Source: Combretum micranthum | Taxonomy: Eukaryota; Streptophyta; Magnoliopsida; Myrtales; Combretaceae | Assembly: GCA_024138025.1 (NCBI GenBank) | Contig: JAMXBD010002838.1 | Location: forward strand, 94,659 to 158,658 | Length of the DNA: 64,000 bases | Direction: 5' to 3' | Shown: piece after piece, positions 1 through 64,000 of the stretch | Numbering within the stretch: position 1 is the first letter of the stretch | How the letters are laid out: the number at the start of each line of letters is the position of its first letter | Translations under genes and position numbers: made by a program | Notes under the pieces: generated by a model | What the model saw: only the letters and a program-made list of their open reading frames with translations | Database searches by the model: none | What the model was told of the DNA's origin: nothing

Positions 1-165
1 TTATTTACCTATGATTATAAAATGGATTACTCGAAAGAGATATCCATGTTATGATTAGAATTTTGCAACTTAAGAGGGAAGTAAATTCTTGTGAGTTAAA
101 TCAATATTCAAATGAACAAACCTGATTATAACTATAACATAATGAATTGAAATCCAAGTATAAAC
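1..165. other. Left flank, nothing recognised
   Basis: AT-rich sequence with no ORF or repeat signature that I recognise. It ends in TAAAC (161-165), the left target duplication of the LTR-X copy that follows. Confidence 0.4.
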
Positions 166-740
166 TGTCTGCTCCGAAGGGTACCCTAAACGTGGCAGTC
201 CGCCGTACACAATATTAAAGCCTAAGAATGACCACCTCAGTCACGCGAAAGCTTCATACGATGTACAAGCGTTCTAACACATAAAGGAGACAAAGCTTCC
301 ATACGATGTACAAGGCGTCTAACACATAAAGGAGACACATCGGAATGATACGTTTTATGTGATACAATTGAGTAACAATGTAAAGAAATACTATCCACTA
401 TACTCCAAATACAAACACACTATACTTCAAAATAAATTCATCAAACTTCAATTACATTTATCCCAAGACTTCACTACATAAAACTATTACAAGGCAAATC
501 GTAAAGCTTAGCCAAAAACTTCAAGCATTCTTATATCTTGCCGGAATCCCGAAGTCATTCTTGACTTCAACCATCTCGGTCCCCACTTAGCATTCTTGGA
601 ATAACCTGCTCATTTAAACAACTATTGGGGTATAAGCTACACTAGCTTAGTGAGAATTCCCTTAATTCCATACCATAACAAGCAAGTATTAATCAAACAT
701 ATGCTATGCATAAACAAACACGTGAGCAAGCAATTATGCA

Positions 741-784
741 TGGGTATCCGGAACCCACACATAGAACGGATTTACGCCCTCCGT
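741..784 (-). other. Covarying double hairpin, copy E
   Basis: Stem 1 pairs ACGGA (766-770) with TCCGT (780-784) around the conserved loop GGGCGTAAA (minus strand). Stem 2 pairs TGGGT (741-745) with ACCCA (753-757) around a TCCGGA-type loop. The same pair of hairpins recurs in the other closed LTR-X copies with different stem sequences. Confidence 0.65.
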
Positions 785-1308
785 ATCTTGGGTTAGGGAT
801 GGTATTGAAGTCTACACGACCGCTGCTAGTCCTTAAGCCCTCAGCTCTTAGCACTCGCCTCGGCTAGGCTCACACATGGAATGCATCCCCGATGCGCCTT
901 AGTTTCTTATGAATGAGCTCTGATCCCGGGTCTCATTATCCAAACGAGTCCTCGGACCATACCGATCGACTTGCGTAGGAGTAGCACGCTACCAATGCAA
1001 TATGTCCGATGCGATGCATGACCAATTTAATTTTTGCTTAGGTCAAAATATTCATACATTCTTTAGAGTGACCAATCAATATCACACACATAATAGAAAT
1101 AATATGAACAGTGCAGTTATCCAATTGAATCGTGATTTCGATATGCTTTAGTATTCTTTGGCATACATTCATCACAGCCTCATCACATATCCCATCCCCA
1201 TTCATATCGATTTTATCTTGTTCCTATAATCTAATGCAACTAACTACAAGCACAAACAAGGTAACAAAACAAGGAGAAAACTCATTCCACCATAGGTTCG
1301 CCTTTCTT

Positions 1309-1356
1309 CTAGTAATAATAATCCAGAGGCAAAGATTCAACGTCCTCGAGTTCACC
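1309..1356 (-). other. Conserved 15-codon ORF/exon, copy E
   Basis: Encodes GELEDVESLPLDYYY then TAG, directly after an AG acceptor (...GAATAG|GTGAAC) and followed by a TGAGTT donor-like site. Its length and the LP-x-DYY ending match the same exon in the other copies. There is no in-frame ATG within the exon, so translation is unproven. Confidence 0.55.
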
Positions 1357-3730
1357 TATTCATATAAGAAATACCCTAATGAGCATTCTACCATCTAAGG
1401 ATACTAATACTCTAAGAAAACTTAGGGAAATTGGAATTCGCGTCATTTCCGAAGTCCCGATTTAAAATGGCCATAACTTGGTCGTTTTAAGTCGAAATTT
1501 CGCAAATTTTATATCGATTTCTATCTACTTCGGAAGAGCTTTCTAAATATGAAGTTTAAATCAAGTTTTGAAAATATCTAAGCCTCGGAAATGAGGGATC
1601 TGATCTGTACAGCGGTAACATAAATTCCGAAAATGCGGTTTTCATGAATGCACTTGAGATTCCTAAGTGCAAAATGAAACTAAATGACATGGTAATGAAT
1701 TTTCCTATCATGAATGTCATGATATGAACTCTAATGAGCCTAAGTTCCTATAAATTTTTAGACTCAAAGAATTTAAATAAACTTTTTCTTAGAAAACCAC
1801 TTCATGCTATTGTTTAACAAGTGAGTTTACTACACTTGGTCACACCTACATATTATAAGGATTTTCTTTAGGAAAACTCCACTTTGTTTAAAGAAATTTT
1901 GACCCTCATATTAGTTATATCCTAAGGCCTTTATTTCTTTAATAAAATCTTCATTTATAAACTTTTAAGTGGGTCTTTTACTAGGGTGGTTTCAAAAATC
2001 CGAATTTAGAAAATTTCATTTTCAAGTTGATTCTTTTAAGAAAATGCATTTTATACTTAGAACTTTAAGTATTTGTTTTACCTATACCCTAAGGACTTCA
2101 TTTATTTAAGAAAATACCATTTTTGAAGTTGGAAAACTAGTGTTTTCTGACCATCTATCCATTATTACGAATTTGGCTTTCAAGACTTTTCACCCAAAAT
2201 TTCTTTTAGACTTCATCTCTTGTTTTAAATATTTTCTTTAGTAAAAACTCATTTAAACTCATGAAAAACATCATCAAACATTATCTATCACTTATAGGCT
2301 TCATTTTTCTTATAAAATACATGTTTAGAAGTTAGTAAAAGGGTTTTTAGTCTAGGGTTCCCAAGCCATCCGAATTTACACTAACTCATTTCTTGAAAAG
2401 CGTTTTCCTTTTTGGTTTTGTTAACTTATCTATCTATAGATCTATGTACTAGAAAGGTTATTTACTAAGAACAAAAACATTAAAGACTATGAATGCACAT
2501 AAACTCAAAATAAAGATGAGATCTTAAATGTCTACATAAATATGAGTAGTAAAATGATAGTCTACTACATCAAATGCTTAAATAGGTTTTGAAAACATAA
2601 AAACTATTTTTGCAAAAGTTCTTTGTTCAAAACACTTTTTGATGGAAAATCATAAAGTTTATGGCATGAAATCTCCTTTAAATGTTAGATCTACTTTGTG
2701 ATGGTTTGGTATCCTTGTTTTGATTTTTCATTGTCCCTACCAAAAGATCATGGGGAAATTTAGTTGAAATATCCAAGAATATCCTTGCCATAACAAGGAT
2801 CTATGAGTAGAATGAGTAGAAGTTTATTTACATAGAGTAAAATAGGAGACAAAAGAAAGAAAATGGAAAGTTGTGTGTGTGGGTGTGGGAGGCCATGGAG
2901 GTCTCGGCCAAAGGGGAAAAGAGGGAGTGGAGAGGAGAGAAAAAGAGAGTGTTTTACCTTTTTGGAAAGTTTGAAAGTGAAAGAATGAGGAAAGAGAGAG
3001 AAAAAGTAGCTTATATATTAAATGGAATTAGGTTAAATGAGACTAAAATAATTTTTAAAAAAAATTCAAAATGGAACTTGTTGGAGGGGGTTTCACGCCG
3101 ACCAATGCATGAGGGGGAGGGGGAAAATTTGATTTTCTTTGATTGATTTGTCTTTGATTGGATTTGAGTACAATTTGTCATTAATTGTATTGATATTTAG
3201 GAGACAAATCCTTTGAAAAGGGAAGTGATTGAGTGATGGTAAGTGTTGCAAGTGTAGGGTGTACAAATAGGTAGTCATAGGTTGTACTTGTGAATAGTAA
3301 TGAATAGTAATCAAGACAACTTAAATACCGATAGTAAGAAAAATACGAATAAGAAGGTTATAACTGTATTTTTTGTAAGCCGAAAAATTATGAAATTTAT
3401 ATTTTTGCAATCCTTATTTTATTTCGATTCAAATGAATTTCATAAGTAAATTTTTGAAATTCTAGTTCCGGGGCACGCTTTTCTATAATGGGTCTCGGGA
3501 TAACCCGGAGTTGAAATTTTCTCAAAATCTGATCATCTTTTCTTGGTTTGAAATATAATCAAGAACTATATCCAAAATTAATTTTGCTTATAAAAGTTTC
3601 TCATTTGGAAACCGAGAAAAGCCAGAATTAGGGTTTCTAAGTCTTCTCACAAAGCTTGAATAAACCGGTTAGGGTTTCATTTTTTTGGTTTTTGAAGTTT
3701 ACTTGATTACTAGGAAACCCGAGGTATAAA

Positions 3731-5019
3731 AAAAATATAATAATAATAATAATAATAATAAAATTGTGTAATGAAATAAAATGAATAGTGCAAAAGACTA
3801 ATCAATTACCGGTAGAAATGAAAATACGATAAAAGGTTATAACTGTAACTTTTATAACCCGAAAAAATTATATAACTAATATATTTGGAAACCTTATGAA
3901 ATTACGAGTCTAATGCACTATTGGTATATTTTTTATATCTCGAGCCCTGGGACATGTCTTTCGAAGTCTGTATCCGAACGGGTTCGAAATAGGTCAAAAA
4001 TTTACCAATCTGATAATTATAACGAACTTATATTACTACAAGCTATTCTACATATTTAAACTACATCTCGGCCTCTAGGGTTAAGGGTGTTAGATTGCCG
4101 GACTTACACTATTGTATTCCGGTTAGGGTTTTCGGATGATTTTCCGGTTTAGACCTTTGCCAATTTGGAAACTGAGATTTTTTGTTTATACAACGTATTT
4201 AGTTTGAGAAATTTATTTTAAATTTTATTTTTTATAACTATTTATATCTCTTACTGCTTCGGAAATCTTGAATTGAATTATTATATCCGGAGTTATATCG
4301 GTAATGGTTACCGATATGATTTTCTTGAGTTTGAGTCAAATATCGATTTTTGGAATGATTTTGGGAAATCTTAATTTTTATAATTTGCTTTGAAAAAGGA
4401 TCTTCATAGTGTTTTGTTTTCGAATTTATTTTGCTTCGATTTAAGGTTTTATGAACAATTGGTTAACTTAAGGATTATTAATTTGTTATTTTGTTTCTTG
4501 AATTCTTCCTTCTTAAGATTACGAGATTTCAATTTCTAACTCGTTCTATGATTCTTGGAGTTTGATTTGATCGTTAGGGCTTTATTGTGATTTCCGTCTC
4601 TTAGGATTATTAGTCTGGTCGTTTGGGGAATTTCCAAAGTCTATATTTTATTATTGGCAGATAAAGTTTTCTTAATCGTGCCAAAGCCTAGTTATGGAAT
4701 TGGCCTTTGGTGATTTCCTGATCCTTCAAATTGTCATGTTACAATTAACTTGCTTTTTAGCAAATTATCACTGTGTTTTATTTTTATCCCGATTTTTATG
4801 AATTATATATTAGGTAAGCAGTTTATCTTATGTAATGGTTTTTGGACTTAAGGACTTTTGTAGTCCTTATTTTATTTTTAGATTTTCTCAAGACTAATGA
4901 ATTCTTACTTTCGTTTATATTTTAGGACTCGTTCGAAGTTCGGTTTTAATTTGGAGTGATTTTTAGGGTTTATTTCAAAGTCCATCTTAAATTTATACTG
5001 AAATTTTCTGGGGCTTACA
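3731..5019 (-). repeat. Extra U3-like unit of copy E
   Basis: This part precedes a second element-like start at 3730 (TTTATACCTCGGG on the minus strand, compare TGTAAACCCCAG at the start of F). Both units hold the ACCGGT / ACTATTCATT motif cluster (about 3770-3830 and 3290-3330), but only the second has a TATA box. Copy D has the same arrangement, so it is a subfamily trait and not a local accident. Confidence 0.55.
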
Positions 5020-5277
5020 TAAACCTTTACATAATCCGACGTTAATGTATTCAAGGAAATTTAAGAGTAATTTTAGTGTAGTGTAATTCTAGTGTTAGTT
5101 TAATTATAATGTGTGGTGATAAATTTTAGAGAAGTTTAATTAGTTAAGATATTTAAAAACCTTACATTGATTTGCTTAGTTTAGAGTGGAATTACAATAA
5201 TTTGGTACTTAGTCAGAAGCTCCCTCTAGATCACAACCTCCATGTGATCAAAATCTTGAATAGTCCCACTAGCCTAT
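5020..5277. other. Spacer between copies E and G
   Basis: AT-rich with no ORF. It starts with the right TSD of E (TAAAC) and ends with the left TSD of G (CCTAT, 5273-5277). Confidence 0.4.
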
Positions 5278-8200
5278 TATAAGCCCTTGGATTTCTCGAT
5301 ATATAATCCAAACTCTAGAACCGGAAGTCAAATTGGAACCCTAAAGTTAACTTAGATCTATAATTAGTCTAGTGAATCTAGATCCGGCAATCCCACATTC
5401 TTAAACCCTAAACAACGGAATTAAAATAAGTGTGGATAACGGTTTGTAATAATATAGGAAAGCTTAAAAATATCAGATTCGTTAATTTTCAGTGCGTGTT
5501 TGGATTTCAAAACCGTATCCCGATACCTCGGATAATGAAAATATTCCGACAATATCATTAGACTCATAAAAAATAAGGTTTTCAAAAATATCAGTTTTAG
5601 AATTTTTCGGTAGCTAAAAATATTAGATATAGGCTGTTTACGCGCATTTCCTTTTCTACTGGTATTTTAACTGTCTAGTCTACTATTCATGATACTATTT
5701 TTACTATTCATTACTATTTCACTATTTCACTATTTCTACTTTTTCTTACAATCTACTCTTACACACTACCACACCTATACCTTACAATTTACCTTCCCCA
5801 TACAACTTTAATTATATCACACTTTACATATTACTTCTTCTAATTACAAAACAACAAAAATAAACAATTTCTTCCCCCTTTTCACCCTATGGCCACGCGT
5901 AACCCACACTCCCTCTCCCTCAATTATTTTTGCTTTTCATTTTGTTTTATTACATCTAATTTTCACTCCAAAATTCTATAAATACCCCATCCCTCCTTAA
6001 TTCTTTCACACAACTCATTTTCCTATCAAAACTCTGCCAAAATTACTCCACAAATTCCCTCTCTCAAATTCTCTCCCAAATTCTCTCTTCTCTCCACAAA
6101 ACCGTTTCCCACATATTACTACAACCACTTCCTTTCCTCTTCAACATACACATAACCTTAGGTAAAATTTCTTACATATACTCATCATGTTCATATATGT
6201 AAACCCCAGTTTTCCTAATAATCAAGTAAACTTCAGAAACCGGAAACTAAAACCCTGAACTGGATTAGTATAAACCTTGTGAGAGAAACCTAGGAACCCT
6301 GGATCCGGCTTTCCTTCGGTTTCAAATTAAAAGAACTTTTATAAAATAATTTAATGTAGAATATTGTTTTAAAGTATATTTCAAACTATAAAAAGTTCTG
6401 ATTTCGAAAAATTTTCTATTATGGGCCTTCCCGAGATCCATTACGGGAAAGCGATCCTCGAAACTAGAAATTCAGAAAAATATTTCGGAACACTCTTTAG
6501 AACCGAAATTTAATAAGGATTTCAAAAATATAAATTTTATAATTTTTCGGGTTATAAAAATTACAGATATAGCCTTTTTCTCGTATTTTCTTTACTACCG
6601 GTAAAGTAGTGTCTTGTCTACTATTCATTACTATTCACAAGTACAACCTACTATACACACAAGCCATACCCTAGTCTTACATTCTTGTAAATACTCAATT
6701 ACATTTCTTTTCTAATGAAAATTTGTCTCTTAACAAATTATTACATTTAATATTTTTTATTACATAAATTACAAAACAAATTCAATTTAACTCTCTCTCT
6801 CCCTCCCATTGTGGTCGGTGCACATCCCCCCTCAATTACTCTCAATTGTGTTTTATTTCTTTTTTTATTACACATACCCTAATTCACTTACTATAAATAA
6901 TCTTTTACATTCTCTCTCCTTCATTTACTTCATTTGTTTTCCAAAATTCACACAACTCTCTCTCTATTTTTCCTTGTTGCCGTAAGCTCTCCTACATACC
7001 CCCCACACACACAAAAGCTCATTTCTTCTTTATTTTTCATTTGATTCAAGCATTAGGTGATGAATCCTAACCCTTTTGTACCATTAGATCTTGTAATGAC
7101 AAGATTATTCATGAGTATTTATACTTTAAGTCCCCATGAGCACTTTGCTAGGGACAAGAAAATACTAGTACATGAATATCAAGCCATCAAATGATCTTCA
7201 TGTTCATGCATATAATGGTAGAATAAAGTAGAGATCTTGCATAAAAATCCATGTTCATGCTTTTAAACTTCATTTTATGCATTATAAGTAATAGATCTAA
7301 CATTTAGATACTCATATTATACTTGACATTCATGATCTCATGAATATTTTGTGTTTTCATGCATTAATGCTCATAAAGTTTTTGTCTTGTGCATATAAAT
7401 GTTGTAGTTAGTGGATCTTTAAGTAGATAAGACAAGGAACTCAAAAAGGAAAAGTTTTGGTTTGAAATGTTCAAAGAAAAATTTGTATGACTTCAAAGCT
7501 ATGTATTAGAAACCCTTTTATCAACCCTAAAACTTATGTTTTATATAAAAAATGAAGGGTATAGGTCATAGATATCATTAAGTAATGATTTTTATAAGTT
7601 GAAATGAGTTTTGGTGAGATTAATGTGTAAAACAAAGAGTAGAAACAATATAGGAAATTTTGAGTTACTACTCAATTTAGGAAATTCGTAATTTTGGATT
7701 ATTGCCATAAAAACACCTATTTTCCAAGCTCAAAATGAAAGTTTTATTTAATAAATGAAGTCCTTAAGGGATAAGTATAGTAAAGCCTTAAATTTTAATG
7801 CATTAAACAAGTTTTTTTCAAAGAAAACATTCAAAAACTAAATTTCTAAAAATTCGGATTTTGGAATAGATCTTACTTGAAAACATGTTTACAAAGTATA
7901 AAATGAGAATTTTTATATAGAAATGAAGGTCTTAAGTAATAGATATAATGAAGACTCAATTCTAACAAAGACAACTAAAAATTCTTAAGAAATAATCTCA
8001 AACACAAGTGAGTTATCAAAGTTAGGAAACTAGTTTTCTTAAAATTCTTGAAGTCTTGCAAGGTAAAGAAGTTCTAAAATTTTCTTTTTGTAAACATCAT
8101 CAAGATCATGCATATATTAAACTCACAACATTCCGTTCATGATAGGAAATCATTAATATTGCATGTATAATTGATTTATAAAGTAGAAACATTTCAAAAT

Positions 8201-8490
8201 TTATAGAACTATTTTCGGAATTGGAAAATCGTTACTGATCAGAACTGATCCTACTTTTCGTGACCCAAACATTTTCAAAACTTGAAAATAATATTATATT
8301 AGATATATCTTTTGAAGTAGATAGAAGTTGATATATAATTTGTGAAATTCGAGTTAAAATGACTAAGTTATAGCGTTTTTAAGTTGGGACTTCCGCAAAT
8401 GACGAGAATTATGAATTTGCTAAGTTTTAATATATAGTTTGGATTAGTTAGATAAGTGATGAAAACTTATATTTGTATTTCTTCTTTTTA

Positions 8491-8538
8491 GGTGACCTCG
8501 CATTTGATGATTCTCTACTGCCGGACTATTATCACTAA
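8491..8538 (+). other. Conserved 15-codon ORF/exon, copy F
   Basis: Encodes GDLAFDDSLLPDYYH then TAA. It follows a textbook pyrimidine-rich acceptor (CTTCTTTTTAG) and precedes the donor-like CCGAG|TGAGTA at about 8560. It is one of eight intact-length versions in the window. Confidence 0.6.
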
Positions 8539-8870
8539 GAGACCGGTGATCCATGGCCGAGTGAGTACCACTTCCGATTTCAATTATTGTATGTGGTTGT
8601 AATGATAGTTGCACTAGATACTTGGTAAAGATAAAATGGATATGCATGATGGGGATAAATGGGAATTATATATGGTTGTTGTTGATATGAGGAATTGAAC
8701 TTAAGAATATCGAAGCCGGGTGATTAACCATTGCTTGTATAGATGAATTAGGATTGACTGTCTGCGATTATTGATTGCTCACTTAAAAGAATTGGTATAA
8801 TTGAATATTCGGAATTGAATATAAATATGGAATCATTCATATCATAATGGGGATTGAGTATTAGTATTGG

Positions 8871-8995
8871 TTGGTTTTCCATGATCCTAAACGGTGTAAA
8901 AAGTTGGTTAATCATGATCCATAAACGAATTAATGAGTTGGTTAATCGTGATCTATAAACGAATCATAAGTTGGTTGACCGTGATCCTAAACAGC
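8871..8995 (+). repeat. Minisatellite in copy F
   Basis: About four units of 30-38 bp built on TTGGTTAATCGTGATCC-ATAAACGAAT. The same unit type is expanded independently in copy D (41627-41785). Other copies carry different tandem units near this spot. Confidence 0.6.
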
Positions 8996-9036
8996 ATACT
9001 AAGTAGTACTGTAGGATTCGTTAATCTACTAACCCA

Positions 9037-9086
9037 GGATGGAGGGTACAAGTCCATCCACATATGATTTCCGGCTGGTCATATGT
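9037..9086 (+). other. Covarying double hairpin, copy F
   Basis: Stem 1 is GGATGGA (9037-9043) / TCCATCC (9053-9059) around GGGTACAAG. Stem 2 is ACATATGA (9060-9067) / TCATATGT (9079-9086) around TTTCCGGCTGG. Both stems are perfectly paired. Confidence 0.75.
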
Positions 9087-11274
9087 TTGATGATTCACGT
9101 GTCTGATGCATATCACTTGTCTGATTAATCACTTATTTGATTGACGTGTTATAATTGTGATCTTGGAAGTTCTCACTTACTAAGCTAGTGTAGCTTATGT
9201 CCCTACAGTTTTTATTTATTGCAGCATGAATTCATATGGCTTAGACCGAGACGAGCTGCAACTCAGGTACAGGAGCTATGCGTTTCCTCTAGAAATTGTA
9301 TTCAAATTGTTTAGACTTCCATAGGAAACCAAGAGTCTCTAGATGACTATAATAGATCTCTGACTAATATTCTTTTGCGGGGGAATGCTCCTTAGATTTT
9401 GTAACTAACTACATAGGTGTTTTGATTTATTTTCTAATGCTATTGAATGCGGAATTAAACACTTTAACTCCATCGGGTCGAGTATTCTATTGTCGCAAAG
9501 GGACACCTTATATCTATACAAGACTCTCGAGGAACTTGGGTAGTGATTCGTGAGTCTTATATGGCATGTGGCGGACTGTTACTTACAGGGCACCCCTATG
9601 GATCGTGACAATATAACTTCACATGAGCTTAGTGTATATTTCTTAGACTCATGAGAGTTAAAGAAGCAACAATATATTCACATTTTGTTTTTGTTCATGT
9701 TTAAATTTTCTATTATGTTATTAATTGTTATTATATTTTTGTTATTATTGTTATTATTATTTGTTCTAATCTAACTTCTATATAATATTATGTATATATA
9801 TTTTCTAGAGCATATGAGCTCACTAACATAACATTTATTTATTTATTCATGCTTTGCAATTTATTTATTTACTTGTTTTATGCAAATTATTAAGACTAGT
9901 CTTTCTAGTCTTAGACTTGTCCTTATCAAGTCAAAACAATTTTCTTTCTTTTCTTTTTGGAACTAATCTATTCTTAGTTTCGAGATACCTTGATGAAGCT
10001 TAGGTTCCCAATACTTGATCTTAATATTATGCTCTTATTGATTCTTACATATATCTTATCTTATTATGCTATATTGAATATATTTCTCATGACTACATAT
10101 TCATGATCATGCATGGGCATATTGATATTGTCTTAACAAAAATATGAAGAAAATATTTTTATGAACTCTTTTCAAAAATAATTTTTGGTTACCTAAAGAG
10201 GGGATTTTCATTAAAAAACTAAGAGTTTTACTTTCACAAATCTTTTCCAAAAAATTAAGTAAACTCATAACAAGTCTTGGTAACAATTGTACATTAGAGT
10301 TTTGACAAAGGATTTATAAAGTAAATTTTCACACATACTCCTTTCAAAGATGATAAAATGGAGAAAAGTCTTCTTTGAAAATTTAAGATTTTAAATTCTT
10401 GCTTAGCAAAAGTTTCTTTAAACTTATTTGTAAAAGTTCATCAAAACTCTAAAGTACTAAGGTAAAATAAGTTTAGCAAGATTATCAAGACGTTTTCTTT
10501 TTAAGAAAATAAATTTCTCTTGGGGAATAAAATTAGTGAAAAACTTATGAAATCATTATTACTTATTAGAGTAAATCTTACTTTAGGAAAAAGTAAGAAC
10601 AAGTGAACTTTAAGAAATTTTTATCACTATCAAGAAAACATTTAAAAACGATACTTTTTACTCCTAAAAATGAAGTTGTAGGAATTTTAAAAGACTAAAA
10701 TTATTTTGGAAATTTTGAATTGTTTTCAAAGGATAGATAAAGTTAAAAAGAGAAAAATACTTACTTATAATAATCCAAGAATTTTTCCAACAAAACTAAA
10801 ATAAAAAATTTCAAAGCATTACTTTTCCAAATCTTAGAACACTTTATTTTACAAAAATCATTATTGAAACAACTTCACTAAATTCATGCTTATGATATGA
10901 GTCAATATATACATGTTCAAAAGATTTTTCCAACTATATTAATATTTATATTTTGGTACAACGATTTTTGGGTAAAAAAAAAGTTTGAAAACTTGAGTTT
11001 TGAAATCTGGAATTTCCGTGATGAATTTGTATGTCACTTTTTCGAGACCAAAATGGCTTCTTTTGATGCAATAACCTTAGAAATGAATAGATCTTTTCAA
11101 GTAGGTAGAAAATGGTATATAATATGCGAAATTCCGAGTTAAAATGAGCAAGTTATAACCATTTTAAGTTGGAATTTCCACTAGTGCGAATTTTGACGAA
11201 CCTAAAAGCATAGAGTTAGAAAATTTAAGTAGAACTTGGATAAAATACTCATTTCGGGTATTTCTTTTGTTGTA

Positions 11275-11321
11275 GTTGACGAGGACCAAGATTTTCTCTT
11301 TCCGAGGATTACTTTGATTGA
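11275..11321 (+). pseudogene. Damaged 15-codon ORF/exon, copy G
   Basis: After GTTGTAG the frame reads (V)DEDQDFLFP. One base is then missing before GAT-TAC-TTT-GAT-TGA, which restores the DYFD-stop ending. The first G of the usual glycine codon context is also altered (GTT for GGT). The loss of a single base echoes the losses in the kinase gene nearby. Confidence 0.5.
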
Positions 11322-11469
11322 TGGAAGATCGCTATGGACGAATGAGTTTCCTTTACGTTTTTATGTATTCATGCATGCTGTGCTGTAGAATAGAGCACTA
11401 GTTATTAAGAAAAATAACAATTGATATATATGTGAGTTATCATGGGAGTTATGTATGTGAATTACTATA

Positions 11470-12018
11470 TGATAAGATCCCAAGGAGATTAAAATTTTTT
11501 CACATCTTTTGGGTTTTCTGATTTTAAAGGAAAACAGAAATAAAAGGTATGGATGATTTATTAGTCGATAGGTATACGACTAACAAAAAATCAAACTGGT
11601 TTGTGAATGGATATCAAATCGATATAACTCACGATTTGTAAAAACTCTCACGAATGCTAAAGGAATATAAAAATTCAATCAGCAAGAAGAATAAAGAAAA
11701 TTATAATTCTCATATTAAAACATGTATTGACAATCCTGTCAATTACAAGAGAGAACTCTCTCACATAAACTCATCAAAATAGAAAATCAACTAAAACCTT
11801 CTAATTCTCATACCAAGGCTTAATATATAGCTTTTTACATAAAAAAAAACCTTTAAAATAAACCTAGGAAACTAAAGGACACAGGAAAAACCCAAAAGCC
11901 TGTAACTGACAAAGAAATTAAAGACATGTAACTGACAAAAATAAGTAACTGACTGTAACTGACAAAGAAATTAAAAATGACAATTAACTGATAAATTGGC
12001 CTTAATGCGTTCACATCA
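11470..12018 (-). repeat. 3' LTR of element S
   Basis: About 549 bp, a near-identical direct repeat of 13392-13951. Differences are mainly one-base indels and a few substitutions, so the insertion is fairly young compared with R1. Confidence 0.8.
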
Positions 12019-12199
12019 TTCTCCCCTTCTTGGAAAAGATTCGACCTCGAATCTTGGCAGTCAAATTGGATGGATCTTCATTTGGAACATGCTGAAGCTC
12101 CTGCAACTTTTGGGGTGACTTTTTTTTTTTTTTTTTTTGTGATGATCTACATGGCAACAAAACAAACTTCTCTGACAATTAGTTTTCACATGAACAAAC

Positions 12200-12540
12200 T
12201 GCTCCTGTAAAACATCAGCCCTTGTCATTGGAAGCATCTTAAAATACTGGCCATTCTTTTTTATTGTATAAGTATTCCTGTAACCATCATATATGGCTCG
12301 GCGGTCATATTGCCAAGGCCTAAGAAGCACATGTGTGGTATCCATAAGAGTAACATCACACAACACAGTATCACAATACTTCCTATGGATATAGGAACCT
12401 TTGCTTGCTGGTGAATATGCAGAGTTCTTCGCATTTAACCATCTTAACCCATAAGGCTTAGGATGTGGAATCACTGGAAGTTGCATCTTCTTTACAAACT
12501 CCTTGAAACTACATTAGCACAACTGCCACTGTCAACAGTT
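12200..12540 (-). pseudogene. Retropepsin-like protease fragment of element S
   Basis: The minus-strand reading contains LTVDSGSCANVVS, the D-S-G motif of a retroviral-type aspartic protease. After a frameshift it continues as QLPVIPHPKPYGLRWLN and KYCDTVLCDVTLMDTTHVLL, a pattern typical of plant gypsy polyproteins. Stops, frameshifts and a T18 tract (12121-12138 on the plus strand) end the frame. Not functional as it stands. Confidence 0.65.
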
Positions 12541-12796
12541 AATTTACAAGTCTTACCCTGAATTAAGCATCTGGTAGAAACAAATTCTCCCTTTGCCCTG
12601 GGTCTTCTTTAACCTGTAAACAATTATCGACATTTGCAATTACCTCTTTTTCTTCTCAGCCTTAACTATTAATACCTGCTCTACAGATGGTTGTTCAATC
12701 GTATCATCATCCTCCATTCCTTCTAACTCAGCAACATCTGAATTAGGCTTCACCTTAATAACTTCCACTCTTTCACTATATTCAAGTTATCATCAC

Positions 12797-13302
12797 TCAC
12801 CACTTCAACCTTTTCTCATCAGCAGATTTTCTAGGTTCAACCCAAACCACTTGCAACTCTTTCTTCTCCTCCTTCTGCTGATTTAACTTCTTTTCATAAC
12901 TTTTAAAGAAATGCTCAAAATCCTTTTCAAGTCTATTAAATGCTTGTCTAATTTCACCCAATAACAAATTTTTGTAATCTGAAGTACCATCATGATATTT
13001 TAGAGATCGTTTTTCTGGATAATTCAGATCATTTTGTTTATAAGATTGCTCCTTTCGATAATACAAATCTTCATGAGTACGTCTATGAGATCGCTCACTT
13101 CGATAATTCAATTATCTTCAACATGCCTTGAACGACCTTTATAAAAGTCCTTTCTTTGATGTTGAATCTCATCCTTATAATAACTTTCAGGACGACTGAA
13201 TCTCAACATGATTTTAGATAACACAAGCAATTCAATAACAAATCCAAGATCCCTAATTCTCCAAATCCACAATTCAATAACAATAGAAATTTCGCCGCAC
13301 AA
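12797..13302 (-). pseudogene. Gag-like fragment of element S
   Basis: Two overlapping minus-strand frames (13108-13302 and 12797-13111) carry a basic, arginine- and tyrosine-rich region (RPESYYKDEIQHQRKDFYKG..., YRSERSHRRTHEDLYYRKE). A coiled-coil-like stretch follows (FNRLEKDFEHFFKSYEKKLN). This matches gag N-terminal linkers of plant gypsy elements in style only. The frame is broken between the two parts. Its position next to the primer site supports gag. Confidence 0.5.
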
Positions 13303-13391
13303 TCACAACCCCCAAATTTCCAGATCTAACAAGAAAAGTTCAACGATCTTACCAATCTGAAGCGCGTCGCACCAAAAGCTCTGATATCAAA

Positions 13392-13951
13392 TGATAAATC
13401 CCAAGGAGATTAACAATTTTTTCACAATTTTTTTGGGTTTTCTGATTTTAAAGGAAAACAGAAATAAAAGGTATGGATGATATTATTAGTCGATAGGTGC
13501 CACGACTAACAAAAATCAAACTGGTTTGTGAATGGAATCACAAATCGATATAACTCATGATTTGTAAAAACTCTCACGAATTGCTAAAGGAATATAAAAA
13601 TTCAATCAGCAAGAAGAATAAAGAAAATTATAATTCTCAATATTCATAACATGTATTGACAATCCTGTCAATTACAAGAGAGAACTCTCTCACATAAACT
13701 CACCAAAATAGAAAATCAACTAAAACCTTTCTAATTCTCATAACCAAGGCTTAATATATAGCCTTTTACATAAAAAAAAAAAACCTTAAAATAACCTAGG
13801 AGACTAAAGGACACAGGAAAAACCCAAAAGCCATGTAACTGACAAAGAAATTAAAGACATGTAACTGACAAAAATAAGTAACTGACTGTAACTGACAAAG
13901 AAATTAAAAATGACAATTAACTGATAAATTGGCCTTGATGCGTTCATATCA
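13392..13951 (-). repeat. 5' LTR of element S
   Basis: About 560 bp, partner of 11470-12018. In the element's orientation it starts TGATATGAACGC and ends GGGATTTATCA, next to the degraded primer-binding site. Confidence 0.8.
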
Positions 13952-14353
13952 TATGTGATGAATGAATGATAAGAATATCGAAGCCGAATTTGTTGATTGT
14001 TATAATTGTTTCTATGTATATTGCTATATGTGAAAATAGATTGATCGCCTTAAACGAATTAATAACGGATTGTTAATTCCCTTAAACCAATTTGCTTATG
14101 GATATCACTTAGAATATCATTTCATATTTTGCTACTACTCCTCAGCATGGAACCGGAAAGGTAAGTTGCCTAATTACATCTTAAGGAATTGGGACATTCG
14201 GAGAATACGGCCTCAAGGTGTAGCCGGGTCGGATCGATTGCTTTGGGTAAGGAAAGCCCAGGGATTAGTAGTACGGTTCATTGGAACCCCAAGACGAGCG
14301 CAAACTTTGAAGGAGGTCGATTGGGGCCCAGTTCAAATTATTTCCTAACCACT

Positions 14354-14402
14354 GATGGAGGGGTAAATCCATCCTACATACGAAATCGGATAATCGGATG
14401 TA
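14354..14402 (+). other. Covarying double hairpin, copy G
   Basis: Stem 1 is GATGGA (14354-14359) / TCCATC (14368-14373) around GGGGTAAA. Stem 2 is TACAT (14375-14379) / ATGTA (14398-14402) with a longer, less regular interior. Confidence 0.6.
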
Positions 14403-14941
14403 TTGTTTGATCATATGGTTGCTTGCATTTCATATGCTTGTTTAATGAACTTGTTTGGATGCTTGTTATGAGTGCTTTTGCGTAAAGATTTTCTTACTAA
14501 GCTAGTTATGCTTATTCCCAAATAGACTTTTGATGTTGCAGAATCTATGTTTCATACTCGAGACCACCTTGATTATCCAGGTAGAACCTATGTTTTGGGA
14601 AGCTTTGAAGGAATTCTGTTTTGAAGTCTTAGATTAGATTTATTCTAAAATCTTTTAGCTTTAGTTATTTATCTTAGTAAGACTTTGTTAATATGGAGAC
14701 TTATCAGGGGAATGCCCTATAAAAGTTGTAGAACCTCATATTATGATGAAATATATTAAGTATCATTTTGTATGTTCTGCTGTCATTAACTTAAAATGTA
14801 TAATTCAACCGATCTTCCTTTGATGTGAATGTACGCTTTGTACCAATATGGAAACTTTCAAGTGATTAAAGTAGTTATTCTTAAGTTTTAATATTATGTA
14901 CGGTGGGCTGTCACGTTTAGGGTACTCGTTGGGACGTGACA

Positions 14942-15423
14942 CCTATACTTGCACTATCAGTACATTTACCGTGGCTTTGACACTTAAATAAATTTTTTAT
15001 TAAACACCTACATTTATAGTTGTTTGACGAACTTAAAAACTAGCGAGAGCAAACACACATTTTAAGCAACTATTAAACTCCAACTTTTAGGTCAAACGAA
15101 CATTAATCACTAAGAAAAATATAAGAAGTTTTAACCAACAAGGGCAATAATTAATTGGAAAAAAATATCATATAGGTAATATGCACATTATGAATACATA
15201 AACATAATAGATAATTACTGATTTTGCATTAAAATGTAAAAGAAATGATAAATAGTTAAAAAAATCATATTTAAAATAGTTATGAAAATAAATAATAACT
15301 AGTATATATTAAACATTTGAACCTTTCTCCATTTGTTCAACATTTTTCATCTGTCTCACCCAAATTTGCCAACTTTACTTTTTTATTGTCGTAAATTTTG
15401 TTTGGAACTGTGGTCTTAAACAT
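14942..15423. other. Intergenic, upstream of the kinase gene
   Basis: Begins with the right TSD of G (CCTAT) and is otherwise AT-rich. It probably contains part of the kinase promoter, but I see no convincing TATA box or operator. Confidence 0.35.
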
Positions 15424-15540
15424 TGCCACCTCTGTCTCTCTCTCTCGCTCGCTTTGCACTAATCAATATGTCTTTCTTTTTTCTGTCTCTATATCTGGTT
15501 CCCTGACATCTTTGTTCATCACATGTTTGCTTTTCCTTTA

Positions 15541-15573
<33 letters not shown>

Positions 15574-16064
15574 CGTTTCCTCCATTGCAAAACAAGGTTT
15601 CTCTCCTTTCCACCTCTCAGAATCCAAACAAACAAAACAAACGTTACCAACCAAGCATTTTTTTTTCCCATTTCTCTCTCTTCTCCTTTTTCCTTTCTTT
15701 TTTTTTTTCCTTTTTCTTTACCTCTCACATGCACTACTGTCACTTTCTCTTTAAAACACTATATTTTCCCCTTCCAACATTAGATTTTCATTATTTATCC
15801 CCCATGTTCTCATTGTTCCCCCAGTCTCTCTCTTTGACCCTCTTCACTTCAAAGCAAAATCCACTTGCTATAACTGTCCCTTGTAACATTCACATTCACT
15901 CAACTGGGTGTTTGTTTGTTCGAGTCTTTTATTTTTGTTAAGGTCCATATTGACCTATTTATGCTCATTGTATCCCATTTACCTTATAAAGATGAAACCT
16001 TTGGTTTTTCTTCCCCATTTACTAAAAGAAGAAGACCAAGGAGTTTGTCCAAATCATCAACAAG
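15424..16064 (+). promoter_or_regulatory. Pyrimidine-rich 5' UTR/promoter of the kinase gene
   Basis: A long CT-rich tract, including a near-perfect (CT)n run at 15541-15574, leads to a good splice donor CAAG|GTATTT at 16064/16065. With the acceptor GGTGCAG ending at 16592, this defines an intron in the 5' UTR, a common arrangement in plant receptor kinases. The transcription start is not determinable. A short upstream ORF (ATG at 15988) may be included in the leader. Long ORFs here in several frames are low-complexity artefacts. Confidence 0.5.
15541..15574 (+). repeat. (CT)n microsatellite
   Basis: A CT dinucleotide run with one interruption, in the leader/promoter of the kinase gene. Confidence 0.8.
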
Positions 16065-16635
16065 GTATTTACTTTTTCTTTCTTATTTATTTATTTTTTC
16101 ATGGGTCACTTTCTGTTTTAAAGTTTGCATAGTTATCTAATTCTTACTTGGACCATAAGTGATTCTTTCCTCATTACATTGCTTTATGCCGTTTTGTAAT
16201 AAATTTAATTTAAATTGAGTTTGTATATAAGTGGGAGCTTATTCTGTTTCTTATACATATATATGTCTGAGCTTGTTCTTGAAGTATATGGTTCAGTTTT
16301 GTTAGCTGATGATGCTGGAGTTTAAAGAAAGAGCAGGTCATATAGAGGCATGTTCTTGTTAATTCTAAGCATAATGTGGAGATCAAACACTATTTTTGAA
16401 ATCTATTAGTTGTATATAAATCATATATGTGGTAAGGTTTGAAATTTGAGAAACTTTGGACCTGTATTTATCATTTGCTTTTCATATCATGAAATGTGGA
16501 GGTTGCTAAACATTTTGATGTGTAAAGAGTATAGGTTTGTGTAGCGTGTTATGTGTGTGGAAGCGGGTGACGATCTTGACTCTTTGGTGCAGAAAGTGAT
16601 AGTTTTAGGATTGCTCAAGTATCCAAGTAGCGAAA

Positions 16636-19476
16636 ATGTCTAATGAGGATTCTTTAAACGCGGGTTTGACGAAGAAGACTTTGGGTATAAAACTATTTTT
16701 AATTGGATTGTGTGTTGGTGCGTTTATCATTTTAATTCTTGGCATCTTATCCTTGTGGGTCACATTTCGGAGGCAATCGAAAGGAAAATAGACAAATATT
16801 CCCTTTCCCAAATACCTAAAGTACCTAAGGATATAAAGGTGGACAGAGTTGGAGCTCCGAGTTCATCAAATCAGCTCCAAAGTGTTTTTCTTAACATTGA
16901 TAATAAGTCAGCAGATGGAACTTCGGACACTATGTTTGTTCATCTCAATACAAGCAAATCTATCGATGCAGATAATTTAAGTCAGTGTAGCTCAACCTAT
17001 CCTCATGAAAGAGCATGCAGCTCACAGTCTGGGGAAGAAGGGAACTCGGGGATGATAAGAAAGCACCAACGGTCATTGTCCTATGTTGGAATTGCAATGG
17101 CCTCTCCTCTTATAGGCCTTCCAGAGATTTCACATCTGGGTTGGGGCCATTGGTTTACCTTAAGGATCTTGAGATTGCAACTAATCGTTTTGCACCTGAA
17201 AATGTGCTTGGGGAGGGTGGCTATGGTGTTGTTTACAAGGGAAGACTTATTAATGGTACTGAAGTTGCCGTCAAGAGACTTCTAAATAACTTGTAAGGAC
17301 AGTTTCTCAAAACTTCATACTCCATTCTTAATATATTCCTGCATTCGTAGCTTACTGTTTCCTGTTTTTGCAAATTGAATTTGTAAGGGGGCAGGCAGAG
17401 AAAGAATTCAGGGTTGAAGTGGAAGCCATTGGTCATGTTCGCCACAAAAACCTCGTGCGGCTTTTGGGCTACTGTATAGAAGGACTTCATAGGCATGTTG
17501 TTTGGCCTTCTCAGTCATATCACTAAGCTATCCTTTCATACTTCTTCAATTTTATATCTGTAAACTGCCTTTTCAATCCTCTGCAATGTCTCAGTTCTCA
17601 ACTGTATGCTTGCTTAGAGGGTTTTTTATGTCACTCTTTGCGAATATTCTGCAGTGTTGAATTCTTCTGTGCTAGTAGAATTAAAGAATGACTAATCTTC
17701 TCAAATTGCAGGATGTTAGTGTATGAGTTGTTAAATAGGAAACTTAGAACAATGGCTACATGGAGCTATGCGCAACATGGTGTCCTTTCATGGAGCCCGC
17801 AATGAAGGTTATTCTTACACTGCTAAAGCGTAGTTCGTCCCTTTAACAGCATCATAATGTACGTGTAAAATTTCTGCTGTTAGTTATTGTGGATAATGCA
17901 ATTTTAAGTTGAGCTATCCAGAAAAACATGAAATCTAAAATTCTGTGACTCTCATCTCTTATAGAGTGGCTGTAAGGTGCTACCAGGCAAAACTTGTAAA
18001 CTTAATGAATACACATATCATGTGGATGATTCTCATTTTGCAGGCTTGCATACTTACATGAAGCTATTGAACCAAAAGTTGTCCATAGAGACATTAAATC
18101 AAGTAACATTTTGATTGATGACGAGTGCAATGCCAAGGTTTCTGACTTTGGCCTGGCAAAGCTCTTAGGTGCAAACGAAAGTCACATTGCAACACGAGTT
18201 ATGGGAACATTTGGGTATGGCTAGATCCAAAACTACTTCCCATTCAATATATTAAATATGTAGTAAAACCTCGATTAATGGGATGTCATGTCATACCTGG
18301 TAATTCTTACTTTTTTTCAGTTACGTGGCACCAGAATATGCCAATACAGGTTTGTTAAATGAAAAGAGTGATGTTTATAGCTTCGGGGTCCTTCTGCTTG
18401 AAGCTGTCACTGGAAGGGATCCTGTGGACTATGCCCGGCCTACTAATGAGGTTCTTCATAATCGTCATCATGCTGTTGTTCCTTATAATAACTATCTATT
18501 GCTTTTTCATTGATATGCCAACCAGCACAATCCACGCTTGACCTATGGAATATGAAGGTGCTCAATTACACAAAAGTTACTACATGTTTAAAAAATTAAA
18601 GTTGTTATTGCTTGCTTGTGGCAGGTCAATCTTGTTGAATGGTTAAAGTTGATGGTAGGGACAAGAAGAGTAGAGGAAGTTGTGGATTCGAACCTTGAAT
18701 TTAAACCGTCAACACGTGCTTTGAAGCGAGCTCTTCTAGTTGCCCTTCGGTGTGTTGATCCTGAAGCTAATAGGAGGCCTAAAATGAGTCAGGTTGTACG
18801 AATGCTCGAGGCTGATGAGTACCCTTTACATGAGGTATGAGCCATTGAATGATCAGTAAAATCTTTCCTATTAATTATGACTGATGTCTGCATGTATTTA
18901 CCTAGTTACCATAATGCAATTAATCCTGAAAAAGTTAATGTGCAAGGGCTTCATATCCATTAGCAATTTCCATATCTGAGTGGATGGACAACAGATAAAA
19001 TATAGTCAAATGTAGAGTAGAAATCAGATATCTGAACCTATAAATTAAATTGTTCTGTCCTAATCGTCAGTAGTATTTCTTGGCCATGTGTTCTCTTTTA
19101 CTTCACGAATCTTGGGCTCGGGCATGACTCTGTCCATAGTCTACTAGTTTGTGTATTTTATGTTTGGGCCTAGTGGTGTAAATTAATTGAACCAAGTCAA
19201 ACCAGTATTGAGCTTGATCTTGATTGGGCTTAAGTATCAGGCAACACTTATGATGCTTATTATTAACAGTCTTAAGCTTAACATTAGTATGCCATTTAAA
19301 TTACATCACTGACATTCCCATTTTCACATCCTTCTTCTCTTTTTTTTTTTTTCATTTATTTGAATTTATTCATTATAGGATCGACGGATAAGAAGAGCCG
19401 TACAACCAGCATGGAAGTGGAATCCATAAAAGATATGACTGGTTCAGCTGACACGAAAAAGTCTGAGGAGCAGTAA
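16636..19476 (+). CDS. Receptor-like Ser/Thr kinase gene, frameshifted as read
   Basis: Belongs to the plant receptor-like cytoplasmic/membrane kinases of the At2g42960/At5g18500 type (family knowledge): a short extracellular end, one membrane helix and a kinase domain. Coding exons: 16636-17292, 17388-17492, 17712-17829, 18044-18214, 18321-18450, 18625-18834, 19379-19476. Seen: start [14 protein letters not shown]; hydrophobic helix [20 protein letters not shown]; glycine loop GEGGYGVV; lysine in EVAVKRLL; catalytic [12 protein letters not shown]; activation-segment end [31 protein letters not shown]; tail [11 protein letters not shown]. It is an RD kinase with all key residues present. The exon-3 donor is GC (17493). 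Frame is lost near 16785 (AAAA before TAG), near 17160, several times within 17712-17829, and near 19396; each break fits missing bases. No in-frame nonsense substitution was seen. It is either a recent pseudogene or a functional gene with sequence errors. Confidence 0.85.
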
Positions 19477-21891
19477 ATTTGATATAAAGCATTGATCTGA
19501 TGGCATAAACAGGGTTAAGAGGCCACATTTTACCTTGAGAAGTTATTATAACTTTTGGTAACTAATACGCATAATATATATCCATCTTGACTCTCATCCC
19601 ATGAACGTTTCTCAAAAAAGAAATATGTTTGGCTTTAATACTTTGTGTTTTATTGTTCTGCTGTTGCTATCTCCAGCACAGCATAAGGAAGAACTTGTCA
19701 CTGTACAGTACAGATTTACAGATATGATATCTCTGGTGAACAATTTTTTCCTTCCCCTTAGATATTTGATATTTTTCACAAGGTGATACATGCTACTTGA
19801 GAACCTTATGCATGATTCCTTGAATCACGTTATCTTTCATTTGAATACACTAGACCACAGAGCACGTCTTACATATGTTGTGATGAACTGAGTGAAGTTT
19901 ATTGCATAAACTGGTTAAGATAGAGGGATTTGATGGACTTGTCCCATTTTTTCGTCTTGCATAATGTTTTATTTGATTTGCTGGGTTCCATGAACTAAAA
20001 GCAACCTCAGTGGCATGTTATGGGCATTTTGTCAAATTGTGCGATGTGATTCATCAATCTATCTGTAGCAGGCATCGTAACTTTGGTATCATGGGTGTGA
20101 TGTGTGAACCGTGTTGTGCTGAGGAAATGCAGTTTCAGGTTCATGCAAAGCATTCACTCCAAAAACATGGCACAAGATCCTCCATGATAAACCTTGTTAG
20201 TGTAGTTGTACGAATCAGCACATGGCTCCCTTACATGGAGGCAGCTTGTGATGATATGTCAAATTTGCGATTATTGAGAATTACTTGTGCTGATGAATGA
20301 ATAGTGATAGATAACAAGTGAAGACAACCAATGTGCAGCCAGCGAAGAGTTATTTGGGCACACTTGATAGGAGCATCTTTAGGCACTAAAGATTGCATTT
20401 AAAGCTAGTCTAGCTTTTTGACTTTTATCTAAATGTGGACAACTACCAGTCATCTTTTTGGAGCACTTTTTTAATAGAGGTTTCTTGTGGGGAAATTTTA
20501 TGGTTATGAAGACATATCTTCCAAGTTTGAGTGTTGTAATTGGTGTCTGGATTCATTATTGATGATGATTTAGAAAGGTTTAGGGACTATGCATTTATAG
20601 ATGGTTTATTTATTAATTTTTTTTTGGTCAAATAGGAGAGGATGCATGGGACAATACATTATGTGTATTTTTTTTTCTACTTGCTGGAAAGTTAATAGAT
20701 CATAAATATATTATCACGTTTGGTATGCCCTAATGCATCTAAAAGCATCGTGATTTTGAATTATGTTTCTACTTTTCATGTTTGAAGGTCTTTTCAAAAC
20801 CCCAATTGCCACTCTTTAAAATTGGTGATTCTTACTTAGAAGAATTGGTGAATCTAGTTATAAAGGAGATTGATTCGGCTTTTAAAGACTAAGGTGACTT
20901 GCGATTTTATTATGCTTTATTAATCTTTTTAACTTTAATTAGTTTTTGGTCCATCATATATTTATTTTTTATATTTAATATTAAGGTTAATTTTGATAAA
21001 TACCTCCATATAAGCATTGCATTTCACTACATCCAATGCCGTTTTAAAATGTAAGAATAGATTCTATTATTTCTCGTGGCCAAAAAAAAAAAAAAAAGAT
21101 TGCATTATTCCTCTTTTTTCGTTTATTCAATTCAATTTCATTGCATATCATTTCTGTATACGAATCTATTATTTGCATAAATAAATATGCTTTAAAGTTG
21201 TATATGACTCGTATATATAGCGGAGCGGCAACATTTGCCTTTTGGGGTATAATTAGGTAGCTAGGCTAGGATACGTGGGTAATGATTTGCGCAGTACAAT
21301 GGTGGTAATTTTGTAAATGGCATGGGATAGGGTTATGGTTAATGTATTGATGTAACTAAGTATTTAGTTAATAAAAGACAATAGCTGCTCTGCTCCTCAA
21401 GAAAATGAAGGCATACCATCAATCTCATAAAGTTCTGTGTATTTTCATTTTATTTTATCATTCTTCTATTGATTTTGCTAGACATAATCTTAATAATTTT
21501 TTTTAAGATGTAAATTTTATGAATATCATATTTAGTTAAACAAAGGAAAAAAAAAAAATCTACTGTGCATCAGATTTATAAGACTGCAATATAAAAAATT
21601 TCATTTGTGGTCTTGATGTGCCACATCAAGATCTTAAGGAATTTTTCCTGTGAAGAACCTTTCCATTTTATTACTAAGGTTCTTTTTCATTTTACTTTTT
21701 TAACAGAATTTTTTAACAATCTTTTAAGTTATTGAAGATTTCATTACACTATCAATTTTAGTTTTTGTTAGAAAAAAAAAAAGCTAATTTTTGCAAAAAA
21801 CATGCACTAAAGGTGGACATAGGATGATGTGATTGGAAGACTAAACGTTAATTAAGTTAATATTAGAATTATCTACATATATCTGCTTACT
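19477..21891. other. 3' flank of the kinase gene, no gene recognised
   Basis: Probably begins with the 3' UTR. A 96-codon open frame at 20010-20300 has no recognisable domain and is not supported by codon pattern or splice context, so it is not called. The rest is AT-rich intergenic DNA with homopolymers. Confidence 0.4.
21611..21631. repeat. Short perfect palindrome
   Basis: TCTTGATGTG and CACATCAAGA are perfect 10-bp arms around a single base. No associated gene. Confidence 0.6.
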
Positions 21892-21902
21892 ATTACAATT
21901 AT

Positions 21903-22281
21903 GGTAAATTATATCGGAAGGTCACAACGTTTGGAGGTAAATTCATTTAAGGTCATAACATTTGGAGTGATTAAAAAAAGGTCACAACGTTTAATGAGTA
22001 AGATTATTTTAAGTCACAGCGTTTCAAGTAGTTAAAAAAGAGGATATAACGTTTAGAGAAGTGGTTCAATTGAGGTAATCACTAGCACATGTTATAGTAT
22101 GCCAAATTTTTTAAGTTCTAATTTTAATATTTCTTCTATTGGCACATATCAATTACCTCAATTGACTTACATCGCTAAATATTATGACTTCTTTTTAACC
22201 AATCAAAATATTATGACTTCAAAAAAGAAAAAAAAAAAGAACTTATCCTCAAAAGTTGTGACCTTCCAATGTAATTTACTT
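21903..22281. mobile_element. MITE, Mutator-like by its 11-bp TSD
   Basis: Terminal inverted repeats of about 26 bp (GGTAAATTATATCGGAAGG... against ...CCTTCCAATGTAATTTACTT) are flanked by an exact 11-bp duplication ATTACAATTAT (21892-21902 and 22282-22292). Long 9-11 bp duplications are typical of Mutator-like elements. The left half carries about five tandem units of 30-40 bp around AAGGTCACAACGTTT. No coding region. Confidence 0.8.
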
Positions 22282-22520
22282 ATTACAATTATATTGCATC
22301 TTATCCATATAAGAATTTTATTAATGATATCATTGTTGTATTTTCTAAATTGATAAGCACGAAAAAAATATTTGAAGAAATAATTAAGGGTGTTTAGTGT
22401 ATTTGGTAAAATATTATATATATTATTTAAAATTTAATTATAAAAAATAGATTTAATATGCGACATAATTAGTATTATATAAAAATGCTTAATGAGATAA
22501 ATTCAGAACATTCATTATAG

Positions 22521-24387
22521 TGTAACGCCCTAACCTAAAGGCGTTATTAGCTCGCCACGTGTCCTTATCATGATAGACACGTTAAGACTATAGATTTCTA
22601 AAACCACAAATATGTATTTCAAATATCACCAAATACTCACATGTAGGGTAACTTTCAAACTTTTTCATATTAAAATAAATATCCTCATCTCATCAATCAT
22701 CTAGGCATCAAATCCAAAATAAATAAATAAATCCTTATATATAAAAATCTTCAAATGAAAACTAACTAAATCAGAATATGTTTCTTCATCTCAAATCACT
22801 AATATCTAACTCTCAATTGTTAGCAGGATGGTCATAACCGCTATTGCACTCCCCATCATCAACGAATACGTCATAGCCAGTCAAGTCATAAATAATAGAA
22901 TCTTCACCTTTACCTGTGAGAAAAATAAGGATTAAGCGAAAATGTCTAGTATGCCAAACCGAAAACATATACACATGATCATACAAATCACAATATCACA
23001 TACAACTTATATTCTAATGCAACAAGCACAAATTAATTATCTTTTCATTAGCCTGCAAATAACATAGTTTAGGACTATTGATCACTAATTCTAAACTCGA
23101 AGTAACTCATGACCCCGATGAAAACCATATAATAATAGTATATACATATATAGATGTTATCCACAATTAAGCTGATAATGACTCCTAATCTACCGAAATC
23201 ATCTCCAAGCGCAACTCCACTCGAGACAACGACACACAAGGATCATCAGGTTGCCAGCGTTGGGTATTACCCTCCATCATGGTTTCTCTCTACCATGAGT
23301 TTTATAATAACCGCAACCACGCACAACCAACACTCGATTTAATTAAAGTCGAATATAAATTAGTCAGATTTAACAACTAATCTTACAAGCACAAACATAC
23401 TAGCATGGTAAGGTCAAACCTAGATTTGCTTTCAATCCAAATCTCTTGAGCAGTAACTATTAACAAAGTAGGAACCCTAATCTTATAATACTCCCGTTTA
23501 ACAATATATGTATTGTAATCAATTCCAATTGTAATAACCACATCAAACCCTAACCCTAATTCCATAAACCTAATCAAAGATCAACACACTTGTTATCTCG
23601 TTTGTACTTCATAGAAACCCTTTTTATAAGTTCTCCAAAGTTCTTAACGAATCTCCATAAATTCCCTTCACAACACATTCACACATATATAGACAATCTT
23701 TATGAGTAAAATTCAACTATGAAAGTTCATAACTTTAAATCCACAAATGAAGAACGGATTCATACTTTGATCTCACAGATCCTGTTCGCAAAGGAAACCC
23801 TAATTCGTTTAATCAATTCTCCTATCACCAATAATATACTATCGCTATAATCATGTTATTATAATATATAAATCCTACATATCACAAGATTAGGATAAAA
23901 ATCTTACCTTCCCCTTGATTTGAAACCGAAATCCTCCAAATCTGATTTAAAGTTTCGCTCTTAGATCTCCTTCAAATGTATATAAAACTACGATTAGATT
24001 TTCTCTATCTAAGGAAAAGAATTGAAAAAGATCAAGATTAAACCCACATACCTTAAGTTTGGCTGAGGAAGAATTGTGACAAATTTATGGGGTCTAGGGT
24101 CTATTATAGAAAGAATTTGCTTTGGAAAAACGCAACCCTAGCTTAGGAATAATGCAGGCATAGGCCTCTGAAAGCTGGCGGCCTTCCAATATATGCCGCA
24201 TTCAACCAATTTCTTCAAAATGTCCATAACTCCAAAGCTGATGATTTTAGGCTGTCGTCTTTATGTATAGGCCGGCGGCTTAGATGTCGACCAAAGCTAA
24301 ATTTGTCCGTTCATTCACACGGAATTTCCTCGTATACAAAATTATCTGTTCAAGGATAAATTACCCTCTTAACAACATTTTATTACA
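22521..24387 (-). mobile_element. Solo LTR H, related to the R1 LTR
   Basis: On the plus strand it begins TGTAACGCCCTAACCTAAAGG, matching the R1 LTR edge at 24438. It keeps R1-type landmarks: CTGCAAAT...ACATAGTT (23052), AAACTCGAAGTAACTC (23094), an acidic ORF (22813-22914) and a TATA-like TATAATAG on the minus strand (24101-24110). The right edge is placed at TATTACA (24387). Flanks TATAG/TATAT differ at one base, so the boundary is tentative. It lies 50 bp from R1. No coding region. Confidence 0.6.
22813..22914 (-). other. Acidic ORF/exon in LTR H
   Basis: A 33-codon minus-strand frame begins after a CACAG acceptor: (G)KGEDSIIYDLTGYDVFV..., ending ...SGYDHPANN then TGA. It matches the frames in both R1 LTRs (shared pattern D-I-[IV]-Y-D-L-[ST]-x-Y-D and S-G-x-D-x-P) despite strong nucleotide divergence, which suggests conservation at protein level. 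No ATG is visible in the exon. Confidence 0.55.
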
Positions 24388-24437
24388 TATATACCCTTCA
24401 TTATGATTTATTCATTTGTACTTTGCAATATGAATAG

Positions 24438-26706
24438 TGTAACGCCCTACAATAAGGCATTACAACCCGTCACGTGTCTTCTCCTGAAATATAACATGCA
24501 AAGGCTCTAATATCCACAAATGATCAAATATCACCTGTAAACATACACATAGGATATCTTATAGGATACTCAACATAACCTGTATGATCTGGAAACATAA
24601 GTAACTTCATAACATTCCTGTTTAATCAGGCAAGCATCCTAGTTGGCATATCCATAAGCCAACAATCCAACATAACTACAGAAATTGTCTACAAGAGAAA
24701 AACCTTCATTTACAACTTAGTCTTCCAACAACAATGATCTAATAATTGTTCATAAAACATAATAATAAAATCTAACTTTTAGTTGGGTAGTCAGGTCCAC
24801 TATCATCATCCCCCTGATCAAAGATCAGATCATAATCCGAAAGATCATATACAATGTCTTCATCACATGTACCTGAAATTTTAAAAGGGAACTGCGAAGC
24901 CCAGTACAATAACTTTCAATCCTTAAAAACAAATGCAAATGCACACGCATATATATATATATATATATATCAAATGCACTAAGTCTAATGCAAGCAATCA
25001 GTTTGTTATCTTTTTATATTCTGCAAATCAACACAGTTCAGAACTATGTATACTTTAGTCCCGAACTCGAAGCAACTCAGACTCCTCTTGAAAAATAACC
25101 AACTCTTTGAAAATAAGGTAATTATATACATATATGGATGAGTAGGTACTCCCCAAACATCCCTGATTTTCACCTATTTCTATCATAATCATATCAAGGC
25201 ACGAGTCCTCTAGGGACAACCTCACACTAAGATCATCAAGGTACCTCACCAGTATCACTATCTGCCAGGTCTTTATTGGTTAAAGCCAATCACAACTAAA
25301 TAAACAATTATTAAACAAAAAAGAATTAGGTTTATTATGAAATTCTATTCCTACAACCAGTCAAGTAATACTAAACTTACAAGCAAAAACAACAAGTAGG
25401 GATTGGTCGTACCTTAGGAATACAATTCAAATCCTTAAATCCGATATAAAAAACAACATAGACAACTTGAACTCCACAAACTTCTATATCAACACCAACA
25501 ATAATTCCACAAACTCCAAATATCCTGTTACAACATATATATATATACATACGTTAACAGATATAAACACGTTATCAATATATCCTACCAGACATGAATT
25601 CTTCCAAAACCCTAACCTGAGAAGAAATCTCCGCTATCTGCACCGTCTACTCCGATCAAACTCCACAAATATTCTTAAGAACAACAATGAATCGCATAAA
25701 ACTCCACAAACACCAAATATTTTACTAAAACCCTAATTTGCATGACATAAAGAATGTATAAGGATCATCTAATCATACATTGATTAACATCATCATAAGG
25801 GAGATACAACTTACTAATTTAGATCATCAGAACCTAATCTACAGCTACCAAATTCAGATTTTACCCAAAGCTAGGGTATCCTTTATGCAAACAACTACAA
25901 AGTCTTTAGAACTTGCATGAAAATTTGTATAAAACTTGTATGAGAACATTATACTTACTTATTTAAACCAAAAAACTCACTCCTTATCCAATAGAGACAG
26001 ATTAAACCCAAGATCTTAATCCTTCCCACGTTTTCCTTCAAGAACACAACAAAACCTTAAGAAATCATGCATTAATTTGTGGAAAACATGTTGTAGATAG
26101 ATTAGGATCACTCACCTTTGATCAAACACGCCTTAGGATGAATATTCCACACTAAAACACAAAGAATAACCAGACTTCTCTCTCTCACAAAGGAAAAAGG
26201 ATGAAATAACTTCTATTGAAAAACCTTCGGACGAGTGCGTCTATTTATAGAATTTGCACATACGCTGGCAAATTTAATTTTTATGCCGGCGACATAGGAT
26301 CCCCAGGAGGCAACGTTCGACGTGCAATAAAAATCCTTCGCGTTGTTCCGAACATCAAACGCTAGCAAAACCTAACTCAATGCCGGTGGTATTCGACTTC
26401 GGTGTTAGATAATAACGCTTCTAATCCAACTTCAACACCAGCAAAAACATACACACAGACACCGACGTTCAACTTCGGCATTAAAGAATTTGGTATTGCA
26501 CACCACCTACGCTGCCTCTACGCGGACATTTTCTTTCCAGAAGTCGGCATTGCGTTTGTAAAAAATTGCAGACATTCCAAAATTTCACAATTTTTTCCTA
26601 AAACAAGATTAACCAAATTTAACTTGTTTTTTTTTTGTTTTTATAAGCTTATATATATATCATGACCCATTTATCTTCATTAAATCTTATTTTTCTATGT
26701 GTTACA
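24438..26706 (-). repeat. R1 3' LTR
   Basis: 2269 bp, bounded by TGTAACGCCC and TGTGTTACA on the plus strand. TATA box CTATAAATAG on the minus strand at 26241-26250; (TA)n run at 24949-24970; acidic ORF at 24772-24873. CG-rich GCCGGC-like motifs cluster upstream of the TATA box (26265-26560) in otherwise AT-rich DNA. Confidence 0.9.
24772..24873 (-). other. Acidic ORF/exon in R1 3' LTR
   Basis: After an AG acceptor (TTTCAG on the minus strand) the frame reads GTCDEDIVYDLSDYDLIFDQ..., ending ...GPDYPTKS then TAG. The start aligns with the 15-codon LTR-X exons (compare GDEGYENILPKDYYD in copy A). Confidence 0.55.
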
Positions 26707-26739
26707 TTTCTCTCCTCCTTAAAAGAACTTTCGTCCTCA

Positions 26740-27292
26740 AAAGTTTACCTGAACTAAAGGAAAAGCTCAGGTATCTGGATCTTATGTCCTCCTCTAGCTC
26801 CTAGGTGGCTTCACGCTCGTCTGATTTGTCCATTGTACTCTTACATATCTGATCATTTTGCTTCTCAAAGTCTTTTCTTTAGTATCCACAATCTTCGGCT
26901 TTCAACTATTGTAAGATTCAATTGTACTTCAAGTGGTTCAAGAGCTATTATCTCATATGGATCTCTGACATATTTCCTGAGCATGGATATGTGGAACACA
27001 TTATGCACTCCCTCCAAATCAGGCGGTAAAGCTAATCTGTAAGCCATGTCGCCCATTCTCTCTAGGATCTCATATGGTCCCACATATCGATGATTTAACT
27101 TTCCTCTCAATGCAAATCTGAGAACTCTCTTTGTTGGTGACATCTTTAGCAAAACATGCTCACCCACTTGAAATTTCAAGGGTCTTCTTCGTTTATCTGC
27201 ATAGCTCTTTTTGTTGAGTCTGAGCAGCTTCAATCTTGTCTGATCAAACTAACCTTGTCAACTGCATCCTGAACCAATTCCGGTCCTAATAA
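26740..27292 (-). pseudogene. R1 integrase C-terminus and chromodomain
   Basis: The minus-strand frame carries KKSYADKRRRPLKFQVGEHV, then KLNHRYVGPYEILERMGDMA and LPPDLEGVHNVFHISMLRKY, the classic gypsy integrase C-terminal module. A frameshift follows, then chromodomain-like residues ending ATWE/LEEDI-type sequence near 26790. Upstream it continues ...LLGPELVQDAVDKV up to insertion A. These fragments are inactive. A chromodomain would direct integration to marked chromatin (family knowledge). Confidence 0.8.
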
Positions 27293-27837
27293 CTATCTGT
27301 CACGCCCCGAGGATACCCTAAACGTGACAGTTCGCCGTACACAATACTAAAGCCTAGGAATGACTTCCTCAGTCACGCAAAGGCTTTCATATCATGTACA
27401 AGGCGTACATCATAACCAAAGGAACGCATCGGAGTAGCGCAATTTATATTGATAATAAATAAGTAACAAGTCAAAGAGAATACTTATCATGAAACATACA
27501 TATTTCATTTCAATTCTTAGGGGCATATTCCTCTATTATCTTCCAATAAATATACATCACTAATCATATATTACATATAAAGAACCTTACAAAATTACTT
27601 CATCTTATGAATCCATTTCCTTCATAGAAACTTAATCATCCTTCCATGACTTCCTTAATGTCATGATCCTTAATTTAAGCCACGGGTATACCTGTTTCAA
27701 CAAAATCTATAGGGGTATAAGCTACAACTAGCTTAGTGAGATATTTCTTTTCATTCGCACCATATTTTCAAGCAAGTTTATTTATATTTTCACACATATG
27801 CTATGCATACAATGCAACAATCACATGATTACGCAAA

Positions 27838-27886
27838 TATATATAGTTATCCGTAAACTATATATAGAACGGATTTACCCCTCTGT
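27838..27886 (-). other. Covarying double hairpin, copy A
   Basis: Stem 2 is a perfect 11-bp pair, TATATATAGTT (27838-27848) / AACTATATATA (27856-27866), around ATCCGTA. Stem 1, ACGGA (27869-27873) with TCTGT (27882-27886), is weaker, with one non-canonical pair in the minus-strand RNA. Confidence 0.65.
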
Positions 27887-28421
27887 ATCAAAGGTTAGGA
27901 ATCGGGGTTTAAAGGTCCTCGATCTTCTATTGCTAGTCCCCAGGTCCTCACCCACAGCATTCAGTTGGCTCGGCTCCAAACCTAGAGTTGCTTTCCCCGA
28001 GCTATTTCGATTCTCCAGGAAGGAACATGTCCGTGGCACCGAACGATCACAGCCCAATCCACTTTACGCGTAGGAGTAGCAGCCTTCCGAAATAGATGTG
28101 ACTCGATGGATTCTATGCATGAACGCTTTTATTTCTTAAGCCAAACCTTGTTAAGGTTATTAGGGCGATCAATCAATTTAGCAAACAAAAACAACATACA
28201 AGTAAGTAAACAAAATTATTTAAACAAACAGTTCGAAGTTGCGATATTCTTAATTCTCATTTCACGCATAAGCATAGAATCACATATATACACATAATCC
28301 GAATTCCCCAAATATATATATCCATTTTTATCTTTTCTTGTATACTAATGCTACTATTTTACAAGCACAAGCAAGGTAACGAAATTATGAGGAATAACTC
28401 ACTCGTCAATTTTGCAATCTT

Positions 28422-28469
28422 CTAGTCGTAGTAATCCTTGGGTAGGATATTCTCGTATCCTTCATCACC
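28422..28469 (-). other. Conserved 15-codon ORF/exon, copy A
   Basis: Encodes GDEGYENILPKDYYD then TAG, after the acceptor TATTATCTAG and before a GAGTGAGTTA donor-like site (minus strand). Confidence 0.6.
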
Positions 28470-31400
28470 TAGATAATAGAAATACCCGGGATGATCTTTC
28501 ATGAAATTTCTATTCTTCGAGATTCTAAACTTTTTTTAAAATCATGGTAGAATCGTATAAGAAGAAATTCCAACTTAAAATGGCCATAACTTGCTCATTT
28601 TAACTCGGAATTTCACATATAATATACCGTTTTCTACCTATTCGAAAAGATCTATCTATTTCTAAGGTTATCTTTGTTAATAGGGTCATTTGGGTTCTGA
28701 AAACGTTAGGTACAGCTTTAAAACGAAAATTACCAAACTTTTGCAAATCCATTTTCTAACTCAACCTTATTTTAAAGAAATCCTTTTGTAACATAATATA
28801 TATATATATATGAACATATTTTGATAAATACTTTGAGTATATAGATAAGCTCACTTTATATGCAAAATTTCTAATGGTAGTGTCTCAACAATTTATTTCA
28901 TAAAACAATTCTTTTTAAAGTGTTAAAACTTATCTTGATAAATTCCTTTTCAAGTATTTGGAAGAAATTTTTATATTTTCATTATAAATGAGTATATTCT
29001 TATTTTATTTCCTTCATTCCTTTTTCCAAAACAAGTAAATTTTCCTTTAACCTTACTCTTTCATAAATTTCACTTCTAGTGATAAAGATCAATTTTATTA
29101 AAAGTATATTAGGTTGTTGAAAACCCTTTTTATAATTTTGTATTAGGATGGTTTTAGAAAATGAATCTTATCTTCTTATATTTATTTCTAAAATATAAGT
29201 TTTTTTTGCTTTCTAAAACTTGTTCTTTTATTTCTTTGAAAAGAGTCATCTTTATTTGATAAAATTATTTGTTTCTACTTTTATTTATATTTTGAAAATA
29301 GTTTCTCTTTTAGGAACTTGAAAATCATTGTTTTCCTAAGTGGGTTTTTAACTTTATGGATTGAATTCATCTTAACTTTGAAAACTAGTTTGTTTCCTTA
29401 GTTTTGTTATGAAGTCAAAAGAGTTTAAATCTTAAGCTTTTGTAAAAACTTTTGATTTTAATAAATTATTCTTCTAAAACTTAGGTTACTATAATATATA
29501 AAAAAATATATTATTTCTTATGTTTCCTTGGTAAAATATCTTTGTTGTAAGAAAATTTTGAGAAAACTTGTATTACTTTATTTTTATGTTGATAATAACT
29601 TCATTATTTTGTGACAAATCACATAATAGAAAATTCGTTTTAAGTTCCTTTAGTAAAGTAAATCTATTTTTAGATTAGTTGAGACATTAACATTATGTAG
29701 ATGCAAGTATCATGAGCATATAAAGTAATAAGAACATAAGAAAATACTAGAAACAAATAATAAGCAAAAATAAAATATCAAGTATTGGGAACCTTAGCTT
29801 CATCAAGGTATCCCGTCAAGTATTGGAGCCTTAGCTTTATCGAGGCATCCCGGACTAAGAATGGACTAGTCCCAAAATATTAAAGAAAATAAACAAAAGA
29901 TTATTTTGACTTGATATGGACAAGTCTAAAACTAGAAAGACTAGTCTTAATAACAACATGAAATAAATGAATTGCATAACTTGAAAGTAAATAAATAACA
30001 AATGAGCTTATATGATCTTAAATAAATATATATATACATAATACTATATATATAAGTCAGATTAGAAGCAAATAATAACAATAATAATAACAACATAATA
30101 AAATAGAAAGCTTATGTAACAAGAACAAAACATGACATGTTATTGCTTTTACTACTCATATGAGTTTCAAAAAAACACCATAGTCATGCTAAGTTACATG
30201 ACATGGATAATTAAATGGTTGAAAGAAATTTTTACCTAAGGTATTTTTGTGGTATAAAGATGGTAGTGAATGTATGGTTATGTGGTTATGGAGAAATGGT
30301 AGTTGTATTGTATAAGGGAAATTCTTGTGAGTATTTTTGTGAAAGAGAGTTGGTAGAGGAAAAGTTTATGGAGAGAGTTTGTGTAGTGAATTTGAGAGAG
30401 TTTTGGTAGTAGAATGAATTGTGTGAAAGAATTAAAGAGGAAGGGGTATTTATAGAATTTTTGGAGTGAATTTTAGATGTAATAAAAAATTTGAAAAGAA
30501 AAATAAATTATTGGAAGAGAGAGAGGGGGCATCGGTTCTAGTACTTTAGGGGGGGGGTGGGGGGGGGGAGTGAGTTGATTTTTGAGTAATTTTGTAAGAA
30601 AATAATTAATATAAAGTTATGATTTGATATAAGATGTATTGGAAATATAAAAAGTAACAAAATAGGTATGTAGGTAGTAAGATATAGGTGTAAGAAAAAG
30701 TAAAGATAGTGAAAGAGTAATAAATAGTAGAAAAGTACTATGAATAGTAGACTAGACAATTAAAGTACTGGTAGTAATAAAAATACGCGTAATCGAGCTA
30801 TATCTATAATTTTTAGCTACCGAAAAGTTCTAAAACTGATATTTTTGAAATCCTTGTATTTTTACGAGTCTATTGGTATAAACAGAATATTTTTAATATT
30901 CTGAGCTCCTGGACACACTTTTTGAGAACTGATCCCGTTTGAGTCTTAAGGATACTCGAAATTCGCGAATCTGATATTTTTATGTTACCTTATATTATTA
31001 CAAACTATTTTAAGCTATTGGCTTAATTTCGTTTTCTAGGGTTTGAAAACGCGAGATTATCGGATCTTAAACACTAGGGTTCGTTATAGGCCTTGTTGAC
31101 TTTAGGGTTCCGGTTTGACTTCTGGTTTCGTCAAGATATTCGTAAGATCACATAATTTTCGAGTTTTGACCGTTTTATATTTTTAGTTTGATATCAAAGG
31201 TTTATCTTATTTTATTTGTGATCATTTAATATTCTTTAGTTCTCGGGATCGTTTAACCGAATCTAGAGTTACGAGTTGACTCAGTTTGACTTTTGGTAAA
31301 AATTGAAAATTGTGATTCTGAAATTTTACCAAAGGATTTAAGATTTTATCATTTCGTTGTTTAGCGGTATTTGGATTTATCGTTTTGATTTGTGTTTTAG

Positions 31401-31689
31401 GAATCGGGTAGATGATTTGATTGGCGTATGGATGTTGACTAAACCGGTAGTTGGACTTTATATTTTGTTTCAAGGGTTCTCGTTTTCTCAAGATTGAGAA
31501 AACTCATTTTTGATCTTATTTGAAATTAAGTTTTAACTTGATTTGATTTTTAGGGTTTCGTTTCTGGTGTTTTGACTCGGTCTAAAATTTGGTTTTTATC
31601 TTGAGTCGATTTTCGGGATCTTAAATTTTGATATTAGACTTCTAGGATTATTTTTAAGAATTATGAAATTTTCGGGGGTTTACACTATC

Positions 31690-32612
31690 TTTCCTCCATT
31701 TCATCCCAATGAATAGGTGATCTACATTTCTACCATAGGGCGCTTCATATGAAGGCATGCTAATTGACGCTTGATAACTGTTGTTATAAGCAAATTCCAC
31801 TAATGGCAAATGCCCATCCTAACTTCCTTTGAAATCCAACACGCATGCCCTCAACATATCTTCTAATGTTTGGATGGTCCTTTCTGATTGCCCTTCTGTT
31901 TGTGGATGATAAGCTGTACTGAAGACAACCTTTGTACCTAAAGCTTGAGTAGATTTTCTAGAATCTCCCATAAATTTGGTATCCATATCTGATACGATAG
32001 TTACCGGCACTCCATGTAGTCTTACAATCTCCTTAATGTACAATTGTGCCAAACGCTCTAACTTATACCCGGCCTTAATAGGTATAAAGTGAGCTACTTT
32101 TGTAAGACGATCCACAATGACCCAAATCGAATCAAACTTATCTCTTGTCTTGGGTAAAGTGGAAACAAAGTCCATCGTAATATGTTCCCACTTCCACTGT
32201 GGTACAAACAGGGGTTTCAATTCATCTACCGGTTTCCTGTGTTCAATATTTATCATCTGACATATATGGCATTTGGATACATATTCCACTATCTCCTTTT
32301 TCATATTATTCCACTAGTATAGCTTCTTCAAATCTTGGTACATTTTATTTCCTCCAGGATGAATGGAGTAATTGGAATAATGTGCTTCCTTCAACAATTC
32401 CTTCTTAAGGTCTCATTGAACTAGCACACATAATCTCCCTTTGTATCTAACAATACCATCATCATCTAAAAAAAACTTTGGCGCTCGGCCTATATCCATT
32501 CTTCTCTTTATATCCAGGATACTCTGATCATCTATCTGAGCTATCTTGATTCTGTCCATAAGAGTAGGCTGAATTTTCATATTAGCCAAACGTTCACCTA
32601 CTTGTCTTGTGA
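31690..32612 (-). pseudogene. R1 integrase core
   Basis: The minus-strand frame contains the zinc-binding region (...SKCHICQM), then the DDE core: TMDFVSTLPKTRDKFDSIWV, IVSDMDTKF and YHPQTEGQSERTIQTLEDML. The catalytic aspartates and glutamate are recognisable. Stops and frameshifts occur on both sides (for example after KKLYW upstream). Bounded by insertion B upstream and insertion A downstream. Integrase would join cDNA to the host chromosome; this copy is dead. Confidence 0.85.
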
Positions 32613-35137
32613 CTATCTGTAACCCCCAAATTTTCGGAATCGGTTTAGCATAAAACCCTAAACCGGAAGTCAAACGGAACCCTAAAGGTCAACAAAACCC
32701 TAGTTTACCGTATCCAACTAAATCCGGCATTGCCGTTTTCTTTGGCCCTAGAAAACGAAGTTGGGATAATCAGCTAGAATAGTTCGTAATAACCATAGGT
32801 TTTATAAAAATTTCAGTTTCGCGAAATTCGGGTGTCCTTCGAACCCGATCGGACACAGTTCTCGAAAAACGTGTCCGGAAGCCCGGAATAGTAAAAATAT
32901 TCCGAATATACCGTTAGACTCGTAAAAATATAAGTTTTCCAAAAATATCAGTTTCGTAATTTTTCGGTAAGTAAAAATAACAGATATAGCTATTATACGC
33001 GTATTTTCTTACTACCGGTACTTTAATTGTCATATCTACTTTACATTACACTATTCATTACTATTCTACACTATTCTTTTATCTCTACTTTTTCTTACAC
33101 CTATTCTTACACTCTACATAACCTATAATCTTAACTTTTTACCTTTCCCATAACTTTATATCACATCTACTTTACATATTACATCTTTTATTTTTCAAAA
33201 AGTCAAAAAAAAAAAAATCAAATACCCCTCCCCCATGCATGGCCGGCGCCCCCCCTCTCAATGCCTCAATTGTTTTAATTTTACTTTATTTTAATCACAC
33301 AAAAATCACTCCTCAATTTCCTATAAATACCCCCCTTCTCTTTCACTTCTTTCACACCACTTCTACACTAAAATTACTCTCTCAAAATCTCTCAAGAATT
33401 TCTCTCCAAGAAGTTCTTTCAAGAAGTCTCTTTAGCTCATCTCCTTTAGGTAAAAATTCTTCAAGAAGTTTCCATGTTCATCTACTTAGTATGAACTTAA
33501 TGTGTTTTCTAAAACCATGAAGGTTAAGAAAGCAACAATAGGTTCATACTTTGTTTTTGTCCATAATCATAATTCCTTTATGTTCATGTTTCTTTTATAT
33601 TCATTTATGTTTCTCTTATGTTCATTTATGTCTCTTTTATGTTCATAACTATCTACTATATCTATATAGCTATATATACTATTTAGAGCATATAAGCTCA
33701 TGATCTTGCAATTTATTTACCTTTCATGCAATTTATTTACTTCAATGCATTTTATTTATTCCAAGTTGTTTTTAAGACTAGTCTCTAGTCTTAGACTTGT
33801 CCTCATCAAGTCAAAACAAGTTTTTCTTCCTTTCATTTTATTTCATTATGGGACTAGTTTACTTCTTAGTCCCGGGAGCCTTGAAAAAGCTAAGACTCCA
33901 ATACTTGACTTTATTATCTATGCTATTTTGTCTATTATTATCCTCATAATCATGTTCATTTAGATTGTTTCCAAAAATTTTATTTTCTAAAGATAATTAA
34001 ACAAAAGAAGGATTTTTGTCACTTGAAAATAAGTTTATGAAGCATAAAAATATATAAGATAACAAAAATAAACTCAATCATTTTCATGATACAAAAAGAA
34101 CTCACTATAATTTTATAAACTACTTTTGCTTTGAAAAGCTACTAAAATCTTTATTATTCCACCTTGTTTTTCAAAAGAAAATATTTTGATAAAAATGGTT
34201 CTTTTCATAAAAAGATAAATAAGATGAATGGCTAAGGAATTTTTTCAAGAAAAGACCTTTACAAATAGGAAAAGGAAATCTATGATTTGAAAACAAAAAT
34301 AAAGTTATTCCTTTTCAAAGTTACAAGAGGAAATAATAATATTTTAGAAACTAGTTTTCTACAAAAAGTTCTTAATTATTCCACATTATTTTTATAAAGA
34401 AAACAAATTTTCATGCATGGATGACTTTATGAAAAACATAAGATATAAGAAAAGAATGAGAAATTTCAAGTAAAGATTTTTGCAAAAACAAATGAACAAA
34501 GGAATTTGCGCAAGAAGAATAAATATGAAGAAAAGCATATTTCCTAAAAGACTTCAAAATAGTATTAGAGTAACTTAGAAAGTAGAAAATTTTATTTTCA
34601 AAAGTTACTTGGAAAGAGATAAATAAAACCAACATAAAACGTTTTTAGAAAACAAAGAAAGCAAGGTATTCATTTCAAAGAAATTTACAAAAACAATTTC
34701 CGAAAAGCTTCAACCCGACATTGTTTTACCTAAGAAAAATAATTGGACAACAAGACACTTGAGCATGCTTAAATATGAGTTATATAGTTATAAAAAGAGA
34801 ATTTTTCAACTATATAGATAACTAAGTATTTATCAAACAAATTTTGATTTCTTGAACCAAAGTTGTTTTTACTTGGAAATCCGTGGTGAATTTTGTCGCT
34901 ACTTTTTCAGAGCCTATATGGCCTTGTTTGTTGAATATAATTTTGGAAATGGGTAGATCTTTTCGAGTAGGTAGAAATCGGTATATTATATGCGCGATTC
35001 CGAGTTAAAATGACCAAGTTATGGCCATTTTAAGTTGGAACATTCCTTCATACGAACTTTAACGTTCTTTGACATTGTTTTGTCAAAATTCAAGAAAATC
35101 ATCAAGAAAAACTCATTGTGGGTATTTTCTTTGGCTA

Positions 35138-35185
35138 GGTGACCCCGAGGAAGGATTCCTTTACCCCGAGAACTATTACGATTAA
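35138..35185 (+). other. Conserved 15-codon ORF/exon, copy B
   Basis: Encodes GDPEEGFLYPENYYD then TAA, following TTTCTTTGGCTAG; a CGTGAGTTT donor-like site follows at about 35237. The leader up to TTTAG has no in-frame ATG after the TATA box, so how it would be translated is unclear. Confidence 0.6.
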
Positions 35186-35556
35186 GTGGAGTGTGTGAAC
35201 GACTCATCCGCTTAGAGGAATAGACGACAATGGCATCGTGAGTTTATTTCCATTAAATGCTATACTTGTTGTGCTTGTAAATTAGTTGCACTAGAGTTAG
35301 GAAAAGATAAACCGATATGCATGTAAAATAATTCATTGAAAGAATTCTAAGAATATCGAAGCCAGAATTGTTCTAAGTGATTGTTTTAGTTTAATATTGA
35401 TTTGTGTGAAATTCCTTGATCGCCATAAAGTTGAAAATAATTATGTTATGACTTTATAAATTAATGAACTCATGCATACCACGAAGTGAGTCACATTGCA
35501 TTGTTGGGTTATTATCCTTGGGTGAGAAGGATAGTAAGCTCATGTCGAAAGCAACA

Positions 35557-35630
35557 CTTGGCGGGAGATCCGAAAGCGATTGCTTGGCGGCTTAATGGAA
35601 TATGCTTGGCGTAGATCCGAAAGCAAGGTC
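35557..35630 (+). repeat. Minisatellite-like repeat in copy B
   Basis: About three imperfect units of 22-28 bp starting CTTGGCG and containing AGATCCGAAAGC. It sits just upstream of the double hairpin, as in C, D and F, but with a different unit. Confidence 0.5.
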
Positions 35631-35728
35631 AATCAAGTAGATTCGGAATGCTCGACGATGTGTGCTCGTGAGCAAGAAAACTTTTTAATTAAAACTACTT
35701 GAATTGAGGTTACGTATCACCAAACCCC

Positions 35729-35778
35729 GAATGGAGGGCGTAAATCCATTCAACATATAGTTCCCGGAAAACTATATG
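35729..35778 (+). other. Covarying double hairpin, copy B
   Basis: Stem 1 is GAATGGA (35729-35735) / TCCATTC (35745-35751) around GGGCGTAAA. Stem 2 is CATATAGTT (35754-35762) / AACTATATG (35770-35778) around CCCGGAA. Both are perfect. Confidence 0.75.
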
Positions 35779-36278
35779 CTTGTTTGCCCACGTGCTTGTG
35801 CATTACATTTGTTTGATTAAATCAACTTGATTGAATCTTGTTACAAGAAGTTATTTATGGAAATAGTTCTCACTAAGCCTATTAGCTTATACCCCTAGAT
35901 ATCTTTTGCAGTTTCCTTACTTATGGTTAAGGCCACGTGGACCATGCGGGCAGGTAATCTCCTTGAACATTAGAAATTTGGGTAAAATGTAGCATAGTAT
36001 TAGCATGCAATATTATATAATAGATAGTAATTTAGGGAGTTGTCCCTAAGTTTGTAAAGTCTTTGCCATGAATGAATAATTATTGTGAATCTCTTTTCTT
36101 AATATGTTTTATATCTCCTTAAGCTTCATAATTCCATATATGGTCCTCTAAAATTGTGAAAGTAAGCCTTACACTTAATATAAAAGCTTTTGGAATGGCT
36201 AAGGTTGTCATACTTAAGCTTTAATATTGAGTGTGCGGACTGTCACGTTTAGGGTACCCACTGGGGTGTGACACTATC

Positions 36279-36740
36279 TCCAAATTAAACTTCCTCATAT
36301 CATCAAGCAAACGTCGTTCAGTCGTTACCAAGGCCGCAAGATTTTCTACTCTCTTTCTACTCAAAGCATCAGCCACAACATTTGCCTTTCTTGGATGATA
36401 CTGGATATCAATGTCGTAGTCCTTTATCAACTTTAACCATCTTCGCTGTCTCATATTTAATTCTCTTCGTGTAAAGATATACTTTAAACTTTTGTGGTCG
36501 GTATACTCTTTACACCTTTCCCTGTATAGGTAGTGTCTCCACAGCTTTAATGTATGTATGACCGCTGCTAGTTCCAGATCATGACTAGGATAATTCTTTT
36601 CATAGGGCTTCAATTGTGTGGAAGCATATGCAGTTACCCTGCCCCCTTGCATCAGCACACATCCTAATCCCTGAATAGAGGCATCACTGTATATTGCATA
36701 CTCTTCACCACTCACAAGGCTAGCACTAGAGCTGAAACTA
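36279..36740 (-). pseudogene. R1 RNase H
   Basis: The minus-strand frame reads [79 protein letters not shown], and [16 protein letters not shown], the standard gypsy RNase H with its D-E-D pattern (the usual T/V-D-H is present as YTDH). It continues to KFNLE, where insertion B lies. It would degrade the RNA strand during cDNA synthesis. Confidence 0.85.
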
Positions 36741-37691
36741 ACTTGTCTTTCAACAACTGGAAACTGGTTTCACACTTGTCACTCCACTCATACTTTACTC
36801 CCTTCTGTGTCAATCTAGTCAACGGACTGGCAATCTTAGAAAAATCTTTCGTAAATTGCCTGTAACCCTACCATTCCCAGAAAGCTTCTGATCTCTAGCA
36901 TAGTCTTGGGTCTTGGCCATTCAGGCACTGCTTTGACTTTCTCAGGATCAACTGATATCCTACTACCATTCACCACATGCTCTAAAAAAGATACTTGTTC
37001 CAACCATAATTCGCATTTGGAGAATTAGCACACAACTTCTCTCCAATTTGTTTAGAACCAACCTCAAATGTTCTTCATCCTCCTTTTCATTCCTTGAGTA
37101 CACTAACACATCATCATTGAATATCATAACTGAATATCATAACAAACATATCAAGATACTCCCTGAAACGTCGGTTCATCAAGTCCATAAACATTGTTGG
37201 TGCGTTGGTAAGTCCAGAAGGCATGACTGCGAACTCGTAATGTCTATACCTTATCCTGAAAGAAGTCTTTTGAATATCTTTAGCTTTCACTCTCAACTGG
37301 TGATATCTATATCTCAAGTTTATCTTTGAGAACACTGAAGTCCCTGTGAACTGATCCAATAGATCATCAATTCTTGGCAACGGATACTTGTTCTTCACTG
37401 TCACCTGATCCAATTCTCTATAGTCGATACATAATCTCATGCTTCCATCTTTCTTCTTAACAAACAGAACTGGAGCTTCCCATGGTGAAACACTAGGTCT
37501 AATGAATTTCTTCTTCAACAGATCGTCTAACTACAATTTAAGTTCTGCCAGTTCTATAGGGCCATTCTATAAGGGATCTTTGATATCGGTATAGTACAAC
37601 TATCAAATCAATTCTAAACTCCACTTCCCTCATAGGCGGTAATCCAAGCAAATCCTCTAGAAAAACTTCTAAAAATTCACATACTAGAGGT
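36741..37691 (-). pseudogene. R1 reverse transcriptase
   Basis: The minus-strand frame has [40 protein letters not shown], the YHQLRV region and [12 protein letters not shown], clear Ty3/gypsy reverse transcriptase. The catalytic block is disrupted by a 13-bp tandem duplication (TGAATATCATAAC twice, 37125-37150 on the plus strand) that shifts the frame between the two halves of the FxDD motif. Several stops follow downstream. Upstream the region starts [19 protein letters not shown], where insertion C lies. Confidence 0.88.
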
Positions 37692-38076
37692 ATATTTGTC
37701 ACGCCCCGGAGGGTACCCTAAACGTGGCAGACCTTGCATATAATACTAAAGTTAATAAATGATAACCTTGTCATGCAGGAGCTTCGATATCACATGCAAG
37801 GCGTGCTTCCAAGATAGTAGGAGACTCACAGGGGTATTACATTTAAGTAAATAATAAAAGCAACAAGAACTTATATAAATAAACATAAAATCTTCATAAT
37901 AATATCCTTACATCATCTTAGGGCATTTCCCCACTTTAGAAGTCTTTCATCAAATTAATAACAACTATTACACAAGCCTACTATAGAGATTTTCCTAGAA
38001 GCTATGTTCAAAACTTAAATACATATAGCTTCTCCCAAAAACTCCTAGTAGCTTAAACTCATACCTGGTATACGGG

Positions 38077-38914
38077 TGTAAGCCCTGGAAAATTTAGTAA
38101 ATAATTCTAAGATGAACTTTGAAAATAAACCCTAAAAATTACTCTGAATTAAAACCGAACTTTGATAAGTCCCAAATCTCGAACGAATCTAGAAACTTCA
38201 GAATCATGAGAAAAATAAGAATCCTTAAAAATAAAATAGGAACTCAATATACTTCAATTCTAAAATCACGATGTACGACAAATTCTTTATCTAACTCCAA
38301 CTTATAAATCGGGTAAAATAGAGCCCAAAACAAATTATTAAGAAGTAAATAATGCTTAACCTTAGGAAATAAAACTCAATCCAAAGAATTCGAAAACGTT
38401 GAGAGATAGTAAATACTTATAAATATCAAACTTAAAATAAATTTCTCAAATCAGATATTTGTATAAACATAAAATATTAGTTTCCAAATTGGCAAAAATA
38501 TAAACCGGAAAGTCAACCGAAAACCTAAGTCCACGAGACTCCCAAGAAACCCGTAGCCTAGATCCGGCAATTCCGTATTCCTAAACCAAGGAGTCAGAAT
38601 AAGAAAAAAGCTTAGTTGGTTCGTATTAAGTTTAGGATGCTCTAAAAGATAGATTGACAAATTTTCAATCTATTTTCAATCCGGTCAGGTATAGACTTCG
38701 AAAAGCATGCCCTGAGATTCGAAATATTAAAAATATGTTATTAATGTCGTTAGACTCATATTTTTTAACAATCTCTAAAATATTAGTTTTATAAATTTTC
38801 GATAACTAGAATTACCTGATTATGTGATTTATTTGTATTTCATTACTACCGGTAATTTGCTAGTCTTCGGTACTATTTACTATTATTCATTTCATAATTT
38901 TATTATTCTTATAA
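38077..38914 (+). repeat. Extra U3-like unit of copy D
   Basis: Ends with the ACCGGTAATTT / TACTATTTACTATTATTC cluster that normally lies shortly upstream of the TATA box, but has no TATA box. A second U3 with TATA follows. Shared with copy E at an unrelated site. Confidence 0.6.
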
Positions 38915-41242
38915 TGTATACCCCGGTTTTCCTAGTGATTGAATAACTTTGAAACCCGGAGAACGAAAACCCTAAATTGGTCTGGTTCAAGCTTAGTGAG
39001 AGGAGCTTAGAAACCCTAGATCCGGCTTTCCTTCGGTTCCCATAAAAAAGAAGTTTTATAAAACAAATTAATGTGAATTATTGTTATAAAGTATATTTCA
39101 AACCTTAAAAAGTTTTAATTTGGAAAAATTTCTATTCCAGGCCTTCCGAGCTCAATTACGGAAAAATGAGTCCCAGGACTAGAAACTTAGAAAAATATTC
39201 CGGAATATTCATTAGAACTGAAATTTTATAAGGATTTCAAAAATATAAATTTTATAATTTTCCGGCTATAAAAATTACAGTTATAAGCCTTTTCCCGTAT
39301 TTTCTTTACTACAGTAAAGTAGATGTCTTATCCACTATTTACCACTATTCACAAGTACAACCACACTACACACTACCCATACCCTATTCTTACATCCTTA
39401 AACTACTTATTATATTTTCTTTTCCAAGAAATTTTTGTCTCTTATTAAATTATCATTTTTATTACATTTTATTACACAAATTACAAATTTAAACAATTTT
39501 AACTCACTCCCTCTCTCCTCCCCATCCAAACCGGCACACACCCTCCCCCAATCCCCTCTATTTGTTTTATTTTTACTCTTTTTAATACATTTAAACCCTA
39601 ATTTCCTTAATATATAAGCTCCTTTTCTTTCTCTCTCCTCATTTTTTTACTCATTTAAAAATTTTACAAAAGCAAAACTCTCTCTTCTCTTCCCTATTCT
39701 TGCCATGAAACTAGCCTTCCCCACCACACACACACACACAAGCTCATTTCATCTTCTTTTCTTCTTCAAATCTTCATTTAGGTGATGATTCCAAGCCTTG
39801 TTACTACTTAATCTTGCAATGACAAGAGTATTCTTGTGTGTTTTCATCTTGAAATCCCAATGAGCAAATGCTAGGGATGAGAAAACATTAATACATGAGT
39901 CTCAAGCCATTACAAGAGAAGATCTTGTGTTTAACAAGCTTTTGTTGAAGTATTGTTATGTTCATGCATAGAAAAGTAGAGATCTTGCATGAAAAAGTTT
40001 ATGTTCATGTGTTTAAACTCATTTCATGCACTATAAGTTGTAGATCTAGTGTTTAGACATTCATGTTTTTCTTGACATTCATGTTCATATGAGTATTTTG
40101 TATTTTCATGCATTGATGATCATAAAAGCTTAGTCTTGCATATATAAATGTGTTAGATGGTAGATTTTTATGAGAGTAAGACAAGGAACTTGAAAAGAAA
40201 AGATTTTTGGTTAGAAAGGTTCAAAGGAAAATTCGTATGATTTTCAAGACCTATTTTAAAAACCTTGAAACCACTTTGAAACTCATATTTTACATGAAAA
40301 ATGAAGGTTATAAGTAATGATATCATTAAGTAGTGATTTTTATAAGTTGAAATGAGTTTAAACATGAGTAATGTGTAAAACAAGCAGTGGAATTAAGATG
40401 GAAAATTTTGAGTTAGTATTCAAATTGTTAAATTCGTAACTTGAGATGGTGCCTATGTAAACCTCTAGTATATAAGCTCAAAATGCATGTTTTATGTGTT
40501 AAATGAAGTCCATAGGTAATTGATATAGTAAATCTTTAAAATTTTATGCATTATACAAGTTTTCTCAAAGGAAACATGCAAGAAATGGATTTTTCTAAAA
40601 TTTGGATTTTTGTGAAAAGCCTATTTAAAAATATTTTCGCAAAGTGAAAAAATGTGAATTTTTATGTGGAAATGAAGGTCTTGGATAGTACAGATGTTGA
40701 AGACTCATTTTTATTTGGATAATAAGGAAATTCTAAGAATGAAATCCCCAATTACTAATGAGATGCCAAATTTAGACAATTGGAAGTTCAAGAAGAAATT
40801 GTTAGAGTCTTGTAAGAATTATGAGTTCTTAAAATTTTCATTATAAAAAATCATCGATCATGCATATATTGGACTCATTACATGTCATTCATATTAGGAA
40901 CTCATTCATATTTTATCTATACATGAATCATCAACTAGGAATATTTTGATTAAGTGCAAAACAATATTTCGAAAATGGAAAAATTACAGAACAGATCTGA
41001 TCCCTCTGTTCCATGACTTAAATGTTTTCAAAACTTGAAATTAATAATATAAATAGATAGATCTTTTGAGGTAGATAGAAATCGATATAAAATTTCCGAA
41101 ATTCCGAGTTAAAATGACCAAGTTATGGCCGTTTTAAGTTGGAACTTCCAAAAATAGCGAGAATTACGATTTTGTCTAGTTTAGATGCATAGCTTGAATT
41201 AGTTAAGTGATGGAATTCTCATTAGGTTATTCTTATTTGGTA

Positions 41243-41308
41243 GGTGATCCTGAGAACGACGATACCCTACCACCCGACTATTACTACTTAGAGACCGACG
41301 TACCATAG
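41243..41308 (+). other. Conserved short ORF/exon, copy D (extended)
   Basis: Encodes GDPENDDTLPPDYYY, but the usual stop codon is replaced by TTA. The frame therefore runs six more residues (LETDVP) to TAG, just before the donor-like CCGAG|TGAGTA. It follows the acceptor TTTGGTAG. Confidence 0.55.
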
Positions 41309-41626
41309 CCGAGTGAGTATCAATTTTGATTTCAATTATTGCTTGTGATTGTAGTGATAGTTGCACTAGTTGCTAAGCAAAGATAAAAAGAATGATTATG
41401 CATGATGGGGTTAGTTGGGAATTATAATTGTCTGCTGTTGATATGTGAAGTTGAACTTAAAGAATATCGAAGCCGGGTGATAAGTTATTGCTTGTATAGA
41501 GAAGAGCTGGAATTGATTGTCTGCGAATATTGCTTGGCCACGTAAAAGAATTGGATTAATCGATTATTAGACATTCAATATAAATTTGAACTCATTTATA
41601 TCACGATGGGGATGGAGCATTAGCAT

Positions 41627-41785
41627 TTGTTAGTTTTTCGTGATCCATAAAATGAATATGTTGGTTAATCGTGATCCATAAAACAAATATATTGGTTAAT
41701 CGTGATCCATAAAACGAATTTGTTGGTTAATCGTGATCGATAAAACGAAATATTGTTCAGTTGACCGTGAGCTTGAACGGCATCA
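41627..41785 (+). repeat. Minisatellite in copy D
   Basis: Four to five units of about 33 bp, core TTGGTTAATCGTGATCC-ATAAAACGAAT. Same unit as in copy F. Confidence 0.7.
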
Positions 41786-41815
41786 TACGACATGATTCGT
41801 TAATCTGCTAACCCA

Positions 41816-41865
41816 GGATGGAGGGCGCAAGTCCATCCACATATGATTTCCGGTTGGTCATATGT
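41816..41865 (+). other. Covarying double hairpin, copy D
   Basis: Stem 1 is GGATGGA (41816-41822) / TCCATCC (41832-41838) around GGGCGCAAG. Stem 2 is ACATATGA (41839-41846) / TCATATGT (41858-41865) around TTTCCGGTTGG. Confidence 0.75.
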
Positions 41866-42597
41866 TTGCTAAATTCACTTGTCTGATGCATTTCACTTGA
41901 TTGAATAACTACTTGCTTGAATGATTTGTCTTCATTGCGATATAGAAATTTTCACTCACTAAGCTAGTGTAGTTTATACCCCGATTGTTTCCTATTGTAG
42001 TATAAATACTTACGGTTATCACCGAGGAGCCACGGACATCAGGTACAGCTCTTGGACATTAAGGAGCTTTCGATGAGGCCGGGGCCTAAAAGTAGAAACA
42101 GACTGCTAATCATGTTTCTTAAATTAGTATTTGAAGGATGATATGAGAAGAATTGTGAGCCTAAGAGCTCTTAACGTAGTTAATAAGGGTATGCCCCCTA
42201 GTTCATGTAATAGTATAGTTTTATATAAGACGGTTATGATTTACATTCTTGTTGCTTTGAATGTCTCTTTAAACTACTACGAAGCAAAGCATGGTCTCTG
42301 TATGTTGAGAGTGAGCCTTAAACCCGATGTTCAAACTCATGGGAAGATTAAGGTTGCCTTACTTGAGTTTAAATATTCAGTGTGGCGGACTGTCACGTGT
42401 AGGGTACTCTTTGGGGCATGACAACGGGGCTCCTTGGGGCCAACCAAAGATAATCATATTGTAACAAAAAGCTATAAGGGTATAAGCAAATCTAGCTTAG
42501 TGAGATAATTCCATCTACAAGACATTCCCATAATTCAAACAAGTATTTAATCGATCAAATGAGAATGCACCAAACATATGAATAAACAAAATACATA

Positions 42598-42644
42598 TGA
42601 TTAACCGAAAATCAAGTGTAACATGGATTTTACGCCCTCCATGT
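42598..42644 (-). other. Covarying double hairpin, copy C
   Basis: Stem 1 is ACATGGA (42621-42627) / TCCATGT (42638-42644), loop TTTTACGCCC on the plus strand. Stem 2 is TGATT (42598-42602) / AATCA (42610-42614) around an AACCGAA loop. Confidence 0.7.
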
Positions 42645-42685
42645 CGAGGGTTGGGAGGTTACAGGCCTTTACGACCATCAATATT

Positions 42686-42768
42686 TGTAGATTTACCGGC
42701 TCCTACTCGTCCTGTAGATTTCCTGGCTCCTACTAGCCCATGTAGACTTTTCGGCTCCTACTAGCCAC
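42686..42768 (-). repeat. Minisatellite-like repeat in copy C
   Basis: Three units of about 27-30 bp: TGTAGATTTACCGGCTCCTA and two variants ending CTACTAGCC. It sits next to the double hairpin. Confidence 0.65.
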
Positions 42769-43109
42769 CACTACCATTTCCTTGTTTCCCCACACGAAGA
42801 GTAGTAGTGAAATGAATGTGACTCACAATTATGATATGCATGAATTAATTTCAATATATGATTAACCAAATAATGTTTAGTTCAAGTTGAAGGAGATCAA
42901 CATAATTTTCATCATATCAATACAAAAATCAAAATTTATTTATCAAACATTCTTTCGATATTCTTAACTTGTATTCAACCAATCATAATTCCAAGTCACA
43001 CAACCATTATTCATTTATCTTTTTCTTAATTGCTAGTGCTACTACTTACAAGCATAAAACAAGGAAATGTAACTTAGTAAAGGATCAACTCACTCCATGT
43101 CGGTAGATC

Positions 43110-43157
43110 CTAATCGAAGTAATCTTCTGGGAAAGTAATCTTGGGTCCTTCTCCACC
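43110..43157 (-). other. Conserved 15-codon ORF/exon, copy C
   Basis: Encodes GGEGPKITFPEDYFD then TAG, after the acceptor CTTGTTTAG and before a GGAGTGAGTTG donor-like site (minus strand). Confidence 0.6.
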
Positions 43158-45303
43158 TAAACAAGATGAAATACCCAAAATGAGTCTTTCATGAAATCTC
43201 TATTCTTGAAGATTCTAAATCTTTCTCAAAATCGCGGTAAAATCGTATAAGAGGAAATTTCCAACTTAAAATGGCCATAACTTGCTCTTTTTAACTCGAA
43301 ATTTCGCATATAATATACCGTTTTCTACCTATTCGAAAAGATCTATCTATTTCTAAACTTATTTTCATCAAACTAAGTCATTTGGGCTCCAAAAAAGTGG
43401 CGGACAGATTCACCACGAATTTTTATAAACTTGTTTTCTTTCTTTTACTCAAAGCTCATTTTGAAGAGATAGATATTATAACAATTTGTAAATCCTTTGA
43501 AATGTATATTCATACATTTATTGACTCATATCAAATGTATGAATTTTAATGAAGTTGTCTCAAATAAAAGTAAAGTCTTTTAAATATTTTAGGAAGTGAG
43601 AACTTTTGAAATATTCCTTTCTATTTTGCTTTTGAAAATATCTTATGTTGTTTCAAATGAGTATTTTTTTTTCCTAAGTTTAATTTCCATAATCTCTTTA
43701 ATTTCTTAAGGAATGATTTTATTTTCTAAACTTAGCTTCTAATTTTTCTTTTGAAAATAACAATTTTATGTTTGGAGAAATAATTCTTTGTTTCATGAGA
43801 TCATTTCATTTTGGTGAAAAGAATTTCTAGTACTTGATAAAAAGTAATTTTAGTAAAACTTTTGTTTATTTCAAAAAGTCTTTTCTATGTATTTATGAGC
43901 TCCTCTAGATTTCTTAGGAAAGTTTGTTTAAAAAAATTACTTCTCATTTCTAGAAAAAAATTTCTTTATTTTTAAGAAGACATTTCCTCATTTATTTTTG
44001 TTGAGACAAAGTCATTGCGTTCATGCATGAATATGAATCATAAAGTTATGAAAGCATAAAGAAACATAATAACTTGAAAGAATAAGCTAATAAAGAAATA
44101 AATCAAGTATTGGAACTTAGCTTCATCAAGGTATCCCGGACTAAAAAAAGACTAATCCCAAAAAAAAGAAAATGTTTTAACTTGATGAGAACAAGCTAAG
44201 ACTAGAAAGACTAGTCTTAAAAACAATATGAAAGTAAATAAATTGCAAGGAAGTAAATAAATTACATGGAAAGTAAATAAATTGCAAAACAATTGAGCTT
44301 ATATGCTCTAAATGATATAAAAAGTTACATAGATATATTAGATAGTTATAAACATAAAAACAACATAAGGAAATTGGATTATGAACAAAAACAAAGTATG
44401 AACCTATTGTTGCTTTCTTTCACCTTCATGGTTTAGAAAACACACACTAAGCTCATACTAAGTAAATGAACATAAGGAAGGTTTGAAGAAAATTTACCTA
44501 AAAGAACTAAACTTGAGAGAGCTTCTTGAAAGGAAATTCTTTGAGAGTTTTTAAGATAGTAACTTTAGTAGAAGAAAGGTGTGAAAGAAGTGGAAGTAAG
44601 ATGGGGTATTTATAAGATAATGTGGGAGATAATTTGTGTTAATTAAATAAATGAAAAGTAAAACAATTAAAGAGAAAGGAGAAGGGGGCCGGCGCAAATT
44701 TAGGGAAGAGAGGGAAAGAAAATTTATTTTTTTGTATTTTTGTTAATTAAAAGTAAGATATGAAAGATGTGAAGTCGTATTGAAAATGAAAATGTGTAAA
44801 AAATAAAGGTATCGGTTGTAAGAAAAAGTAGAGATAGATAAATAGTATAGAATAGTAGTAAATAGTGTAGTGTAAAGTAGACATGACAATTTAAGTACCG
44901 GTGGTAAGAAAATACGCGTATAATTGCGATATCTGATATTTTTAGCTACCAAAAAATTATGAAGTTGATATTTTTGAAAATCTTATATTTTTACGAGTCT
45001 AACGGTATACTCGGAATATTTTTACTATTCCGAGCCCCGATACACATTTTTCAACAACTGTGTCCGATCGGGTTCAAGACGGGTTGCGGTTTTACTAAAC
45101 TGATCTTTTTAAGCTTTCTTAGATAATTACGAACTATTCTATCGCCTAAACTTTTTCTTACTCTCCTAGGGTTTCTTAAACAGGAATGCTGGATTTAAGC
45201 GGTTACGGTAAACTAGCGTTTTGTTGACTTTAGAAATCCGGTTGACTTCTAGTTAGGGTTTAATCTTTAATTTGATTACAAAACTTCGGGGGTTATCAAT
45301 ATC

Positions 45304-45800
45304 AAACAAAACTAATTTCTGCTTATCCTCTTTCACCATAGAAACCAAAACCGATCTCCCCCATAGTTCATAGGTAGGTAGAAATGGAGGTCACTGCACC
45401 ACCAGCTTATAAGCAAACTGGTCTCCATCAAGTAAATTGAATTCCACAACTAAATTGTGGCAATCTATCACTGCATGGTACTTTGCCAACCAATCAACGC
45501 CCAAAATCACATCAAAATCCAACATGTCTAATACAACCAAATCTACAGGTAGATGCCTACCCTCTATTTCAATATCCACATCCCTACTTACTCTATCCAA
45601 CACAGATCCACATCCCAAAGGTGTACTAACTAATACATAATTAGACATGAGCTCAATAGATAAACCACATACATCTACAAACGATTCAGAAACACAAGAA
45701 AAGCTAGCAAGAGTATCGAACAATATGAATGCACTATGCTGAAGTATAAGGAACATACCCATAATAGTGTCCACACTAAATGTCTCATTACGCTGAAGAG
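45304..45800 (-). pseudogene. R1 aspartic protease and linker to RT
   Basis: The minus-strand frame has ILFDTLASFSCVSESFVD, where the catalytic D-T-G/A-A-S motif has a leucine in its third place. Then come SVLDRVSRDVDIEIEGRHLP and LDFDVILGVDWLAKYHAVID. The ILGxDWL flap-side motif is typical of gypsy retropepsins. The altered active site and a stop shortly after make it inactive. Confidence 0.8.
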
Positions 45801-45859
45801 CGTATACCTTTGCTGGTGCTCGCTGTCCCTGGCCAGAATAAACTCTATCAAACTATCCT

Positions 45860-46911
45860 CCTTTGCAATCCACTGCTCAGTGTCCTCTCTGTCCACACTT
45901 AAAGCAGAAAACCTATGGAAGGACTCTATCTATACAAATGTTGCTCTTGTGTCCAAGCTTTCCACAAGAAAAGCAAGCATTTTCCATCCACTTACAATCC
46001 TTCAAGTCATGTGGCCCAAGGCATCTAGGGCACCTCTTGTCAAGATTTTGCACCATTGACTTGAAAGTCTAAGTAACAAACCTCTTGCTTTTGTCTTGTG
46101 CCAAAACACTAGCTGTTGGTCTCTTGCCCAAGAAGATCTAATTTCTCTGAGGCTCTCTGCTCTTAATCCTGCTCAAGCTTTGTTCCACTGTCTTGGCCTT
46201 ATTCACAACTACTAAATAGTTGCTCAAATCCATCAAATTGACCTGATACTGGATCTCAGGCTCCAATTCAGTAATGAACCTGCTAACTTTGGCTCCCTCC
46301 CTCTCCTTTAACGCATCAGGTAGAAATCTCATCAGTCTATGCAGTTCAGCCTCATATTTCATCTACTGATAATTTCCTTTGCTGTGAAGCATAATATTTC
46401 GGGAGCATTCTCTATTTGCCACTATCTGGAAACCCCTCTTGCCATGAGTCTTTTCATGCTCATCCACTAGTTATTGGCTCTTCCAGTCAATAAATAAGAG
46501 GCATACTTAACCCTTTTGTTCTCTGGAATGTCCAGAGCAGAAAAAGTCTTCTCGACTTCCTCTATCCATAACTGTACCTCTAAGGGTTTTTCTAGTACTG
46601 GCTCAAAATTAGGCACCACATCCACAAATTTGTTCAGGCTAAGAACATCTGCATGTCTAGCCCCATTACCTCCATTCCCATTTAACCTTTGTGTCTCCTG
46701 TCCCTAAGCTTTAGCATTCGCTTGGACCATTTGCATGCCCCTCCTCATATCCTGCTGCTGTTGACCAACCACTCCCAACAAAGCATTCACATCTTGCATA
46801 AGCTATGCAGCATCAACTGGAACGTGCTGTCTTACAGGTGGTGTTGTAAATTCTCATTATGAGCCACTGCTCATCTTCATTCTCTTCAGGATTCCTTCTT
46901 CTTGGAGGCAT
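45860..46911 (-). pseudogene. R1 gag with two zinc knuckles
   Basis: ATG at 46911 (minus) starts MPPRRRNPEENEDEQ. Later parts read DVLSLNKFVDVVPNFEPVLE and WIEEVEKTFSALDIPENKRV, the gypsy gag capsid signature, interrupted by stops. Near the end CFSCGKLGHKSNIC (CX2CX4HX4C) and a second, stop-containing knuckle CFKCGQRGH...C (45880-46000) bind nucleic acid in intact relatives. Gag would form the particle; this copy is dead. Confidence 0.8.
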
Positions 46912-47084
46912 TCTAAAATAAACCAAACACCACAAGACTAGACAAGATATCAAACTCAAGGTCAAAACTTAGAATCTATCAGACAACAACAACTTAACAA
47001 AACAACAAACCTATTCTACCCCTCTCATCAAATCTCACCGTCCTAAGGAGTTAAAACTTATATATATTTGATTGAAAACCTATT

Positions 47085-47096
47085 GTTTTGATACCA
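47085..47096 (-). other. R1 primer-binding site
   Basis: Minus strand TGGTATCAAAAC, eight bases downstream of the 5' LTR; the first eight bases match the plant initiator tRNA-Met 3' end (TGGTATCA-GAGC). Confidence 0.65.
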
Positions 47097-47103
47097 AATA
47101 AAC

Positions 47104-49418
47104 TGTAACGTCCTAAAATAAGGCATTATAACCCACCACGTATCCTCTCTTGAAATATAACACGCTAAGGCTCTAATATTCACAAACGATCAAATATCAC
47201 CTGTAAAAACACACATATGATATCTCATAGGATACTCAATACAATTTGTATAATCTGGAAACACAAGTAACTTCATAACATTCCTGTTTAATTAAGCAAA
47301 TATCCTAGTTGGCATATCCATAAGCCAACAATCCAATATAACTACAGAAATTGTCTGCAAGAGAAAAACCTTCATTTACAACTTAGTCTTCCAATAACAA
47401 ATGATTTAATAATTGTTCATAAAACATAATAATAAAATCTAACTTTCAGTTGGATAGTCAGGTCCACTATTGCTATCCCCCTGATAAAAAATTAGATCAT
47501 AACTCGAAAGATCATATACAATGTCTTCATCACCTATATATGAACTTTTAAAAAATGAGTTGCGAAGGCCAGTACGATAACTCCAATCCTTAAAAACAAA
47601 TGCAAATGCACATGCAACAAATATATATATATATATATATCAAATGCACTAAGTCTAATGCAAGAAATCAGTTTGTTATCTTTTTATATTCTGCAAATCA
47701 ACACAGTTCAGAACTATGTATACTCTAGTCCCGAACTCGAAGTAATTCAGACTCCCCTTGAAAGACAACCAACTCTTTAAAAATAAGGTAAATATATACA
47801 TATATGGATGAGTAGGTACTCCCCAAACATCCCCGATTTCCTCCTAATTCTACCAGAATCATATCAAGGCACGAGTCCACTATGGACAACCTCACACCAA
47901 GATCATCAGGGTGCCTCACCAGTATCACTGTCTATAAGGTTTTTACTGGTCAAAGCCAATCACAACCAAATAAACAATTATTAAACCGAATAGAATTAGG
48001 TTTATTATGAAATTTTGTTCCTACAACCAGTCATGTAATACTAAACTTACAAGAAAAAACAACAAGCAGGGATTGGTCGTACCTTTCTCAATTTCAAGAA
48101 TACAATTCAAATCCTCAAATTTGATATCAACAACAACAAAGACAACCCGAACTCCACAAACTCCTATATCAACACCAACAACAATTCCACAAACTCCAAA
48201 TATCCTGTTACAACATATATATATACATACATCAACAGATATAAACACGTAATCAATATATCCTAATAGATATGAATTCTCCAAAAACCCTAAACTGAGA
48301 AAAAATCCCCGCTATCCGAATCGTCTACTCTGATCAAACTGCACAAATATTCTCAAGAACAACAATGAACCGCATAAAACTCTACAAACACCAAATATTT
48401 CACAAAACCCTAATTTTCATGACATAAAGAACGTATAAGGATCATCTAATCATACATTGATTAACACCATCATAAGGGAGATACAACTTACCAATTTAGA
48501 TCATCACGAACCTAATCTACAGCTACCAAATTCGGATTTCACCTAAAGCTAGGGTATCCTTTATGCAAACAACTATAAAGTCTTTAGAACTTGCATGAAA
48601 TTCGCATAAAACTTGTATGAGAACATTATACTTACTTGTTTAAACCACAAAACTCACTTCTTATCCAACCGAGACAAATTAAACCCAAGATCTTAATCTT
48701 TTCCACGTTTTCCTTCAAGAACACAACAAAACCCTAAGAAATCATGCATAAATCCGTAGAAAACATGTTGTAGATGGATTATGATCACTCACATTTGATC
48801 AAACTCATCTTAGGATGAAGATTCCATACTAAAACACAAAGAATAACTAGATTTCTCTCTCTCACGAAGGAAAAAGGATGAAATAACTTCTATTGAAAAA
48901 CCTTCGGATGAGCGCGTCTATTTATAGAATTTGCACATACGCTGGAAAATTTAATTTCTACGCTGGCGGCATAGGATCCCCAGGGGGCAGCGTTCAACGT
49001 GCAATAAAAATCCTTCGCGTTGTTCCGAACATCAAACTCCGACAAAACCTAACTCAATGTCGGCGGTATTCAACTTTGGTGTTAGACAATAACGCTTCTG
49101 ATCCAACTTTAACACCAGCAAAAACACACACACACAGACACCGACATTCAACACACACACACACAGACACCGACATTCAACTTCGGCATTAAAGAATTTG
49201 GTACTGCACACCACTTACGCTGCCTCTACGCCGGCGGCGTTTCCTTTCCAGATGTCGGCATTGCATCTGTCAAAAATTGCAGACATTTCAAAATTTCACA
49301 ATTTTTTCCCAAAACAAGATTAACTAAATTTAACTTGTTTTGTGGTTTTGATATAAGCTTATATATATATATATCATGACCTATTTATCTTTATTAAATC
49401 TTATTTTTTTGTGTTACA
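47104..49418 (-). repeat. R1 5' LTR
   Basis: 2315 bp, partner of 24438-26706. TATA box on the minus strand at 48917-48927; (TA)n at 47619-47640; acidic ORF at 47439-47534. A short ACACACACAGACACCGACATTCAAC segment is duplicated near 49120-49185 relative to the other LTR. Confidence 0.9.
47439..47534 (-). other. Acidic ORF/exon in R1 5' LTR
   Basis: After ATATATAG the frame reads GDEDIVYDLSSYDLIFYQ..., ending ...GPDYPTES then TAG (32 codons with stop). The start GDED is closer to the LTR-X exons than the sister LTR is. Confidence 0.55.
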
Positions 49419-49423
49419 AATAG

Positions 49424-52350
49424 TATAATGATTATTTGTGGTATACTACAAATAAAAAAAGGTCATTTAGAAGAATTCATTTAGTTTAATATAATTTTAT
49501 AATAGATAAATTAATTATATCAGTTATTGTAAAAGAAAATAAAGTAATTGAAAAGATAGGGAGATAGAAAAAGATAATATAATAAATGCAAAGGGAGAGA
49601 GAAAAATCCCATGATCTCGTGAATAGAAAAATGGCATCTAACAACAAAGTTATTTTTATTTTTATGTCATAATTTGTTTTTTTTTTAATATAGATATAGT
49701 ATATCAATTATTTTATTTTTTTTAAATTAAAATTTTGCGACTTTGAGAGCCTGGTGCCTGATTGGACCCCGGGTCCGCTCCTGACGTGCACATTTTTTAT
49801 TTTATTCTGTATATTCCCAAAAGACGTGCAGTTATTAGACAAGCAACTTTATGAGTTGGTGCTTATGCCAAGCATCCCCCATTGCACATACTGTAATAAT
49901 TCATTAGTCGAGGATCAGACGTGGACTTTGCACAGCTATTTTATGATCGTAAATAGGAACAGCTCAATTCCCTAGTATGGTTTTTATGAGGAGTCCTTAT
50001 CACGTGCTCACTCCTAGGCTAGCGATGCTTTTTCTATGAACTTGGAAGCTGTGTTCGTGGTGGTATTTGGAGCTTTCGTACAATACGTTAACAGGAATGT
50101 TGCTGTCAGAGGGTAGCTGACAGACCCAAGAAAGCCCACCCTGCTGGTGGTGGGCTTTTGGAGTCCTTGAGGTTGTCCTAGAAAAAAAGAGTTGTCCCTC
50201 ATCAGCAAACAATGGCCCCAACGTTCATCATTTCTTATGAGCTTCAACTTGTTGATTTTGGTGGCAAAAAAAATAAAAAATAAAAAAATTGCTGATTTTG
50301 AGAACGAGGAATACCAAAAACATCATTTTTACACAAGAAATTTGGTTACATAGGATAAATTCTAGTGATTAATTTGCCACTTTTAACTACCAATAATTGT
50401 TTTGGCAGGAGTAAAAAAAGAATAAAAAAGATAAATAAATGAAAAACAACACACGAGCAGTATGGTTCATGTGCTAAATTCTATCCAATTAACTCTATTG
50501 ATATAAATTTCGATAAGTCTAAATTTAAATTTTAAACTAGAGATCTACCATCATTTTTGGTAATATAAGAGGTAGTGGTAAGCGATTTTTCTTGAAAGTA
50601 AAGGAAGAAAATATATTGTGTATCTATGAATATATTTGCTTGCAAACTTAGTCTAATATTTTAAGAAGTCACTAAAACAAAATAATGATATTATAAAAAG
50701 ACCAAGAAAAAATTGGGCGAGTTATTTTTTTTTCTCTTTTAATTTATAAAATGAGGTGTTATTATGGGAGAAGGAGAAGCACTATAAAGATGGTCAAATA
50801 AAAACAAAATTACATTGGCTTTGTGACATTCAATTGTAGACACATGTAAGATATGCTCAAATTATGCTATTTATAATCCTTGGTAATATTTGCCAACAAC
50901 TACCTTAAAGCTCATGTGGATATAAATATTGTTAATAACTTGAGTTTTGTTGAGCTAATTAAAGTAAGTGAAGAAGTATATGTGTTAGTGAATCTATTAG
51001 ACACCTAGACTAAAACTCAAGATAAAGTTTTTATTTCCATTTTAAAGCATAATTATCTCAACCTTGACTTCTTTTATAATTTTATTCTCAAATTATACAA
51101 TTTATCCAACCAAACAAATTAGAACTATGACAAAGTAAATTGCAATAATTAAAGAGATAAGAAATAAAGAAAAATGCACCAAGATTTAACATAGAGTTCA
51201 ACCTACTCCTTATTCACCACAATCACACAATTGCCTCATAATGAAGGACTTCAGATATATTTCATTAATTACAGTCAAATGCTCCCACGTGCTATACACA
51301 AACACTCTAAAAACAACACATGACTTATGTCTTTTCACTCAACACTCACATACAAAGCACAACTCATACACTCATAAAAACACACAAAAAAACACATAAG
51401 TAGTTCCTTACAAAAATTTCCCAAATAAACTCTAGCATTGTTCATTCTCTCTCTCTCTCAAGGAAATATCAAATAAATATAAGAGACGTAATTAGGATAT
51501 GACTAAAATTAAAGTCTACATGTGATCTCTTCTCTCACTTTAAGTTTATCCTCTAACCTTAATTTATAGGCCTTAACAGAAATAAAGCACTGTCCATTGT
51601 CACCCCAAAACGACCTTGCATTAAAAAGCTCCAACAAATAGTTTTCTATTAGTTATTGTCCCAATGCTATCTAAAAAATTCATGTCGTCTTCATTCAATT
51701 TCCTTACCGTTTTGTACCTTACCTACACCAATAGCTTCGGATGCCTGCCAAAATGCACATGGTTAGAAAAGTTCTAAGGCCATGTGAATTTGCCTTACTA
51801 TCCAGATGCCCAGCCTTGGCATCTAAATACTAGCTATAATTTCATGACTAGTTCTTTTGATCATGCTAGCATCCAAATGCTAGGTGGAATACAATAAATA
51901 CTTAAAAAACATAGCAAATACAAAAACAAACACATATATTTTGCAAGAAAAATCTCAACATATCATAAATATATTTTACTTATTAAGTGTAACTCAATAA
52001 TATCATTTGAGCAATTGTGAGCTATTTCCTCGTCAAAATTCAACTTGAACCCTCTGGTTCATCACGAGCAACATGATATCATAAAAACAAATAATCATTT
52101 TTAGATATTTAGTTTGTTCGTGAAGACATCATTATAGGTAACACAAATAGTACTATGGTTGTTACAAATAAAAAGTTGTTGTCATTGATAAGTGAACTCC
52201 TAATTCTATAATGAGCCATTAAAGTCATACAGATTTAGAGCTTACATCTGTGAAACCATGTTGATTTACCTTAGTGTTAGACTTAGCAATTGTAGCTTGT
52301 TTCTGATTACTCCATAAAATTATAGAGCCATATAACAAAAATTTGTAAGA
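49424..52350. other. Intergenic, no gene recognised
   Basis: AT-rich apart from a denser island at about 49740-50250 that holds short open frames on both strands and a hairpin AAGCCCACC/GGTGGGCTT (about 50134-50160). I recognise no domain there. The rest (50250-52350) shows no ORF or terminal repeats. Confidence 0.35.
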
Positions 52351-52828
52351 TCACTTGTCATGCCTCGAGGGTGCCCTAGTAGAAGTAGACAAGTTACACT
52401 TGAATACTATCACTAGATTACCTTCGAAGAGCGATATATTTTTCAAAATAATAGGATCTTTTAGTTACTTTGATAAGAAGTATAAATACATGTAAGATAT
52501 AAATTAGTAAATAACTTTCATCTCAATCATAGAGTATCATAAATTATTATAAACCATGTAATAAACTGAGAAGATAATACTAGCTAATCTATTCTAGGAA
52601 AATATAAACCGTCAATTCTAAATAGAACCATAGGCTTCCAGCTCTTAAGCTCTTACTGGAGCCATATTTTTGGAAGTAACTAACCAAGGTCGAAGCATAA
52701 ACCTAAAAAGACTGCAGAAGTGTGAGCGAAACCATGATTCAGTGAATAACCAGACATATTACACATCAAACAAGTTATTAAAAAATCATATGTGATGCAA
52801 TCACTCAAACATATGCTCAGATACAAGC

Positions 52829-52876
52829 TTGGATGATCTAGAATCCAAATAGGAAAAAGATTTATGCCCTCTTTTT
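52829..52876 (-). other. Covarying double hairpin, copy I
   Basis: Stem 1 is AAAAAGA (52854-52860) / TCTTTTT (52870-52876) with the conserved loop GGGCATAAA on the minus strand. Stem 2 is TTGGAT (52829-52834) / ATCCAA (52843-52848). The stem-1 sequence differs completely from the other copies yet pairs perfectly. Confidence 0.72.
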
Positions 52877-53469
52877 AGGGTTGAAGAACATTTATTTTAT
52901 GACTCACATGCCTAGGAGAGATTAAGCTTATAGGAAAATCAACGATTTCTCATCTTAGGGTTATCATTTTTAACTTATTAACTATTTTAACTGACCATTT
53001 TCTATATCCATCAGTAGAAACTCCCTTAGTATTAATCATTTCAAAGCGATACTGCGGGCGACATTCTTCGTTGCTACTTAGTTCTCGTAGAACCGACGGA
53101 ACAAAGAAAATCTTGGAAGAACTAACACTTTAGAAAAACCAAAGCATTAACAGAGAACCAAAATATTAATACGTAGCAGGTTATCACCCATTTATATATG
53201 CAATAATGCAGTACGTGCAATGCATGATCTGGTAATTAAATACGTCAATAATTCTTATTCAGTTTCATGGTGGTCATACATTACACACAATAACCATCAC
53301 ATCATTATATCATTGTATTATCACTTTCCTAATGGTAGATTAACAATCATACAATCATATGACAACACATTTCAATCAAAACATTCATATTATTATCTTT
53401 GCATTACATAGTAGCTGATTACAAGCACAAACAATATAATATGCCTGAGTTACTCCCTGCTCATAGTGA

Positions 53470-53517
53470 CTAATCGTAGTAATCTGCCGGTAGGTCCTCT
53501 ATGGTATCAAAGTCACC
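53470..53517 (-). other. Conserved 15-codon ORF/exon, copy I
   Basis: Encodes GDFDTIEDLPADYYD then TAG, after the acceptor CATCTCAATAG and before a donor-like GGGAGTAACT (minus strand). Confidence 0.6.
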
Positions 53518-55821
53518 TATTGAGATGAATAAAATATTCATCAATAAAACATAGATTATATAACTAAACTCCTATAAGTGTCTAGTGTCCTAAATTGATA
53601 TTTGGCTCAGTTTCTATTACTTATTTTGGTCCATTAATGGTCTTATAATAACAATTATTATTTAACATTTATTTTCATTTTGCTTGTCTTGATCTGGTTA
53701 GATATCATATACATTTATATGGTATTTGAGAAATTGATAATTAATAAGCTTATATCTTCATAGTTATCATTACTGTTTTTATATTATTCTTTAACTAATC
53801 CATTATAGTAATTCATATCCGTTTACAATTGTTTAGTGTCGTGTTTCTCTTAATCTATTTCTTATAATTATTTTGTCATTTTTAGAAGTCATATTAATCA
53901 TAAATTTAGTTTGTTTCAATTTCCATTCTTATCTATTTATCTATATGAAATATTATTTAACAATTATATTTACTTATAATACTTATTATTTCCCTATAGT
54001 TTTTAGGGTTTTAGAAGTTATCAAATATTACATAGTATTATTCTAAGTATTTGTATTTATTTATCTACTTAGTAAATTCTGTTTTGACATATATATATAT
54101 ATATAGTATATGTTATTATTATTATTTATTATATATATATATTCTATTCGTGTAATACAGACTTCAAAAAAAAAAATGTGTGTATACGCCTGCTCCAACG
54201 TCGCCGACGTTGATATCAGATGCCAGCATTCTTAAGTTTTACATGTTATTTTGTATCAGTTGCATTGGCTTGTAGGCCGCCAGCTTTACCTGTACAGATT
54301 ATACGCTGCCAGCGTATAACTCCAGTTAGCCGGTATTTGTTCATTTTACGTAAGAATAAATTTTTACTTAACTTCTGTTCCAGTAAACCGTCTCAACATC
54401 GGCTACCTAGTATGCCGCCAGCATTGAGCGTGTACACTGCCGCGTATACGCAGTGTTGACACTGTTCATCATCTTCTCCGATTTTTCTTTCGTTCGTACT
54501 TATTTTTCTCAATACATATGTATATCAAATCTACATCTAAGCATTCCTAGAGTGTTGCTAAGTGTTATTCATGTTATATATATACATATCATCATGTAGC
54601 CTATCAGCATGTAGTATAATCCTTGTTTTACAAATTTAAATGGTGTAACTAGGGTTTTTGTAGAAACTTACCTTGTTTGGACGAGTTTGGTGATATTAAT
54701 CCTCCTTCTAGAGCTTTGTTTCGACCCTTATCTTCCCTTTCCAAGCTTGTTAATGGTTGTGTTGGTATATGTTTTAAGCGAGTTCTAATTGCTTTTGAGT
54801 GACTGTTTAGGTTGTCTTTGAGCTTTTTGTGTACTGATCAGGGCTAGTCTTGTGTACTTAAATGTTTTTGTTGGATGTGGTTTGTTTGTTACTAAGTAAA
54901 TGTTTGTATATAATGAGAAGGAAGCTGCATTTTTGGACAATATGGAGAAGTTGTCCACCGAAACAGCTGGGTTACACCATGATTTGGCTGCATTAATTGA
55001 AGTGTTTTGTTGGGAAAATTTCATTGGCTAATCCTTAGTCATTTGACCTTGTTTGGTGCATATTTGGACAAATTGCTTGAGAATTTCAGCTGTGCATGTC
55101 CCAAAGAATTCCCAGCTACAATTTTGAGTACAATTTGCACCGAAATATTAGAGTAAATGATATTATAATGATATATAGTTAATTTATCTTAGTTTTAGGA
55201 TATTTTAATAAGTTTAACGGGTACCAAAATGACAATTATTCAAGAGTTTTATTTTAAAAATTTGTATAGAGGTCTACAAAATTTCTAGATTATTAATTAG
55301 TTAAATTTTAAATTTAAAGTTTATGTGATAAATTATTTTTAAGTTTTATCTCACCCGATGAGGGTTTTCTTAACTTAATATGTCAATTTTTGTTTTAGCC
55401 TCTAATAGCTTAAGAATTTACTAACTAGAATAATATTGTGATCCAAAAATTTATTTGGAGTCTAGATTATTAGTTTTACATCTGTTTATATTTTTATTGT
55501 GTATTCATAATCTTAATTGTTCATCCATAAATTATCGTTTTCTAACTATAAGCATGATCGGATATCGCCTTTTCAATAAATTTGAAATCTTAGTTAGGTT
55601 ATTTCTTTATCTTAAGTTTTTCATACCCACTATGAAATCTTATTAGTAATCTTAAATACTATCCAGATAACTTTGTTTTAGGGTTTGAAATTATATACAA
55701 GCTCATTTACTTGTGGTTTAATTCTAAGGTCTTGATTGAGTCCTATATTATCATTCTATTTTTTTTTTTTATACTTTCATCTATTTCTATTTGTATGAAA
55801 AATCTCGAGGTTTACATCACT

Positions 55822-56200
55822 TGCCTAACTGACCTTTGAATAGTTGGTAAGACAAAAAGAAGTCAAGTCAAATGAAGATTATAAAAACATAACACCCTTA
55901 ACAATTGTAGAATAAGAAGCACGAATGCATCATAAGTATATATATATAAATCGACTAACAACATAAAATACGTGTAGTGTTAGGTTAAGTGACTATATAT
56001 TAACATACCACCTACAAGTTGACCATAGAAAATCGGATCGACCAATAAGGTTAGAATCAACTTAACATTTAGCTCTAATGGACTTTATGTGACTTTGTTG
56101 TCTATAGTTTTAGCTTAAGAAACTAGGTTAGATCCATACTTTGGTTTGTGAAAGATAATAGTTATATGACATGTAAGAGATTTTCATACTAATGAAATAA
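55822..56200. other. Intergenic, nothing recognised
   Basis: AT-rich sequence between copy I and the rearranged gypsy fragment. Confidence 0.35.
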
Positions 56201-56590
56201 TTAAGTGATGAGGATCATCTACCATCAAGAATTCAAGAGCCAAAGTCCAGTGATCCACTCCATGGCATTGGAGGACCAATGACAAGAGCTAAAGCTAAAC
56301 GAATGAAAGAAGCTTTGCACGGTCTAGTGATGGAAGTGATGGAGTTGCAAGAGAAGGAGTCAAACTCCACTAAAGAAGAAACGACATTAATTCACATTAT
56401 TCAAACTTCCAAAGAGATGGTCAAAGGCATAGGGAACCCCGAGATGAAAGTTACATTGAATGTTGAAGATTTCAAGAAGTGTAATAAAGCTTCTTGGACT
56501 GGTTATTAATATTGCATTGATTGCTGAAGACTTCAAGAAGTGTAATAAAAATTCTTGGACCGGTTATTTAATATTTGGATTTTTTTTTTC
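56201..56590 (+). pseudogene. Gypsy polyprotein C-terminal fragment, left arm
   Basis: Encodes DEDHLPSRIQEPKSSDPLHG, GPMTRAKAKRMKEALHGLVM and DFKKCNKASWTGY, the kind of tail found after integrase in plant gypsy polyproteins (GPMTRAKAK is a common motif). A 65-70 bp segment with AAGACTTCAAGAAGTGTAATAA is repeated at its 3' end. It is almost the reverse complement of 57259-57643. Confidence 0.7.
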
Positions 56591-56993
56591 AATGTGAATT
56601 TTAGTCTCCAGCATTTTTTTTAAGTTGTTTTATGCCGGGTTTATTATTTGTTTTAGGAATTGTTTTATGTCAACATTTTAGGTCTTTTCCCATGTGTCTT
56701 TTAGTCTTTTTCTTTAATTATATATAGACATATATAGTTGTAAACAGGGAAGACCATTGAATGAAAAACATAATTTTGAGAGCACTCTCTCTTTTGTTCT
56801 TTGCAAAAGAACTCCTTTTTGGATTTCTTCAATCTAAGCGCTTGGGGAAGTCATCTTGATAACTCAGGTTTCAATCAAAAAGTGTGGTTGGGTTCTAGTT
56901 CTGAATCCAATCTTGTTCAAGACGATCTTTGGGGTTTCGATTTCAAATTACGATCGCCGGGTTCTAGGTTTAAAATACTTAGGGTTCGCATCA
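56591..56993 (+). repeat. Gypsy LTR (left edge approximate)
   Basis: Contains a TATA-like ATTATATATAGACATATATAG region near 56720. It ends GGGTTCGCATCA at 56993, two bases before the primer-binding site. It follows a polyprotein C-terminus as a 3' LTR would, yet is followed by a primer site as a 5' LTR would be. Confidence 0.6.
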
Positions 56994-56995
56994 TT

Positions 56996-57007
56996 TGGTA
57001 TCAGAGC
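56996..57007 (+). other. tRNA-Met primer-binding site
   Basis: TGGTATCAGAGC, the exact plant initiator tRNA-Met complement. About 250 bp of element leader follows. Confidence 0.85.
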
Positions 57008-57258
57008 TTCAGCTTCTTGAATCAAGTAAATCTATCCTTTATCTTAATTCTTCATTTCAATTATTTGTTTTTTGTTTCATCTCCTTGGAATTCATATTAT
57101 CTAAAAAAAAAAAATTCACTTTTCGAGTTCATAGATTTGTTGTCAATTTTCGTTCGTCAATATTCCGTTCGTCAAATATATAAATTCTTGTTGAACGTCG
57201 AATTGATTTCGAATTCCTTTTTTATATCAATTGCTTGAATTCACCTGTCAATTTGTGG

Positions 57259-57643
57259 AAAAAAAATCAAAATATTAATAACTGGTCTAAGAAGCTTTAT
57301 TACACTTCTTGAAGTCTTCAGCAATCAATGCAATATTAATAACCAGTCCAAAAAGCTTTATTACACTTCTTGAAATCTTCAGCATTCAATGTAACTTTCA
57401 TCTTGGGGTTCTCCATGCCTATGACCATCTCTTTGGAAGCTTGAATAATGTGAATTAATGTCGATTCTTCTTTGGTGGAGTTTGACTCCTTCTCTTGCAA
57501 CTCCATCACTTCCATCACTAGACCGTGCAAAGCTTCTTTCATTCGTTTAGCTTTAGCTCTTGTCATTGGTCCTTCAATGCCATGGAGTGGATCACTGGAC
57601 TTTGGCTCTTGAATTCTTGATGGTAGATGGTCCTCATCATTAA
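57259..57643 (-). pseudogene. Gypsy polyprotein C-terminal fragment, right (inverted) arm
   Basis: The minus strand encodes SLNDEDHLPSRIQEPKSSDP, GPMTRAKAKRMKEALHGLVM and EDFKKCNKAFWTGY. It shares even the small 3' tandem duplication with the left arm, so the arms are copies of one another and not two independent insertions. The arms are separated by about 670 bp. Confidence 0.7.
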
Positions 57644-58152
57644 GAGAGTTAAAATACATCATTATTTCAAATTTTTTGCTTTAACAAAGTTGTAACTCTA
57701 TATATGGTTGAAATAGTCTCAATAATGATTATATCATGAGCATTTAGTGGTCAAAGAACAATTCCATGAAGATTGTGGCAAATAATTCAAGTAGGATCAG
57801 GAAAGCTCAAAGTGGAACCAAACCAAGTAAAACTTAAAGTGAATATAAAGAACTTGATTCTAACTACTAGAGCTATAGCTTATGGTTGGTTAACCAAGGC
57901 TACAGAGTATTGACCAATCTAATATATGAAGAAGGGCTAAGCTTGTTTGACCACACAATCAACACATTCCATGTTATTCAAGGATGCATGCTTATAACAA
58001 CAAGTCAAGATTATTTAATAGCAAAGGAAAGTATACTCAAATATTTTGTTTGAATGCCTACCTTTTGCATTTGAAAGAAATTTGATAAAAACGTACCACA
58101 TTGAATCTTTTCCACTTCTTACAAACATACCTTCAATATACACTACAACAAT
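57644..58152. other. Intergenic, nothing recognised
   Basis: AT-rich; ends at the left TSD of copy J (TTTAC, 58153-58157). Confidence 0.35.
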
Positions 58153-60507
58153 TTTACTGTAAACCCCGAGAATTCTAAGGAAATAGGATAGTAACAATTA
58201 AGATAGATATTGGAGTTCGTTTACCCGGTTAGGCCTTAGTTAGAAATTTTAGAGTATTATAAACCTATTTATGATCTAAAAACCCTAGATCGGAAATTTT
58301 TAGATAGTAAAAGAACTATAGCTAAATTTTATCATCCGAGTTTAGAATCTAGAATATAAGTGTAAATAAAATTTTATTTCAAGAACATTAGAAAGCCAAT
58401 GACTTGTAGTATATATAGAATGAAAATGATCCATTAAAGATAAACCGTTAGGGTTATAAATATGTACTAAAAAGCTAAAAACGAGCCTATAATTAATAAT
58501 CTAGACTTCAAATAAAACTTTTTTGACCACACCATAATAGTTAGAAAATTTGAGTCCATAGATACCAATTTTATATTTTGACCTTTTAGGCCCCGAAACC
58601 CTAATCGCGTAAGACCAAACTTTAAAAATACTAAATCGCGTAAATTTTAAACTTAAAATTTGAAGTCAACCATATTGTAGAAATATTTTGAGACCTAAAT
58701 TAAATTTTTAAAAAATAAAAATTTTACGAAACTAATATTAATATACGCGTAGGGGATAGTTTTTGACGAAATTAGTTAGATATTTTAATTTTTACTATAT
58801 TTACTCAATTGTAGACATGATTTACTATAATATGTTACAAATTGCTGCCCAAAAATTTCACCACATCCCACCTGCACAAGTCAAGGTTAGTTAGAATGAA
58901 AGGTTAAAAATTGAACAAATGAACCAATTAAAAAGCTCCACCAATGCTCTAATCATTACACTTAATAAGACCCTTACAAATCAGCAAAAGAAGCTTGGAA
59001 ATAGCCCCCTCCACACCAGAAATCACGTGGCAGCCCCTCTACAAGCCATAATTAGACAAAAAATTTAATTAATTAATTAAACACTTACTCTACAAGTTAC
59101 ATATATCTATAAATATGAGATTAAGACAATTTGGGAAGTCAAAACTCCAACTACCAGCCACTTCCCCTCCCTTTCTCCACGTGAACAGCTGCAGCACACA
59201 CACACTCTCACTTACAAATTCAAATTTCCCTCTTTGCAACCTCTATCCTTCACTTAACCTTCCAACAAATAAATAACACATAACCTAAGCTTCAACTACC
59301 AATAGAAAGCACCAATTTTTACCATTAGAAAAGGGTAAGAATTTATAAGTTAGTTATTTATTTCATAAAATATAGTAGACTTACTAATTTGCTAAAATAT
59401 GTAGGTCTTAATCAAAATAGAAAGGAGAATTGCCATCTACACTCCTAAGTCTCAAGGTAAGTCCTACACCTTTAAATTATTTCCTCATTCTAAATTACGA
59501 GAATGAATGTCATACATAGCCATAGATACATTTTTAGAAGCCTCCATAGAGTTATGTTGATGGTAGAATAAATAGAAATGATGTAGGATAAATATTTTGA
59601 ATGAATTAGAATAAGGAGGAGCCTTGAAGAAAATTGTCTAAACATTAGAAAACCCTAGAATTAAACTTTGAAATTAATACAAGACTATTGTCTTGAAAAA
59701 CCCTAGCTAATAATCTTGTAAATTAGTAAACACATTATAATTGTCATCTAAACAATTTGAACTAGCCAATGTATTACCCATTAGAAGTCTTGAACTTAAA
59801 ACTCATAATGAGAAATTACTAAAGTGTAGATAAAGGAAATTCAATGGAATAGAAATAATCTTAAGAAATATACTATAAACCGAATACATAGACAATTAAG
59901 TTGATGAACTTAAAAATAATATAGAATGGTCATTAGTAATCTAGGTGGGAACCCCTTAATTCTAATTGAGAACTCACTTTACATAAGGTTGAAAAACAAA
60001 GTATATAATAGAAGGAAATATTGATATCACTAAGCACATTGATAGGTAAAATAAATTAGAATTCAAATAAGATTCCTTGCCATTGTTAGAAGTCTAAGAA
60101 GACTAAGAAATAAAAATGATCTTGAGAAAGTCTTACACTAATCATAGAAAACTATTTGCAAACAAATAAAATTAGTAACTAGCATGCTATAGGTAAAATA
60201 AGCTTTTTAACACTTAATTATACGTAAAAATATAAGCTAACATAAGTAATATAAGTAGACTTAAAGATTTGGTACTAAAAACATGAATTTAGAATTAATT
60301 AGATCACTTTTAGTAGAGAAAGTGAATTCATACGAATTTTACAAAATATAGGATAATCCATAAGTCTTTAAACAATTAAAGATAAAAATACCTTTGGAAT
60401 TAATAAAATGACCTCACTAAGAGATAAATTTTATAGGACACTTAGACAACATTAAGAGGTATTATAAAGTCAATTATCTAATTTATGGAACTTCATTCAT
60501 CTAAATA

Positions 60508-60555
60508 GGTGAATCCGAATCAAATTTAGACTTCCCGGAAGATTATTACGATTGA
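60508..60555 (+). other. Conserved 15-codon ORF/exon, copy J
   Basis: Encodes GESESNLDFPEDYYD then TGA, after CATCTAAATAG and before a good donor AGCAG|GTGAGTAA at about 60570. Confidence 0.6.
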
Positions 60556-61187
60556 AGACATCATGAGCAGGTGAGTAACTCTGATCTATTACATTGTTTG
60601 TGTTTGTAACATTAGTAGCACCTAAAGTTATATATGAAAATGATCGTATGAAGCATGTGGGGGGAATTGTTCTTACTTGATTGGTGGATGAATGAGTGAT
60701 AAATTGTGATTATTAAAAGTGATAACAAGATTGTGTGGAAAATTTTGAAGCATGTTGAATATTGTCTATAAACTGTGTGGTCATTTGTATAAGCAATTGA
60801 TAACTGACAGGCTTATAACTTAAAGGATCATGCATTGCATAACTTGCACAATATTGCATAAAGGTGTGACAACTTGCTACGTGTTAGTATTTCGGATCTC
60901 GGTTAATGTTTGGTTTTTCTAGATGTAAATTTCCTAGTTCTTCCAAAATTATCCCTGTTCTGTTCGGTTCCACGGGAACTACTCGGCAAAAGAAGGAACG
61001 CCGCCCGTGGTATCGGCTTGAAATAACTATACTTAATGGAGTCTCTTTGTTCCTAAAGGAAATTGAGTGAAGAAACTATAATCATAAAGAAAAGAATAAA
61101 GTGAGAATTATTATTCCTATGGTTCTCTGTTTCTCCTGAGCAAGTGGGTCATAAGGATATGATCCTTGACTAGGTTCCTTCAACCCC

Positions 61188-61236
61188 GATGTGAGGGCGC
61201 AAATCTACATCCTGTTTGGATTCCGGTTGTCCAAAC
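61188..61236 (+). other. Covarying double hairpin, copy J
   Basis: Stem 1 is GATGT (61188-61192) / ACATC (61207-61211) around GAGGGCGCAAATCT. Stem 2 is GTTTGGA (61214-61220) / TCCAAAC (61230-61236) around TTCCGGTTG. Both stems differ from the F/D version by paired changes. Confidence 0.75.
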
Positions 61237-61725
61237 TTGTAATTGTACATATGCTTGAATGTTGCATTACACTTGTTTGATAAATTACTTGTTTGTTGTG
61301 CTTGATGTGTAATATGTGATGGTTATTCACTGAGCTGTAGAAATGCTCATACTCCAACAGATTTTTCAGGGTCATTCTCAAACCGTGGCTAGTACCATCT
61401 CGAAGATTAGAACGGGTAAGGAAGCCACGTTAGCAAGTTATGGAAGTAGTTAACAAAGATTAGATCTCTTGTATTAGTAAACTTACATTATTTTACATTT
61501 CTAGTTGTAAGTCGATAAACAGTTTGTAATAGTTTATACAAACTTTATATGGAGTTTATTTTATCTGTTTTGTATATTTTATGTATGTACATCATTTCTT
61601 ATCAAGCAACTTAAAAGATCCTGTTTTTATGTCACATCCTTTAGAGTAACTAGTTGTATTGTATAGAAACCAATACTACATACAATACAGTACAACTAGG
61701 GTACCCTTTGGGGCGTGACATTTAC

Positions 61726-62652
61726 GGTATTGGGATAGCATATTGTGTCCTCATAGAAGGATTTTCGGGTAAAAAAAGCTTATTAAGACACAAATATGTG
61801 TGTCCTTGCTTTGTCCCCGTAAGTAGCCCTACCAATAGGTTAATGGGACATAATATGCGTTCTAATATACTAGTGCCTGTAATACTTGAATTTTTTGTAA
61901 CTTAAAGATAGCTTCTTAACTTGAATATAGTGCAAACCGTTAAATCTTTAGTGTATTTTGGGTAGTTAATAATAGCATAGAAGTAAGTAACGTAAACATA
62001 ACACACTAAATATTAATAGAAAAATTATTTTATGAGTTTTAAAATCTAAACTATATCTTTAATTTTATTGTTTTGAAATAATTAATGATTTATTTGTATA
62101 CTTATTCTGTCAAATATCATAATTTATTTTTTCATTTTATACCCATTATATACTTTAATTTCATTACCTATACTTGCATTTATTTCAAAATTGCCCAAAA
62201 AGGTATTGGAAAATATGTTTATCGTAAGATTCAAGGTAAAGGGTAGAATTGTTCATTTTTCATAAAAGTTTTTCTACATTAAATGCTATATGACTTTTGT
62301 GAAACAAAGTTTATCCTATATTCTTTGTTATAAAAGAAACATTTTTAACTTGGAAAATTTCACAGTTGGATATCTTTATCACTATAAGATAAATACAAAG
62401 AATTAAAAATTTGCTATACTAATATAATGAATGTAATTAACATAAAATATCTTTTATCAAACATAAAACTAGATAAACACAAAATTTTTTTATTGTCACT
62501 CTTCTATGAAACTCATTTTCATTTTACCCATGTTTACAACTAAAGCACAAATTATTTATTCAAAACCCGTACCCTCAACATCAAAAAATCTCTAAGAAAT
62601 CATTCTTCAAGACTACTTTTAATATTTTTGAGGAAGGAAGTAAAAAAATCAT
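61726..62652. other. Intergenic, nothing recognised
   Basis: AT-rich with short spurious frames only. Ends ATCAT (62648-62652), a candidate left TSD of copy K. Confidence 0.35.
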
Positions 62653-64000
62653 TGTAATCCCGTAGATTTTATGATAGTTTATGCTTAAACCCTAAATCAG
62701 AAGTCAACTGGAAACCTTAAAGTCAACAAAGCTTATAAAACCCTAGTAGATTTAGATTTGGCAATCCCGCGCTCTATTCCCCTAAACAATGAAATTGAAA
62801 TAATTATGGAAAATAGTTCGTAATAAATAAGGAAACTTAAAAATATCATATTCGTAATTTTAGTGTCTTTCGGATCTAAACGGGATCAGTTTTCAAAAAC
62901 CGTGCCCCGGTGCACCTGACGACAAAAATATTCTAATAACACCAATAAACTCATAAAAATACAAGGATTTCAAAATTATCATTTTTAATTTTTTTTGATA
63001 TCTAAAAATATCAGATATAGCTTAATTACGGTATTTACTTTGCTATTGGTATTAATTTGTCTTATCTACTATTCATAATACTATTATATACTATTTACTA
63101 CTATTAATCTATTTTTACTTTTTCTACACCTATTCTTACACTCTACATGCCTATTCTCTACTCTTTACATTTTTCATATATCTTCATTCATATCATATCT
63201 TATCACTTATTATTTTTAATTAACAAATACAAAACAAATCAAAACACTCCATCTCTCTCCTTCCTCTACAAACTGGTGCCCCCCCTCTTTCATCCTTAAT
63301 CTTTTGCTTTTTTAATTTATTTAATTCACATAATTTTCTCTCTCAAAACTCTATAAATACTTCATTTCCTTTCACTTCTTTTTACATTCATTTACCTTAA
63401 CAAAACACTCTCAAATTCACTCCACAAATCCTCTCTCCCAAAATCCTCTTTCACTTTCTTTATTACCAATTCTTACATACTTTCTACACAACAAACAATC
63501 CAAAACCTCTCTTACATTACCACTTCTATATTCCCTTTAGTAAATATTTTACCTAAATTTTCTTTCATTTTATTTTCCATGTCATATAACTTAGCATGAC
63601 TATGGTATTATTTCTCAAAAACTCATATGAGTTATAGAAGCAACAATATGTTCATGTTTTATTCTTGCACATGCCAAGAATTATGATTTTTATTATCTGT
63701 TATTATGATGCTATATTATTATTGTTGTTATTGTGCTTATAACTTAACCTTATATATATATATATATTATTTATATGTATATCTATATATTTTAGAGCCT
63801 AATGCTCACTAACTCGCTAACAAGTTTATTAGTATTGCTTTTCCTTTTCTTTCCTTTTCTTTTCTTTTAAGACTAGTCTATTCTTAGTCTCGGGATGCCT
63901 TAATGAAGCTAAAGCTCCAATCTTGACTGGGTTACCTTGATGGAGATAAGATTTCCAATACTTGACCTTATTATCTTTCTTATTATTTATCTTTTCCTAT
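62653..64000 (+). mobile_element. LTR-X copy K, cut by the window end
   Basis: Starts TGTAATCCCG and follows the U3 layout: AACCCTAAATCAGAAGTCAAC, then the TATTCATAATACTATT cluster, then TATA box CTATAAATAC at 63351 and a pyrimidine-rich leader with a TTTAGTAAATATT junction near 63538. The rest lies beyond the window, so neither TSD nor internal coding can be judged. Confidence 0.75.

Follow-up and report, generated by a model that had tools for sequence, protein, structure and literature searches.

Covarying hairpins in the long terminal repeats of a Ty3/gypsy-like family from Combretum micranthum: a possible dimerisation and packaging signal

Introduction

Ty1 of yeast is a copia-type element, and BARE belongs to the copia superfamily. 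In retroviruses, most dimer-initiation and packaging hairpins (SL1/SL3-type) are found downstream of the primer-binding site. The 5′ terminus of Ty1 RNA holds a domain for kissing-loop dimerisation and packaging (PMC5454406). The RNA pools of BARE, a plant LTR retrotransposon, include both spliced and unspliced RNA, and signals for its dimerisation and packaging are stated; the same paper, from 2013, describes how RNA is marked for packaging in plant LTR retrotransposons as poorly known (PMC3735527). Another plant element, Evade, contains in its 3′ UTR an ENE triple-helix element, a structure with U-rich internal loops, which promotes mobility (PMC12501189).

Here we analyse a 64,000-nt stretch of the Combretum micranthum genome (contig JAMXBD010002838.1; the window), in which nine LTR copies each carry two adjacent hairpins. 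Among the open-access papers listed in our literature search, no title or abstract start described these hairpins.

Results

Seven of the nine copies in the window have TG..CA ends flanked by a 5-bp target-site duplication, with LTR lengths of 3413–4854 bp. For copies C and G we located the 3′ end and found no start sharing its duplication. The delimited LTRs are:

166..5019, minus strand, LTR E, ends TGTAAGCCCC..GACA, duplication GTTTA
6198..9610, plus strand, LTR F, duplication ATATA
27298..31684, minus strand, LTR A, duplication GATAG
32618..36273, plus strand, LTR B, duplication CTATC
38077..42423, plus strand, LTR D, duplication ACGGG; sits inside LTR C
52356..55816, minus strand, LTR I, duplication AGTGA
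58158..61720, plus strand, LTR J, duplication TTTAC

Elsewhere in the genome, TGGTATCAGAGC, an initiator-tRNA-type primer-binding motif, lies 4–8 nt past the LTR end in three of 46 copies (L024, L031 and L049). A two-mismatch match in L035 lies elsewhere, and the site is absent from the range searched in the other 42, as expected of solo or 3′ LTRs. These sites and the target duplications support the initial annotation of the repeats as LTRs. Four open pieces beside L049 resemble pol by eye, one of which Pfam names (SH3_Tf2-1); neither gag nor RT was found there, and the longest ORF within 5 kb of L024 has 186 aa. By their target duplications and primer-binding sites, the copies are assigned to an abundant family of Ty3/gypsy-like LTRs. 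Beet Tekay elements have LTRs of 2561–3000 bp, with one of 1049 (PMC3605345), and agreement with the Tekay clade is limited to long LTRs and 5-bp duplications.

Hairpin 1 has a stem of 6–7 bp and a GGGCGTAAA-type loop; hairpin 2 has a stem of 7–11 bp and a loop mostly holding CGG. In the eight copies measured, they precede the LTR 3′ end by 514–614 nt. Hairpins 1 and 2 lie as follows, with the first base of loop 1 in brackets:

736..787, minus strand, copy E (779), GA[T]ACGGA/TCCGTTC and TATGTGTGGGT/ACCCATGCATA
9037..9086, plus strand, copy F (9044), GGATGGA/TCCATCC and ACATATGATT/GGTCATATGT
14352..14403, plus strand, copy G (14360), stem 1 of 6 bp, stem 2 with one mismatch
27839..27889, minus strand, copy A (27881), stem 1 with a bulge and an A.C mismatch, stem 2 TATATATAGTT/AACTATATATA
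35729..35779, plus strand, copy B (35736), GAATGGA/TCCATTC and CATATAGTT/AACTATATG
41816..41865, plus strand, copy D (41823), stems identical to those of F
42593..42645, minus strand, copy C (42637), ACATGGA/TCCATGT with a 10-nt loop, stem 2 with two mismatches
52825..52876, minus strand, copy I (52869), AAAAAGA/TCTTTTT, stem 2 TTGGAT/ATCCAA with loop TCTAGATC, 7 pairs including one G.U
61188..61238, plus strand, copy J (61195), GATGTGA/TC[T]ACATC and GTTTGGAT/GTCCAAAC

The two hairpins in nine LTR copies that had been proposed from inspection are confirmed, both being recovered by unguided alignment and folding. The proposed stem-1 pairings hold overall and need correction in detail: a single U is bulged in each of E and A, and likewise in J, there on the 3′ side. 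GGG and AA are common to loop 1 of all nine copies. Loop 2 contains CCGG in five (F, D, B, E and J) and lacks it in the other four, which have TCGG (C and G), ACGG (A) or CTAG (I). An upstream AACC(C) might pair with the loop-1 GGG to form an H-type pseudoknot; covariation cannot test this pairing, because its letters hardly vary. Kissing between loops 1 and 2 of one molecule (GGG with TCC) was dropped, being inconsistent by eye in A, G and I.

Folding stability by itself is not distinctive (z from 0.0 to -2.3 in a 62-nt sense window). When sequences are folded singly, the minimum for A and I lacks the modelled stem 1, and the innermost bases of J pair otherwise. None of 4227 Rfam models, those for the hammerhead (retrozyme) ribozyme included, matched the window at E ≤ 1. 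A covariance model built from the nine copies found these nine at E ≤ 3e-13, a match by construction, with the next best match at E 0.19.

Both stems covary. In a register chosen by eye, with bulges in E, A and J and a shift in G, standard pairs occupy 61 of 63 stem-1 cells and 67 of 71 stem-2 cells (first eight pairs), against means of 47.6 and 49.6 after column shuffling, and none of 5000 shuffles reached the observed values. Since this register was eye-chosen, the unguided result from MAFFT and RNAalifold is the fairer check. It recovered 13 pairs, 9 of them doubly changed, with 90.6% of cells paired versus 76.8% in shuffles and 23–47% with slid partners; of five measures on this alignment, one, the number of further pair types, was not above shuffles (15 versus 15.8). 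The arms of each window copy also pair better with each other than with arms taken from other copies (0 of 20,000 swaps matched); here the D/F pair was omitted from the chimera means (leaving 70 of 72 ordered pairs) and kept in the permutations, and a six-copy subset was chosen by hand. A model of seven copies, applied to the held-out I/J subfamily, scored 35.2 bits with structure versus 19.7 without for J, and 28.1 versus 16.4 for I, with stem 2 of I misplaced. In a test of three alignable blocks the fold was strongest at hairpins 1 and 2. The CACTAAGC box (-3.3) and the end of the LTR on its 3′ side (-4.8) gave weaker folds, and the promoter/exon block gave none.

The stem-1 motif occurs at about 15,500 places in the window's own genome. 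Genomic samples, taken as the first places in contig order rather than as a random draw, reproduce the covariation for 74 stem-1 arm pairs and 44 hairpin-2 stems, with 0 of 20,000 arm swaps matching in each. For stem 1 we used 100 matches listed (58 distinct) and 31 of another 100 listed (26 further distinct), the latter picked by eye to cover G-type variants. For hairpin 2 we used 55 copies (46 genomic and 9 from the window; 44 distinct), among which the automatic rule misplaced hairpin 2 of G; L010 and L013, without the motif, were left out. Preference for the own arm is not exclusive: in 10 of the 74 stem-1 copies, the own 3′ arm came within 0.5 kcal of the sample's best arm. Loop conservation cannot be judged from these matches, because GGGCGYAAA in the loop was itself part of the patterns. 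Two copies that lie 7.6 kb apart on the same strand, one of which carries a primer-binding site, differ by 3 mismatches and 20 gap openings over 2,053 aligned positions, pointing to recent spread.

The copies are related, and some have decayed (stem 1 of A; 12 of the 74 genomic stem-1 pairs are weak), so that paired stems might be due to chance or be left over from a paired ancestor decaying without selection. Simulated decay of this kind, however, left 56% of cells paired (72% at most), versus 93% observed. Chance or shared descent is also opposed by the arm swaps and by the agreement of the unguided alignment with the hand register, and we regard it as extremely improbable. The deep branches of the copy tree are poorly supported (42–57). 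The stem sequences have changed and yet stayed paired, which indicates that evolution kept the shape of the RNA. The selected structure initially proposed is thus supported by the controls in the window, where four of the five unguided measures were raised, and by the genome samples; hairpins 1 and 2 are, to judge from these comparisons, almost certainly a structure selected in the sense RNA.

Among the 46 genomic copies (26 distinct), G.U cells number 24 and A.C cells 4, an excess which points to the sense RNA as the strand that folds. The fold is -9.8 for sense and -4.7 for antisense, and the two results together make the earlier option of a single-stranded DNA structure unlikely. Transcription factors can bind in LTRs, and inverted repeats with conserved centres inside LTRs could in principle act as DNA, as a cruciform or as a dyad for a protein. 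A dyad, however, is expected to show no bias between the two types of mismatch, and given the bias and the stronger sense fold we consider action as DNA very unlikely.

A third covarying hairpin, of about 70 nt, was found no more than about 108 nt from the LTR end:

202..270, minus strand, copy E, near the LTR 3′ end, covarying
9504..9573, plus strand, copy F, covarying
14834..14905, plus strand, copy G, covarying
27333..27405, minus strand, copy A, covarying
36166..36237, plus strand, copy B, covarying
37732..37802, minus strand, copy C, covarying; beyond the D insertion
42317..42387, plus strand, copy D, covarying; weak, a single fold having another minimum

The set comprised 27 copies in which the LTR end could be recognised (20 of the 46 genomic and 7 in the window), with 24 distinct 3′ arms; types I and J drop out. 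A U5-IR loop is named in retroviruses (PMC3601003), and the third hairpin is comparable to it in place, standing at the LTR end beside the position of the primer-binding site.

The initial annotation placed hairpins 1 and 2 in the transcribed leader. They stand between splice-like signals, so the placement may have to be refined to an intron of that leader. By eye, a donor-like GTGAGT lies upstream in six of the nine window copies, and loose patterns find a CACTAAGC-like box followed by YAG downstream in all nine; the box with a later YAG also occurs in 36 of the 46 genomic copies. The hairpins might serve splicing or nuclear export, holding back removal of the leader intron or recruiting factors that take unspliced genomic RNA out of the nucleus. 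The position of the hairpins between these signals is consistent with this, and structured export elements have been described in mouse IAP and MusD RNAs (PMC12786077). However, no hairpin overlaps the splice-like sites: the donor-like one precedes the hairpins by hundreds of bases, and the YAG follows hairpin 2 at a distance of more than 100 nt. Nor does such a role need a palindromic loop 2. We judge control of splicing or export to be rather unlikely.

A short conserved LTR reading frame ending in DYYD-stop lies upstream of the hairpins in 15 of the 46 genomic copies by a strict pattern (an earlier form of this exon-2 pattern, too strict, gave 0 of 46 before it was loosened). The 15 matches share one frame, and 13 have no inner stop. 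Control of leader or Gag translation, by a scanning block, a shunt or reinitiation after this frame, would have a precedent in plant pararetrovirus leaders, where structures accompany short reading frames (PMC5902531). Against it, the hairpins lie 438–625 nt from the DYYD-stop in the 15 copies, and spliced RNA would lack them if there is indeed an intron; we think a role in translation quite improbable.

Palindromes in loop 2 bear on a role in dimerisation. Of 32 distinct loops from the hairpin-2 sample (that of G entered by hand), 19 contain a 4-nt palindrome, 10 a 6-nt palindrome, and 13 none of 4 nt, while letter shuffles gave means of 7.3 (maximum 16) and 1.1 (maximum 6) for 4-nt and 6-nt palindromes, respectively; most loops look descended from one CCGG ancestor, so that palindromy is not independent evidence.

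A search for relatives of phage type, with a pattern combining loops 1 and 2, gave 9 matches in viral contigs, all with GC of 0.53–0.65 and lacking the stems by eye, and was rejected. Nothing related turned up in viral contigs with two LTR patterns or with a search for integrase.

Discussion

The above results suggest that hairpins 1 and 2 belong to the transcribed leader, perhaps to its intron, and might form a dimerisation and packaging signal of the unspliced genomic RNA, as in retroviruses; of the roles considered, dimerisation or packaging is the likeliest. If the intron placement is correct, this RNA alone would retain both hairpins. The hairpin-2 loop, often palindromic (CCGG, or TCTAGA in one subfamily), would bring two genomes into a first kissing contact; loop 1, with its exposed G residues, may be bound by Gag. 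Taken as one statement, covariation of all three hairpins, their placement in the leader or its intron, and a role in dimerisation or packaging seem to us somewhat less than evenly probable. A more specific proposal, which we hold to be possible and doubtful, is a composite module in a plant LTR, in which hairpins 1 and 2 would be an intron-held unit for dimer initiation and packaging, hairpin 1 might be an H-type pseudoknot, and the third hairpin would stand beside the primer-binding site. If this were true, covariation would have revealed a packaging-type signal in Ty3/gypsy-like elements of plants, and the element would select its unspliced RNA as retroviruses do. Since the RNA is compact, supported by covariation and present in a family whose copies number thousands, short leader RNAs offer a way to test its function, and the same module could be sought in other plants with a covariance model of the hairpins.

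Like the retroviral SL1/SL3-type signals, the hairpins are neighbours, one with a palindromic loop and one with exposed G residues. Unlike them, they lie upstream of the primer-binding site, by 540–581 nt in the three copies having one. With Ty1 they share an LTR retrotransposon, the 5′ part of the genomic RNA and palindromes proposed as dimerisation sites; in contrast to the probed Ty1 RNA, the evidence here comes from sequence, and the hairpins are in an LTR of 3.4–4.9 kb, possibly surrounded by an intron (PMC5454406). The Evade ENE is likewise a stem-loop element in the RNA of an LTR retrotransposon from a plant (PMC12501189), whereas by inspection our hairpins have no ENE-type U-rich internal loops, their stems being continuous save for single bulges or mismatches. 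BARE is, like the present family, a plant LTR retrotransposon, and belongs to another superfamily.

Two adjacent hairpins in the LTR copies

Each of the nine LTR-X copies in the window (A–G, I and J) has a pair of neighbouring hairpins, both oriented as the LTR is. Stem 1 is 6–7 pairs long, with invariant loop-closing G-C and A-U pairs, and carries the loop GGGCGTAAA or near variants, in which GGG and two A residues are identical in every copy. Hairpin 2 starts directly after hairpin 1 or a few bases on; its stem has 7–11 pairs (1 or 2 mismatches in G and C) and its loop 7–8 nt (9 nt in G), with the core CCGG in five copies, TCGG in two, and ACGG and CTAG in one each. AACC lies immediately 5′ of stem 1 in 9/9 copies, extended to AACCC in seven. 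An H-type pseudoknot between this invariant upstream AACC(C) and the loop-1 GGG is possible in all nine, with a first loop of 1–3 nt; A and G have a shorter upstream C run and GGGGTAAA in place of GGGCGTAAA.

Covariation and selection

The initial annotation held that compensatory base changes keep both stems paired, as in a selected RNA or single-stranded DNA structure of the leader. A MAFFT alignment folded with RNAalifold, unguided by prior knowledge of the hairpins, predicted 13 pairs, all confined to stems 1 and 2, and for nine of them at least one copy had both sides changed with pairing kept. Standard pairs filled 90.6% of cells, versus 76.8% after shuffling (0/500 as high) and 23–47% when partners were slid. 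The covariation score (0.566 versus 0.292; 0/500 as high) and the number of doubly changed pairs (9 versus 4.9; 3/500 as high) also exceeded shuffles, but further pair types among the nine copies did not (15 versus 15.8). Swapping arms between copies raised the folding energy from −68 to −47 for hairpin 1 and from −71 to −29 for hairpin 2, none of 20,000 permutations being as low as the native order in either case; for six less related copies, 2/720 and 1/720 permutations (native order counted) were as low.

We also simulated neutral decay of a perfectly paired ancestor, with column-matched rates and no selection (1000 runs), along a tree from 308 columns of flanking sequence whose deep branches are poorly supported. 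Decay left 56% paired (maximum 72%), or 66% (maximum 82%) with rates halved, versus 93% in the real copies, and produced a mean of 6.5 doubly changed pairs (maximum 12) versus 13/17 observed, the simulation having no bulges or shift whereas the observed register of E, A, J and G has bulges and a shift placed by eye. Compensatory change is thus borne out by unguided alignment, arm swaps and decay simulation.

The alignment folds better in sense than in antisense (−9.8 versus −4.7). G.U pairs form in sense RNA only, a sense A.C being G.U in antisense. With only Watson-Crick pairs used to set the register, 26 distinct genomic hairpin-2 stems gave 173 Watson-Crick, 24 G.U, 4 A.C and 7 other cells. 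Since G.U outnumbers A.C, sense RNA is the target of selection, a conclusion qualified by the relatedness of the copies. The data show a sense-RNA structure under selection inside the LTR.

A covariance model built from the seven A–G copies scored the held-out J and I at 35.2 and 28.1 bits, versus 19.7 and 16.4 bits from the same alignment stripped of structure. This gain rests mostly on stem 2 of J, because stem 2 of I was misaligned and two of four modelled stem-1 pairs of J fail to pair in the model's register.

Occurrence across the genome

In the 1.86-Gb assembly that contains the window, and whose retroelements suggest a plant, AACC followed by 5–9 bases and GAGGGCGYAAATC occurs at 7739 + 7792 places, and a variant with a non-G base before the closing GA at 2717 + 2698; both patterns read backwards occur at none. 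GGATGGA..TCCATCC was found at 9646 genome places versus 63, every place appearing on both strands as the pattern is self-complementary. Among the matches listed were the additional stem pairs GATGAAGA/TCTTCATC, ATTCGGA/TCCGAAT and ACAGA/TCTGT, and the first free pair in 84 distinct rows was A-T in 42, G-C in 19, A-C in 10, G-T in 5 and others in 8. For 74 distinct stem-1 arm pairs from the listed matches, 12 of them weak, 0/20,000 swaps reached the native energy; for hairpin 2 (44 distinct among 55 copies) the mean was −8.3 native versus −3.6 swapped (0/20,000).

In seven window copies the last ~108 nt of the LTR, at its 3′ end, hold a third hairpin with a stem of up to ~20 pairs. Their native arm combination was the best, no other of 5040 permutations being as low, and 24 distinct copies gave −21.7 native versus −15.1 swapped (0/20,000). 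Copies I and J could not be aligned over it, as their LTR ends fold differently. This covarying hairpin adjoins the expected place of the primer-binding site.

Third hairpin to LTR 3′ end, window positions
166-270, (-) strand
9504-9610
14834-14941
27298-27405, (-) strand
36166-36273
37697-37802, (-) strand
42317-42423

LTR setting and flanking signals

Seven of the nine copies are solo LTRs of 3413–4854 nt: each has TGTAA..GACA ends, a 5-bp duplication on either side and no interior. D is nested within C, and A, B and C sit among Ty3/gypsy pol pieces.

Features of the setting, window positions
26868-45852, (-) strand: fragmented Ty3/gypsy pol with pieces of protease, RT, RNase H and integrase; LTRs A, B and C are inserted among the pieces, with D inside C
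41080-41150: example of the TATA-like stretch and block AATTCCGAGTTAAAATGACCAAGTTATGGCC found in copies A–G at roughly -760 to -680 relative to hairpin 1, the block more conserved than its surroundings

TGGTATCAGAGC, the primer-binding site, lies 4–8 nt past the LTR end in 3/46 genomic copies, 540–581 nt downstream of hairpin 1. Over 2053 positions, two same-strand genomic copies separated by 7.6 kb match at 98.7%, with 3 mismatches and 20 gap openings; provided that they are the LTR pair of a single element, this suggests a recent insertion. They lie on contig C1 near 4230066 and 4237668 (L024, L025, L058) and are probably young LTRs, with a primer-binding site; the element is possibly a non-autonomous member, since the longest ORF within ~5 kb beyond is 186 aa.

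The TATA-like stretch and conserved block, ~700–750 nt upstream of the hairpins in A–G-type copies and unrecognisable in the I/J type, look by eye like a putative promoter, and transcription would pass through the hairpins. A conserved 15-codon exon-like segment ~500–600 nt upstream of hairpin 1 (offset -587 in A) ends in DYYD, or else DYFD or DYYY, before a stop codon, and a splice-donor-like site follows. By eye, AG|GTG occurs in 8/9 window copies, the segment terminating in DYYD-stop or near it, and GTGAGT follows in 6/9. The strict pattern was matched by 15/46 genomic copies, in one frame in all, at 438–625 nt from stop to hairpin. All nine window copies have a CACTAAGC-like box 125–143 nt, and a YAG ending 158–178 nt, downstream of the start of loop 1. 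These splice-like signals flank hairpins 1 and 2, which would therefore sit within an intron if the signals are used. That the hairpins control splicing or export is the main rival to a role in dimerisation or packaging.

Possible function and known systems

Dimerisation or packaging would, in our judgement, fit best, because of the likely position, the exposed loop-1 G residues and a loop 2 that tends to be palindromic. Among 32 distinct hairpin-2 loops, 19 contain a 4-nt palindrome (7.3 with shuffled letters) and 10 a 6-nt one (1.1). The TCTAGATC loop occurs in 10/55 copies, every one with I/J-type stems, so CTAG is an inherited palindrome rather than a single decayed copy; it could have arisen by methylation-driven decay of CCGG in the I/J founder.

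No Rfam family matched in the window, and ENE elements and retrozyme hammerheads were excluded by inspection or search. By function, the nearest described elements are the Ty1 kissing-loop region, retroviral dimer/packaging hairpins and the BARE RNA pools.
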